A DNA stretch of 64,000 nt from Lepidurus packardi (Eukaryota; Arthropoda; Branchiopoda; Notostraca; Triopsidae). The notes under the pieces were generated by a model, which was not told the origin of the DNA, ran no database searches, and saw only the letters and a list, made by a program, of their open reading frames with translations. Positions 1 to 64,000 of this stretch are shown here, in pieces (positions within the stretch are counted from its first letter, which is position 1; every line of letters begins with the position of its first letter). The stretch spans positions 1-64,000 of the forward strand of contig JAKZAN010000134.1 of the NCBI GenBank assembly GCA_023053545.1. Direction: 5' to 3'. The position numbers were made by a program, and so were the translations under genes.

Positions 1-215
1 CCCCAACCCCAACCCCCAACCCCAACCCCAACCCCAACCCCAACCCCAACCCCAACCCCAACCCCAACCCCAACCCCAACCCCAACCCCAACCCCAACCC
101 CAACCCCAACCCCAACCCCAACCCCAACCCCAACCCCAACCCCAACCCCAACCCCAACCCCAACCCCAACCCCAACCCCAACCCCAACCCCAACCCCAAC
201 CCCAACCCCAACCCC
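1..215. repeat. Telomere, (CCCCAA)n, left chromosome end
   Basis: Tandem C4A2 hexamers run from the first base to about 215, with a single extra C near position 16. The C-rich strand reads 5' to 3' inward, as expected at a left chromosome end. The hexamer is the Tetrahymena-type telomere found in oligohymenophorean ciliates and differs from the C4A4 of spirotrichs. The repeat ends abruptly in a C/T-rich stretch. Confidence 0.97.
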
Positions 216-1861
216 TCTCCCCCTCCCTTGCTTATATGCCATGTTTACAAATCCAATGGCATCTATGTGGGTTAGTAGTTCTCGCTCTAGGATATGAGGG
301 TAACGATAACCCTTTAAGATGATGGTGGGACACAGACAATCAGATTACCAACTCTATAAATTTCAGCATGATATATATGTGCATTTATGCCTATTTTATC
401 CCCATCCTATTCAACGCATTCTAGAATAATCTGGAAAGCTTCACGCACATATTGGGAATGCCTGCATGATACGCTCTTTTTTATTGCATAGTATTTTTGC
501 TACCTTAAACCAAATCATTTCCTCTCCTTCGTACACTACTCTCCTTGTTCTTCTCTTTGAGTTTCTCGACTGCATCTTTATCGGTTTTTCCTTCGTCATC
601 TCCTCAGCTCTGCTAGTAAAATGTGTAGCGAACATTCAAGGTGAAAGGAAGAGTGTAGTGTATCTGTGCATGACCACCTAAACACCCCTCTATGGCTAGT
701 CCGTGAGCATCAGTCCTAGACCCTGAGTGAAAACTGTGCATCTAATTTTTAAGATGGATATAGATGGCTGAGTGATTAAAAGAGATCGCAACACTATCAA
801 TTAAGTGTGAGAAATTGCCGAAACTGGTTTTAGTACTGATGAAGAAGAATAAAACCCTTCTGAAAAGAGAAAGAAACCATTTCGTTGCGGTCCAATGAGC
901 TGGAAGGACTCTTTTGAATCCTTTCCAATATAGTCTCTGAAAAGCACTTTAGAGGTGGCTACAAACTTAGTAAGCTCTCTAGGCTTTGATTTCATGGTTA
1001 GTCTGCCACCTACGATCAATTCCGATTAAATATGACTACTTTATAATATAAAAATCCCTAGCCGAACTCAACCACTCTCAAACATCTCCCCGCATTCAAT
1101 GCCTAGGGCCCAGACACATATCGTCCTTCATCAATCGCATGAGACCTAGGGCTACAGGTACGAAAAGGACTTCTGATTACTCCTCGAATACAATATATTG
1201 CATGAATAGCTACCAACTCTAAAAATAGCATTACTCATAACCATGATTAGCTTAGAAGAACCTCATAGCACCGTAGAAGACGGTAAGTCTAATCGAACAA
1301 CGATACTACAGCTTGCATATTTTTTTGTTAGAAGGTGGCATTCTAGAATGTATAAAAATATGTAGGACGGGCAAATAGGAATGGAAGGTAAACAACTGTG
1401 AGGTTCTCGTAATGAAAAGATCTCTTGAAGGATGATGCTGTTTTGGGGGGGTTTAGGAAGTATAATCAGTGGGTTATCAGGCAAAACAGTTTAGGAAAGG
1501 GTTTATTGTGAAGGAAACGATATTTAGGCCATTCGAATAATTTCAGGCATAATGGGAACGGGTGCTGACATTTCCTCAGAATTTTCATCAGGAAGTCCAA
1601 AGCTATTCCCCCAGCCTCTAGTGTCTTAATTGATTTTCCTATACTGTTAATATTAGCTATTAGCAATAGCAACAGCGGTTTAGCGACGCTAGGCCTATTG
1701 TTGTTTGCGAATACCCGACCACCACGCCCTGAGATCAGAAACTACCGTGGAAATGCACTTGAAAATACCTGGAAAATTATATATAATATTTAATTTGAGT
1801 CAACTCCCCTTCTCCTTCTCGTCTAATAGCCTTTTTCAACTCTTTTGTCTCTTCCTACGCC
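216..1861. other. Subtelomeric region without a recognised gene
   Basis: No convincing gene was found in this 1.6-kb stretch. Open frames are short even when TAA/TAG are read through. The best is a 64-codon frame on the minus strand (441-635) rich in Lys, Arg and Glu; it is bounded by TGA on both sides and has no recognisable domain. Codon use in these frames lacks the C/G-ending preference of the genes further in. The stretch probably holds the chromosome-end spacer and the promoter of the heat-shock factor gene. Confidence 0.6.
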
Positions 1862-3408
1862 ATGAAGAAAACCTATCCCAGGAAGAAAAACTCCGCCACT
1901 GTGGCTTCCTTTATCGAGAAGCTTACCACTATTCTTGATGTACCTAATTCTCCATCACCAACCCTTCTCACACTCCAGAATGACACTTACGCAGATATCG
2001 TATGCTGGACCCCTGACGGGTCTGCCTTTGACATCCGGAGCGTCACCCGCTTTACTGAAGAAATCCTTCCCCTATACTTCAAGCACCGCAATTTCTCCTC
2101 ATTCATCAGACAGGTAAGCATCTTACTTAAACGGTTGAAGAGCTTTTCCAAGCCCAATTTAAGAAGGGCCACAGCAGAGGTCGTGTTGTAAGTAGACCGA
2201 TGCTTTGAGGTGTTGGTTGAGCCTTTGCAGGAACTTGCAGTTGGTGCGATTTAGCTTCTTATTTAATTTGGAGTGATATGAACCTACCGTTTAGCTGAAC
2301 ATGTACAACTTCAATAAAATAAGAGTGTCAGAAGGCGACAACGTGTACGCCAACGAGTATTTCCAGAAATTGTCAAGGTAAACCCCTCTTCTTCTTTGGC
2401 TTCATTCGATTTAATTTTTTCATCGACCGATCATATTTATTTTTTGTTAATCAAAGTCAAGATATTTCCAAACCCTTGATAAACTCAACATTCATTATCA
2501 TCGCTTATAGGAGTGAATACCGACTCATAAAGCGCAGGACGGTCGAAGAAAAAGATGATGACTCCATCATCATGTAGTCGAACCACCAGATCAACAAGGC
2601 TTTTATCGATTTGAAAGCCAAGCAGAGGGAGCTCGAGGGCGTAGTCAGACATTTGACTCAAGACAACCTGAATCTGCGACAGGAAAACCAGAAATTATGG
2701 CGTAGAGTCGATCGAAACATCAATAAGAGTGACAAGAGACTGGAGAAACTTACGCTGCTTCTTCTCTTTGGCCAGAGACAAGACGAACAAGAGCCCAGGA
2801 CGCTTCCTTCTAAATACCTTGATTCCCGAGTCATCAACAACTTCGAAAACAATGCCTCCGTTCCTCTTGGAGGAAAAAATGATCTCACTCAACATCCACG
2901 AAAACGCAAGCACCTCAACAAACAGATAACCTGTGATGAAGATCATTTGAATGCTAGCCAACGGGAGAACTTCGATAACCACTCGCCCAAGCAGGTTCTC
3001 GGTAAACTCATGGACATGATACAGAGCAAAAAGGGGATCAACGATCTGAAAGGCATGCTCTCTTAACTCCTTTCCAACCACTAAAACCCAGAGCCACAGA
3101 CAGGATACGCCTTAGTGGATGGGTCTAACCATAATCAGCGATCGAGTTCGACTGATTCAGGGAGTATGCGTGTGAATTAGTACGAGCTTCTAGCAATCAA
3201 CGACTAATAGGCGGGAGATGTTTAAATGGAGAAATCTGAAGAACACATAGCGCACCCTTTATAGAGAGATTTGAGTGTGTTATCAGACGTGAACCTGTTT
3301 CTAAACAACGAGATAGAAGAGTAGCCTTCAGACCAAGAACTGCAGGATCTGATCAAAGGAGTTACTACTATGGATGAAGAAGATCGAATAGTCGGTTATA
3401 TAAGATGA
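1862..3408 (+). CDS. HSF: Heat shock transcription factor (HSF)
   Basis: Nuclear activator of stress genes that binds nGAAn repeats as a trimer. The HSF DNA-binding domain fills about residues 13-120: an N-terminal FIEKL helix, then DIVCWTPDGSAF, then the recognition helix FKHRNFSSFIRQ and the beta segment LNMYNFNKI. Two introns interrupt the domain: 2114-2294 (181 nt, after FIRQ) and 2378-2510 (133 nt). A Leu/Gln-rich coiled coil (about 150-190) follows, where HSFs trimerise. The tail is polar with short acidic patches, as in activation domains. Ten or so TAA/TAG codons are read through before the TGA at 3406. The ATG at 1862 is the first upstream of the domain in frame. It is the first gene from the telomere and is transcribed away from it. 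Confidence 0.93.
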
Positions 3409-3529
3409 ATGGGATATGATATAGTCTATATCTCTTTGCTTTTGTTATCATTTGCATTATCTCCATTCAGGATTGAAACTCTTCTGATAGTAAGTACAAT
3501 CGATACATACGCGGTATAAAGTTTGAATG

Positions 3530-4883
3530 TCAGTTTTTTCTCTTGGCCTTTTTCTTCTTGGACACTGCCTGCTCGAAAGGGTTGGCCAGCAAGGTGATGC
3601 CTTCCACGGGGCTCAGAAACCTTATGTTATTCTTCGACTTCAGAGTGATGCTGGGTCTTTGCTAGCTCCCGTCAACTGTCTTTTTCATGAGGTTTAGGTT
3701 GGCTTTCTTCTTAAGGCTGCCAGCATCCTGTGTCAACATATTCGAGCCGATAGAGTGTATTTCAGGCAGTGTGTTCTCAGAATCACTGGGCCTCGAGGTT
3801 CTGTTGTTATTGTTGTCGGGGTGCAACGAGTTTTGGCTGGTCAACCAGGAAACAAAGCCTGTGCGTGACAGGTTATTCCAGTTTCTCCGGACCTTGGTCT
3901 CCATAAACCTGCTGCGAGCCTCAGTCTTCTCGCCAGCTTCGGTGAGCTCCCAACACTCTTCAGACTGGTGCCTGGGGGTCTCCCTATTCGTGAGAACTGT
4001 ATAGAGAGTGTCTTTGAGGTTGGTCCTATTCTGTCGCATGCGAAACCTATTCTTCTGAAAGGCATCCATGAATACGGTTATTTATTTTTGCTATCGAGCC
4101 GACCTTAGCTCCTCCCTGCAAATCTGTTGGCTCCGGTACAATACTTCTGAGATCCTGGTAGAATCCCTGTCAGTCACGGTATGTGACGAGGCCTGGGGTG
4201 AATCTGCGTGGAGCTTGTCGGCCCTTGGTTTATAGTCTTACTGCCCCCCATCGTTGATACTTTCCAATTCCTTGACACGGTTTCGACGCACAAAACAGTT
4301 GATCCTACCATTATTTTTGTCAATAATTAATTATTTTGTACTTCTGAGGCAGGTTGGACACAAATGTTTTGCGGATGGTCTCTTCTTCCTCGAAGTTAAT
4401 GAATGCCTTCTTCATAAAGCCTACTCGACTGCTGCTGCTCTACATTTTTAGAACCTACGTGTACACGCTGTGGTACCACTCGTACAGTTTTTTAAGGTTG
4501 GCCTCCATCGCTGGTTTGGATTCCAGTATCAGGACCTTGAGGTGGTAGTAGATGAAGTTGATCACGTACTCATCTTTCTGTTCGTGCCGGCAATCTTCTG
4601 TGCTTTATTTTGCAACGTACTAGTTCCACTTCCTGATGAGCTTGCAGAAATACGAAAAGTGGGGGTGTGTCGTAGGGTCTCTCTGGAGGTTTTGGAAGAT
4701 TTCAAGATTGTAGGTCCTGAGGTCTCTGCGAAGTGGGGTTTTCTGCTGCTGTACGAGCCAGAGGACAGCCTCAGCAGGGTCATAAGGATAGTTGAAGCTG
4801 TCGTCGAGGTTAGCAAGACTAGGCACACGAATAGATGGGGACGGGTGGTGCAGAAACTCCTGTTTGTTTTTGGGGTGGGTCAT
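3530..4883 (-). CDS. Hypothetical protein, 438 aa, one intron
   Basis: Not recognised. The start MTHPKNKQEF lies at 4883. A 37-nt intron (4305-4341) removes an in-frame TGA and joins two well-formed coding stretches; without it they would look like two separate genes. The N-terminal half is aromatic and helical (FNYPYDPAEAVLWLVQQ, then FINFIYYHLKVLI-like segments) and may be a folded domain. The C-terminal half is basic, Ser/Asn-rich and probably disordered, ending in a Lys-rich tail (SKKKKAKRKN) that could act as a nuclear signal. It is convergent with the HSF gene (121 bp between stops) and divergent from the Tim-like gene. Confidence 0.7.
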
Positions 4884-5045
4884 TGTGTTTCTTTTTTAGA
4901 ATTTTGGAAGGATGCCTGTTTTTTAAAAGTATATTTACATCTTTGTCCCGAAAATAGTACTGCCTCTCACAACCACCCCCATAATCTAAGTATTTTATAC
5001 CGATCCGAATAAAACCCAATCCACCAGCACCAGAAACAACCAACC

Positions 5046-5320
5046 ATGGATTTCGAGGAAAGATATCATGCCTTCAGCTCTATCCTGGCCAGCTACAAAT
5101 AGACCACACGCTGCATGAAGATATGTGCCACTGCACTCAAACCCACCCTCACCAACGAGGAGCAACTCTGTCTATGTAACCATGTCATTACTTCCCTCGC
5201 AAAAGCCTAAGGCATTCTTTAGAAACTTGTGGGTACAATACCGCCTACGTCCTGGATGCTGTGAACAACTTTGGCCAGTATGCCGCAGAACAGAGCTTCC
5301 AACAACCCACTCGCCCATGA
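5046..5320 (+). CDS. Small Tim chaperone (Tim8/9/10/13-like)
   Basis: A 75-residue protein. Removing a 47-nt GT-AG intron (5176-5222) yields the twin CX3C signature of small Tims: CMKIC at residues 23-27, 14 residues, then C42-L-X-T-C46 (X is TAA-coded). Unspliced, the second motif lacks its last Cys, which supports the intron model. Small Tims form hexameric chaperones in the mitochondrial intermembrane space and escort hydrophobic precursors to inner and outer membrane translocases; the paired cysteines make disulfides through Mia40. Length and motif spacing fit the family, but the subtype cannot be told. The flanking helices (YHAFSSILASYK and AYVLDAVNNF) fit the helix-loop-helix fold. Confidence 0.68.
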
Positions 5321-5503
5321 CATTCTGGTTGCGAAAACTATCCTTATGTTCATAATAGGAAAACTGTACAAGGATTTATATGGTGATTGGGAAAAATAGC
5401 TAAGGAGGGGAGGGAGGAAAAGGAATTTATTAGATTCGTTTTTTTGAGATTTGAGAAATGGCATAGGTTGGGTCTGAGCCACGAGGAGGTAGGGGCTGGC
5501 TAG

Positions 5504-6041
5504 TCAGCAGCAGGACTTCTCCTTAGATTTGTTCCGCAAACACTCGTGGGCCCAGCCTTCGATATCCATGATTTCGAGGTCGTACTACAGATCCAGGAGA
5601 GTGCAGACCTTCTTGAGGAACTTGAAGTTGCCATCCACGAAAATCTACAATCTGACAATGCTGCGGATTTACCTCATAGTATTTGCTCTAGATTGCTCGG
5701 ATGCCTTTTTTCCACTCAGGCATCTTACTGCCGATTGAGCCGACTGACATGCTGCGGTTGTTACGGAGGTTGTTCTAATTACGGTCTGTGATGCGATCAC
5801 TCAGCTCGTTCTTGATGAGGTCCAGCTTGGTGTGCAGGCTGCGGACCAGCGAAATATAGGATTGGAGGTTCTGGTTCTTGACGCCGCGAGGGGAAGGCCG
5901 TGCAATACGCTAGATGATGCGTGCCTCGCTGATGAGTTCGAACTGGAGCATGGTGTCGTTGAAGATAGATTACTAGTTTTCCAGTTCTGTGGGCTTGCGG
6001 GTGGCCGAGATGCGCCCAGGATAGATTTTGGGGTCAGCCAT
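5504..6041 (-). CDS. Hypothetical protein with C-terminal CC, 169 aa
   Basis: Not recognised. The start is MADPKIYPGR at 6041. A 28-nt intron at 5645-5672 is needed to keep the frame open. The middle is helical and charged (SYISLVRSLHTKLDLIKNEL), suggesting a short coiled coil. The last exon contains FKFLKKVCTLLDLQYDLEIMD and ends in SKEKSCC. Two terminal cysteines can be geranylgeranylated in Rab proteins, but no GTPase motif is present here, so lipidation is speculative. It is convergent with the small Tim gene. Confidence 0.65.
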
Positions 6042-6253
6042 TCGAATGACTATAATTAAACCATTATTACTGCCATAACCCCTCCTCTCCTATTTTTATA
6101 CACACTCTCTCTTTCTCCTTCTAACACCCTCCCCAGTTTGTCGGAAGGACCCTATCCATCCTCATCTCATTGCCCAATCTTTTACTTTCTCCCATAAATA
6201 ATACTCGATAAAAATTATACTCCTAGGCCACCTACAATAACTCTAACAACCAT

Positions 6254-7255
6254 ATGCTCGCCTTCGAAAATCGCAGAAGCAAAAGCCTACAGCCTTTCAC
6301 CGCCCCCCCTTCTCCTAGAATAACCAACCAGATCTATAATCTCAAGACTAACATCCTCAAAACTCCTATGGCTTGGATGCAGAAATGCCCCTTGAAGTAT
6401 CCTCAGGGATCAGCCCGGTACTTTCCACCGACATAGTCCATAAGCAGCAGCAGGATGGGGGCTACGGACTGTAACATTTCAAAAATGAAGTCGATTCCTC
6501 AGTTAAAAACCTTGAACGAGCAACTGTAAAAGTAGAAATAGGTGCTCCAAAAGGAGCTGAAGCGAAAATAAGAATAGTAAGACCATTATCTAATATTTAT
6601 TCGCCCGTAGGATCTGGACTTGAAGATCCAATGGCCACCTTGCCATCTTTTATACTTCATCTCTTTCATGTACTATTTCATCCAACTTAAGGCCAGACTG
6701 AAAAATGCAGACTAACTCCTCAAAATCGTCAACAATCTCAACCGTGATCTCCAGGAACGCAATACACAACTCCAGCAACAGCTTGAGGACTCGGCTCGCG
6801 CATTCAATCTGCTTTTGGAAGAGGGACAGTCCCTTAAACTCAAGGTCCAGCAATATTAAACCTAGTTGTCTCGAGCAGTTACACCTAGCTCGGATCGACA
6901 TTCGATCTCCGAAGAGTTCGAGACTGGGGAACTGGATCGGATGAGCGAGACTCTCAACAGATTAGCCGTGGAGTGCATTATTCTCAAATCCGAAATCCTC
7001 TCGAAAGCAGCATTTGTGGAGAATTACAAAGCGATAAAGGTACAAGATGATGTAGAGAAGAGCGAACTAGCAGATATCATAAGCCAAAAGGACAGGATAA
7101 TATAATCGCTACTCTAGGCAGTGCAGAAGAAGGACAAGGCATCAACAGAGGGGACAGAATAAGAGAACACGCGGGAAGATAAGTATGGAGTACACGTGAA
7201 TCTGGACAATGCACACTATCGTACAGACAATCCTGGGCTCTCTGGAGGTATCTGA
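6254..7255 (+). CDS. Coiled-coil protein, about 293 aa
   Basis: Not assigned to a family. The first exon (6254-6576) begins with a basic Ser/Pro-rich stretch and ends in a Lys/Gln-rich heptad region (LNEQL to LQKEL). A 120-nt intron (6577-6696, acceptor GGCCAG) joins it in phase to a long coiled coil (LLKIVNNLNRDLQERN, then QLQQQLEDSARAFNLLLEEG). A second helical block follows at about 195-240. The stop used here is TGA 7253-7255. A 28-nt intron (7248-7275) would instead move the stop to 7322, and the sequence after 7255 still looks weakly coding, so the 3' end is uncertain. It lies in a run of five plus-strand genes. Confidence 0.65.
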
Positions 7256-7407
7256 GCCCAGGCTAAAAGCTACAGGACTAACTAGTAGTATTGGAGATAA
7301 GCCAAAGAGTATTTTGATATGAGGAGAGGAGGTTTTATTTTTTATCGTTAAAAATACTGCAGTTATTACTTTTTTGTTTCATTCCGAATAAAGAGCCAAA
7401 CGATCCC

Positions 7408-8535
7408 ATGAATAATAAAAACCAGATCAAACTCATCATCCCCACCCTCAAGGAGCCCGAACTCTTCAAACTCCTTGACTCTTACCTCGCCCACTCCACC
7501 ACCAAAGTAGAAAGGTCCATCAAGGAAATCTCCTACAAGTGTTTCGAGTGCACATGCAAAATCAGGAACAGGACTGCCACCGGCTACGGACGCAACGACA
7601 CCGAAAGTGTAGCCAACTGTGTCCGCAACCTCATGGAAATCATACTCGAAGATGACAAGGCCGTCACCTTCATGCGGGATTCCTTCAAAAAAAGTACGAC
7701 TCCTACATTTTCATGTTCGTTCGCGACTCAGTGGGTTATATCGGATTCGACTCCGAGGCGGAGGACTTGGCTGTGCAGTACTCTTCGGTCAATAACAACA
7801 GAAAGCAGCTGCAGCCCAAAGCTCCCTTGGGCCTGAACAACAGTGTTATGAACACCAGCGTCACCAAGAACAGCACCGACTCCCTGCTCAAGTCCAAGCT
7901 GAAACAAGACATCTTCGAACAGCTCAACTGTACATTTTAAACTTGCTTACTCTAATTTTGTAGTGGACAATCTCAAAATCCCCAATCCCAACCAGACCAT
8001 GAAGACGAAGACCCACGAATCATACCTCACCCAGTCGGTCTCGCAAGAATAGGATCCCCGTATTGCCGAGCTCGCCAAGGCTAATGAGTATATCCAGGAA
8101 CTGGAGAAGCTCATCAAGCAGGCTATGCAACAGAATCTATCCCTCAAAACAGCCCTAGATGAGACTAGGAAGAAGTAGGTCCAGCCAAGTGTGTTGACGA
8201 TGAGCGTGGACCACGCACCCCTAATGGAACAAACGCAGAACTACAACAACATGATGATCTTCAGCACCAAGAACATGCTAGGCAAGAATAACCGGAGTAT
8301 CTCGGTGGAGAACAAAGGGTTGGTGGGCAGGTCAAGCTTTGGGCTGAGTGCATCCCAGAACAACAACAGCAGCACGAACCAAATGTAGATACTATCGGAG
8401 TCTGTGAACTACGCAGTGGCAGCCAAGAAAATGGTGCCTCGGCTGAACTTAGAGGTGCTTCCGAACTACCACGGCAAATCGAACAAGAGTCTAAACCAGT
8501 CGCTGCTGGAAGCGTACGAGAAGAAACAAAAATGA
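7408..8535 (+). CDS. Hypothetical protein with one apparent -1 frameshift, about 364 aa
   Basis: Not recognised. The N-terminal part (MNNKNQIKLIIPTLKEPEL on) stays in frame to an A7 run at 7687-7693. Past it, the coding signal continues one frame back (KYDSYIFMFVRDSVGYIGFD). A 34-nt intron (7930-7963) then leads to a coiled-coil stretch (IAELAKANEYIQELEKLIKQ) and an Asn/Ser-rich tail ending at TGA 8533. Codon preference (C/G-ending) is the same on both sides, so this is one gene. The break is either a missing A in the assembly or a translational -1 slip at the A run. The helical N-terminal half with spaced cysteines (CFECTC) could be a folded domain. Confidence 0.6.
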
Positions 8536-8849
8536 AAACAAAATCCCCCAACTTCTTATTTTTATTCTGGTGCTCTTTGTCCTTCTTAGATTTTCTCTGA
8601 CAAAACCCACTTCTCTTTTTCTACTCCTTTATTCCGAGTGCACCGAGTTCTACTTTTGTAGTTGCTCGATATATAATTTCCCAACACAATATGAATATCG
8701 CCTAACAGCTTTAATTGTCTTCATTTGTTCATTATTTTGACCAGTCCAACCTCATTTTCAAATTAAAAAAATTGGCCACCTCCCCAATTACCATCTTGGG
8801 CAGTCTCTCTTGGTCTATAATACACTAAAGTATATAAGCTACCTCCCAG
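8536..8849. other. Intergenic spacer, 314 bp
   Basis: AT-rich spacer between two head-to-tail plus-strand genes. No open frame, RNA gene or repeat was seen. It presumably holds the 3' UTR of the first gene and the promoter of the second. Confidence 0.5.
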
Positions 8850-9725
8850 ATGGATCCTGTTAAAATCGAAGACGACTCCATCACCACTTCCAAAAAAAGA
8901 CTATACACTCTTCAGTCCGGAGAACAAGAGTCCTCCTTCAGCTCCAAACACCCCCTATAATCATCATCCAAACACCACCCCGACGACTCCCATCCCGAAG
9001 ATTCAGAAAGCTGCGACATTACCGAGTTCAAACGATAAATATAGAAGAAGTACTCAAGGTCCGTGGCCAATAAAATCTACAGCTTTCCTCTCAGGATATT
9101 CAGCAACCACTTTGTCAACAGTCCTGGTCTGTCTTTCTCCCAGCAGATCTAAGAGCAATAGGAGTACTTCAGTGAGGACAGCGACCTGGACTCGTTGGAG
9201 GACGTCGAAATGTACGAACTAGGCAGCCAGAATGCGGAGCTCTTCAAGAAATCGCAGCACCGACACTCTAACACCACTTCTGACCAAGATGAGAAATTCG
9301 ACATCCTATTCAAACGCAAGCGCTACCTAGAACAGAAGTCCTATGAATAAATCAAAAGAATCAGGGACAAGTCCAAAGAAATCAAACGCAAGTATGTAGA
9401 CCTGCTCCACAAAATCGACAGAAGTCTCAGCAAGAACCGACAAGTCCACACCAGCCACAGCCAGAATAATCAGAGCGATAGCAGCCAGCACAACAATAAG
9501 AAGACGGGCATTGTTACTCAAGGGCCAGGTGTGAGTAGCTCACTGAAGAACAACGTCAGCCACCAATCTACCAATAGGATATCGAAGCAGACCGCGAGAC
9601 CGATGGTGACGGAGAGTGGGGTGCACGACAGCAAACAGCTAACAGCCATGAACCGGCTGAGAACGGAACCGGACTAAAGCCTGCAGACTACCTACCGGAT
9701 TCCGTCATTCAAGCTGAAGAAGTGA
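8850..9725 (+). CDS. Hypothetical polar protein, 291 aa, no intron
   Basis: Not recognised. A single exon starting MDPVKIEDDS. It is strongly polar: Ser/His/Asp-rich near the N terminus (residues 25-60), an acidic patch around EDSDLDSLEDVEMYE (about 105-120), then a basic helix (about 150-195, EQKSYXQIKRIRDKSKEIK) that could form a short coiled coil, then a Ser/Asn/Gln-rich tail. The acidic-then-basic layout fits a nuclear or scaffold protein, but no domain supports a function. Several in-frame TAA/TAG codons occur before TGA 9723. Confidence 0.65.
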
Positions 9726-9863
9726 AGAAATCTAGCCAATCATTTTTCATTTAGTGCATACCTTTCTATTTTTTGTTTTGCTGATGGATTGATTCTCGCT
9801 CTGCTGTTGGTCAAACTATCCTGTAAATTTTAATTGTGATTCAGACATAAACCCTCTGCCACC

Positions 9864-11688
9864 ATGCACGCAGAATCCCACGACAAGAACCCCTATACAG
9901 TCCTCCAGGTCTCCAACGACGCCACCTCCGAACAAATTAAATAAAGATTCCTGCTCCTTTCTAAAACCCTGCACCCCGACAAACAACCCCCTGAAAACTA
10001 TGATATCGCAAAGGACTATTTCACCAGAGTCGACAAAGCCTACAAAGCCATATCCACACCCATGAGACGTTACGTGTTCCACAAGTTCGGGATGGACGCT
10101 ATCGAAATAATAGACTAGTTCACGTATGACTTCGAACCTTTCGAAGAAAAGTGGCAATACCATAAACACGATATCGATGAACTCATCTTCTACCACTATT
10201 TCAAAGGTGTGGCTTCCTACATGGGCCAGAAGTCAAAGGCAGAGAACGTAGCCCATAGTAATCTCACAGAGCTGATCAAGCCCTCGTTGTCGTTCAGAAA
10301 ACGCAGTCCTACAATTACCAGGTAAATACTCATGACCAATTAGTAAACTAAAAACACATTACCAACTTGTTAAAGGCTTTAGCAATGAGATGATCTATTC
10401 CTGCGCACTCCCAGAAGGTTACGGATTCCAGAATCACGTTTCCCTCCAAGTCCAGAACAGCCTCAAAAACTAGGATTCAATCACTCTTAACCTCATCGCC
10501 CAGCGCTCAGTCATCTACGATATCTACATAAAAAACACCGTCCTTCTTAACTCCAAACAGGGTGCAACCTACGAAATGGTCTTAACTAAAGCACTTTACC
10601 CTGGGTTCTTTCTTAAACTCACACCTCTTACTGTCAACTCTTCAGGATTAATTGGCCAGCCTAGGATTGGATTCGAAAAACATCTGAGCGGAGATGTTCA
10701 AGTCAACGTTGACATGTCTGCCAATGATCTCAGTTTAGACGTAAGCCAATAAGGTGCCAAGAGCGGCAAGAATATGTAGCTAGCCTTCAATCCTCTGGGA
10801 AACTCAGTTTCAACAGGATATTAAATCGAACTCGAGAAAAACTGTCGCGTATTCGTGGGCGGATCAGTCCAGTTTGGGTATCAAGGTAGTGGTACGAATA
10901 TAAGCTTCATGGGCAACTACGGTATCAAGATGATGTTCAGAGATGACATCAAGTTGTAACTAAGGAGTCTTCTTGGGGCGCAGAACTACCTTGACTTCCG
11001 TATCACAAAAGGAACCAACGTCCTCAGAATTCCCATCTTCACGTCAACGAGTATGTTTGACTTCGAACTCTGCAAAATCTTGGTGATCTTCGGTTTCTAC
11101 AGCTTCTTCAGATACTTCAAGCACTACAGGACCAAATCTGACAAAGCTAGATCCATCAAGTATAGCTTCAACAGGCTCACGGACGATCGAAGCAAATTTA
11201 GCCGTCAGACGGCGGATTCCCACGAAAAATAGCAGGAAATCTTTGAGTTCGAAGCTCGAAGCAAAGGACTCGTCATTCTCAAGGCTTTCTATGGTAGTAG
11301 TAAAGCTATCAAGCATTGGGCACGGATATACTCGGCTAAGCAATTCAATGTCGTCAACGATGCTAGTGTCTAAGGATTCAAAACAGCCAGAGACTTAGAA
11401 AAGGTTTTATTCATGCGCAACTAAGACGAGATGATCGATGTCACCTAACTAATACAACTAGGAGTGAGGGGTGCAGAGATCGAGAACTACGGACCACGAA
11501 CCTTCAATCCCTGTCTTGACGAAGATGAGAAGCCAGTCCTCTGGGTAAAGTACTATCTTCGAGGGAAGGTCGTAAATCAATTCTTCGACTCATCGGTTCC
11601 CCTGACAATCAAGAGCAAGAGAGCACATTTGGGATCGAGACAGCTAAAGAATTGGGTACAATCCTTTAGAGATAGGCAACTGTTCTGA
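9864..11688 (+). CDS. DNAJC11: DNAJC11-like J-domain protein, 587 aa
   Basis: J-protein of the mitochondrial outer membrane that in animals associates with MICOS/SAM and shapes cristae. The J domain is at the extreme N terminus (residues about 8-75) with the HPD motif at 37-39 (LHPDKQ). A 61-nt intron (10322-10382) follows helix 4. The middle (about 160-390) alternates short beta-like strands (NHVSLQVQN, VFVGGSVQFGY), matching the beta-barrel-like region of DNAJC11. The C-terminal part carries the DUF3395 pattern: LVILKAFYGS, then MIDVT, and the end of the family, LWVKYYLRGKVVNQFFD. Length is close to the animal protein (about 560). A small Tim gene lies 4.5 kb upstream, but there is no sign of co-regulation. 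Confidence 0.9.
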
Positions 11689-11775
11689 TTCAAGAATAAA
11701 GGACAAGCTTAGAGTTTTATTTTGTATAAAGATAATGGAAAAAAGCGAAAACTACTATATACTATTCATGTTATT

Positions 11776-12966
11776 TCAGTCATTTTGACTGCTATAACAT
11801 CTTTTTTGTTTATGGGATTAGCTTTTCATCTTCAGCGAGTGTATCTCACCCCAAATAGCTCTCAGTTCATAATCAATTGATTTGTTGGTACTACTCTCCA
11901 GCGAGTCCTCGTTGTTGGATTTTGGTTTTCTGGCGAAGCTTCCTATGTTTGCCCCCATCTTTTTTTTCTAGGCCAGTCCGTATCTATTCAATCGCTCCTA
12001 GCTGTTCTCGATTATAGTTTTACTCAGGTTTAGGCTTTCTGTACTAGTCAGTCTATTTTTCCTAATACTGCCTGCCTTGGGTCTAGTTGGGATGCTGATT
12101 GGTTATCCTTTCGTGGTTGAAATAGATTTGACATAGTCGTCGACTTCCTCGATAGACTGGAAATCATAGAATCCGAGGAACGGAGCAGGGGATTTATGCT
12201 TTTTGGGGACTGACGTGTGTTTTTTAGTTGTTTCAGAATCATTTGGCATACGCTATTGTTTAAACTGGCATACAGGAGGATGCATCGGGGTATACAAGCT
12301 AGCAGCTGAAGCCGATTTCTGGAGTTTAGTAGAACGTGTGTTTGGTTGATATTTTTCTGAGGACTTTATAGTTTTAATTCGCTGTTTAAGGGCAGCTGTC
12401 TATTTTCTTGCTTTTTTGATTTCGCCACCGCATTACTTCAGGAGTTTCTTTAATTATTTCAGTTATCTCTGCCTCACCGCCTCTCCCATCGACATACCGT
12501 ACTCGTAATAAACCCTATTATTCTCGACGAGGGGGGTGTTGCTAGGCTTACCCATCCCTTCGCAAGTTCTTCCACACATTAATCCGTAGTTTGCTTGAAC
12601 TTTATTATCATTCCTCCAATCGTAATACTCAGAACTGATTGAAGGTTTGCTAATATTTCCAACTTGCTATTCGCGGAGGCAGATGAATCGCCTCAGGTCC
12701 TCACGAATTAGTCTGTGCGCCTAGGACAGTTGAGAACTCGGACACTGTGTGGATCGAGAAGGAATGGTATAGCAACTCGAGAGACGGTCAGTAGGGGGCT
12801 GATGGTTTTTGGATTATAGGTTGAGAGGGAGATAGGGCGGGAGAGTGTGAGAGATGGGGGAAGGCGGTACAGACAGATAGGGGTATTGCCTAGAATTCGC
12901 AGAGTAGTCTTACTAGCCCTCAAAGGCAGGCAGATATTTGGACAAAGGATTTTAAAGATGACTCAT
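11776..12966 (-). CDS. Hypothetical basic protein, 396 aa, no intron
   Basis: Not recognised. One open frame in the TGA-only code from ATG 12966 to TGA 11776, crossing about 14 TAA/TAG codons. The N terminus is Pro/Ser/Tyr-rich (YPYLSVPPSP). A helical charged stretch, AHRLIREDLRRFICLREQQ, lies near residues 85-105. A Lys/Gln helix (about 175-215) is followed by a Ser/Lys-rich tail. A short aromatic element (FLGFYDFQSIEEVDDYV, about 270) could be a binding motif. It is convergent with the J-protein gene (87 bp between stops). Confidence 0.65.
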
Positions 12967-13143
12967 TTTTCAAACAATCAATGAATCTTTTGTTTTTATG
13001 ATTCCATTTTACTTTGACTACAAAATCCAGAATGAACAATGCTACTGTCTTCCCAAAATTGCAATTTCCCACTTACTCTCCTTCCTCTTCAAACAAAGTA
13101 AAAAGAGTGGCACACACACGAATACCGACATCTTCGAACAATA

Positions 13144-14146
13144 TCAAATGAACCCTCGCATCGGGTTCGCTAGCTCCATCTTCTTCAGGTATAAGGTAGC
13201 CTTCTTAGATTTGTCTGCCTGTGGGCTCAGAAGAGGAGTCACCGTCCCTCCCCCAACAACTCCTTTGGTTTTACGCTTCATGATCTTCTCATCGAATAGC
13301 CCTTCCTAGTCTACATCTTTTCTCTTCTCGGTCTTGGAGGTATTGTTGGGTGATTTCAGGTATTCTGACTTGTTCTTTAGCAGCTTAGGCGGAGGGCTTT
13401 GGATACTTGGGTCTTTTACTGAGGTTTTGGACTTTGATTTGCGCTACTTCAGAGAAGCACTTTTCTGTTTAATTATGCTTGAATTTTTCTTTTTCTTCTT
13501 AGGACCCTAGCTATTGTTATCCGAATGGATAGTCGCACTCGTCTTATTGGTCTTTTCCTGGGGTTTCTCGCGGGCCGGTTGTTATTGGAGCACCTGCAGA
13601 CTGATCAGTTCGCGAACGATGAAGCATCCAATCAGATTTCGACTGGGATCAAATAGGTTGATGTGGTATTTCAAGTCAGTCCTGCGTAAGAGTACGAGTT
13701 CGAGACCGTCATGGGCATCGGCAATGACCCATGCAGCATATTTGTTATCTCTGATGATTTCAAGCTTGATAGTCTTGAGGCGGTCGAGAATGGGGATGAG
13801 AAGGTGAGTTTTGGCGAAGAACGATGCTGGGAAGGGAGTAAGAGTGACGGGACCGGTTTAATATGGGATGTTCATGAGCCTGCAAAGAATGAGCTGGTTC
13901 TAGCGATTAGCGAAGCAGGCATCAAGGATCTATTTTGCGTAGAGATTGCGGCAATCTGACAAAGGTTAGAGTAATTATGGGTGCTGATGCATTTTGGATG
14001 GCATTAAAAAAGTGGTGCAGTAAATAGGGTAAGGAATACGAGTAGGTACTGGACTTGTCGGTCAGGAGAGAGTTATGCAGGCTCTCCAGACTCGTAGTTT
14101 AGAGGATCGATTTGCTGGACTTCTTCGACTCGAGGATCTTATTCAT
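13144..14146 (-). CDS. Hypothetical protein with Lys-rich tail, 302 aa
   Basis: Not recognised. A 94-nt intron (13956-14049) follows a short Ser/Lys-rich first exon. The second exon starts with a compact, probably globular stretch (about 33-150) containing LIPILDRLKTIKLEIIRDNK and FDPSRNLIGCFIVRELISL. The last 130 residues are Lys/Ser-rich (GPKKKKKNSS), with possible nuclear localisation signals, ending in LANPMRGFI. The layout resembles a small RNA- or chromatin-associated protein, but no signature supports this. The next gene in the same direction is EIF3L. Confidence 0.62.
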
Positions 14147-14306
14147 GTTCGCTGATATTTTATTTCAGAACTTATTAACTATTTTCCTTATACTTCCACC
14201 AACTAACATATGCTTTACCTCCTAGGTTATGTATACACTATCTCAATCACTCAGGCATCTCTACATAAGGTATGTGCTCCATCTCCCAAGACATGCAAAC
14301 ACACTA

Positions 14307-15827
14307 TCACAGTCTATTGATCTTGCGCCCCATATCCTGTACCGTATTCAGAAGGTTGTTGTAGTTCGTTGTGTGTCTCTTCTCGGCCTCCTTCTCCACG
14401 ATAATGATGCCGTTCTCGATATGCACATTGTCCTCGCCAGCGATCTTCAGCAGGGGCTTCAGGATTGTCCTATCCCATACTTTGTCTTCCTGGAGCTCGA
14501 TCTTCCTTTTGCCGTAGCTTTCAACCTTGCTGACGACGTCTTCCTCCTTCATCTTGAGGAAACCGGCAGCCTTTTTAACTTCGATCCTGGAGTAGTATTT
14601 CAGGATGGTGTTGAAGTTGATCTTCTTCAAACTGAGGAATCGTCCATACAGGTTGCTGTAGAACTCTGAACAAAGTGTCTTTTCGTTGACATATCTCGGC
14701 AGTCCGAAGTTTACAAGTTCATTAAAGGTGTTGTCATCGAACTGTTTCAGCTTCTCCAGCTTGTCATAAAGAGACTCTTTGTATGTTCTGTCCTTGGTCT
14801 TGATACCGGTCGATCTGAGAAGTTCCAGAATAGCAAGAGGGGACTCGTTGCCTTCGAAGACATGGGCCAACGACCAGAGAGCCAGAATTCTCTCGAACAG
14901 TCTAGTATTAGTCCTGTTAGCTAGGGACTTGGAAAAGAATTTGGAGTAGTTGTCGCAGAAGACAGCAATCGTTTCTGCGAGTTTGGCTGCTTCGAGGTAC
15001 TTCTCCTGCATGAAGTAGCAGAAACTGGCGTGGAAAAAGAGGTTCATCTGGCTTCCCAAGGCTTTGGAGAAAATGATTGTATGGTCCAAAGAAATAACTT
15101 GGATCAGGGCCAGAGCCTCATCATACTTTCCAAGATGAGTCAGGATCCTGAATTCTCCGATCAAAGCATAGTAGCCAAATAGTTCACGGGTGTCAGGTTC
15201 AGCTGAGAGCACGAGTTTTCCCCCAACCACCAGAGGGCTGTAAAGATTTTGGAGGACGGCACGTATTTTGTTGGGCAACCAGATAGTTTTGTCGAGAGTG
15301 GTATCATTTCTTCTGGAGCTAACTGTGTAGAACTGGTAGGCAAACTCGTCTACGATATCCCAGATCCAGCCTGCAGGCAGTGCGATCTTCTTCTGTTCAC
15401 GCTGGGCCACATTCTCGAAAATAGAGAGGTAGTTTTCCCAAGACTTTTCAGCCAATGTTCCGACACTGCCTTCACGCTCTTTTGGGAGGTTCTTGAACTG
15501 GGGCCTCAAGATGAGTTCATTATAGATATATTGACTTGTGATGTTGGCTTCGACGTCAAACCTTTCTTCAATTTCCCATGGTTCAGGCCATTTGCGGTCT
15601 CCTTGGAAATGGCCATGAGAATAGCAGGCTGCCTGGTACTAGACTTCATACAGTAAGAAAAGTTCCTGGGGTTTGCCTTCCTGGAGATATTGTTGAAGTT
15701 TAAGGAGGAAGTCCTTGGCGAAGACTTCAGGGTCAGGTTGAAGGACTGGCCTGACACCATCAAGACGGTTTTCAGGTAGTGCTTCGAGGTCAATGTGGAG
15801 ATCGAGATATTCGACACCTGCGCTCAT
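14307..15827 (-). CDS. EIF3L: Eukaryotic initiation factor 3 subunit L
   Basis: Subunit of the eIF3 complex that binds the 40S ribosome and helps recruit mRNA. The 506-residue open frame has no intron; human eIF3l is about 560. Recognised by WDIVDEFAYQFYTVSS (about 150), FGYYALIGEFRILTHLGKYDEAL, the helical TPR/PCI core with QMNLFFHASFCYFMQEKYLEA, then the C-terminal winged-helix part AAGFLKMKEEDVVSKV and DNVHIENGIIIVEK. The MSAGVEYLDLHIDLEAL start at 15827 is the only in-frame ATG upstream of the domain. Only one TAG is read through. Confidence 0.93.
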
Positions 15828-15965
15828 GTGGTTATGGTTGGAGTTTACAAGTTGTTGTATTAAAGGATTATATTAGATAGGGATATGTCGCTATTTTCTA
15901 TTTTTTGAAAAGGGGTAGTGCGCGATGCAAGTAGAACCGAGAGTGGATAAATTCACACTATAAAA

Positions 15966-16814
15966 TCACTAGTTCAGCCGGTTCGCTAGTTCTGATAGCG
16001 ACTCGCTCAAACCTGCCACCACGAACTAGTACCCTGCCTCCACCTGCAACAACTACTAGTCTTTTTCTTTCAGCTTCTCCCGCAGGAACTAGATTTATGC
16101 GTCTTTGTTACGCAGAATCGCCCCTTCAAACTCAATATCGAACTCTTCGCCGTCTTTATGCTCGCGGATCGAGGGGTTTGCATCCCCCACTTTCTTCAGC
16201 AACAGATGCAGGATTTCATAGTTATGCAAGACGTCCTCGCCGACTTCTTCCTCCTTGCTCAATCCCCCCTCTTCACGGTGCATGTGAATGTCTTCATCGA
16301 GTTCGTTCGTGTAGGCTTTAAGCCGTAGATCGCTACTCAGAATAGAAGCCAGGTACTCCAAAGTCTCGCTCTGATAGTAAGGGTTCATTGTCAGAGGTTC
16401 GGCTGAAAGAGTATGCAGTACGTTTTGCATCATCTAAGTGCTCGTTAATTCTCTGCCAGAGTTCTTCGCTTTTCTGGTGACTCCTAGAAAGAACGGCTAG
16501 TTTTAACTAAAATCCTCAACTATGGTTGAGGTCGTGACGCGAGACTATGAGAAATCATTCGGTTGGATATTAAGTGCTCTCGGGCGATCTTCGTTGGATT
16601 CATAGACCTAATAGGAGACGTAGGGTTTAGAGGTAGGAGTGGAGATTTGTGTTTGTTTGGGCATTTTCGGGAGAGTGCGACTGAAAGGTTGGGGATTGTT
16701 ATTTGGGAGGCTTCCGATCCAGTCGTTGTCGGGGAGGCTCTCCTGGCTGGAGGCAGCTTTGAATTTGTGGTGGCTGCCGGAAGAAGGGTTGCTAGAATAC
16801 TTCCTAGTGTTCAT
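15966..16814 (-). CDS. Hypothetical protein with C-terminal coiled coil, 282 aa
   Basis: Not recognised. Single exon from ATG 16814 (MNTRKYSSNPSSG) to TGA 15966. The first 110 residues are Ser/Pro/Gln-rich and likely unstructured. The middle is acidic and helical (NELDEDIHMHREEGGLSKEE). The final 50 residues are a heptad-like helix, FLREKLKEKD then LLQVEAGY. It lies 138 bp downstream of EIF3L in the same direction. Confidence 0.65.
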
Positions 16815-17128
16815 TGGGCAGAGAACTCTACTATAACGAGAACTAGAGGTGAGACTAAAAACTGAATTATATCACTAATTTTTATCTGTTTTCTTAATTT
16901 TATTTATCCACAAAGTCGATCTACGATAGCCCATTGCTTTTCATACATACAAATATGGTCTGTGTTGCCAAGTCAATTTCTGACGCCTACCGACATCAAT
17001 CCACGCTCCCATCCAATGACCCACCCTCCTCCTTTTTCTAGCCACTCAAAATAATACTTTCACTTTGGCTCATAATTCTTGACGATCTTCAGTCTGAAAT
17101 CCCTATACCCGTTTATGTACAGTTTTTA
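16815..17128. other. Intergenic spacer, 314 bp
   Basis: Spacer upstream of two divergent transcription units. Nothing recognisable was seen beyond AT-rich, promoter-like sequence. Confidence 0.4.
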
Positions 17129-17785
17129 ATGAAGACTCAAAAGATCAAAAGCCTAGCCCTGACGCTCTGGTTAGAAAGGGTTATGAATAACGATCGGACT
17201 CGTGACTGGAAGACTAGGCCTGTATTTTGTAAGAGATTGGATTTGTGTCAGTTGGGCAATATATATGACAATATCTGTTTGTATGAGTGTGGGTTTAAAT
17301 TTAAACTAGGCTAACTAATTTGTCCCGTATAGCTTGTACACGACTTAGATATACAAGATTGTTGGGCAACGTAGCACGAGGAGCGTTCTACCCCAACCCA
17401 TAATCCGAGCGTTGCTTTATACACAATGTGTTGCCAACACTGGGAAGTTACTAAGCACTACTACCTTTCAAAATAGTCTGAAGGTTTAACATTATCAGTC
17501 TTTTAAATTTTTAAAGCCTCAAATCTCTTAATCTATTCGTTCATTTGGCTGCCTTCGAGCCAGCCCCTTTTCTTTAGAAAACTCTGCACACTTCTTGACA
17601 CCTGCTTGACTCCCCATCTCATACTCGTCCCCAGCAAATGCGAGCTACAGCCACCCATATCTACTGATAGAATCAAGTATTAAGGGAGCCTTGAGGTGCA
17701 GCTGACAAATATATAGACTGTAAAGATTAAGCATTTTGAATATGTGGTTGAATATTATTTTTCAAATGGGTTGATAATGGTTTGA
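17129..17785 (+). CDS. Doubtful open reading frame, 218 codons
   Basis: Open only if TAA/TAG are sense codons; begins ATG (MKTQKIKSLALTLWLE) and ends at TGA 17783. It has many aromatic and Cys residues, mixed third-codon bases, and none of the AAG/ATC/AAC/CTC bias seen in the confident genes. No domain was recognised. With a single stop codon, chance frames of this size are possible, so this may be noncoding spacer between the flanking genes. Confidence 0.22.
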
Positions 17786-18044
17786 AAATGCGATGAAGCT
17801 GTTAAGTAGGCAGAGTGGGCCAGACAGGCGGCTTTGTGGAGGGTTATGGTTTTGGGGTTGGGAAATGAATAAGTCGGGACCCATATATAATAAGGATTTT
17901 TGGATGAATAGAAATGACATTCCGGTCTGTCTGATTACCCCATTTTTCACCTTTAATTTCTGCTTTGAGTTGCCCCATCCTCCATAATCATTATTTATAA
18001 ATTCTTCACTCCCGTCCCCCTCCGCCTGCACAAACTGCCTGTCG

Positions 18045-19066
18045 ATGCTCCTCCCTAACATTAAGTATAAGACCACCCTGTGCCGCAACTGGCTCTCAAG
18101 TACTCCCTCCCCTCGACTCCCCTTCCTCTCCCCGTATAGACCTGGATTGCCCCAAAATTCACAACTGCTTCTTCGCCCACGGCGACAACGAACTCCGTAC
18201 TCTTGAACAGGTATCCCTTCTTAATCACGCCTTTATTCCTTACTCTGCTCACAACCTACCTTTTCAAATATTACGAATAACCTAAAAATATAAACCGTCA
18301 CTCCTTTGCATTTTTACGTCTTTTTCGTCCTCCTTAACGCTTCCTACATTGCTCTACCTTATGTCTACTGATCCTTTGCCTATGCCCTCTCCCTGTCCTA
18401 TGACGGTTAACACTGCTGATATGTTGGCAGTACATAATCCGAGGTAGGAGCAGAGCCGCCAGAGACGTTGTTTATTGAGTCAATTCGTTATGGGATTGAT
18501 TACTCAGTAATTAAGTGCGAGTGTCATTTAGGCTTAACGACAGTTTCCAACTTGGCATCAGGATTTTGTTCATATTCTTTTGTTTTAGTTCTCTCATTTA
18601 GTTTCTTGATGACCATGATTGACTTTATCTTTGATTCGAATGACTGTAGAACACCAATGACATCAGTCAGCAGCTCAAAACCAACCCTATGTACACCCTC
18701 TACAAGGTCAAGGATCCTGAGAATTTCAAGACTGTCCGCTGCAAGTTCTACTCTAAAGGCGAGTGCATGCTCGGTGAAAACTGCACCTTCGCACACAAGA
18801 ATTAGGAAATCCGCCACAAACAGGCCAACCGCCTTGCCCACCAATCCTACTACCTCCCCTCCCAATACTACAACTACTACTCCTACACGCCATACTATCA
18901 CCCCTCCATGCAGTGCTACTCTGATGCCCCACTTTCGGAATTGCCGCTTGCGGTGCAGAACCTGTAGAAGTGCGAGGATGAGACTCTGGACGAGACGACG
19001 GACGAGATAAACTCTCCGTTGTATAGGAAGACCAGATTGACGGGGGAGTGCGAGAGTAAGGAGTGA
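18045..19066 (+). CDS. Tandem CCCH zinc-finger protein, 173 aa
   Basis: RNA-binding protein of the tandem CCCH type (TIS11/TTP-like). Finger 1 is built by splicing a 40-nt intron (18100-18139): KYKTTLCRNWLS joined to LDCPKIHNCFFAHG gives C-x8-C-x5-C-x3-H, followed by the typical NELR. A 460-nt intron (18211-18670), the longest in the window, separates it from finger 2, VRCKFYSKGECMLGENCTFAH (C-x7-C-x5-C-x3-H). The linker between fingers (about 25 residues) is longer than the classical 18. The tail has a Tyr-rich stretch (SYYLPSQYYNYYSYTPYYH) and an acidic end. TTP-type proteins promote mRNA decay through AU-rich elements; whether this one does is inference. Confidence 0.82.
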
Positions 19067-19300
19067 AGGGGAGGTGGCTGTGCGAGAATTAAGCAATTTC
19101 GGAGAGTGGCGATGATATATTTTATCTGTATGGATAAGACCTTATTTATTTTTCGTTTTCGCTGCAAGATATATGATTTGTGGAATATGGCTCTATCTGA
19201 GATCAAGAACTTTCCGGGCAAAGATTAATATTTGGTGATGTTCGCAGGTGCAAGTAACGATACTTTAGAAAAGTGCTGGGAAGTTAGATAAGTGCCAACA

Positions 19301-21059
19301 TCAGTAAATCGAAGGAGACTGGTTCAGCTGCAGCACCTACATCTTCTGCACCACTCGCCGGTAGAGGTCCCCGTCGACTTGCTTCTTCTCTCCGATCCCT
19401 CGCGACATTATTTCTTCCAGTCTAGATTCCACCGCGAACCCTTCGTAGTTCCGTGTCTACATGTGGTACTCGTACAGCTCCTGCAGCTGGAAGTATGTCA
19501 CCAGGTAGTCCAGGCACACCACTGCACCGTCTGTGTGGTGTTTGTCCCCGTAACTCTGTTTCGACATCTGGATGGCTGAGTTAATCTCTCGCATATAAGT
19601 TGTCAGACCGGTTTTGAAGCTTCTAGAATTGTGTGGGGCTGCATGGTCCTTCTAGGCTGAGCTGGAGCTGCGGTACTGCGCAGAGTACTGTCGTACTACC
19701 GACTCGTATCTTTCCCATTCTTCGCCATCCACGAACTCTCGCCACCCTGCCACTAGAATTAGATTTTCCTTGGTTGTTAGTAAGTTTTCATGAAACTCGA
19801 TCTGTCTGAGCAGCTCGCTCTGGAAGAGGCTAATGAGCTCAGTGATCTTGAGTGTGGGCAGTTGCAACCGTTTCAGCAGCTTCTGAATCTTACTGTTCAA
19901 CCTGCAAAAATGTAGCAAGGTGGACAGGATTTCCAGAATCGAGAGCTTTGGTGAACGCTTTTGGCTGATGTCTGCTGCAGTTTGCATGCTTTCCCTGTTC
20001 TCAGGCTTGGTTTTATTGTTCTGGTTGTGCATCACAATCTTCAGCTACTGCAGCGGGTTCCGATGGGTGGCCGAGTTGGATGATACCTTGGGGACTTCCA
20101 AGAGACAGATGTCCTGTTTGGTAGGGATTTTAGTGGTGGAGGCATGCTGCTGCAGGGTTACTCTTTTGGACCAAGGATGGGACATGATGTCAGCAAGACT
20201 GATCCGTTTGAATTCATCAATTTAGAGCATTCGCATAATGAGGTCTTTGAGGTCGTTAGAGATAGAAAGAAGGTCGTATTTAATGTTGTTCTGCTGCACC
20301 TTTTCTTTGAGTTCTTGCTCGTTCCTGCACTGCCAGGGCGGAGTGCCAGCCAGTAGTTCGTAGCTCAGGACACCCAGACTCCAGATATCATTTTTGGGTG
20401 TGTAGACATTGCTGCGCATGGCTTCAGGAGACATGTACAGAGGAGTGCCCACATTGTACTTTTCGCGAACGGTGGTAACACATTCCTTTACAAATCCGAA
20501 GTCAGCGATCTTTATTGTTCCGTCCTTGAGAAGGATATTGGCAGGTTTGAGGTCCCTGTGGATATAGCCCATGTCGTTAATTTTTGAATATCCTGCGAGT
20601 ATCTCGAGGAACACGCCTGTGAAGTACTCCTCGGTGAACCTTCCTTTGCGTTTGAGTTGGGAAGCGAGGTCGCCCTCGTTGCAGTACTCGGTTATGATGT
20701 AGTGGTTGTTCAAAGTAGTGTAGTTGTTGTAGCACCGCAATAGGTTGGGGTGGTTCGCCTTCTTGAAGAAGTTAATTTCGCTGTCTAGCATGCCTCGCGA
20801 AATATCATCCTTCAGAAACTTGAGCTCTATGACTTTAATAGCCACCTTTTAATCTATGTGCGTGGGAACAGGCGAAGGTTAAGATGATGGGCTTACTGCT
20901 GAGGTCGTTAATGCCCTTGTAGACGGTGGAACTGAAACCCTTGCCCAGGACTTCATTCATGCTGAAAGAATAGTGCTCGACCTTTTTGCGGAGGGGAGCA
21001 GTGGTGGGGGCATCAGAGAAGGGGTGACTGGGGAGGAGAGTGATAGGTTGAAGGAGCAT
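19301..21059 (-). CDS. Ser/Thr protein kinase, ULK/Atg1-like
   Basis: 571 residues, with a kinase domain at about 30-285. A Gly loop (LGKGFSSTVYKG), then a 43-nt intron (20854-20896), then VAIKVIEL with the ATP Lys, the alpha-C Glu in SEINFFKKANHPN, the catalytic loop YIHRDLKPANILL, DFG in IADFGFVKE, and the SPE motif in GTPLYMSPEAM. All catalytic residues are present, so it should be active. The loop and WSLGVLSYELLAGTPPW match ULK/Atg1-type kinases, which drive autophagy initiation and, in protists, ciliary functions. The C-terminal 280 residues are helical (LLKRLQLPTLKITELISLFQ, then QLQELYEYHM), like the MIT-type tail of Atg1. The family subtype is uncertain because ciliates have many such kinases. 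Confidence 0.85.
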
Positions 21060-21351
21060 GAATTAAAATATAGGCGTTCAGGTTTAGTGTATGAAGTAAA
21101 AATTGGTTATGCCATTTGAATTGAGGAGTGCTTTTTCAAAACACACTACTTGCAGAAAACTCGACATTTTCTCAATCGGCTCTCCCGAAGCAGCCATACT
21201 CTGTTGGCATTACTTGGACGAACTGCATATTAAACTGTCTAACTAAATTAATAGAACATCCCACTCTTTTTGTCTGCAAAACAGACAATACCAACACATA
21301 CCTTACACAGGGTTTTAATTCACACAAAAGATTGTCTTCAGCCCCTTTTCT

Positions 21352-21867
21352 TCAGCCCAGGGCCACGCCTTGTCCTCCGAACGCCACAAACTATCTCCTG
21401 TTTTCTATCTGGCTGTTCGGGTTCCGGTACTAGAAACTGCGAGGGGGTGCAGCCATGCTGGGGTTGCCTCGCTGCTCGCCACCTGGCTGTTGCCCTTTGC
21501 TGGAGAGTTAGTTATAAATGTAGTAGCCCAGTATGCTGTTTGCGAAGTGCCCAACCATGAAGAGAATCCACCAGACGTTGTTCATAGTGTTATTGCCCCA
21601 AGGTCGTTCTATAGAATAAGTTATTAGGATAGGGTTGTTACTTCCAATGACGAGAAGGCCGACTTGATCGATTGCGCTGAGGGCTGAGATGAGGCTGAAG
21701 AGGGCGAATATAGAGATGTAACGTCGATCTTGGTAGTAGTAGGTGAGGACGAGTGCCAGAGCAAGGAAGATGAGGACGATGAAGTTGGAAGATTTGAGTA
21801 CGAACCCGAGGACAGCGAGGAGGAAGGTGAGGATAGCAGCCGCGATGAGATAAGTATTGGCAGACAT
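21352..21867 (-). CDS. Small multi-pass membrane protein, 171 aa
   Basis: Four hydrophobic segments are visible: residues about 5-24 (YLIAAAILTFLLAVLGFVL), 28-45 (FIVLIFLALALVLTYYY), 52-75 and 101-117. Loops are short, so this is an integral membrane protein of an unknown family. The remaining 52 residues after YYIYN are Gly/Gln/Pro-rich and hydrophilic (QQPGGEQRGNPSM) and probably cytosolic. No transporter or enzyme motif was seen. Single exon; stop TGA at 21352. Confidence 0.7.
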
Positions 21868-22166
21868 GGGAGAGGTACCGAAATATATGTAAATGTCTAT
21901 AGCAAAGTAGATGGGAAGATTAATGAATAAGAGTCTGCAGGGAACATGCAGGCTAGATCGATAATAGATTAGCTAGATTAAAGCAGCAAGCATCTGATGA
22001 AGAACTATGTGTGAGTATCCTGTTGCTATATGTTATAAATATGGGACTCAGCCAACATATACAGGTGGGCAATAGCGATTTCAAAGACACATCAACGAAT
22101 AGTTTTCTGCTCATAATCAATATAAAACTAAATTGCCTCTAACTACCACCACGACACCCCAGAAAT

Positions 22167-22947
22167 ATGAGCGAAGAGGAAATCGACCAAGCACTCACCA
22201 AAATCGAACTCGAAATGGTCCAGCTCCTTGACGAGAGCAAGGCACTCACGAACCAGGACGACAAGTGGTTCATCTAATAAATCAATGCCAAAAAACATGC
22301 CTCTAACGGCTAACTGGGTAACTCCCCTCCTTCATCACAACCCCCCTCACATCTTCCACAGTATACCCCAAATACGATAAAAAGAGTTGCTACTACCAGG
22401 AGTTTTGGAAAGTCTTCCTCCTCAACGAAATTCTCATCGCCAAAGTCAAGGACTTCTCTAACACCAACAAGAAACTGGCCGGTCAAATCGAACAAGTCGA
22501 TGTAAGCCCTTCGATACCACTTTTTAATTCCTGCTCGTGGTTCCTGGAACTTCAGCTCACTGGCATTCCTAGATCCGGCTTCTGATCATCTAACCTTCTT
22601 TAAACTGGTTCTAAAAGTATCGTTTACGGTTATAGGATTTGCAAAAAGAGTGGACCAAGATATGGGGGCTCAAGACCAAGAAGAAACTGCGGAGAACTTC
22701 AGACATGATCGACAAGAACTTCACCTGTCCCTTCGACCGGTGTGGCAAGAACTACGGTTCGGACGTCGCTCTCAACATGCACATGAAGCTCAAGCACAAG
22801 AGCGGCACCAAGACGGAGCGGGAGATGCTGGCCAAGGAGGTGTGCCTGGCCGAAGAACGGGGCGAAAAAGTGTGTGTGAATCTGAACTTTCCTCCAGGCT
22901 ACTTGGAGGAGTTCCGTTAGAACTTCCGAAGAGAAAACAGACAGTGA
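22167..22947 (+). CDS. C2H2 zinc-finger protein, 200 aa
   Basis: Two introns (22318-22361, 44 nt; 22502-22635, 134 nt) join three exons. The N-terminal half is helical and charged (ALTKIELEMVQLLDESKAL; then FWKVFLLNEILIAKVKDF). A single classical C2H2 finger lies in the last exon, FTCPFDRCGKNYGSDVALNMHMK followed by LKH, with C-x4-C-x12-H-x4-H spacing. One finger alone rarely gives sequence-specific DNA binding, so it may bind RNA or protein. The tail has VNLNFPPGYLEEF. Function unknown. Confidence 0.72.
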
Positions 22948-23211
22948 GAACGAGCTGCCCTAATTCAGAAACATATATATTATCTATTCACACCTTTTCA
23001 ATCTAACTTCTGCCTGGCACTCTTGCCCACACTCCCTCCTCTCGTCAGAACATATCAGCGAACCCCCTTTTATATAATAACTCGCCAATATAAGTTCCAA
23101 GCCTCGGGACACGTACAGCTGGATGGGCCTGTCTCCTTGATTTTTGAATTTAAATATTACAATACTCTAATCCACAGCAATAAAACCATCCTTAGAAACA
23201 ACCACTAGCCG

Positions 23212-26200
23212 ATGGACCCACCTAAATCTACGACTGGCTGGCAGAATCCCTTCGTTGATGTCTTCAAGGCATACAATGTCTTCAGCCTGGCCTAAAACGC
23301 AAAAGGCAATATCGAAGTCGTCCATGTACCAACCTAAACCTCACATTTCTCATTTTTACACTCAAGGATACTGGCATCGCTCGCAAAAGCATCAAACTTG
23401 TCGGCTTCACGCCTAGCTCCACCACTATTAGCTTCAATACCCCTAATGCCGATCTCACCGGAAGATATGTACAATACCCTGCTCACAATTTCCACGACAT
23501 AGCTGTACGTTGAACTGCTGCCGAGCCCCGAGCGCCCCTTCGCTCTGCACATCGACCTTGCGATCCAAGATAGAGACGTGCCGACGAAATTGACCCTAAC
23601 CAATATGGAAAAGGACTATTCAGTTTCAGGAGGGAATGTAAATGCTTTTAGAAAATTACGACTTCAATTTCTGTTTTGGTATAGGTTCTGAAAATACCTT
23701 TACTTGCCGAGAGAAGAATCTGGACTGTGTTCTGCATCGATATCGAATACCATCTGGAAAACTTTGGGCTGTTCACCAAAGGGGCCGTGAAGACCTTTAA
23801 GGGGTGCCATACAATCAAGTCCATCCAGATCTGTGCCAACATGACAGTAAGGGGTATTTATACCAGTCCCCATGTGTTCGACTGGAACAGTCTGCCCAAG
23901 GAGTTGTCATTCAAGCTACCCTCGGGTGGGAAGTGGAAAGACGCCTATAACTTCCTTTATTTGCCACCCTCAATCGAACCTGAGAAGGTTCGACTACAGG
24001 CACGAAAATAGGAGCAAACAGTCGAACAGACTAATAATAAACTACCTAGTGCCTAAAGCAGCAAGAAGCAACAAGCTGCTGAAATAGTCAGAATGGGACA
24101 GGACAGGCCTTCCACTTCTCTATTCCCCTCCGAACAGTTTCTCGAACTAAACTATGCTCTCGCTTTCTCCCCACTACACAATCCTGACCTCATCTACAAG
24201 GAGGATGACACCATTTACTATAGCTCAGGCAGTCTTGTAGTAGTGAAAACACTGCCAAGCGGGTAACAGACATTCCTTCAGGGCCACACAGACTACATCT
24301 GTGCCATGGATTCCGTCTAAAACTGGATTGTAACTGTGCAAAGGGGTAGGGCTATCGTGAGAATCTGGATCGACCACAAGTGTATCAACAGTTTCCAAGC
24401 TCCTTATGAGAAGGTCCAACAGATTAGATTGAGCTATAAGAAACATCTGGTCATGGTTGGCACAGACTCTTACAACAGGCAGGTTGTCATTCTTTTCGAT
24501 ATTTCAGACATCTAAACCAAGAAGAAACCTACTTTCCTGGCGAAACAAGTCAGTGACTTTAATATCTTGACCCTCAAGTTTAGCCCAGTCGAGACTGACA
24601 AGCTCGTCTCATGTGGTCGAGAAAATATCAGATTCTGGAGAGAGAAAAACAACCACTTGCCAGGATCACCCGTAATCTTGAACCACCATGCAAGAAACAC
24701 AGTCTTCACAGTGCTTGATTTTGAGTTTGTGTATGACAGCCCCAATCCAGTCGCTCTCAAACAGAAGGTACGCAGGGTGTTTGTTGGTAGTCAGAGTGGT
24801 TTGCTGTTCCAAATCGGCTACCAATCCCACGAACTGGAAGAAGTCTACAAGATCCATGATTCTGGCATCTGTGCTATTGTTCTTGGTGCTGGGTTCTGCG
24901 TAACTGGCGGATAGGATCAGGTCCTTAGAGTCTGGCCCTTAGACTTTACTGAGTACATCCTTGAGGCAGAGCACGAGGGAGTAATCACCAGTCTCGCTCT
25001 TTCGGAAGGCGGAATGCAGCTAGCTTGTGGTACTGCTACAGGAGGACTGGGAGTTCTTGATCTTGGCTCCCACAACTACAAGACAATTCTGAGATCTCAC
25101 ACTGACACTGTTTTACAAATAAATTATCATGAGTACTCTAACTCAATAATCACACTTAGCCAGGACCTCACTATCCGTCTATGGGATCCAGTCAAGCTAG
25201 AGCAAACATACGAGTTTACCTATCCTAAGGAGGATCCTTGTAACTGTGTATGGGGAAACCCTCTCGATATGTTCTTTATTGCTGGTTTCAAGTCCGGAAT
25301 GCTCCGGATATTTGATATCGAGAGAACCTGTGTGAGTGAGTAAATTCGCCATCACAACTCTGAAATCAAGTGGGTGGAGTACAGCCCCGATGGCAAGTTC
25401 CTCGTTGTTTTATAACAGAACTCTGGTATGCTCTACTCTCCTTTACACTCTCATCAGCCTATCAAGCAACTCGAGAATGATATGCCATCCAAGTATCAGA
25501 GTGCCTCCTTCTCGCCCGACAGCAACACTCTTGTCATCATCGGAGATAGTGGCACCCACATCAATGTCTGGGACATGATTACTCTTCAACTCTCTGGAAA
25601 AATCTTCACAAGCAAAGTCATAAAAAAACTCAAGTTTTCACCTGATGGTAGCCTCTGGACGATTTTTGATGATTCGGCGTTGAGGAGGTACAATCTCAAG
25701 ACAATGACTATCGAAGCCGAGAATCATGCTCTACATCACGGTGCTGTTAATGATGTCGACTTCTTACTTGACGGTCACATTCTGTTTACTGCTGGTTAAG
25801 ATTCCCTTCTGAAAATCTGGGACTACTCCTTTTTGAGGGAACCTCATCAGGTCTATATCGGACATATAGGAAGCATAAATGGAGTTTTGGCCAAAGCAGG
25901 AAAAGTATGGACCATCGGGTCAGAGGGCCTATTTTCATGGAACTTGAAAGAACTGCCTAAGTTTGATCCACCTTTTGTCAAGCCTAAAAATGCTGCTTTC
26001 GTTAAGAATAACTATGCTTCGATTCCAGTCAAGCAAACTCCTAAAGCTCTGACAGTCGTAGAGGACGAAGAGTTACCTCTTCCCGAATCCGAAATACCTA
26101 AGAAAATCCCACAAACGTCGGGACCTATAATGTTCAGTAAGATCGTCAGAAAGAGAGAAGCAGAGGACCCCAATAGCGAAGAGGCCAAGTTCACTCCTCA

Positions 26201-28483
26201 GAAACTCGATATGATTTTCGCAGCAAAAACGATAGATTACAAAAAGTCCAAAAAGAAAGAACAGAAAAGTCGGTTCCAAGCCATCCTCCCTGCTGCAAAC
26301 AGCAAGAACCAGTTGCCTCTGCAGCACTACTTTAGGGAGGAGCTGGAACCAGGCCAGAAAGAGTATTTGCATAAGATCGAACTCATCAAGTAGAACCGCC
26401 CTGAAGTCAAAATCAAATACTTGATTGGCTGTGAACCCTACTGTCACGACAACATCGTGTGGAACTATGTGTTCGGCTGGTTCGCCTATACTATTGACAA
26501 CCTGATCGTCATCGAATCCCTAAGCAAATAACGTTCCCAAAGAATAGTGCCACTCCCTGAGCGTCTAGGAAGTATTATGTTGACGAAGGATATGAAGAAA
26601 CTTATTGTATGTTCTGCCTTCAACTCTGCTAGAATCCAGAGGCAGGGATAGGCCAATGCTTCAGATGCAGATTCTGTAGCTTCTGGCGATTCCACGATTA
26701 ACGAGGGTTCTGAAGACTCCCTATGTAATGTCTATATCATGAACCGATAAATGGAAGTCGAAAAAAAGCTATCATTCCATCCTCGAGGAATACAGGCTGC
26801 AAGCATTTCTGAAAATGGCAAGTATCTGATAACAGTGGGCAACTTCCGAGAGTGTACAGTGTGTGTCTGGTAGTTGGCTTCTGGAAAGCTTAAAGCCAGC
26901 AGTTATACGCTTGATAAGCTAAATGACGTCAAAACTATGGACTTCACTTCCGAAGGGCGTCAAGTAGAGTTTGTGACTGTGGGCAGAGACCAGGTTCATT
27001 TCTGGGCACTTTCAAGGGATGATAAACTAGAATACTATGACGTATTTGTGTCTAAACAGGGGCACTAAACATAGGTCCCAGAGATTACTGCGTGTGATTA
27101 TCTGTACATTGGATAGAATCCCAAAGTCTTTTTCGGCACCAGCACAGGAGAAGTAGGGTTCATCGAGTACGGTACCTTCAAAATTCTCAACAGAAGGAAC
27201 CTTTCCAACGGATGCATCATGTCGATCCAGAATTATAACAAGAGAGTTCTGGTTGCCAGTTCAGATGGGTGCCTCTACTTCTGGTCCTACAACGATCTCC
27301 TTAATGATATTCCTACTCCAAATTTCTCGAAGTTGTCTCTGTACTACTCGGTGAATGGGGTCGCGTTAGACGCAGAAGGAGAAGAGGGACTGGTGAGTAC
27401 AAGTGAAGGTATATACTACTGCAATATCAAATAGGAGTTCTCGACCATGCTGGTTGGCTCTTTCACCGGAGATATTGTTTTGTGCAAGGTAATCAATCAG
27501 ACGATGTTCGTAACTTCCCATTCGAATGGAAGGTTCAAAGTCTGGAATATCGAGTCAGGCGAATAAATCAAGACCTATAAATGGAAAAGTGCTTGCAGAG
27601 AGTGCATCTTTGATGAGACGATCAATAAACTCATCTGTTTCCTCGACAATGGAAACCAGGTCAAACTTGTCAACCTCAAGAAGTTCACAAGGGATGAAAT
27701 ATACACACTCAACGAAGCCATCAAACCAGATTCCCACTCATAAGACTACGCCACTCGGGTTTAGGCAGTGACTTATGGAGGTCGACCTTCAAAATGGGTA
27801 TTCTTGAAGAAGGGTGAAATCTTCAGTTTCGAGCTAATGAAGGAAGGCAGGAAGAAAGTAGTCAAGCTTGAAAAAATAATAGATCTAAACTACGAGGTGC
27901 AGCAAGTACAGGCTCTGTGTGAAAAGGGCATGTTCTTTGTAGTGACATCGAACGGGACTATATGTTCCTATTCTGTGGAGCTGTCTGATGTCAACAAGTA
28001 CAGCCTTTCGATCATGGATAAGATTAACTTCTACGAGCCAGCAACTATCAAGACTGGCCTCAACCTCGTCTAGGCTGAAGGTCAAATCAAGAACATCCAG
28101 ATGGTTGCCAGCACTGTGATGAATGAGACTCTATTCGCGATCAGCGATAAGGTGGAGTACTTGTACGTCAGGAACTACATCAAGCGAGTCGTAAGCTATT
28201 GCACTCTAATACTTTATCCCTATATAATCCACATTAGACAATCCAACGAATCCTTCTTAGCGGAATCCCGAACTCTATTTGCACGTACGAAGGTCGTAAG
28301 AAGCCAGAGGTATTCGTAGGACTGCATAACGGCACCATCTAGCACCTGAACATCCTGGATCTGTAGTCCAGATCCCGTATCGAGAGTGTGTTGAACGGCA
28401 GCGTGCAGAAACTGGTAGCGGTGAAAGGCAAGTCCAGCCTCCTGTGCTGCCATAACAATGGACTTGCAATTTATAATATCTGA
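23212..28483 (+). CDS. WDR90: WDR90/POC16-like centriole protein, about 1,700 aa
   Basis: Centriolar inner-scaffold protein. The N terminus is a CFAP20/DUF667 domain (about 8-215), split by four introns (23326-23366, 23469-23502, 23638-23684 and, in the C-terminal part of the gene, 28191-28237). Diagnostic pieces are WQNPFVDVFKAYNVFSL, then DLTGRYLYVELLPSPE (formed only after splicing a 34-nt intron), then LLAERRIWTVFCIDIEYHL. WD40 repeats fill the rest, including RVWPLDF with EYILEAEHEG, a WDR90 hallmark, and LLKIWDY. Total length matches the animal protein (about 1,750). One 4.5-kb exon carries about 20 TAA/TAG codons. In other organisms it stabilises triplet microtubules beside POC1 and CFAP20, which fits a cell full of basal bodies. 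Confidence 0.93.
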
Positions 28484-28651
28484 TGTTTGGAAGGATTGTA
28501 TGTTATTTTTTAGGGACACCAATTTTCAGTCTTGCGCCTCACACAATTGGTCAAATCGACAGTATTGTTCGGGATAGCTTATACAAATAGGACATTATGG
28601 ATGATATATTATGTGTGTATATGCGCAGAATAGTGAGGACTGGAGTAGTAT

Positions 28652-29536
28652 TCAGCAGCAGCCATCCTCGCCATTGGATTTCTTCTTGTTTCTCTTGCTC
28701 TTGTCTTCCCCGATCGGCTCGTCCGGCAGCATAAAAGAACCCTTGTACGGAGTTACGAGTTCTCTGAAATCGGGACTGGTATCGTATTTACGGTACATGA
28801 TTTCCACGCTTTTTTTGAACAACTAAAAGCAAACTCCATATAATATCTCCCCCATATTTTATGTATTGGACACATTTTGGAGGTTGGCACGAGTAGACCA
28901 ATGATCAAGTACCGTTTAGATGTTGGAGCTATTCTTCGAGGAGATCTCGATGTAGTGGTCTATGCCGTGCTTCTTCACGAATGACTCTGCTTTTGAGGTT
29001 ATCCATTTGCTCTACTATATTGCTTAAGGAGTCCATCAGTAAAAGGAGTTTACAGATTCGTCTACTAGGTCACTTTTAGAGCCGATCAGAATCATCACAA
29101 CCTCCTGGCTCGAAAACTCCTTTACTTCCTCTACCCAGCGATTTAGCGCGTCCAGCGTATCGGGTCTACATTAGGCATTTATGACGGTAGTATGCATTAC
29201 TTGGCAAGACTGAACATAAGAAACACGCATGCGGCGCTCCTGTAGAATGACCGGATCATAGACTTAAATGCTTATTGTCCTGCCTACGATGACAGTCAGA
29301 GTTGAAGGTTTTGTTACAGTGTCCCAAATCTGCACAGTGATGTCTTCGCCTGCGTGCTTGACGATTTTGGAATAAAACTCGAAGCCGACAGTGACTTTGT
29401 AGTCCTTGTTGAAGACATCCTTGATGTATCTGATGACGAGAGAGGTCTTGCCGACGCCCTGTTCACCCACGAGTATAACCTTAAAGCTTAGGCGGGATTC
29501 CCCACTAAAGGCGATCGAGGACCTCTTTTTCAGCAT
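28652..29536 (-). CDS. Rab-family small GTPase, 228 aa
   Basis: Membrane-traffic GTPase. Four introns (29284-29317, 29166-29200, 29015-29053, 28823-28912) are needed; each restores a family motif. Visible motifs: P loop GEQGVGKTSLV, switch I VTVGFEF, switch II WDTAGQ followed by TAA (29272), AFKSMIRSFYRSAA, RWVEEVKEF, G4 as GSKSD (Ser replaces the usual Asn of NKxD), G5 SSK, then NI-X-TLFKKSVEIM. It ends in GEDGCC, a dual geranylgeranylation site. The 55-residue C-terminal extension before CC is basic. The Rab subgroup is not determined. The G4 Asn to Ser change may alter nucleotide affinity. Confidence 0.9.
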
Positions 29537-29627
29537 CAGGGTTAATTGCTAACACTCTAAATCTAATAATATCATATCAAGAGTTAAGTAATTTGGGTTT
29601 CCAAATTCACAATATACGATACCTAAC

Positions 29628-30566
29628 ATGAATCACAGTCTGAAGCCATCATCTAAGCTTTTGGGCCAACAACCACCACACACTGCAGAAACCCAGATTA
29701 AGCCTGAAATCCTTTCACCCATCGCGATTCGCTATCCTGCCTCACAGAGTGCCAGTGCCTATCTCTAAAACTTCCTCGACAAATACTCGGTGCCCTACAT
29801 GTCGCGCAAAGACATAACGTTCCCAGACAACACCTTGTAAACAAGATTTGAGTTTTATGCGCAAACAATTGAAAAAGCCTACAATGTCTTCCTGCAGCTC
29901 TGCAGCTAGTCCCTGAACATGTTTAAAATTACTTATCCTTCTTCTACTGTGGGCTACCAATCGAATGCCGCTACACAGCCTCCTCCTTGTTAGAAGAAAA
30001 TACCAACGCTGAGTTAGTACCAGAAATCAGCAAACAGGTACATTGTCATAGAGGAACAGTCCTTCAAAGACAGAGTAAGATAGGAGTCGAACAGAGATCC
30101 ACGAAGATTCCGCGATGCATAAACTTCGGCTAGGGATGAGGCGAGGCCGTACCAACCTTACCGACGAGAGCCAAGGGAAAGACCCCCAAGACCATAAGCT
30201 TCGCAATAGATAAAGAACGAATACACTATAAAAAAGGATTCCATCAAATAAGAGGAGATGAAGATCCGTGAGTCGAAGGCACCAGAAGCTCAGACCGCAG
30301 TGAACCTTATGAACCATCCTTCTCAAGAACAAAATGCTGCAGTCCAGAAAATGACGATCTAGAAGAACCCAACTATGGAGATTTAAAGAACAGACCAGAA
30401 CAACCCCGAAGCAAGTACTCAAAGCCTCGATCAGCATCCACAGAAAACTGTGCCACAAGTCAAACCAATTGATAAAGACATGGTCAAATGGATAATGAAG
30501 CACAAAAACTAGATCAACCAACTGATTCGCAGGAAAATGAGCACGAAAACCAAAGAGTCATCCTGA
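29628..30566 (+). CDS. Hypothetical disordered basic protein, 312 aa
   Basis: Not recognised. One exon. After a Pro/Ser-rich start (LLGQQPPHTAETQIKPE) comes a helical stretch with aromatic residues, ASAYLQNFLDKYSVPYM and RFEFYAQTIEKAYNVFL (about 50-105), probably a small folded domain. The rest is Arg/Gln/Lys-rich with RPPRP-like segments and ends in MVKWIMKHKN and a Lys/Ser tail. The charge pattern fits an RNA- or cytoskeleton-associated scaffold. It is convergent with the TPR gene; only 47 bp separate the stops. Confidence 0.62.
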
Positions 30567-30613
30567 TAAGACCTGGATGTTTGTTTAGAAAGACTTGTAT
30601 CATCTATGTTGGC

Positions 30614-31439
30614 TCAGCGCGTGTGTATTGCTGGCTTTGTCTTCTTACATAGTTACACCACTTGCCTGTATATCCGATAGAAGAAGCTGTTTTCGGCCCT
30701 GACCAAGTGGTCAATGTTTAGAGTAGGCTCTTCTTCCTCCTGTTCCGTCTCGGACAGAGTTGCCTCGTCTTCTTCCTTCACTTCTAACATTTTCCTGAAA
30801 CGTTATGATTCTTTCTTTTACTCTCCCTTGATTAAGGACAACTCTTGCAGAATGCATTTACGCAGATCTGCATCAGTACAGAATTTCAGGGCATTATTCT
30901 GGGCTTCCCGAGCCAAATCGTTGTAGCCTGCCTTCAGAGCCAGGCACCCTTTTTTGTAGTAGCATTTGGGATGGTCGTGTTCCTTAAGGACCTTGTCGCA
31001 GATCGCAAGGCCTTTGTCGCAGAGGTCGAGCATGTAGTAGCAGGAAGCGATGTTCATGAGAATGGGGTATTTGTATTCATGGTTAGTCTTGTGGAGAGTC
31101 TGGGGGTCTTTGGTGCCCAGATCGAGTCCCATCAGACTCTATAAATATACTTCGATCGCTTCTTAGTATTTCTTATCGGAAAACAGTTTGTTCGCACGGA
31201 GCTTCTTGATATTCACCCATTCGAACTTCTATTCCAGGCTCAGTCCCTCCAGGCACCTTACCACGCTATTCACCTGATTGGAAATGTCGACCTTACGCTT
31301 CACGTCTTCATAGGCACTGAGTTGGTAACAGAATGAGTGTGTAAGGGTGGGGTTGTTACATAGGACGTGTCTGTGCATTGCCGCTGATGCTGGCCAATTC
31401 AAGATTGCCCTTATCGATATGTTCTTTGAGAAATTCCAT
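30614..31439 (-). CDS. TPR-domain protein, 260 aa
   Basis: Three consecutive tetratricopeptide-like helix pairs: KLRANKLFSDKKYQEAIEVY, then KYPILMNIASCYYMLDLCDK with GLAICDKVLKE, then PKCYYKKGCLALKAGYNDLA. This is the arrangement of the C-terminal TPR block of FKBP-type co-chaperones, AIP and TTC9. No peptidyl-prolyl isomerase domain precedes it; the N terminus is only about 50 residues. A 43-nt intron (31317-31359) joins the first exon in phase. Clamp-like Lys residues suggest possible binding of Hsp90/Hsp70 C-terminal peptides, which is an inference. The tail is acidic (KEEDEATLSE) and then helical. Confidence 0.75.
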
Positions 31440-31767
31440 TGCAGTATAGGTAAAAATAATACTATTTTTCTGGCTTTTATTGACAATAGAATCGTAGACA
31501 GTGCCATCAGATGAGATGAGTCTTTAAAATTTACAGATCGAGTGTTTTGTAAGAGTTTAAAGGCGGTGATCCCGAGAATGCCGAGTTGGGGATGGCTGGG
31601 CCCATAAAAGCTAGTAGGGCCTGGGATTAGCAATAATAATTTTAATCGATATTGTGTAGACTGTGCCCCGACATTTTCCAAACTTTGCCTACCACGAGGT
31701 ACCCCTCATTTCTAAATGGTCACCTTTTATTGTCGAAGCCGTTCCTGAGTTGTAATGCAAGGCCACC
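31440..31767. other. Divergent intergenic region, 328 bp
   Basis: Spacer between the TPR gene (minus) and the RING gene (plus), so it should hold both promoters. It is AT-rich with no domain-bearing frame. A long antisense frame (31229-31681) overlaps coding sequence and is a shadow. Confidence 0.45.
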
Positions 31768-32242
31768 ATGATCTGCTGGGATAAGATTTCCACCAGTTGC
31801 AAGTATCACCCTCACGGCCAAAAACCCATATTCATACTCCCTAACCCCTAGTTGCTCCATTCCCCTGCCTAACACCTCACTCTCGACGAACTCCAAGGCG
31901 GTTTCACCATTGGAGCCGCCTAAACTCGCATCCCTTCAGCTCTGCTTGATGACCTGCTCGACGAACTGGTCCTGCTGACTGCGCTGCCGGCAGAGGAACG
32001 CCTGACTCGGCGGCTGAGACTGCAGAAAGACCAAGGCAGTTGCTGTATCTGCCTGGAGGCATTGAAGAAAGGTTGAGTCGTTTAGTGATGTAATTGTAGG
32101 ACAGAGAGCTAGCAAGACAGCGTGTAGACACTATTTCCACCGGGAGTGCTTGAGGCGGTGGAAAGGAAGGACGTGCCCGATGTGCCGAAGCAATCTGAGC
32201 TGCGAAGTTGTTATGAAGGAAGGTGGAGAGAAGAAGAGTTGA
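31768..32242 (+). CDS. RING-H2 finger protein, probable E3 ubiquitin ligase, 148 aa
   Basis: A C-terminal RING-H2 (C3H2C3): CCICLEALKKG, then after a 28-nt intron (32072-32099) ACRHYFHRECLRRWK and TCPMCRSNL. All eight metal ligands are present, and the Trp that contacts E2 enzymes (RRW) is conserved. The splice is needed to bring the two halves into frame. The N-terminal 95 residues are helical (LLDDLLDELVLLTAL) without a known domain. There is no transmembrane segment, so it is likely soluble. Confidence 0.82.
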
Positions 32243-32537
32243 AATATTGTGTAAGGGTCATAAAAATGTAGAGATTTTGTTAGAAAAATGGATAGTAAGG
32301 TGTAACCGGAAGGACAGGACTTCTGCTAGAGACGTTGGGAGAAAATCTATTATAAATTTAACTTTAAATACCGAGTTTAATAGAAATTATTCATAATTTT
32401 TGACTGTTGACTATCCTTGTGTTTTCCTACCTGATCTAACAGTCATTATTAAATACCAAATCTTACCCACCCCAACCACTTCGTCTAACAAGAATACCAT
32501 AAAATGCACCTTCAACTGCCAGCTCAATAAATTAAAA

Positions 32538-33229
32538 TCATGCTGTTCCCTCAGCTCCCTCTATATCTTCTTCGATTCGCTTCAACACCGCCGCCATCTT
32601 AAACACTTCTCCCAACAGGTAAGAAGGCGTAAGCTTGATCAGCTGCTTAGAGAAGATCCCTTCTAAAAAGTGCATTCCTTGGGTCGCACTGCAAAACGCA
32701 GGCAGCAATAGTCCCAGCGAACTTACTCCGAACGATTCTTCGAATAGACATTGGTAAGTAACCAGTATGTGGATGTGTTGCATCACGTCTTGAGACAGTT
32801 CTTTGAAAAGAGGATGCACTCCAAGATAGTCGTAGGGGGTCGTAAAGCTCAGATCATCTGATCCTGTGACATTACGCATCTCCTCGACCATGACCCTATA
32901 TTAAGCAGCGCTAAAAAGTCCACCAGCACTTTATACGAAGCTATCCATACCAGGGGCAGAACCATTTACTTTCTAAAACAGCAGATAAAGGAGAGAGAAT
33001 TGAGAAAGTGTTGTACCTCATAAGATAGATAGGCGGCAGAATGAATGGACAGCTGATAGTGGTTGGTTGGCAAGTCCTTAACTTTCTTGATGTAGAGATC
33101 GAAGATTTTCTTGCCTATGAACTGGATATGATTTGGAACGGAAGAGTGTTCACAGTACTAGAGAATAAAATGGAGGGGAGTTACATCGGCGTACCAGCCA
33201 TAGAGGGTCTCGAGGTGGCTAGGAACCAT
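32538..33229 (-). CDS. Cyclin-like protein, 215 aa
   Basis: One 44-nt intron (32973-33016). The first exon, MVPSHLETLYGWYADV to YLSYE, and the second, KVNGSAPGMDSFV on, give a cyclin box: FIGKKIFDLYIKKVKDLPTN, SIHSAAYLSYE, YRVMVEEMRNV then LSFTTPYDYL, matching the helix 3-5 pattern ending in the conserved L.F.L..PTP.DFL. Cyclins activate CDKs; the partner cannot be told. The C-terminal fold is shorter than usual. A possible 38-nt intron near 32720 was considered but shifts into a less cyclin-like frame, so the unspliced frame is kept. Short length resembles Pho80-type cyclins. Confidence 0.6.
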
Positions 33230-33466
33230 AAAAGAGGGGAGTGAGTAAGGGTTGACAATGACACGGGTATAAGCCTGAGAGAAGTTAAAAGAAGAGTGGT
33301 GGTACCTATTCTCGGAGGACGAGCTTTATCAAAGGGTTAATCTGGGCTTGTTTCGAGTGCATTCTTCCTCAGGTAAGAGTTTTACGAGATAATATATCCT
33401 GCTTATTGTTTTTGTGTTTGATTTTTTGATTTTTTTGATTTTTAATTATACCCACAGACACCATCG

Positions 33467-34223
33467 ATGCATTTCAAAGTTCACTCTATCCCACCCCCAT
33501 TCCTATCACCATACAACCTCTCCCTCTCCCGTTAATCTAATAGCTCGGCCTATATCATATGCATTTTGGCTATTCCCGTCCGCACAGTACCTTCAATATT
33601 CTTCTTCAACTCAACTTTCCCGTGCTGCCTGGGGCTCCTACCTGTCGGGGCTGTACGCAGCTAGCAGAGGACCAGGAAGGGACACATATCCATTCCTTAT
33701 AGAAGCGCAATAAAAGTATGTTTAAAAAATTTATTGCAAATGACCAGTTTTGGGAAGCTCAGATTAATGCCAATTATACACATGATACTTTCTGACATGG
33801 GATCACTCCACCTGATTAAATGACTGCAGCTGGACTCAAAACTACTGAGAAATACAGGATTGGGCCTACAACCTTCTCGAAAACCCACTACCTTCCCTCC
33901 TCGACATCTTTAGCACTTGGAGTCATCTTTCCGAGGGTGCCAAGTCCATCGAACATCAATACCGAAATTCTCTATCCCTGCAGTTTATAACTTTAAGGGA
34001 AGGGAATTTAGAGGGTGAAGACCAAGGATCTGTTTCTTTAAGCGACAGAAAAGACTAAGCAGGTATTCTGCTGCAATGGTGGAATTCAAACCAACAATTC
34101 AAGAGATTTCGGTGGGGAAAGGAAAGGCCAAACAGGTTTAGGGGTTCTGGGCAGGGTATTTTCCCTTTTAAAGGGTTTTTGGGTATTTACAAAAGGGGTC
34201 ACTAAAAATATGATCTTTAGTGA
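33467..34223 (+). CDS. Doubtful gene, two exons, about 204 aa
   Basis: ATG 33467 opens a frame with a hydrophobic stretch (AYIICILAIPVRTV) that reaches a GTATGT donor. A 142-nt intron (33716-33857) would join it in phase to DWAYNLLENPLPSLLDIFS, KSIEHQYRNSL and a Trp/Arg/Gly-rich end (WWNSNQQFKRFRWGKE), stopping at TGA 34221. A second frame over the same DNA is also open for about 600 bp, and third-base bias is weak, so neither is secure. No family recognised. Confidence 0.25.
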
Positions 34224-34457
34224 ATTGGCTAGATTAGCCAAGTTAATCCTATTAATTTACTATTTTTGGCTGGGAACGCCTTCCCTAAAGCTCTTGGTCA
34301 CCTACAAAATATCGAATATCAGCGATTTCTTCATACTCGACTTGTCTCCAATCCAGAGGCCTGAATATTTCCCTTGGGTTCTCCTAAGATAAACAAGTAA
34401 TCTGCAAGATAACACTGTTTACCGTCGAGTCAGGTTTGAGGAAGTTGGCTGGCAATA

Positions 34458-34949
34458 ATGTGTGAGGGAGATGTGGACAAGATGAGAAGGATAAAGGAGA
34501 TCGAGTAGATGCAGGAAGCAGAGAGCGGAAATTCGAACGAATCGAAGGCCATAGATATTAGGCGACGAGTGAAGGAGAGCAGGCCACAGGATGCTGGGAG
34601 AGTTGGAGGGAACCGTGTTAGGAGAGAGTGTGAGAGCTCGTGGGTGCTATCTGGAATAGGAGGTGTGATAATTAAATATTGGAGTGTTTTTGGATAGCGC
34701 AGCATATCTAAATGGATAATTAATGATGATGGATTAAAAACTGGGGCCAAGTATAACGACCAAAGTCAATAAAATTTTTATCAAATCCTATTCTTATAAA
34801 GGGAAGCCAAGTAGCATATTTTGGGTGTGTTGGTTAATTCTGATGTGAGTTTTATCAGCTTCATTCGAACAATTCATTATTGGACGTGTAACTGTCCTGG
34901 CTATATGCCTAACAGCAATATTCCCACTCTGGGGAGTACTCAGGGCTGA
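34458..34949 (+). CDS. Doubtful open reading frame, 163 codons
   Basis: The first 70 codons look coding (charged helix DKMRRIKEIEQMQEAESGN with X possible, then RRRVKESRP), but the later part drifts into AT-rich, low-bias sequence. It may be a real small exon with missing introns or a decayed gene. No domain. Confidence 0.22.
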
Positions 34950-35143
34950 CCCTTTAGGGAAGCTGTAGTCGACAGTCTTGTTCCCGCCACTCCCCGCACT
35001 CTGGATCTCACAAAACTATCTACTCTACAATCATAGCCGCTCCTCCCTTACCCATTCCTCCTCCTTCTAAAAGGTTCTCTTAATTTCTGCGTCATTCTCA
35101 ATGACTATATTAAAATATTCGACTACCAGTATACACATGCATT

Positions 35144-38100
35144 TCAAATCACCATAGTCACCAATATCGGGTCCACATTGATTTTACGGTACAGCAGTAG
35201 TACTACTTCCCCTCTATTCACCTACTATAAATCTATGATCTTGGTTTTCTCGTTGTTGCAGTACACCCACAGGTTCTTGTTCTTGAATATACTGTACCAT
35301 TCCTCCTTCTTCGGGTCGTTATCGCTCAGACACATCAGCCCGAATAGCGTGTACCCGCCTCCTTACTAATCCTGGATTGTGATCTTGCCCACATCGAGTT
35401 CCTGGAAAAAGTCGATCTTATTCTTGTAGATCACGTACTAGTCCTTGCTCTTCTTGTATCTATTCAGATTGATCACTAGAACGTTTGGTCTCACATTCAC
35501 GAAATGCCTCATGTTCGCCAGAGGATACTTGCAGGACTTACACGCCCTCTAGATCTTCGTATCCACTTCGGAGTATGACTTGAAAGACTCGTAAATTGAA
35601 TTCCGCTGCTTTTACACATCTCCTCTGACTCCGGCGACCTGTTCAGCTTCGTGGGCTTTAGGAATGCTTGGGGCAGCATCCGGCATGATCCAGTCACACA
35701 CCACTACAACCCGTTTGAGCTCGAACTCCACACCTAATGGGGAATCGTAATTCGGTTCGCAGCCGAAACAGTACCTCTGGTCTGAAAACTCACCTTCAGA
35801 ACTCTTAATAGGGACAGACCTTTTCCTGCACTTGGCACATTTCTCGGTGGAGTTTTCCTCGAGTATCTTGACCCTGTACTCTTCGTTGTTGCTGTCGGCT
35901 GCTGGCGTCGTCTTTTTCTTCATCGAGCTGAAATTGTTATGTGAGCCAAATATGTAAGTCTAAAAGATGAAATGGGTGTAGAATTACCAAGCGTTTGATT
36001 TCTCGATACACGAAATCGCAGAGATCGCTCCAGGTCATCCATTCCACGATATTGATGATCGACGGCACAGAGATGTAAGAAGTCTTTCCTTTCTCTTTGT
36101 CCCATTTGCGGTGCAGAACCTCCATCCTCAGATAGGGTTTCTATTTCAGCTTCTATTTGAATGGCTTAATCTTGCGCAGGTCGGTCTCGATCTCACCGTC
36201 GTAATATCTCAGCTTGACGATTCCTTTACTGACCTTGCTAACGTCAGTCAGCTGGCCCACCTGCCACTCTGTGTAGCCATGAAAGTCCACATACATATCT
36301 TTTTTGAACAGGTCTGCTGTGTTCCTGAAAGCTAAGGTATTGTTGTACACTGAATTATAGACTTCCTCATCCAGTTCATAGAAGTAGATCTCGGCTGAGG
36401 GATTGAGGTTGAGCATTCGCAAGGTACTACCAAAGTCTGACTTGCTATAGTGTTTTCGGAATTCACAGTTGGCCACCTACGAAAAAGCGAGTCTTTTCTG
36501 AGGGAGGTTCACATGGTATGCGAATCGCTCGACATATTAGATGAATTTCTCGCTACGTCTAATCTTGATTGCGTAGACAGTCATCGGCTCTTTCCTGCCT
36601 GGCAGGGGACAAAAAGTGGCTTTATAGAGCATTTCCTCATCCTCGGACACCGCCAGATTGAGGATGAGTTTGTTCTTTGGTTCTTGTGTCTCGAAAGTGC
36701 AACTCTCGCAGGTTATTTTCGAGCACTCCTCGAACTAGAAGAACCTCTGCATGGGGTTCTAGTTTTTTACTGCGACATCGATGTGTTCGCTAATAATCAG
36801 TTCTTCATCCCTGAGCTCGTTCTGCAGACCCTAGATAACAAGCTGTAGCATCTGGTTCGCTAGCACTTCTTCTTCCTTGAGGATGGGATACAGATCAGTC
36901 AGTTTTTTGTAGATCTGATCAGTGGTTAGAGGTTCTTGTTTCTTGTTGTTGTCGCGGACATCGACTGATAAACGCGATATCAACTGGTTCAGAGAGTTTT
37001 TAAAGGTGAGTTATTTCTTCAATAGCTTTTTGTATTTCTTTTTACACAAAAACTCGTCAAAGTAGGGTACGTTCACCAGACACTGCAGCACAGCATTCAG
37101 TGTGCTGCTGTTAAACACTTTGTTCTATGTCGACTTGCATTTCATCAAGCCCCGCACGACGTTCTTGTGGGGACACTAGAAAGAACTATCTTCTGCCACT
37201 CCTTTGATTACATCTAAAGGATACACGACCTCGCATCGTGTGGAAAGGCCTCTGAAATGTACCCGGTATTGACCATTTCGGACATCCACTATAAAGCTAT
37301 TCGGATAGTTTTTGGAGTCCTGGTCATCTTATTTGTTAGATTTTATGAGGAGAGGGCGTCCGAAGGTGAGTCCTCGAGTCTTTTGGGACTAATCAGTATA
37401 GTCATAGAGTTGATGAAATTGCTACACCAGATTGTTAGGAACGGCACAAATGTAGCCATGGTTGAGGTTGCGGTTTAGGACCCTATGAGTAGATGGCAGA
37501 GGAGTCCACTCGTAGTCTCCAATACGCTTAGATAGAACTGAATAGGCTTCTTCCTTGCTTTCTTCGGATGTGAGGAGGACTCTGATTTCAGAGTTAAGAC
37601 CGATCATGATGGCGATTTGTTTTTCCTCGTTAAAGGTTAAGTCAGAGTTCACAGTGAGTTTGTTGATGATGACTGGGTAGAACTATGGGTTGAGTCGCTC
37701 GATTGCAGGACCTCCTCTGTAGAGCTGCTGCAGTTTCTTCCAGATGTCCTGAGGGATCGGCACGAAGTCTTTGAAAAGCTATAGTTCTTTCTTCCCATTA
37801 TATCTGAGTTCTCCTTCGAATTCTCCGAAAAGGTGGAAGTTGTTGATGCGGGGTGGTCTCTGCAGGATCTCCTAGTCGTTGCCGCCTTCGTGAGCCAGCG
37901 ACTTCTTGTGCTGTTACTTGAACAGTTCTTTTTGAGTCAGGGTGTTGATGTTTTTATCTTCTTCGGGCGCCTTGACTTCGATATTTAGGGTGGCGGGGCC
38001 AAACTTCCTGATGTATCGGAACCAGTATTCAGTGAACCACTTACTGTCCACAAGGTTACACTTCATGCCATTCTCGATAGTAATCGCCAGCCTGCGGTAA

Positions 38101-38900
38101 TGGTACCACCTTTCATGCTCTTTGCGGATGGCCTCCTTCTGCTCAGACATCTTTTGTGATAACAACTCCAGTTGAGTGGAACCTAGCGACGGCATTTTCT
38201 CAAAATTTTATTATCCTTCACGTTTATCGACTTGCATGGACTCTATGAGCTACAATTATTTCTCGATGTCTGTCAGGTCGAACATCCATTTCAGGAAACT
38301 AACTTCATAGTTGATCATGAAGGCCTGGTTGAACTCTTCTACGCTCACTGAGATTTCCTTCTGCCCTTTGAAGAATTCATGCTTCTTGCCCGAGCTGCAG
38401 ATCTCGAAGAAGGCGAGCTGGTCTCTCAGGGAATTGATCGACCCAACGATCTGACTATTTTTGAGGATGCCATAGATAGCAGCCACGACTCGACCGAACT
38501 GGGCCTTGGGGGTGTATTTGATGACTGCCAGCCCGCCAATGATCTGGTAGGTTTCCACATAGCTCGAGTTCGTAGTATCGAAGTACTCGAAAATCCTTTT
38601 TTGGAGACGTTGAGGCACTTTCCTGAGATTTGGGAAAAACTCCAGGAACAGCGGGAAGTTCATGTGATTCTTCTTTTCGTGCTTGCAGATGTCTAGGATA
38701 CGCTAGTCGATAATGTCTAGTTAGTAGCTCTTCCACTTGCGCATGAGTTCTACGAGATCAGTGGGTTCTACCCCGAAAGAGCGTCTATAGTTTTTGTTTT
38801 TATGCCTCAGATCAAAGGTGCGTTAAGTGGTTGTCGGTTTATTATCTGGGAGGATGTCGCTCGGACCCTGGGACGGAGGTTTGGTGGCGATGTTGCCCAT
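35144..38900 (-). CDS. EF-hand/DUSP/USP32-like protein, catalytic residues lost, 1,242 aa
   Basis: Starts MGNIATKPP, a consensus for N-myristoylation. Residues about 30-225 resemble the EF-hand region of USP32 (FPNLRKVPQRLQKRIFEYFD). A DUSP-type segment (about 235-330) has HERWYHYRRLA and DSKWFTEYWFRYI. The USP fold begins near 570. The Cys box reads NSSTLNAVLQCL (597-608): Ser599 stands where the nucleophile Cys of NTCYMNSxLQ should be. The zinc knuckle pairs are kept (CSKITCESC; EKCAKC; CKSCKY). At the His box, YTLFGLM (1174 on) is followed by SDNDPKKEEWYSIF, with no HxG or GHY, so the catalytic His is gone too. It is therefore predicted inactive. One 28-nt intron (35960-35987). USP32 acts on Golgi and endosomes; here a scaffold or ubiquitin-binding role is inferred. 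Confidence 0.88.
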
Positions 38901-39292
38901 GGAGGATGCTAACCGGTATTCTGTGGGTCGGGATGGGAGGAAAGGACTGCAACAAGTTAGTGATTTTGTGTAATAAATCGATCAGATGAGGTAATATAAC
39001 ATTTTTTAGGTATGCTCCTAATTATTTTGGTGGCCAGCTGTGAATGTGGGAGTACAAGGATTAATATCGGATGATCTAGTTCTTTTATGCCCAGGGGATG
39101 TCAACTAAAAACTGCACAAAATCAAAAGAGAGATAGAAAATTGGCACAAATAGTGATATATCTGATTGGGATTTAGAATACCGGCGAGTTGAATGTATAA
39201 CTGCGCAGCGCATACTCTCTTCTATCTCTGTCCCCATCTACATTGATATTTACTATATTCTTAACACTCAGAAGAATCCCCAAGCTGCCCTC
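38901..39292. other. Divergent intergenic region, 392 bp
   Basis: Lies between the start of the USP-like gene (minus) and a small plus-strand gene. The first 80 bp are G-rich, the rest AT-rich. It contains no frame with a recognisable product and likely serves as the shared promoter. Confidence 0.45.
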
Positions 39293-39529
39293 ATGTCTCG
39301 ACAAAGTATCAACATGCTCTGCTCCTACGAGAACAAATACCCCATCTCCGAAAAACTCCCCACTCCTTCTCTCAAACACTCCAACAAGACAAAGCCAGCC
39401 CACCCCTGTCCTCTCAACATCTCTGAATCTAATTTCGAAGAATTATACCAAGCCCAATACTCCTGGGGGGACTTCAAAATTTCTCCCGAGTTCATCAAGG
39501 AACTGCCTCCCAAAGTCTTCAACCGCTGA
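39293..39529 (+). CDS. Small hypothetical protein, 78 aa
   Basis: A complete ATG-to-TGA frame with no internal TAA/TAG. Codons favour C/G-ending forms (AAC, CTC, AAG), as in the neighbouring real genes. Sequence is MSRQSINMLCSYENKY at the start, Pro/Lys-rich in the middle, and FEELYQAQYSWGDFKISPEF near the end, which could be a short binding helix. No family is recognised. It ends 108 bp from the convergent stop of the proline-rich gene. Confidence 0.55.
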   Translation: MSRQSINMLCSYENKYPISEKLPTPSLKHSNKTKPAHPCPLNISESNFEELYQAQYSWGDFKISPEFIKELPPKVFNR

Positions 39530-39636
39530 CTGACTTCATTTTATGTTAATTTTTCTGGGTTTCTTGCCTTTTCCTCACAAAATGCCTGTATTCTCTAACA
39601 CATTTTGCCTAAACATATATACACATATGGATCCTA

Positions 39637-41180
39637 TCATCTGCGTGGTGGAGGAGGTCGACGCACCCCTGCACCTGGAGGGGGAGGGGGTATCCTTGCC
39701 TTGGGTGGCCCTGCTTTTAGCTCAAGCTGCACCGTTGGTACCTATTGGCTGGGCTCATCAACTAGCTCAGTCGCTGGTGTACTAATTACCGGCACTTGGG
39801 CAGTTTAAGCAATTGCATTATTTTTTATCTCCTTGGACTATGTGCTCGATTGTGGTTCTGGTTATTTAGCTGGCGCAGGACTAACTGAAGATTCTTCTGC
39901 CTCCTGAAATTGTAGCACTGCAGGCCGAGGCACACCAGGAGGTGGAGGGCGAATCCCACGACCCAATGCCGGAGGAGGGGGGCGGACCGAGGGCTTAACA
40001 ACTGGTCTTGTCGCATTAAAACTAGGTGGTTGCACTGTTAACGTTTCTACCAAGGGAACTGAGGTGATCGTATGCTACTATGGAGTTTGTTTGGGCACTT
40101 AGTTTCTCATAGGAATATCGTCAACTACATTCTGTACAATGGTAACGGTAGTAACTGTTTGAGGGATTGGAGTTTCAATCTGATTGGAGTCGAAGCCAAC
40201 AGTTTCTTCTGGATCAATAACCTGGACATCGATCTTGATTGGTGAATTCTGGGTCTTAGGTCTGGGCAAGGCAGGCTTAATGGGTTTAGCAGGTGGCTTC
40301 TTCTCGACTGTCTCTTGGATGACAGTAAATATTGGTTATTTAGGTTCGAAGATAAGAGGCTTTTCGGGCTCGTTAGTGATTTCGATTGGGGAGTTATCGT
40401 CATTGCCATTAGTAGTCGAAGATGCAGAGGTATGGTTTAGTCGACTCACAGGATTGTTAGAGCTCGATGCCAACGACTTAGCTTGAAGGCTAAAGTTCTC
40501 GTCAGAAGGACATTGGGATTCTGAGGCAGATGGGGAGGGGACAGGGGCGACAGCAGTTCGAGAACGTGAAGTACTGGATCTGGTCTTTTTGAGCTTCTTG
40601 AGTTATGCGAGGATAAGAGTAAACTGGGCGAGAAAGGCATCGCTGAAGCGGTTATTATCTTCAATGCAGGTCGCGTAAGAACCCGTGAGTTTTCTTGTGT
40701 TTTCGACGTATTGTTCGAGTCTGCAAATATTAAGAGATCAGACATAAGGTGTTACATATCGTTGAGGCTTTCTCCTGATTCCGGAGCAGTGGGTTTGCTG
40801 GCAGCGGATTTTTGGGTTACTGGAGCTGTGTTCGTGTTGCTTTCGATAATATATTTGCGGAGCGAGTCCAGGTCTCTGCGGGACTTCTCGATTTCCATCT
40901 TCAGACTGGCTAGTTCTTCCGAAGGCTTAAGCTTGAGGGGTTTGCGTGTTTTGTTAAGTGCACCTCCCAAGACCCACAAAACCACTAAAGCGATCAGAAT
41001 TGTGGATAGGGCATTAGCAAGCGAAGGTTGTTCTTTGAAGACCTGAGAGAGAAGAGTTAGGAAAGTGGATGCTGCATGTTCGTAGTGGAGTAGTGTGGTG
41101 AAGAACGAGTTTTTGAAGTCGACTACGAAATTAGGGAATGGGAGACTGAGAAGTTTAGTCTCTTCGAGAGGACTATGCAT
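39637..41180 (-). CDS. Proline-rich, probably membrane-anchored protein, 502 aa
   Basis: Starts MHSPLEETKLL at 41180; a longer frame upstream has no ATG. A 20-residue hydrophobic helix, ANALSTILIALVVLWVLGGA (about 52-71), is flanked by Lys/Arg on the inner side, giving a single-pass anchor. A coiled coil follows (SLKMEIEKSRRDLDSLRKYI). A 35-nt intron (40721-40755) precedes a second helix (LEQYVENTRKL). The last 350 residues are Ser/Thr/Pro-rich with VRPPPPALGRG, IRPPPPGVPRP and ARIPPPPPGAGVRRPPPP, formin/WASP-like stretches able to bind profilin or SH3/WW domains. An actin link is an inference. Confidence 0.72.
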
Positions 41181-41407
41181 GATGTATGTTTTTAGAGTGG
41201 ATAACCCAATTATAGTGGTGTCAATGTGTAAGATTATGGGTAGGTACACATGGATGTGTTCAGAAACTGACTCCGGCCTGGAAAAATATAGGAACAGTAC
41301 TAAAACTTATTCTGCTGATTAAATCGACGAGTCAATCAATACTCCTTCGGTCCCTGGCTTTCATCACTTACGCTACAATATAATTAATTTGCCCCCTTCC
41401 CCCTCTC

Positions 41408-42322
41408 ATGCGCAGTGAGCTCCCAATCCTTGATCCTAGGAGGTTCAAACCTAGTTCTGACCAGCCCATTACCCCTGATCTTGCCCCCAACCGCTACCGA
41501 CCTTTTGTTCCTTTTGTTTAGTAAAGAGACAGCATCGGAAGACTTATCCACCATCGCAACCCTCTGCCCTCCCATTAATACACCTCACAACATTCTGGTC
41601 ACACAGTAGACCCTCCTGAAAGGCGTCCGAGACCCTCCCTGCCATGTCCTACAACCAAATATCCATCCGAAATCGAAGTAAATATGATGACCCAAATCGA
41701 GAAAAGCAAAGTCATCGGAGATAGAGACAGATACGTGGACATAGACTTGGACAAGGTCGCGGCTGCCCACTGCTCTATTGATTTGGAGATGAGAGGCTTC
41801 AAGAGGGAATCCCAGAGGTCTCGACATCTACATAAAGTCTCGTTTCCGTAGCCGAAGCTCTTTAAAAAACAGACGGAAAGCGAAGGTGTGATCCTGCCTA
41901 TCGGTCATTACTCGACTGAAAAAGCTGAAGCAGCCAGCTCCATCAAATTTAAGCGTGTGCCAAACCCCCAAATCCTCAAAGGAGCCAAATCAGAACGCTG
42001 GGAACCGGAGAAAGCGACTAAGAAGCAGGTCTCCAAAGATAATAAGCTAGATAGAACAATTGTAGATACCTTATAACCTTTGTTAGAGCGAGCCCAGAAA
42101 TCAGGCATAGCATCATCGTCCCCATCAAAATCCCCAGGTAGAGGACCCAAACTGAAGATTGTGCTAGAAGACAACCCCGAATACCAAAGAGCAAAGCGCG
42201 TATTCGATCTCTCACTGAAGCACTTCGACGACTTTAGTGAGAACCATCGCAAGTTCCATCAAAAGATGAGCGAGGCGAAGGCATTCGCAATCCAGGTGAA
42301 GTCTCACATCGAGAGATCCTGA
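41408..42322 (+). CDS. Hypothetical polar protein, 304 aa
   Basis: Not recognised. One exon from MRSELPILDPRRFKPSS; six or more TAA/TAG codons are read through. The first 100 residues are Pro/Arg/His-rich (VDPPERRPRPSLP). A helical acidic-basic stretch, MTQIEKSKVIGDRDRYVDID, follows, then Lys-rich segments. The last 70 residues form a probable helix pair, YQRAKRVFDLSLKHFDDFSE and KMSEAKAFAIQVKSHIE. It shares a divergent upstream region with the proline-rich gene and is convergent with the beta-propeller gene (69 bp between stops). Confidence 0.65.
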
Positions 42323-42391
42323 CTGACTACATAATAAATTGAATTTAATAAAGAAGACAGGCATTTAGGAATATATGGGGCGTAGATGTTG

Positions 42392-43388
42392 TCATGGGGT
42401 TTTGATTTCTTCGCGGTCATCAGACTTCTAGCCTTTGAAAGTGATTTTGTAGAGCGTAGGCTTGTCGGTGTTGTCCGTAAGGTAGAGGATCTTGCTCGTT
42501 TGTGACCTAAATTAGACAAAACACCAGTTTAACGTTGTGTAACTTACGATGAAAAGTACAGTCCCGTGATCTCGGGCCCTGGCACTTGAATGTTCTACAC
42601 GAGTTCACCTTCCATGTTAAGCACCGACACCACTCCCGACTTATCCAACCCTTTGAACTCAAAGCGTGACACATAGAGCAACTCGTTTTTAGCAGCGATA
42701 GCAGAAGGGCCAAACCGACCCGAAAACTGATAAAATGTACTGAAATTGCTGGTATGCTCGTCGTAGTCGACGACGAACCTTACTATTCTGTTTGCAGCCA
42801 TCTCGCACACAAACAATTCCTTCGTGTCAAGACACAGGGCGAGTCCTGTGGGGTAGGCCAGACACTTATACGCAAGAGGCACCACCTTTTTGTCATGTTT
42901 GTCGAAAGTGAAGACGCTTCCCTGTTCGCATGTGAATACGTTAGCATGTGTTGCCATTGTGTTATTACTATCGGAGACTACAGTGAGGATTCGCAGAACG
43001 GTCCACTGTCTGTGAAATAGATTTCTTATTCACAGTAGATGACTGTGTGGGGGCCGAGGAGAGGTTCTCCCTGATGATTGCTGATTTAATTAGCGAGACT
43101 ATGCCCCTCGCCGCTGGAGTTGTTATGCCTGAATACGATGGACTGGTGGGCAAAGTCGGAGACGAGGAATTCTTCGTCCAGGGCGTTGAAGGCGATGGAA
43201 GACGGTTGGCCGATGATAATAAAGTCAGTCTGAGGTCAATGGTGAGGTGTTACCGAAAGAACCCCGTCGGCGTATTTGAGGATATCACCGTTTTCAGCAA
43301 CAATGAATATGTTTTCCTCGGCCTCGACAGGGGAGGAAAGCTTGCTGTGGTAAGTGCAGAGTGGCTCGATGGAGTGGATTTTGTTCAT
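42392..43388 (-). CDS. NHL/SMP30-type beta-propeller protein (APMAP/strictosidine synthase-like), 305 aa
   Basis: Repeated blade strands: IFIVAENGDILKYADG, IGQPSSIAFNALDEEFLVSD, YFTDSGPF, GSVFTFDKHDKKVV, YPTGLALCLDTKELFVCEMA, NRIVRFVVDY, then ILYLTDNTDKPTLYKI at the end. The YFTDSGPF box followed by GSVF is typical of the strictosidine synthase/APMAP family. Introns: 43230-43253 (24 nt, holds an in-frame TGA), 42507-42547 (41 nt), and a 14-nt interval at 42968-42981 that must be skipped to stay in frame. The last is either an ultra-short intron or a frameshift. No signal peptide or membrane anchor is evident, and the exact reaction is unknown. Confidence 0.75.
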
Positions 43389-43554
43389 AGAAAGGGCAAA
43401 GCTAAAAGGGATTATTTTAAGTTATAAGAAGGGATTAGGTTTCCATGGCTTCCCCAGCATTCTAAGGCTTATCTTACGATTTAAATCGATACACCATCAA
43501 TTTTGAAATACATCAATAAAATCCGTCGCCTAGCTTCCTTCAACCGCCCTCCCC

Positions 43555-46500
43555 ATGCATAATCAACCCACTGGTATTCGCGCTATGGCTAGCACTAAGT
43601 CCTAGCTTGCTGTCCCATTCATTTCCTTCAGTTCGGACAAAGGCTTTGAGCTCAACCCTGAGGCTGAGGCCTTCCTCCGTGAGATACCTGACGATAAAAA
43701 AATTGGAGTCATTAGTATTGTCGGCAAGTACAGAACTGGCAAGAGCTTTTTCGTCAATCGCGTCCTCCTCAATACCAAGAAAAGCGGATTCCAAGTCGGA
43801 CCCACTATCAACCCTTGTACTAAAGGGCTTTGGATTTGGAAAAAGACTCTGAAGACTACAGGTCCTGACAGTTAAAACATGGAGACCATCCTAATCGACA
43901 CTGAAGGCTTTGGAGGTATGGACGAGAACAGTAACCATGACTCCCGAATATTCCTTTTCAGTCTGCTTCTGAGCTCGTACTTCATCTACAATAGCGTGGG
44001 AACCATTGATGAAAACGCACTTAACACCCTGAACCTGATCATCAACTTCGCGAAGGATATCGAGTCGAAATCTGGAGGGAAGGGAGACGAAGCAGTGTTT
44101 CCGTCTTTCCTGTGGGTAGTCCGCGACTTCACTCTCAAAATGGTGGACAAATAGTCCGGTAGATAGCTGAACTCAAAAGAGTATTTAGAGAGCGCGTTGT
44201 AGCTAATGCCCCCTAAGAACTAAGCTGCTGAAAATAAAAACAAAATTAGGAGGCTATTCAAACAGTTCTTTGTCGATCGCGACTGTGTCACAATGGTACG
44301 GCCTGTGGAGGATGAGAGAATGCTGAAAATGCTGGATTAACTCGATAACAAAGAAATCAGACCTATCTTTATCACTCAGATGCTGGCCGTACGCGACATG
44401 ATCTTCAGTCGCATCAAGCCTAAGACTATCAAAGGCAAGATGCTCAATGGGTCTATGTTTGTAGATCTCATAAAAGGCTACATCGAAATTATCAACAAAG
44501 GCAACCTCCCAACAGTTTAGAATGCGTGGGTCTATGTTTGCAGAAACGAGGGTATTAAGGCATCTCAAGAGGCTTTCCGAGAGCTATAGGGAAAGTTACA
44601 TCAGATCCTGAAGTCCGGGCCTCTGAGCTTAGAATAGTTTGCAAAGCTTCAGTCGAAGCTGTCTGCTGAGACCATTCAGTCTTTCAAACTAAAGTCATTG
44701 AACAGTGAAGAGTCAAACCCAGATATCCTGTAGGCTCTAAATAAGCGAATGAATAATCTGCTGAAGGATTTTGTGGAAAGGAATAAGTAGAGCATGAGCT
44801 AGAAGTACAAGTAGCTGAGCCAACAAGCTGTTGATAACCTCAAGGACAGGCTTTTCAGGGATGACTACAAGACTTATGCTGAGTTTCTCGATGACTTCAA
44901 TCAAGCTAAGGAAGAGTACGATAAGTTGGCGGGAGAAAGTCCTGACAAGTGGACTGTCTTCAATGAACTCACGGAGTCTCTACATAGGATGGCAGGGGAG
45001 ACTATCACTGCCAAGATTAATAGCTCCCTTCAGGCAGAAAAACATCTTCTCGAGGAAAGAGTCAACCAGAGATAACAGGAGCTTAAGGTCAAAAGAGAAG
45101 AGTTCTTAGAAGAAAGAGAAACATTGAGACAGCGAGTAGAGGAATTAGAAAGAGGACAGGCCAGGATGGCAGGAGCGGAGTCTGCAAACTCGAAACGGCT
45201 ACAAGAAATGCGGGAAGAAAGGGAGAAGTTGCTGGACAGGTGCAACAGACTTGAGAACAGCAACCAAGATAAGCAAATGTAGCTGGAGCGTGTAAAGAAC
45301 GAGTCCGCCAAGTTCAGCCAGATCGAAATGGAAGAGGCCAGAACTGAGATCAAAATCCTAAGGAGTAACATGTAGAAGGAGAGGATGCTGCATGAGATGG
45401 ATAAAGGGTACCATGAAAAAGAAGTATCCAGCTATAGAGAAAAACTCACTCTCCTTGAGAACGAGAACCGACGCCTCAAGTCTTCACAGCACGAAATTTT
45501 CTAGTAACTGGAAAACATTAAACAACAGTTGGAAGAGAAGCAGCAGGCTGAGACGGAGTTCGAAGAAACCAGAGAAGCCTTCCAGCGCAAGATCGAGGCT
45601 CTTCAGGCTGAAAATAACCGTAAGTCAGAATTGCTCAGCGAGCATAGCGAATGGGTCTTGGAAAAGTCTTACCTTGAAAACCAGGTGACTTTCCTTAAGA
45701 ACACCCTGAACGAGCATAAGAGACTACACGATGCCCTCTTGGTAGCCCTGCAGCGTAACCCAACATCCCTATATCTGACCCATCTGCTTAGAATCGGTAA
45801 ATTCGTCTGAGGTGGACAACAGCAACGAGTTGGTGCAGACCAACAAAAACCTGTCTTCAGCCATGGAGAAACTTGAGGCGAGGTGTCGACTACTGTAGGA
45901 AAAGTCAGAGAAGCTCAAACGCTTCAAAAAAATAGTAACGCTTTCAATCTAACCATAATCTTGTTCTATTGGTTTACAGGTCAAAAACTGTACGGCTCTC
46001 CAGTGCCTCCACTGTTCGAAGTGGATCGCCAATACATCCTTCCCGATGCATCTGACTAGTTGCTCAGAGAGTACACTTGGACGTCCGGGAGATAAACCAG
46101 TCTCGAGCAACAACTTCCCTGTGGATACATCGAGTCTCCACATAACAATCAGTCAGACTCTCATCAAATAACTCGAAGAAAACAAACCCTTCACCGAGTA
46201 CTACATCCAGCTTTCCCTCCACAGTCGAAAGTGGACAGTTACTCGTAAGTATAAGAATTTCTGTGAACTCCAACAAGCACTTTTGCAAACATTCCCAACG
46301 ATGAGATTCCCTGAGTCTTCTAATGCCATCATTAACATCCATACTGATATCAACCAGGTCATCAATTCAAAGCGGACTGTGGCCGTTGAGGAACGCCGTA
46401 AAGCCCTACAGCAGTTCATGCGTGATCTGTCCAAAATTGACCAAGTGCGGAACTCGAGGCCTTTCCGAGAATTCATCAAATTGGATGAAAACCTAGAGAT

Positions 46501-46636
46501 TCTGGAAGGTGGGTACGATGAATAGGAAATGGTAAACGAGGGGAGGAGGCAAGGATGGGGACTGGCTTAGAGCGAGATGATGTTGACAAGCAGCAAGAAA
46601 TAGCAGCGATCGAGCAAACAGAAACTAAAGTTCTGA
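43555..46636 (+). CDS. GBP-like large GTPase fused to C2HC zinc finger and PX domain, 999 aa
   Basis: Residues about 20-290 form a guanylate-binding protein/atlastin GTPase: P loop GKYRTGKS (57-64), PTINPCTKGLW with switch I Thr, IDTEGFGG switch II, VVRDF (RD motif). The GBP helical region follows (IRPIFITQMLAVRDMIFSR), then a long charged coiled coil (about 500-770). Introns 45755-45791 and 45935-45979 lead into a C2HC finger, C790-x2-C793-x11-H805-x3-C809 (ALQCLHCSKW), and then a PX domain (about 825-930: LHITISQTLIK, then YYIQLSLHSRKWTVTRKYKN and FPTMRFP), which usually binds phosphoinositides. GBPs remodel membranes by GTP-driven dimerisation; the PX tail would target a PIP-rich membrane in place of the CaaX lipid of some GBPs. 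Confidence 0.9.
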
Positions 46637-46770
46637 TGAGAGTTTATGTGGCAGATTCTAGGAGGAGAGGCAAGTAAGCTGGTAAATTTGGGATAAAGTT
46701 GGCATCAATAGATGTACGCATAATTAGATAGAGTAACTTTAAAAAATCAGATGGAATGCTATATAGCCTA

Positions 46771-47313
46771 TCATTTGTTTTTAGTGTTCTTTCCTTGGAC
46801 TTCTTGCATCTTGCGATTCAAGAAGTCGTTGAATTCTTCTTTATTCATCACGGCTTCATTCGATCGGTACTTTATCTCCGGCAGCACTACTCCCGGGCTT
46901 CGGGTTGACTTTAGCCCTTCTGAAGATTGTTTCCTCGACCCCTAGGCATTCTCGTCGATCTGGACGATCGACCCTGTCTTAGCATATTGTCGAACTGCTC
47001 GCGTCTTCAGGTGGCTCGTCGTCTTTGGGGGGTGCTTCAGAGCCCCAGTCGACGAACTACGGATAAAGAAGTACTTCAGATATTTGTCGCGCGTGGAGTC
47101 GTAGTAGGGCAGTTTAGATTGGGACTCGTTGATGCAGTTGAGGACGAATCCCCTTTCTCTGATCTTTTTGAGGCTGCGCTTTTTCTTATGCTACTTAGGG
47201 GCTGTCTTGGGTGATTTGTTATGTTGAATGTTTTCCTTGTCCTGGACAGAGAGAGTGACTGACTGTTTGAGAGGCTTGAGAGGCTCGGGCTGGGGTTGTG
47301 CGGCAGAGTCCAT
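46771..47313 (-). CDS. Hypothetical basic protein, 180 aa
   Basis: Not recognised. One exon, MDSAAQPQPEPLKPLK at the start. A Lys/Arg block (KKKRSLKKIRERG, about 40-58) could be a nuclear signal. It is followed by FVLNCINESQSKLPYYD and YLKYFFIR, the only likely folded part, then Ser/Thr/Arg-rich sequence and a final helix (NKEEFNDFLNRKMQEVQ). A longer open frame on the same strand (47076-47399) ends in TGA within this gene and shows poorer codon bias, so it was not chosen. Confidence 0.62.
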
Positions 47314-47526
47314 GTGTTCTGATCGTAGTATTGGTCTTCAGAGTTATAATGCGATTTATAGTTATTTTCTTCTCTTTTCCTTTGCAGAAAGAATCTCACT
47401 TCAATAGCTGTCTGCTTCTTGTACTATATATATTGTATTCCAGAAATGTAAATCCCCTCAAAACCTGCGAAATAATTTCTTTTAATGATGATAGCTTATG
47501 CATCAGTTCAGCAGATTGCCGCTGTT

Positions 47527-48221
47527 TCAGTGTGCCTTCTTCTTGCGGCTCTTCTCTGCACCGCCGATCTTCGAGAACTTCACCTTTCCCAGTTCTTTTC
47601 TCGTAAGTTTCCAGTCACGGCTCAGGTCCATAACCCTGAAACATGCGCGTTCTTCTTCTCCGCTCTTCTTGTTCAGCGAGTTCATCAGGGTATATTCACT
47701 GTACCTGACCTCCTTATCATTGTTCAAATCGTAGGTCTCGAAGAACAGTTCAAGATCTTCAGACACATTAAAGGCTTTGAGGTTCTTGAGGGTGGTGAAT
47801 TGGGGAGTGGCTTCGCTGCAACCGACCAAAGCGCTCTTGACTATACTCTCCAATCATGTTAAGGAGGAAATAAATAAAGAAAAAGAGGATTACTGATCTT
47901 GGGAGTGAACTTCTGCTGCACATCCTTGACAGTGATCTTCTTGCCCATGGACATAAACTCTCTCAACACTCTGGTGTTGTCGTAGGCCTCACAAGGCTTG
48001 AAACTGGTGTATTCCTTTTTGGAAATGAGTCCGTCATTGTTCTTGTCGACGGCCCGGAAGAAGGTGAGCGAATCAGCTTTGGTGGCTATGAAGTAACAAT
48101 AACAGAATGTAATGTTGGTGTCGATACCTCTGATGTCGAGGAGGGTGCTGATGCTGAAGAAGTAGAAGAGGCACCCGACAGCGATGCCGAGGTACTTGCC
48201 GATGAGGTCTCCGACGCCCAT
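47527..48221 (-). CDS. Membrane-anchored EF-hand protein, 213 aa
   Basis: An N-terminal hydrophobic helix (IGKYLGIAVGCLFYFFSIST, about 7-26) anchors the protein. Two canonical EF-hand loops follow: DKNNDGLISKKE and, in exon 2, DLNNDKEVRYSE. A third, DLSRDWKLTRKE, has degenerate positions. A 53-nt intron (47841-47893) splits the gene in phase. The tail is Lys-rich (GGAEKSRKKKAH). Calcium binding by the first two loops is expected; location (ER, plasma membrane or alveoli) is unknown. It is the last gene before the right-hand telomere and is transcribed away from it. Confidence 0.78.
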
Positions 48222-48670
48222 GTGTGTGTTGGATATGTGGGTGTAAAGTGATTTTAATTGATTATTGGATACGAGCGTAGACCCATATTGGTGTGAGCAG
48301 AAGGGTGTATGGAGTTATAAGGGAGAGAAGAAATAAATAGGTAGAGGATGATAAAACGTACGTCAGTTTGAAATTCAGTCTGATGACAACACCGCTAACT
48401 GAACTTTGGGTTAACCCTACCATACAACATACTATCCAGTTTGACCTTAGCTTTTTCATTGTAGTTTCGAGCATATTTGCAAAGGTTCTCCTCAGCCAAT
48501 AAAAAATAAAGAGGGTGTTCTTATGCGTGGGTGTGCACCATGCATATTTCATAGGTATACATTTTTTATAACTGAGAAGGGTTTTAAATACCTTTGCCAT
48601 CGATAATTCGTGCGATTGGGTCGGATAAAAAAGTAGAACAATTGCTGGGAATAGTCGATGGTTGGAAAAG
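48222..48670. other. Right subtelomeric spacer
   Basis: About 450 bp between the EF-hand gene and the G-rich telomere. Apparent long frames here are extensions through the telomeric repeat (Pro/Thr or Gly/Trp repeats) and are not genes. A match to the Tetrahymena chromosome-breakage 15-mer was looked for by eye and not found. Confidence 0.5.
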
Positions 48671-48833
48671 TTGGGGTTGGGGTTGGGGGGGTTGGGGTTG
48701 GGGTTGGGGTTGGGGTTGGGGTTGGGGTTGGGGTTGGGGTTGGGGTTGGGGTTGGGGTTGGGGTTGGGGTTGGGGTTGGGGTTGGGGTTGGGGTTGCGGG
48801 TTGGGGTTGGGGTTGGGGTTGGGGTTGGGGTTG
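48671..48833. repeat. Internal telomere tract, (GGGGTT)n
   Basis: About 27 hexamers with two irregularities: a G7 run near 48,685 and one GCGGG near 48,797. The G-rich strand runs 5' to 3' rightwards, exactly as at a right-hand chromosome end, and complements the left (CCCCAA)n block. Unlike a telomere-telomere fusion, no C-rich block follows; unique sequence (CATTGGATACTAG) starts directly. Confidence 0.95.
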
Positions 48834-49025
48834 CATTGGATACTAGATCTGAATGTAGATCGGATTTGAGTGAGCCAGATCCGATATCTAGGGGCACTTG
48901 GTGCTCACTTACTATAAAATGTGCAACAGAGGAGAGCTAGACCACCCTCCAAACATTAAGGAAATCCAGCAGTGCCCATAACGAATATATAAATACATTC
49001 TGTTTATAAATATTCCATACCACTC

Positions 49026-49520
49026 ATGGACGAAGAAGACACCCCTATCTTTTATAATCCACGACCCGACTCTCGTTTCTACTAAAGGCCTTATCTTCAC
49101 TGTGAGAACTGTCAGAAAACCTCTTTCAAGTGCAGAAAGTGTCTCCACGACATGGCCTCTACCTTAGGCTCCCAACCTCCCCGCCCGCCCTCCCGAGCCG
49201 TCAGAACCGCCCATACCTCTCCTTCAGTCTCTTACTTCTTGAGAACAGTCCGGCAGGGCGCAGAAAGCAAAACAAGATCAGCAAGGAAGGACTATTAAGT
49301 GCAATACAGAGTTAAGAATAAGTACGAGTTATATCTGGAGGGGTGCATGGAGCGTCGAATTCTGCCAAGAGCCCAAACCGATGGGCAAAAGCATATGAAG
49401 AAGATCAACTACATAATCGAACCATCGTCGAAGCCAAAGTTCGAGAAATGGAACAAGAAAAGCTTCGATCGGATCAAACACACCCTGATGTACGGACTGG
49501 CCAAAGCAGGACACCTATGA
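49026..49520 (+). CDS. Small protein with CxxC pairs, 164 aa
   Basis: Not recognised as a family. After MDEEDTPIFYNPRPDS come two CxxC pairs, LHCENCQKTSFKCRKCLHD, a possible zinc ribbon. The middle is Ser/Pro/Arg-rich. The last 60 residues are Lys-rich and helical, ending with SFDRIKHTLMYGLAKAGHL. Another frame over the 3' part also looks protein-like (49343 on), but this frame has far better C/G-ending codons. It is the first gene right of the internal telomere. Confidence 0.62.
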
Positions 49521-49701
49521 GACGGCTATAATAGGCGTCGATAGGCCTTTCAGCCTATATTAAAATATACAGTTCTCAAGCTCTTTTCTCTGATATTTTT
49601 CTATTTCTATACATGGAAAATCGCATCAGTCTTCCATAATCAATTCAACGCCAAAATAACATATCGGAAAAAAATATCGACTTTATAAATCATTAACCCT
49701 C

Positions 49702-52700
49702 ATGAACTTCAAGCTTGAGGAAGCCACCCTCATTGTCGACCCCAAGGGCTTCCCCTTCTCCGCCCTTCAACTCCCCAATATACTCCCGCCAATCGACGAG
49801 ACTTAGCGATCCCTCGCCCACCTAAAAGACACCCTTCTTGACAATTGGGTTCTCTTCTAGCCATTAGACATCGTCAACCTCGATTTCGCTCTTGGCCGGC
49901 TCTTCAATTCGCTGTCCCATGCCGTCACCAGCTACAAATGCGCACTCACATGCAAGGATTATCAGTAGATCGCGCGCCTCTAAACAACGCTGAAAGAACT
50001 TCTGTCGATCATGGAAGATACCACAGAGAGATCTTTCTTCTATGAAATCACACTTAACCTCCAGAAAATATACGGTCACTTCGGATCAATAAACAACCTC
50101 TACTACCTTACTGATGACTTCGTCTTGCTGCGCCACCTCTCCGAAATCCAGCTGAGGTTCGTCCAATATAACAATAACGAACGCGTGCTCATCGAGGATC
50201 ATGCCAGCCTTAATGCTCTCCTGATCAAGTCAATCATCAACAAGGATAACAACCTGTTTTGGGATCCCCGTAGGCTGTTTTCTGCGCTCCCCGCCAGTCT
50301 GGAGTACGAAGTCAGTTCTGAAATTAAGATTGATTTGGTCGAGACCCTCAATAAGTACCCATCCACTACACCAACCTTCTCGATAATGGAGGATCTGAGC
50401 AAAACTCATCTACTCAATGAATAAGATAAGATCGGTTTGCATTTCAACCTCAGGCTTGCCAAGGCCTGTGGAAATGCAAGACAAAGTGCCATGTTCATAG
50501 AGATGAGCAAGAATCTCTATTTGTGCAAGGAGCAGGTCTACCCCCAGGAAAACCAGTATTGGGAGCAAATATACTCTAGCTGCATTCAGCTGAAAATCGA
50601 AGAAGCACACCCCGACATCCAGATCAACCAACGTCTAGCTTCTGCTTGCTCCAAGCCCGAATTAGTGAAGTACTTTAGGGCCAAACTCGAGCAGAACCCG
50701 TAAGACTCGCTTGAGTACTGGGAAAAATTACTGGTGAGTGCCAACTTCTACCAGAAGAACATCAGAGAAAATGCTGAGAAATCCGAGCTGGACCAGATCA
50801 TTCTGAGCATCATAATAAAAATCATGGAACACCCTAGATTCTGGGTCTGCTCTGAGGATATCATGGAGTTTTTAGAGGCAACTCACGAGCATAACGGCAG
50901 GATTCTTGACGTCATCTTCGACCCCTTCCGAAAATTCATCGACAGCCTTTTGATCGAGGAGGCCAAAGTCGACGATGTGTATAAGCTGGAGTGCAGCATG
51001 ATGCAATTCTTCAAGTTCTTCTTCGCCGCCCAGACCAACCAAACTACCCCTTATTTCCAGCAGCTCCTCAGCCCAGGTTTCTTCAAAAGGATCCGCAACT
51101 ACCTGTCATAGTGTAAAAACACTGCTTCCAACAACAAACAGTTGCGCATCGTCCACTTCTTCTTCAACCAGATGCTTTTCTTCGCGCAGTCGATTCCCAG
51201 CTTCGACCAGTATCTGATCAGCTGTATTGATGAGGTACTTTAAGACCTCACTTTGATCTTCGATTGGTTCTTTTCCAACAACATGCTGCTCTTCAAATTG
51301 AACTTCAAACTCATACAGAAATTGGCCAAGCCTGAATCGACCGAACAGAATGATCCCAAAATCATTGCCATTCAGAAGCTATTTTGGAGCATTATTGGCA
51401 AGTTCCTACTCTTCTGGGGACCCAGGAGCTACATCCAAGAGGATATCAGTGAACTGGCTGACAAGTATCCTCTGATTGTGCCTGAAATAGTCGCACTCCT
51501 GCCCAAGCTGTTCGAAACCAATTTGGTCGAACTCAGCCATCTAAAACGCATCCTCAGCGAGGAAAAGAAAAACTACTCTCCCAGTCAGCAAGAGTATGCC
51601 CAGTGCTGGCTCACCTTTTTGACCTTCAAGCACAACATGATCTTCAAACACTTACTCTACACTGTCAGTTTCCTCAAGGACTCCATTGCCCAAACTGAGC
51701 TCAAGTACCTCATCGATTCTGCTATCTACTACGCTTCTCCCTTCGTAACTCTGACCCATAGTTCCCTTATCCTCGATGAAATCGATCAACTTACTTCTCA
51801 CTATCCGATTGAAGTAGTTGAGTCCATTTTCTCGTATGTCAAAAAGGAGATTGCTGCCCTGAAAATAGAAAATCTCGAGGCTATTTCTGGGAAGCTAATT
51901 TGGTACAACTTCTGGCAATCAGACAGACGGCCATTCATTGAGAGTCTGGTCTGCACAAACGAATTGGACTACCACCAGTTCAAAATGTTGGGAAGTCTGC
52001 GTCGACTCGAGGTGTTCGCGAGTCTGTTCAGCAACTTACAGCAGAAGCTGAATGAGGATGCTAAAAACTCAATAGCTCCCATAAAAACATCCCACCATAT
52101 TCTCTATGCAAAGCTTGCCGATATCTACAAAAAACTAGGCCCAACTTTTGCTCGGGAAATCGTGGACAACTTCTACGCCAAACAGCAGTAGTTGAGTGCC
52201 ATCACATCAGACCCCACCCTCACTGCCTATGCATGCAAGAAGATCGCAGAACTCACTAAAATTAATCTGGTCAGAAACAACTCTTCACTCGGATTTGATA
52301 AAGCCCAACTCCTCCCAAACTTCGCTGTTGTCAATCTGTCCAAAAGTCTGGAGAGTTACTTCTAAACTGTGGATCCCAGCAAACATGAAGAAGCACTTAC
52401 CTAATAAGCCACCAATCCTTCATACTAATATTGTGCTGCTTCCCACGCAAGTAATTAGTACAAAGCTCTCACCTTAACAGTCGAGGCAATCCGCAGTCTC
52501 GAGTATTTCTGCGCCTGGAGCAGTGAGGCTGAAAAGATAGTCAAGAAAAATATTATGTTGCCTCTGAGTATCGAGTCGCTAGAGAAAATGAAGGTACGCT
52601 ACGATCAACTATCAAATATCGCAATGAGCATTGATACTAAAGACCCTTTTTTCTACAGACTGACTGAAGTACACATTCGGCAGATACGCCGGCATTTGGT

Positions 52701-55700
52701 GAGCTTCCTCTTGAGCGATCACTTCAAGATCTCCCAAGATTCGACTGAGGTTTATACCGGTTTCCAATAAAGGTCAGAGGCGCACTTTACTTTGTATAAG
52801 TCTATTCTCAAGTATATCTGGAGTGTGGTGGGATACTATGAGGATATCCACAGTCCCTTCATCGAGACTACACAGACATTCTTCTCAACATCTTTGCCCA
52901 ACAAAGAAAATTCAATGACTATTGTTTTGGGGCTCCTGGATATGTTCTTGTACTCGACATTTGAGCTTCAGACCAGAGTTAGGAGTGCTAGCATGGTGCA
53001 GTTAATCACCTTCTACTAGACTCTCTCGGGAAAACCCAAAGAAATCTTCAACTCCACTATTCTCTACTACTTCAAGATTCTTTTCCAGAAGTTTGTTCCG
53101 ATATTCGAAATACCCCAGGAGATCACGGAACTACTTGTAAAGTAAGAGCTAACAACTGAACAGTAGCTACTTCCCACCAGATACCCAGTGGACAACCTTC
53201 CTCATATCACTGCTTCCTGCACACAAGCCATGATCACTAATCTCATCGCTAGAGTCAACTTCTCTTCGCTCTCCGAGGGCATACTCAAGATATATGGCTC
53301 TGCTGGTGTTACGTTGCAGTACCTCTAGTACTTGATCAACCTGTCATATAATCTGATCGGTCACACTACTCTGCCTGAACATGATCTGGAAACCCTGGTC
53401 CTCGACGTCTTCGGTAACGTCCCTCTGCTCCTCAGCGATCTAAACTCAGACGATATCGATGTGCATATCGATCGGGTGCTACAACTCACGTATAACCTCT
53501 ACTCGATCCCTATCGATCTCAAAGAATCCAGCGCAGCACTGACGAAACTCCTCTTCATGTGTATCTTGCGCAAGCCAAAACTTGAAAACTTCCTCAAGCT
53601 GAGAAAGTTCGAGTCTTCCTTAAAGACCTTTAGGATGATTTCTGTATCATATGAAGCAGAACTAGCATAATCCTGTAAGTCTCACACGCACCTCCTAAAC
53701 TGCGTCTATCTTGGCGAAATCCTGCATACACGGCTTCTCAGATCAAACTGGCAGATGATTCTCGAGAATCACGAATAGTCTGAAGTACAGACATTGATCA
53801 ATAATCTGATGATCAGCCGCGAACCAACGCAAAGCCTTCTGTTCCTCAACAACTATCAGGTTTTCAGTCCTCAATTAGCGTAATTGCTGGACCAGTTCGT
53901 GTGCAAATACGATGCCTATATTGACAATCTGGACCGTTAATCCCTCAGTTTCTATATTTACTTCAAAGTAGCCATATCCCTTGCCTCCAAGTACCCTACG
54001 CTCACTGCCCAGCTATTGAACCATCCAGCCACTCCTTCCCAGTCGTTGTTCGATTTCATTTTTTCTCAAACAATGAAATTCACACACTTACTAGCTGTTT
54101 AGTTTACGTATGCTCTTGTGAAGGTCAACCCGGGATTCTGTCTTTCCAATAATAGTCTCACCCCTCTCAATGTGCTGCTGATGAGACGAATCATGTCGAC
54201 ACTTATGAATACCCTCGAAAGCTTCCAGCCTTCCTGCGATAATAACCTTATCCTCATAAATGTCCTAAAGACATGCGAGATTGTAGCAAAGAATTGTGAT
54301 AGATGGTATATGTCAGCGTACAAATCCGAACAACCTATGCCTCCCAATCCTGCCGTCACCCTCCAGCTTTTGGATAGACTTATCAACATTCTGCTTCGGC
54401 TGCTCACGAAAATCAACGATTCTACGATAGTGGAGTTAGTATTAGGACTCCTGAGCGTAGTTCTTTCCTGCCGATTGCGCAGAGTCAAGGTGGAAAGAAA
54501 CGTTGACTTACAGAACAACATGACCTACTATTTGAACAATTAGTTGGTGTCTCTATTGAGTGGGGAAAAATCCAATCAACCTTCACTCAAAGGCATCGCA
54601 AATCTTGAGATTGAGTAGACTATCGAACTTCCCGAAAGTCTCAACGTTGTTCCTCAAAAAAGATTATCTAAGGGAAAGTCAGAATTACCAGTCAACTGTT
54701 TCCTGAACTACAACTACACAATTTACTCCTGCCAGGAACAGGACCTTCTCAATAAGGAGTCTATTAAAATGGCTCACAAAATATCTTCTTTAGCTGAGGC
54801 AGCCCTCATAAATAGATGTGACTCCTATATCAACGAAACCCTCGCCAAAGACCTCGCTTCCATCCCAACGGAACCCTCATTTGAGTTCCACGTCCCTTAT
54901 GCCACAGCACCACCTCTATTGACAACCAATAGTCAGCCCTTGCCTTTGCAGCCTCTTGACATCCAGAACAGTCAGGACGATATCAGTCAAGAAAACTAGG
55001 AATATAAAAATATTGAGGAATAGCAATACTAGATGGAAGGTCTTATCCCAATGGAAGGGATAGGCTGTTCCAGTTTTGATGATCTCATGGTCGAGGATGG
55101 AATCATAGAGGAAGAAGACAACACTGAGACGGAGGCAGATCCCAATATGACAATGGAGGGGAGTGAAGGCCCCAAAGAGAAAAGCCTTCTGATTGAAGGG
55201 GATTCTGGACAGACAGCGTTGAAAAGGCTTGAAAAGCTAGACATTCTGGGCCGCATCGAAAGGGGAGAGGAGGTTGCTCATCTGCTCCAGTTCGTAGCAG
55301 ACGAGGATCTGCAAAAGCTTTCGAAGACAGCTGATGGAAAACTTCTTTTTGACATCGCTAAAGAGAGATCGGCTCGTGGCTTCAGTTTCGAAAATCACAA
55401 TCTGTCGATCCACTTCTCGATAGACTAACTGACCTAAATGCCACTGGAAAATGAGACTCGCTACATCAACTAGCTCTACCCAGGCTGCATACATAGTGAA
55501 GTAGTCAAGCTAATGTTCGAGGTTCCCAGCCTTTACCCAGTTCCCCTCATCGATCAGGATGTCCGATCCAAGATCATGCATTGTTGGATGCAATGTGAAG
55601 ATGAGTCTAGTAAAGCGTCGCTGACGAGCTGCATCGAATCTCTGTGTTTGAACAATGACAACCTGGTATTCTTTGCCCAGTACTTCTACTTCCTGCTCAA

Positions 55701-58230
55701 TCTAAAAACGAAGTAGGCTGTGAGCCTGAGTTCTGCCGGAAAGCTACCACATGTAACCAGCCTGAACAAGATTAAAAGTAGCTGTGGCCAATTGATATCA
55801 GTGCTTTTCGAGAAGAAGATAGGCTTGCCAATCTGGCTATTCGCAGAGTACAATCCAGCTCAGGTACACATCTAAAATCTACCTGCTTTCCGAGAGTTCG
55901 GGGAGATATCGACGTTACTGAAGAGAAAACAGAACATTGAGAGTGCTAACTCAAAGAAACTTATCGATCTCCTTATAGAAAACACAGCTGATCACTCATT
56001 CGATGGGGATTTCTCGGAAATCATACTCACCTTCAAGAACTATATAGAAAAAGTCGAAAGGCATTCTACTCTCAGGTATCCTCTTTATGCCTTGGAGGAA
56101 GGCAATTGGGAAGACTCTGAAGTCATTGAGAGGCTGGCCGAAGTGATCCTCAAACAGCAGAGACGCCTCAAAAACACTTATGCCTATAGCAACATAATGA
56201 AGGTGATGCTTCAATTATACCCCGTAGCCTACGAACCATTCATCTATGCACTGTTGAGAATAGCAGGAGACGAGTTAAAGAGCAGCGTTGAAGCCTGGAC
56301 GAAGGAGTTCAAGAAATTCCAAAGCCAAAACAAACAACTAATTTCCGATGATGGCATGACAAAAGTAGAAAGGATGGAAAAACTGGTGGACTCCATTCTG
56401 GTGCAGTTCAAGAAGCAAGAAGAAGGGAGTACGAGGATCGACTACTTGAAGTCTCTCCTAGCTGATCTCAGTTTGGACCTTGTCCCGTGGTTCAAGGAAT
56501 GGAGGTTCCAGGCTGAAAATAGAGAGGACATTTCCTCTTTTAGCAAAGCCAGGTTAGAACTCAAGAAAGCCCTTGAGTCTGCTAGGCACACCAGAAACTT
56601 CCAGGAGCATGAGAAACTTATTGAATAAACCAAAAGACACGATGCAGAGTTCAGTGGGTGGAAGGCCAAGTTCAAGACCGATTTCACTAACGAATACATT
56701 AAACCTATACACTAGACAGCCTCAGTCTCTCTGATCAAGGCATTCCAAGGCTCCATATCACTCATTTAAAGCTACAGACAGATTTTCTCCTGTAACATTT
56801 CCGAAGAAATCGAAGTCGCTTTGCCAGTCTACAAGCAACAGAGTCTCATCTGGAAGTGCATGCTGGCTTACTTCAATATCTTCAGCGAAGAGTAGTGCAT
56901 CACTTATCACAGCATGGCTAATTTATCAACGAAGTAAAACATCTGGTCCAAGACCTAACTGCATGGAGCTGGGTCAACTCCTGCAGATGTGCGTAGATCA
57001 AGCCGCAAGAAACTATCGATTCAACCACCATCTGCATTTGATATACAGAAATTAGTCAAGAAGTTATCCCCACACTCAGATCTAATCAGCCACTTTGTCA
57101 AGGATGGTAGCAAATTAATGAGAGCCCTAGTCAACCTTGGGAACACAGAGTTTAAGCTGAAGTACTTAAGAAGGAGAAAGCCAAACAGACCCGTCAAAGA
57201 GATTGAGGTAGATCGGAGCAAACTGTGGTTTGATACTATCCATCACATCGACGAGGACTTCATCACTAAAGAGATCAAAATAAAATTCAAGGGCGAAATC
57301 GGACTTGATTATGGAGGTCTGACACGTGAATGGCTGACTCTAGTTACCAAGGAACTCTTTGATCCCTATTACGGGTTGTTTGAGTTGAGCGCCAACAAAC
57401 GCACTATCCAGCCCTCGAAACACTCCTCTTTGGTGCCACACCATCTTATGCACTTCAAGAAGTTGGGAACCCTGGTCGGCAAATGTGTGGCCGAGGGTTG
57501 GAACATCGATATCAACTTTACAAAATCATTCTTGAAACACCTGCTGGGCAGTACACTCTATGTTAATGATCTGGAGGACATCGACCCGGATACCGCACGC
57601 TCTCTCATGTGGATTCTAGAGAATGAAGTTGATGAGTCCCTTGAAATCACTTTCAGCTATGAAGAGTAGTATCTAGGGGAAATCAGGACTATTGAACTCA
57701 TGGAAAACGGCAGGAACATCTACGTCAATGACTCTAACAAAAAGGACTACGTGAAAACTCTGTGCAAATCCAAAATGACTGATTCCATTCGTGCCCAGTC
57801 CAAATCCTTCATGGACGGCCTCGAATCTGTCGTGTCCTTTGACGCACTCAGATGTCTGAACTACAAGGAGCTGGGTCTGTATCTCTCAGGAATGCCCAAG
57901 ATTGATCTGTAGGAGATGCAGACGTACTGCAAGTACAACAACTACGACAAAAAAAGTGTCACTGTCCACATGTTCTGGGAGATCCTGTCCAAATTCGATG
58001 CTCAATAGATGGCGAACTTCTTGTTCTTCATGAGTGGGTCTTTCAAGGTGCCATACGGTGGGTTTAAGGAGTACCCCATAATTCTGAACAGGTGTATGGA
58101 CGTGAAGTACTTGCCTGTGGCCCACACTTGCTTCAACACAATCGACCTCCCTGACTACCAGAACGCTAGTGCACTGGAGGAGAAGCTGAGACTAGCAATC
58201 AGCGAGGGCAAAGGATTCAACGTGAGCTGA
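49702..58230 (+). CDS. Giant HECT-type E3 ubiquitin ligase (HUWE1/Tom1-like), 2,842 aa
   Basis: One uninterrupted frame of 8.5 kb with roughly 60 in-frame TAA/TAG codons and no TGA until 58228. The C-terminal HECT domain (about 2480-2842) has LDYGGLTREWLTLVTKELF, PHHLMHFKKLGTLVGKC, the LMWILENEV turn, ENGRNIYVNDSNKKDYVK, LYLSGMPKIDL, and the catalytic Cys2810 in VAHTCFNTIDLP, then GKGFNVS at the end. The end pattern and length match the HUWE1/Tom1/UPL1-2 group. The N-terminal 2,000 residues are helical repeats (armadillo-like DUF908/913 region in relatives). An acidic patch (EEEDNTETEADPN, about 1810) sits where HUWE1 has its acidic region. Three TAG codons in HECT (residues 2656, 2737, 2769) lie at positions acidic in relatives. 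Confidence 0.92.
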
Positions 58231-58436
58231 GGCCTAGGGCTGTTTGACTCTGCATGGTTGCATGGATTTAAACATAATATTTACTTCAAATATGTATGCA
58301 TGTTACTTTGATATCGATACTCTCTATAGACACAATCTGTATGCCTCTACACTGCCAGTTCGATAGCTAAAAATAATTGTGGGGTCAGACTTTATATTTT
58401 TATTGAATATTAGAAGAAGAGCTATAGGGTTTTAAT

Positions 58437-59219
58437 TCAGAGAGTAGGGGTCTCCTTTTTGTGGCGGGTAGCCTGCACGATCTCCAGTATTACTGCGATC
58501 ATCCCGAAAAAACTCACGTTCAGTTTGTTAATTCTCGTCCTCAGCAGAGCCTGCGGAATGTTGATTCTTTCCAGTGTCGGAAGCACGTCTCCGAATCTCA
58601 TCGCGAATTCGACTGCGATGTCCATCCTTTCCTCATCGATCCGGTTCAGCTCGATCATGAAACTCTTCGGCGTCATCCTATTCAACATCTTCTTCTTGAG
58701 CTCGTGCTACCTTTTGAAAGTCTCTCGCAGACTGGACATATTTTCAGAAAGGGCTCCTAGTAGAGATACCAGCAACAAACTAAATGCCGTCCTCCTGAGA
58801 ATTTTGTACCTCTTGTTTCCGATGATACTGAGGATGATGGCGATGTTGTCAAAAGCATAGAAGAGCGCTCTGCCCAGATGATTAGATAGTTTAGCGATTT
58901 GTTTGAATGTGATGCTGTTTCTGAGGTCCTAGCAGTCTTTGCGGATGAGCGGGAGGAATGAGACAGAGCATCCAAGTCTGTAGATACGGCGGTAGTAGAA
59001 CAGTTTTCGGTAGATATTGAACAGGGCATGAGTTTTCTAGTCCTGGCGTTCTCGTTCATAAACCCAGCAGAGGAAGAGCACAGCGTACATCGCTGCCTTA
59101 TAGAAGTGGTCTTTGAACCTTTAGAATACTCTGTAGACGGAGAAAAGAGAAGAAAAAGAGGATGGTATCGTATCGAGCTGTCTTGAAGGAGGCAGGCCAT
59201 TTTTCTAAGGGTGAGCCAT
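58437..59219 (-). CDS. PEX11: PEX11-like peroxisomal membrane protein, about 260 aa
   Basis: Peroxisome proliferation protein family. The core reads FKDHFYKAAMYAVLFLCW, FNIYRKLFYYRRIYRLG (family pattern RK..RLG), then a long helical part and KLNVSFFGMIAVILEIV as the C-terminal membrane segment. Peroxisomal PEX11 bends membranes through its N-terminal amphipathic helix. The start at MAHP (59219) is uncertain: the N-terminal 30 residues are Ser/Pro-rich, and an extra short intron or upstream exon may exist. The gene reads away from the tRNA-Leu gene 107 bp upstream. Confidence 0.6.
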
Positions 59220-59325
59220 TGCGAATAAAAGGAATAATAATATACAAATCTTAGAAAGTAGATCCATGGGGTGAGCAGGTGAGAAAGAGTAATATCTGAG
59301 AGATATGGGTTCAAGAGGTACGCAA

Positions 59326-59405
59326 GCAGAAGTGGCCGAGTGGTCTAAGGCGGTAGATTAAGGCTCTATTCCGAAAGGGCGTGGGTTCAAACCCCACCTT
59401 CTGCA
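59326..59405 (+). tRNA. tRNA-Leu (anticodon AAG)
   Basis: An 80-nt cloverleaf. Acceptor GCAGAAG pairs with CTTCTGC, and the discriminator base is A. The D arm is GCCGAGTGGTCTAAGGC, the anticodon stem GTAGA/TCTAT closes the loop TTAAGGC with anticodon AAG (reads CTT/CTC after A34 deamination). The long variable arm TCCGAAAGG is typical of Leu class II, and the T arm is GTGGG TTCAAAC CCCAC. No intron. A T-rich run follows the gene, fitting a Pol III terminator. Confidence 0.95.
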
Positions 59406-59463
59406 CTTTTTTTAATTCCGTACTGCAAATGCACTTAGGCTAGATTTTCCATAATTCACAATC

Positions 59464-60315
59464 TCAAAACATCAAGCCCTGTTCCAACTTCTTGCACGTC
59501 TCATCCAACATCTTCGTGAATGTCGACTCCGTGACCAGCCTTGCCTGTTTTTCTGTGCCCAGTGCCTCTGATACCTCTTCCTCTAGCTCTTCCAGTGCCT
59601 TCATCAGCTACTTCACATTGGCCTCCCTTTCCTTGCGTTCGGTGGAGATCATCTCCTGCAACTTCAAAATCTACTCTCCAAAATCCTTGATCAGCTACTC
59701 AGACACTTCGTCTCTTATGAGTTTTTCTGCCTCCAACTTTGAACGTGCTTCTTCCACCTCGTTTCCCACCTCTTCCAGCATTTCCGCCATATTGCTATTA
59801 CGTTCTTCTTGGTTGTTCGCAAACTCTGTCTTGATGGTTTCGATGTGCTCAGACAACCTGGTTACCTCGTCTGCCTCGTCCGATTTCCTCTGCTGGGTCA
59901 TTTCCTGTAACTGTGTATGTAGCCTCTTCTCCAGCATCTGGAGTTCCTGCAGAACCCCATTCACATGGTTGCGATCGGCTGTTTCATCCTTTAGCAGAGT
60001 CTATTATGTCTTCTAAATCTCGTCGTCGATCAGGGAAAGTCTTGCCTCCATGTTGCTCTATGTTTTGTAAACCTTTTAAGATAGAGCATTAAAGCGAGAC
60101 TGTAGAGCATCGGCAGCCCTCTCCTCGCGAAGGAGTTGTGTGTTGTATTGGGTATGTTTAGAGTGATCCTCGAAGGAGAAGTTGCGCATTCGTTCTCCAA
60201 GTTGCTAGAGCTTTGATCGGGAGGGAGACAAGAGAGCCGTGTTGAAATCCTGGCTAGTCTATTGCTAAAAGAGGATGTTGAGAGCTTGTTTGCCTTTGAG
60301 GTTTGAAAAGGTCAT
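59464..60315 (-). CDS. SF-assemblin-family protein, 283 aa
   Basis: Striated-fibre (basal body rootlet) protein related to beta-giardin. It is almost entirely coiled coil without breaks: LGERMRNFSFEDHSKHTQYN, then RAADALQSRFNALS, VNGVLQELQMLEKRLHTQLQ, VGNEVEEARSKLEAEKLIRDE, then ISTERKEREANV near the end. The short non-helical head rich in Ser and Thr, followed by a long segmented rod, is the family layout. Length (about 280-300) fits. It has eight TAA/TAG codons. Together with WDR90, it gives the window two basal-body genes. No intron. Confidence 0.8.
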
Positions 60316-60453
60316 ATTTTAAAGCTTCTGCAATACGTTGCTCCAATATACAGAATCTTAAAGTATGCCAGTCCTGATAGCTGGAAAAATAAAATCCTGG
60401 AAGGCAATAAGATGTGATATTGTTTTGGAGCACTACTTAATTCTTAACTGCGC

Positions 60454-61263
60454 ATGAAAACTGCCAAGGATCTCTTTGGGTTCAAAACCCAAGGCATCAA
60501 CTATGCCCTTTTCAGGCCCCGATACCCTTAGACCTTACTAAACAAATGTATCCATGGCCTCGCTCGTCGTTAGAACTATCTAGATGTGGCCACAGGAACG
60601 GGCCAACTTCTGCTTCCCCTCCAAGCACACTTCAGTCGCACCGCTATTGGCACCGATATAAGCGATAGCATGATCAAAGTTGCTAGCTAACTTGTCAAAT
60701 AACTCCCAATTTCTCCTGCAAAATCTGTCAGAATCTTGAAAACTGATTGTCTGACGCCGCCATCTGCTGACAATTTCGATTTGATTACTGTAGGACAAGC
60801 CTTGCACTGGTTTCAAGTCGACTCTTTCCTGCAACTTTCAACTAAGATGCTTGCAGTTGGAGGAAGATTGGTAGTCCTGGGCTATTTCGTGAAAGCCATC
60901 ACACACAAAAACCGCCCATAAGTCAATGGGCTCTACTCCGAATTCTACAAGATCGTGAAACCCTGGTTCGACTTTGATAGGAACTAGTTGGAGGACATGT
61001 ACACTTTGAAGTCCAAGTACACATTCGGCAAACACTTCAAAAATATCGAAAGAGAAACAGTAAACTCAGTGTCGTAGTTAAAGAGCGAAGAGTTCATCGC
61101 TTACATGAAGACTTACAGTGGGTACAATACCTATTTGCAAGAGAATAAGGACAGATCAGACCCTATCGAAATCCTTGTTAAAGGGCTGGAAGGAGTCAAT
61201 AAAGTACAGATGGAGGTGGAGTATTTCGGAATTGTTCTCACAGAACCCATCACATATAGTTGA
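60454..61263 (+). CDS. Class I SAM-dependent methyltransferase, 269 aa
   Basis: Motif I is LDVATGTGQLLLPL (binding of the SAM methionine and ribose), followed by GTDISDSMIKVA (acidic end of strand 2), then DLITVGQALHWFQVD (motif IV, with HWF typical of the Tmt1/Crg1-like group), and KMLAVGGRLVVLGYF (motif VI). The N-terminal YALFRPRYP, Pro-rich box is also characteristic. It has 8 in-frame TAA/TAG codons. The substrate cannot be told; relatives include trans-aconitate and farnesoate-type carboxyl methyltransferases and uncharacterised cytosolic enzymes. Single exon. Confidence 0.8.
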
Positions 61264-61510
61264 GGACTGCGAGACACTTAGAGGCTTTAACTGGTGCGAT
61301 GTGAACTTTGAAGAAGATTATGGCTAGTAATCCTTCGATTCCTATTTACCATTGCGTATATCTCTGGCGGATAGTAAGCCTTAATACCGTATCGACTACA
61401 CACAGAACCACTTTAATTTAATAGATCAATCAATATTTATTAGTTTTTTCGCTACCCGTCAGTGTTGGGCCATGATTTTTCGTTCAGTTGCAGCCTATTC
61501 TTTTTCCATT

Positions 61511-62800
61511 ATGTCCAGGAACAAGAAGCTCTTCCCTCGCTAGCATAAAGCTCCGACTCCCAAAAGTCCTGAGATTCTCCCCACACAGTATCCCAGAAAT
61601 CTTCAAGACCCTAGCCCTTCCGTCATCCATCGAGGCCGTCCTATCAAGCATGTATCTCCCCGCTACGAGGTGCTTCCTTAGAAAGACATACCCATGAACT
61701 ATCTCGCAATGAGTGCACCCAGCAATCCCTATCTCAAAGTCATTAAGGCACTCGACATTCAACAAAAAAGCTAGTCAGCTATATCTTAACCTCTCAATCA
61801 ATACGCTCTGAAAGTGGGTGTATTGGGTCCAGTGAACTGTGGTAAATCCTCGATAGTCAATAATTTGGGTTTCAAGGTCTCTGCAGTTTCTCCCAAAGCC
61901 CATACTACATCTGAGAACATTGATTGCATCAGGTCACATGAAGTCGACCATGAACTTGGCAGGAGGCATGTGCAGCTGCACTTCATCGACACCCCTGGCA
62001 TTCTTTCGACTGGAAACAACAAAGACTATAGGAATACAGCAGGCTGGGAGATAGTGCCAGAAATTGATCTGGCTCTTCTCGTGATCGATGCAACTAAGCG
62101 TTGCGACCATCTACTTAGGAAAGGTGTTGAGAGACTCGAGAACAAAAGTCGGGAAACAGGTCTCATCAAGACACTCGTTCTGAATAAGGTTGACTTAGTC
62201 GACTCTCAGAGAAGATTCCGAGGGCTCATTTCGTAGCTAGAGAAATACGGGAAATTCGATCGGGTCTTTTATACCTCATCGCAGACTGGCTACGGACTCA
62301 AGGATTTGGAACGATATCTTTTGGGAATGGCGAAACCCAGAGAATGGGAGCATCCCAGGTAAACCAAGACTTTGCTGACTGAGCGATAACTCTACGAGCA
62401 GTGGATGAAGGAGGCCCTGTACTCCCGAACATACGAAGAGATGCCCCATCAAACATCCCTCGAGTGTGACGCTATTTCAGGACTAAGCAGTGGCACAGAG
62501 TTCATAAAATTCAGGCTTCGAGTCTTAACCGACAACCAACGCCGTGCCGTAATCGGCCTCTAAGGCAAAAATATTGAGTATATGAAGAATATGTTCAAAA
62601 AGATTTATGTGACGGAAAAGGCATCGTCTTTGGAACCATAAGTGGAGATTCAGGTTTCATTGATGAGCAATGCAGAAAGAATAACAGCAGAAGTCTAGGA
62701 GACCGTGGGCCATGAGAAGTCTGGGATCTTTGAGGCCGAAGGAATCGTGGGTGAGGCACGGGTCGAGCTGGAGAAGAAACTCTAGAATCTGTTCAAATGA
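61511..62800 (+). CDS. ERAL1: Era-like GTPase (ERAL1-type), 429 aa
   Basis: GTPase with C-terminal KH domain that assembles the small ribosomal subunit, in mitochondria in eukaryotes. G1 is GPVNCGKSSIV, then KAHTTSENIDCI (Era's QTTR switch region), G3 FIDTPGIL, G4 LVLNKVDLV, G5 TSSQTGYG. After the GTPase come EHPR and YEEMPHQ, matching the Era linker, and a KH-type RRAVIGL-X-GKNIEYM. The N-terminal 100 residues are basic (MSRNKKLFPR), fitting a mitochondrial presequence, though this is not proven. One exon; ends at TGA 62798. Confidence 0.85.
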
Positions 62801-62901
62801 TTTATGTAGTAGTTGATTAGGCTTTAGTAATGATAATAAGATTCTTTAGGGTGTGAATATATAGTTTTGACTAGTCGACTTAAATCTAGATATAGGAAGC
62901 T

Positions 62902-64000
62902 ATGTCGGCCCAAAAGGAAAAAGTAGCAAGGGGCAGCAAAATCGGAGGGGCGAGTGTCCGCGATCAGATCTATGCAGTCCTCAAGAGTATCAAGAAAATG
63001 CAGGAAGGCACTCGAGTCAAAACATCCAAATTCCTCAATAAGATCGAGGAGATCATCTTCGCACCCGAAGTCCGCCTCAACCCCTAGGAGATAGCTATGG
63101 TCATACGCGGGGTTGATGAGGGCCAGATCGAAGGACTCATACACCTATGCGGAAGCAAAGGAGGCCTGCTCTCAAACCTCAAGAACTCGGCTTTCACAGC
63201 CATCAACCTACTGTACCGACTCTTCAGTGACACCAAAAACAAAGAAGAATATCTGAAGGTGTTCTATGATCTAGACCACGAAGAGTTCAAGCATATGCGA
63301 TTAGCAACACACATTTTGGAGGAAAAAAGCGAAGTAGCTTTGAAGATTTGTGCAATAATTAGGGATAAAAGAACCCATCTCGACATCGGGTCCTACATTT
63401 TTAGTCAGGAAGCTCAGAAAAAGTTCCACCAGTGGTACAAGACGTTTGAGTCCAAGAAGAAGACTGAGGAAAAGAAAAATGTCAAGTTTGCCGAGATCAA
63501 GCAAGAGGTAGCCCAGCAACAAGAGAAGCAGACTAGGAAGGAGAAGGAGAGGACGCGAGAGATTCTGCCAATCGAGTTCTACGAGGAGTATATCGGTGGG
63601 GAAGACTAAGACTAGATACTGGTCGATACTTGGGTCAACCCGATCGACCTGATTATGTTAGCGTCGGGGGACCAGCTAATCAAAACCCAAAGAATCAGGA
63701 GCCTGAACAAGAAAGCAGTCGAGATCTTGCTGCTGACTCCAATGTCCAATCGCAAGACTTCAGAAATAGCTAACATTGTGCGACGCATCCACATAGATAG
63801 CCCAGACTTCGACCCCAGATTCTTTCTGCAGAATTTTCACTCAATGTAGACGAGAGAACAGTTCGCGGCTTACTCTAAAGTGATTTCCAATTCGGTGTAC
63901 AACGCCAAATACTGGAATGAGACTATGCACAAACACTTCTTTTCCCGAGAATGCGACATAGAGAACACTGCCATCCAGATCTACCAGTATCTTAACAAGG
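62902..64000 (+). CDS. Partial gene, helical protein with exocyst-like stretch
   Basis: Starts MSAQKEKVARGSKIGG and is still open at the window end (366 codons). The body is helical: IYAVLKSIKKMQ, GLLSNLKNSAFTAINLLYRL, LATHILEEKSEVALKICAII, a Lys/Glu-rich coiled coil, and DTWVNPIDLIMLASGDQLI. The segment DSPDFDPRFFLQNFHSM resembles the FDP..FL...H start of exocyst Sec5/Sec8-type subunits, which tether secretory vesicles. That is a weak resemblance only. No stop is visible; the 3' end lies outside the window. Confidence 0.5.

Follow-up and report, generated by a model that had tools for sequence, protein, structure and literature searches.

The window, a stretch of 64,000 nucleotides that forms part of contig C123 in a 108.6-Mb assembly of 344 contigs, is almost certainly ciliate nuclear DNA (probably macronuclear) in which UAA and UAG encode glutamate and UGA is the sole stop codon (NCBI translation table 30), most likely from a peritrich. 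Comparison with protein families shows that both TAA and TAG (hereafter TAR) are Glu in this genome. The Glu of table 30, rather than the Gln of table 6, is supported by the columns of a kinase alignment, by those of a Ras alignment and by scores against the Pfam model PF00069.

A six-frame scan of the window with TGA as the only stop yielded longest frames of 2,878, 1,611, 1,061, 767 and 613 codons, whereas the longest frame in 30 first-order Markov simulations had 489 codons. When all three stops were counted the longest real frame was 443 codons, and with TAA or TAG as the sole stop it was 700 or 639 codons, respectively, neither of a length comparable to that found with TGA. The long TGA-only frames were therefore confirmed as real and far beyond chance. 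The read-through frames matched the Pfam domains HECT, WDR90/POC16 beta-propellers and CFA20, PAF67, Pkinase, DUSP/UCH, GBP, GBP_C and DNAJC11 (Table 1); in one domain search four of ten frames gave no Pfam match. The HECT profile (290 bits) was matched as far as its position 305 (of 306), which falls on residue 2877 of the 2,878 residues, directly ahead of the TGA, so that TGA is a true end there.

Table 1. Positions of genes, codons and other features discussed in the text (window coordinates)
Feature	Position	Strand	Remarks
HSF DNA-binding-domain match	1910..2119	+	profile positions 1-57; no TAR inside
DNAJC11-like frame	10336..11688	+	9 TAA/TAG inside
eIF3l (PAF67) frame	14307..15965	-	TAG at codons 25 and 109, TAA at codon 31; conserved domain without TAR
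Protein kinase frame	19304..20956	-	Pkinase match of 192 bits, TAR translated as X
WDR90/POC16-like frame	23514..28349	+	1,611 codons, among them 12 TAA and 14 TAG; CFA20 domain and beta-propellers
TAA in NI-X stretch of Rab	28916..28918	-	
TAA at Glu of DTAGQE in Rab GTPase	29272..29274	-	
Rab intron	29284..29317	-	34 nt, GT...AG, between WDT and AGQ; predicted, read from the sequence
Rab exon with P-loop	29318..29482	-	Pfam Ras positions 1-55
Ubiquitin-specific protease (USP) frame	35796..38981	-	DUSP and UCH; 26 TAA/TAG inside
GBP-like GTPase frame	43507..45810	+	20 TAA/TAG inside
Giant HECT E3 ligase frame	49594..58230	+	2,878 codons; 21 TAA and 23 TAG inside, TGA at end
TAG in HECT	57667..57669	+	facing Asp (TOM1) / Glu (RSP5)
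TAG in HECT	57910..57912	+	facing Asp (TOM1) / Glu (RSP5)
TAG in HECT	58006..58008	+	facing Glu (TOM1) / Gln (RSP5)

The protein kinase domain at 20171-20854 contained two TAA codons, and the single TAG lying well inside the eIF3l frame was that of codon 109. The statement of the initial annotation that every confident gene requires read-through was slightly too strong, since TAR is absent from both the HSF DNA-binding-domain match and the conserved domain of eIF3l. Screening of the window against RNA families gave a single match at the gathering threshold, a tRNA-Leu(aag) gene at 59326-59406 (58 bits).

A Pkinase profile search of the assembly gave 136 matches, of which nine lay on C1-C6 and the other 127 on smaller contigs. 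TAR was present in 120 of the 127 small-contig matches (194 TAA and 210 TAG, 404 codons), against five matches with TGA, one each. Together with the longest frames and the end of the HECT profile, these counts bear out the earlier proposal of TAA and TAG as sense codons with TGA as the only stop, the latter as in table 30. They also argue against the frames being pseudogenes or products of sequencing errors, or TAR being read through only occasionally. Such a reading predicts TAR in random columns and TGA about as frequent as TAA, neither of which was observed; moreover TARs were located at catalytic Glu positions and exchanged with GAR between paralogues (see below). Nothing was observed in favour of this reading, and we regard it as extremely improbable.

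Scoring of TAR codons as Glu or Gln against protein families, a check proposed with the initial annotation, returned Glu for both codons in the kinase and Ras families. Sixty of the 127 small-contig kinase domains were aligned with TAR as X, and column support was scored for each codon with its own sequence left out, a procedure which assigned 61 of 61 sense codons correctly. The 60 domains contained 102 TAA (93 scored) and 103 TAG (98 scored). For TAA the summed support was +117.8 bits for Glu, +14.8 for Gln and -78.2 for Lys, and for TAG +101.1, +10.7 and -23.3 bits, respectively, placing Glu above Gln by 103 (TAA) and 90 (TAG) bits. The mean Glu-minus-Gln difference per codon was +1.11 for TAA and +0.92 for TAG, compared with +1.31 and +1.30 for GAA and GAG and -0.73 and -0.72 for CAA and CAG. 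Bootstrapping over kinase sequences resulted in 95% ranges of 48.7-162.3 (TAA) and 46.5-135.3 (TAG), with one and none of 2,000 replicates, respectively, at or below zero. Individual codons were noisy, Gln being favoured by 40 of 93 TAA and 36 of 98 TAG, and removal of the three invariant Glu columns reduced the lead of Glu over Gln to 14.0 bits for TAA and 59.8 bits for TAG.

Based on columns at least 70% conserved, 24 of 25 TARs were found at Glu, namely 12, 5 and 7 at positions which we take to be the αC, hinge and APE glutamates; the remaining one, in a Pro column, adjoins another TAR. In the αC column all 47 sense residues were Glu, and the 12 TARs came from as many kinases. At a threshold of at least 60%, TAA stood at 21 Glu and one Gln, and TAG at nine Glu, three Pro, one Gln and one Ser. 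Gln made up 35% or more of just one kinase column (40 of 58), in which two TARs stood. Among 21 paralogue pairs of at least 50% identity, TAR was opposite Glu codons 78 times, Asp 13, TAR 12 and Lys 11 times, and opposite Gln only 6 times, although TAR and CAR are separated by a single transition.

The Ras alignment comprised 28 sequences, seven of them from C1-C6 and used as references only, and 13 TAA and 22 TAG were scored. TAA received +24.0 for Glu, -7.5 for Gln and -6.4 for Lys, while TAG received +40.7 for Glu and -7.6 for Gln, leaving Gln behind by 31.5 and 48.3, respectively. In Ras columns at least 60% conserved, all five TARs were at Glu, four of these at the Glu of DTAGQE. The ten TAR-richest among the fetched kinases were also scored with PF00069, a model independent of this genome; the totals were 2341.4 bits for TAR as Glu, 2301.0 as Gln and 2292.3 as Lys, a deficit of 40.4 bits for Gln. 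Glu was ahead of Gln in nine of the ten kinases, the exception being L106, in which Gln was favoured by 1.0 bit.

The genes of the window alone do not separate Glu from Gln. Pfam scores summed over seven frames and nine domains, with WDR90, Rab and HSF left out, were 1056.4 bits with TAR as Glu and 1055.9 bits with TAR as Gln. HECT, DNAJC11, kinase, DUSP, GBP and MMR_HSR1 leaned to Gln by 0.1-1.7 bits, whereas UCH favoured Glu by 1.5 bits and GBP_C by 4.2 bits; PAF67 scored the same under both because the domain holds no TAR. Three overlapping secondary models (PK_Tyr_Ser-Thr, GTP_EFTU and RsgA_GTPase), each 0.1-0.9 bits higher with Gln, were kept out of the sum. This tie would be compatible with TAA and TAG as Gln, that is with table 6, the code of Tetrahymena and Paramecium, described in the accessible text of PMC11687900 as the commonest variant code in ciliates. 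Against it stand the deficits of Gln in the kinase columns, the Ras columns and the PF00069 totals and the TARs that occupy the αC and APE glutamate positions, which make the Gln reading very unlikely. A split code like that of Oligohymenophorea sp. PL0344, with UAA as Lys and UAG as Glu, appears in the part of PMC10553269 available as a relative of the peritrich code; with TAA so far in favour of Glu and against Lys in both kinase and Ras columns, it is scarcely credible here.

The codons named in the initial annotation were located where it had placed them, 57667, 57910, 58006 and 24912 being TAG on the plus strand, and 28916 and 29272 TAA on the minus strand, which is that of the Rab gene. 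The TAG at 24912 lies in GG-X-D of the WDR90/POC16-like frame. For the end of the HECT frame the best solved matches were TOM1, RSP5, SMURF2 and HUWE1. Its three TAGs had been aligned with acidic residues of relatives, which held in five of six comparisons with TOM1 and RSP5, but not for the codon at 58006, which faces Gln in RSP5. The best single site of that annotation, the TAA standing for the last residue of DTAGQE in Rab, was confirmed in its position: as read from the sequence, the exon after the 34-nt intron begins GCA GGA CAA TAA, so that the TAA at 29274-29272 directly follows DTAGQ. The Rab intron is very short. The Glu call was right, on thin evidence; it was not new, the peritrich code being already known.

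By analogy with other ciliates, UAA and UAG would be decoded by tRNA-Glu genes with UUA and CUA anticodons, and an eRF1 no longer recognising UAR would leave both codons free for such suppressor tRNAs. As far as the accessible text of PMC10553269 goes, the reassigned codons of PL0344 are believed to be read by suppressor tRNAs with UUA and CUA anticodons, and all ten with CUA resemble tRNA-Glu. An Rfam tRNA search scored 63 of 5,192 candidates in the present assembly, and ARAGORN, run on the loci of 30 and then of 10 more, detected none with a TTA or CTA anticodon at these loci, which also take in some of the other 23 scored candidates. Pattern searches for suppressor tRNAs on contigs beyond C36 returned known Arg and Lys tRNAs and five sites which ARAGORN did not recognise as tRNAs; genes with introns or unusual T-arms escape the pattern, and further candidate matches occur on C1-C6 and, once, on C16. 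The small ciliate contigs with lengths at hand all exceed 50 kb, and shorter ones may be absent from the assembly. Given these partial searches and possibly missing short contigs, the absence of a suppressor tRNA means little. Tightly packed tRNA clusters at C42:330219 (Arg-Pro-Ser) and C52:219683 (Gly-Leu) look bacterial.

A ciliate eRF1 was not found in the assembly with PF03463 or TIGR03676, both the searches and the assembly being incomplete. PF03463 matched genes on C219 and C5, which we take to be Pelota from the way they read, and exons on C2. TIGR03676 matched an exon-split gene on C2 and, weakly, the loci on C219 and C5, none above the cut-off. The release-factor gene on C2 has one TAA or TAG in four of seven exon matches, taken for the same effect of matches running into introns as is described next for the kinases of C1-C6.

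The assembly seems to be mixed, with small contigs from a ciliate and six contigs (C1-C6) resembling another eukaryote. The latter reach 10-14 Mb and carry exon-split genes, while many of the ciliate contigs are of 50-140 kb. Of the nine kinase matches on C1-C6, four were without a stop and the other five held 11 TAR and 4 TGA, against 404 and 5 on the small contigs; this mix is what matches extending into introns would give. C1-C6 appear to belong to a separate eukaryote, which probably uses the standard code. The 8.6-kb HECT frame matched C123 only, so that C1-C6 yielded no germline copy of it. C123 and C150 were 99.3% identical over 3.5 kb (C123:81587-82105, C150:69615-70133) and probably represent alleles there; a codon-swap test on this pair was discarded, the stretch being too small. 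At C214:20826-22540 two adjoining kinase matches on opposite strands, in frames of 652 and 661 codons, contained no TAR, in contrast to almost all other small contigs. A 29-base stretch occurs in many near-identical copies, mostly 1-6 kb apart, and among the matches listed forms a repeat array at C4:415790-473716 and C36:298437-323323.

UAR as Glu is reported for the peritrichs Campanella umbellaria and Carchesium polypinum in the accessible portions of PMC10553269, PMC4967479 and PMC11687900, the second of which used transcriptomes of the two species. With respect to TAA, TAG and TGA no difference was detected between the present code and table 30: both TAA and TAG are Glu by the kinase and Ras columns and the conserved positions, and UGA is a stop in both. 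Table 6 shares sense UAR and UGA as the only stop, but assigns Gln where kinases, Ras and PF00069 give Glu. The PL0344 code, as presented in the available text of PMC10553269, shares UAG as Glu and UGA as stop, and differs in UAA, Lys there and Glu by the kinase and Ras columns here. The code makes a peritrich the most likely source of the DNA, and PMC10553269, in the part available, has UAR as Glu evolving once, in Peritrichia. That the DNA comes from a ciliate outside the peritrichs, with a second ciliate origin of UAR as Glu and possibly living with the co-assembled eukaryote of the six contigs, is considered unlikely. A literature search returned no papers on ciliate cobionts and codes.

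For these contigs the translation table is settled. Under table 1 the genes look broken, and under table 6 every TAR-coded glutamate, the catalytic ones included, would be mis-assigned. The assembly carries a warning as well, since it probably mixes eukaryotes with different codes. For the peritrich code, studied through transcriptomes of two species according to the accessible text of PMC4967479, these contigs add genomic data.
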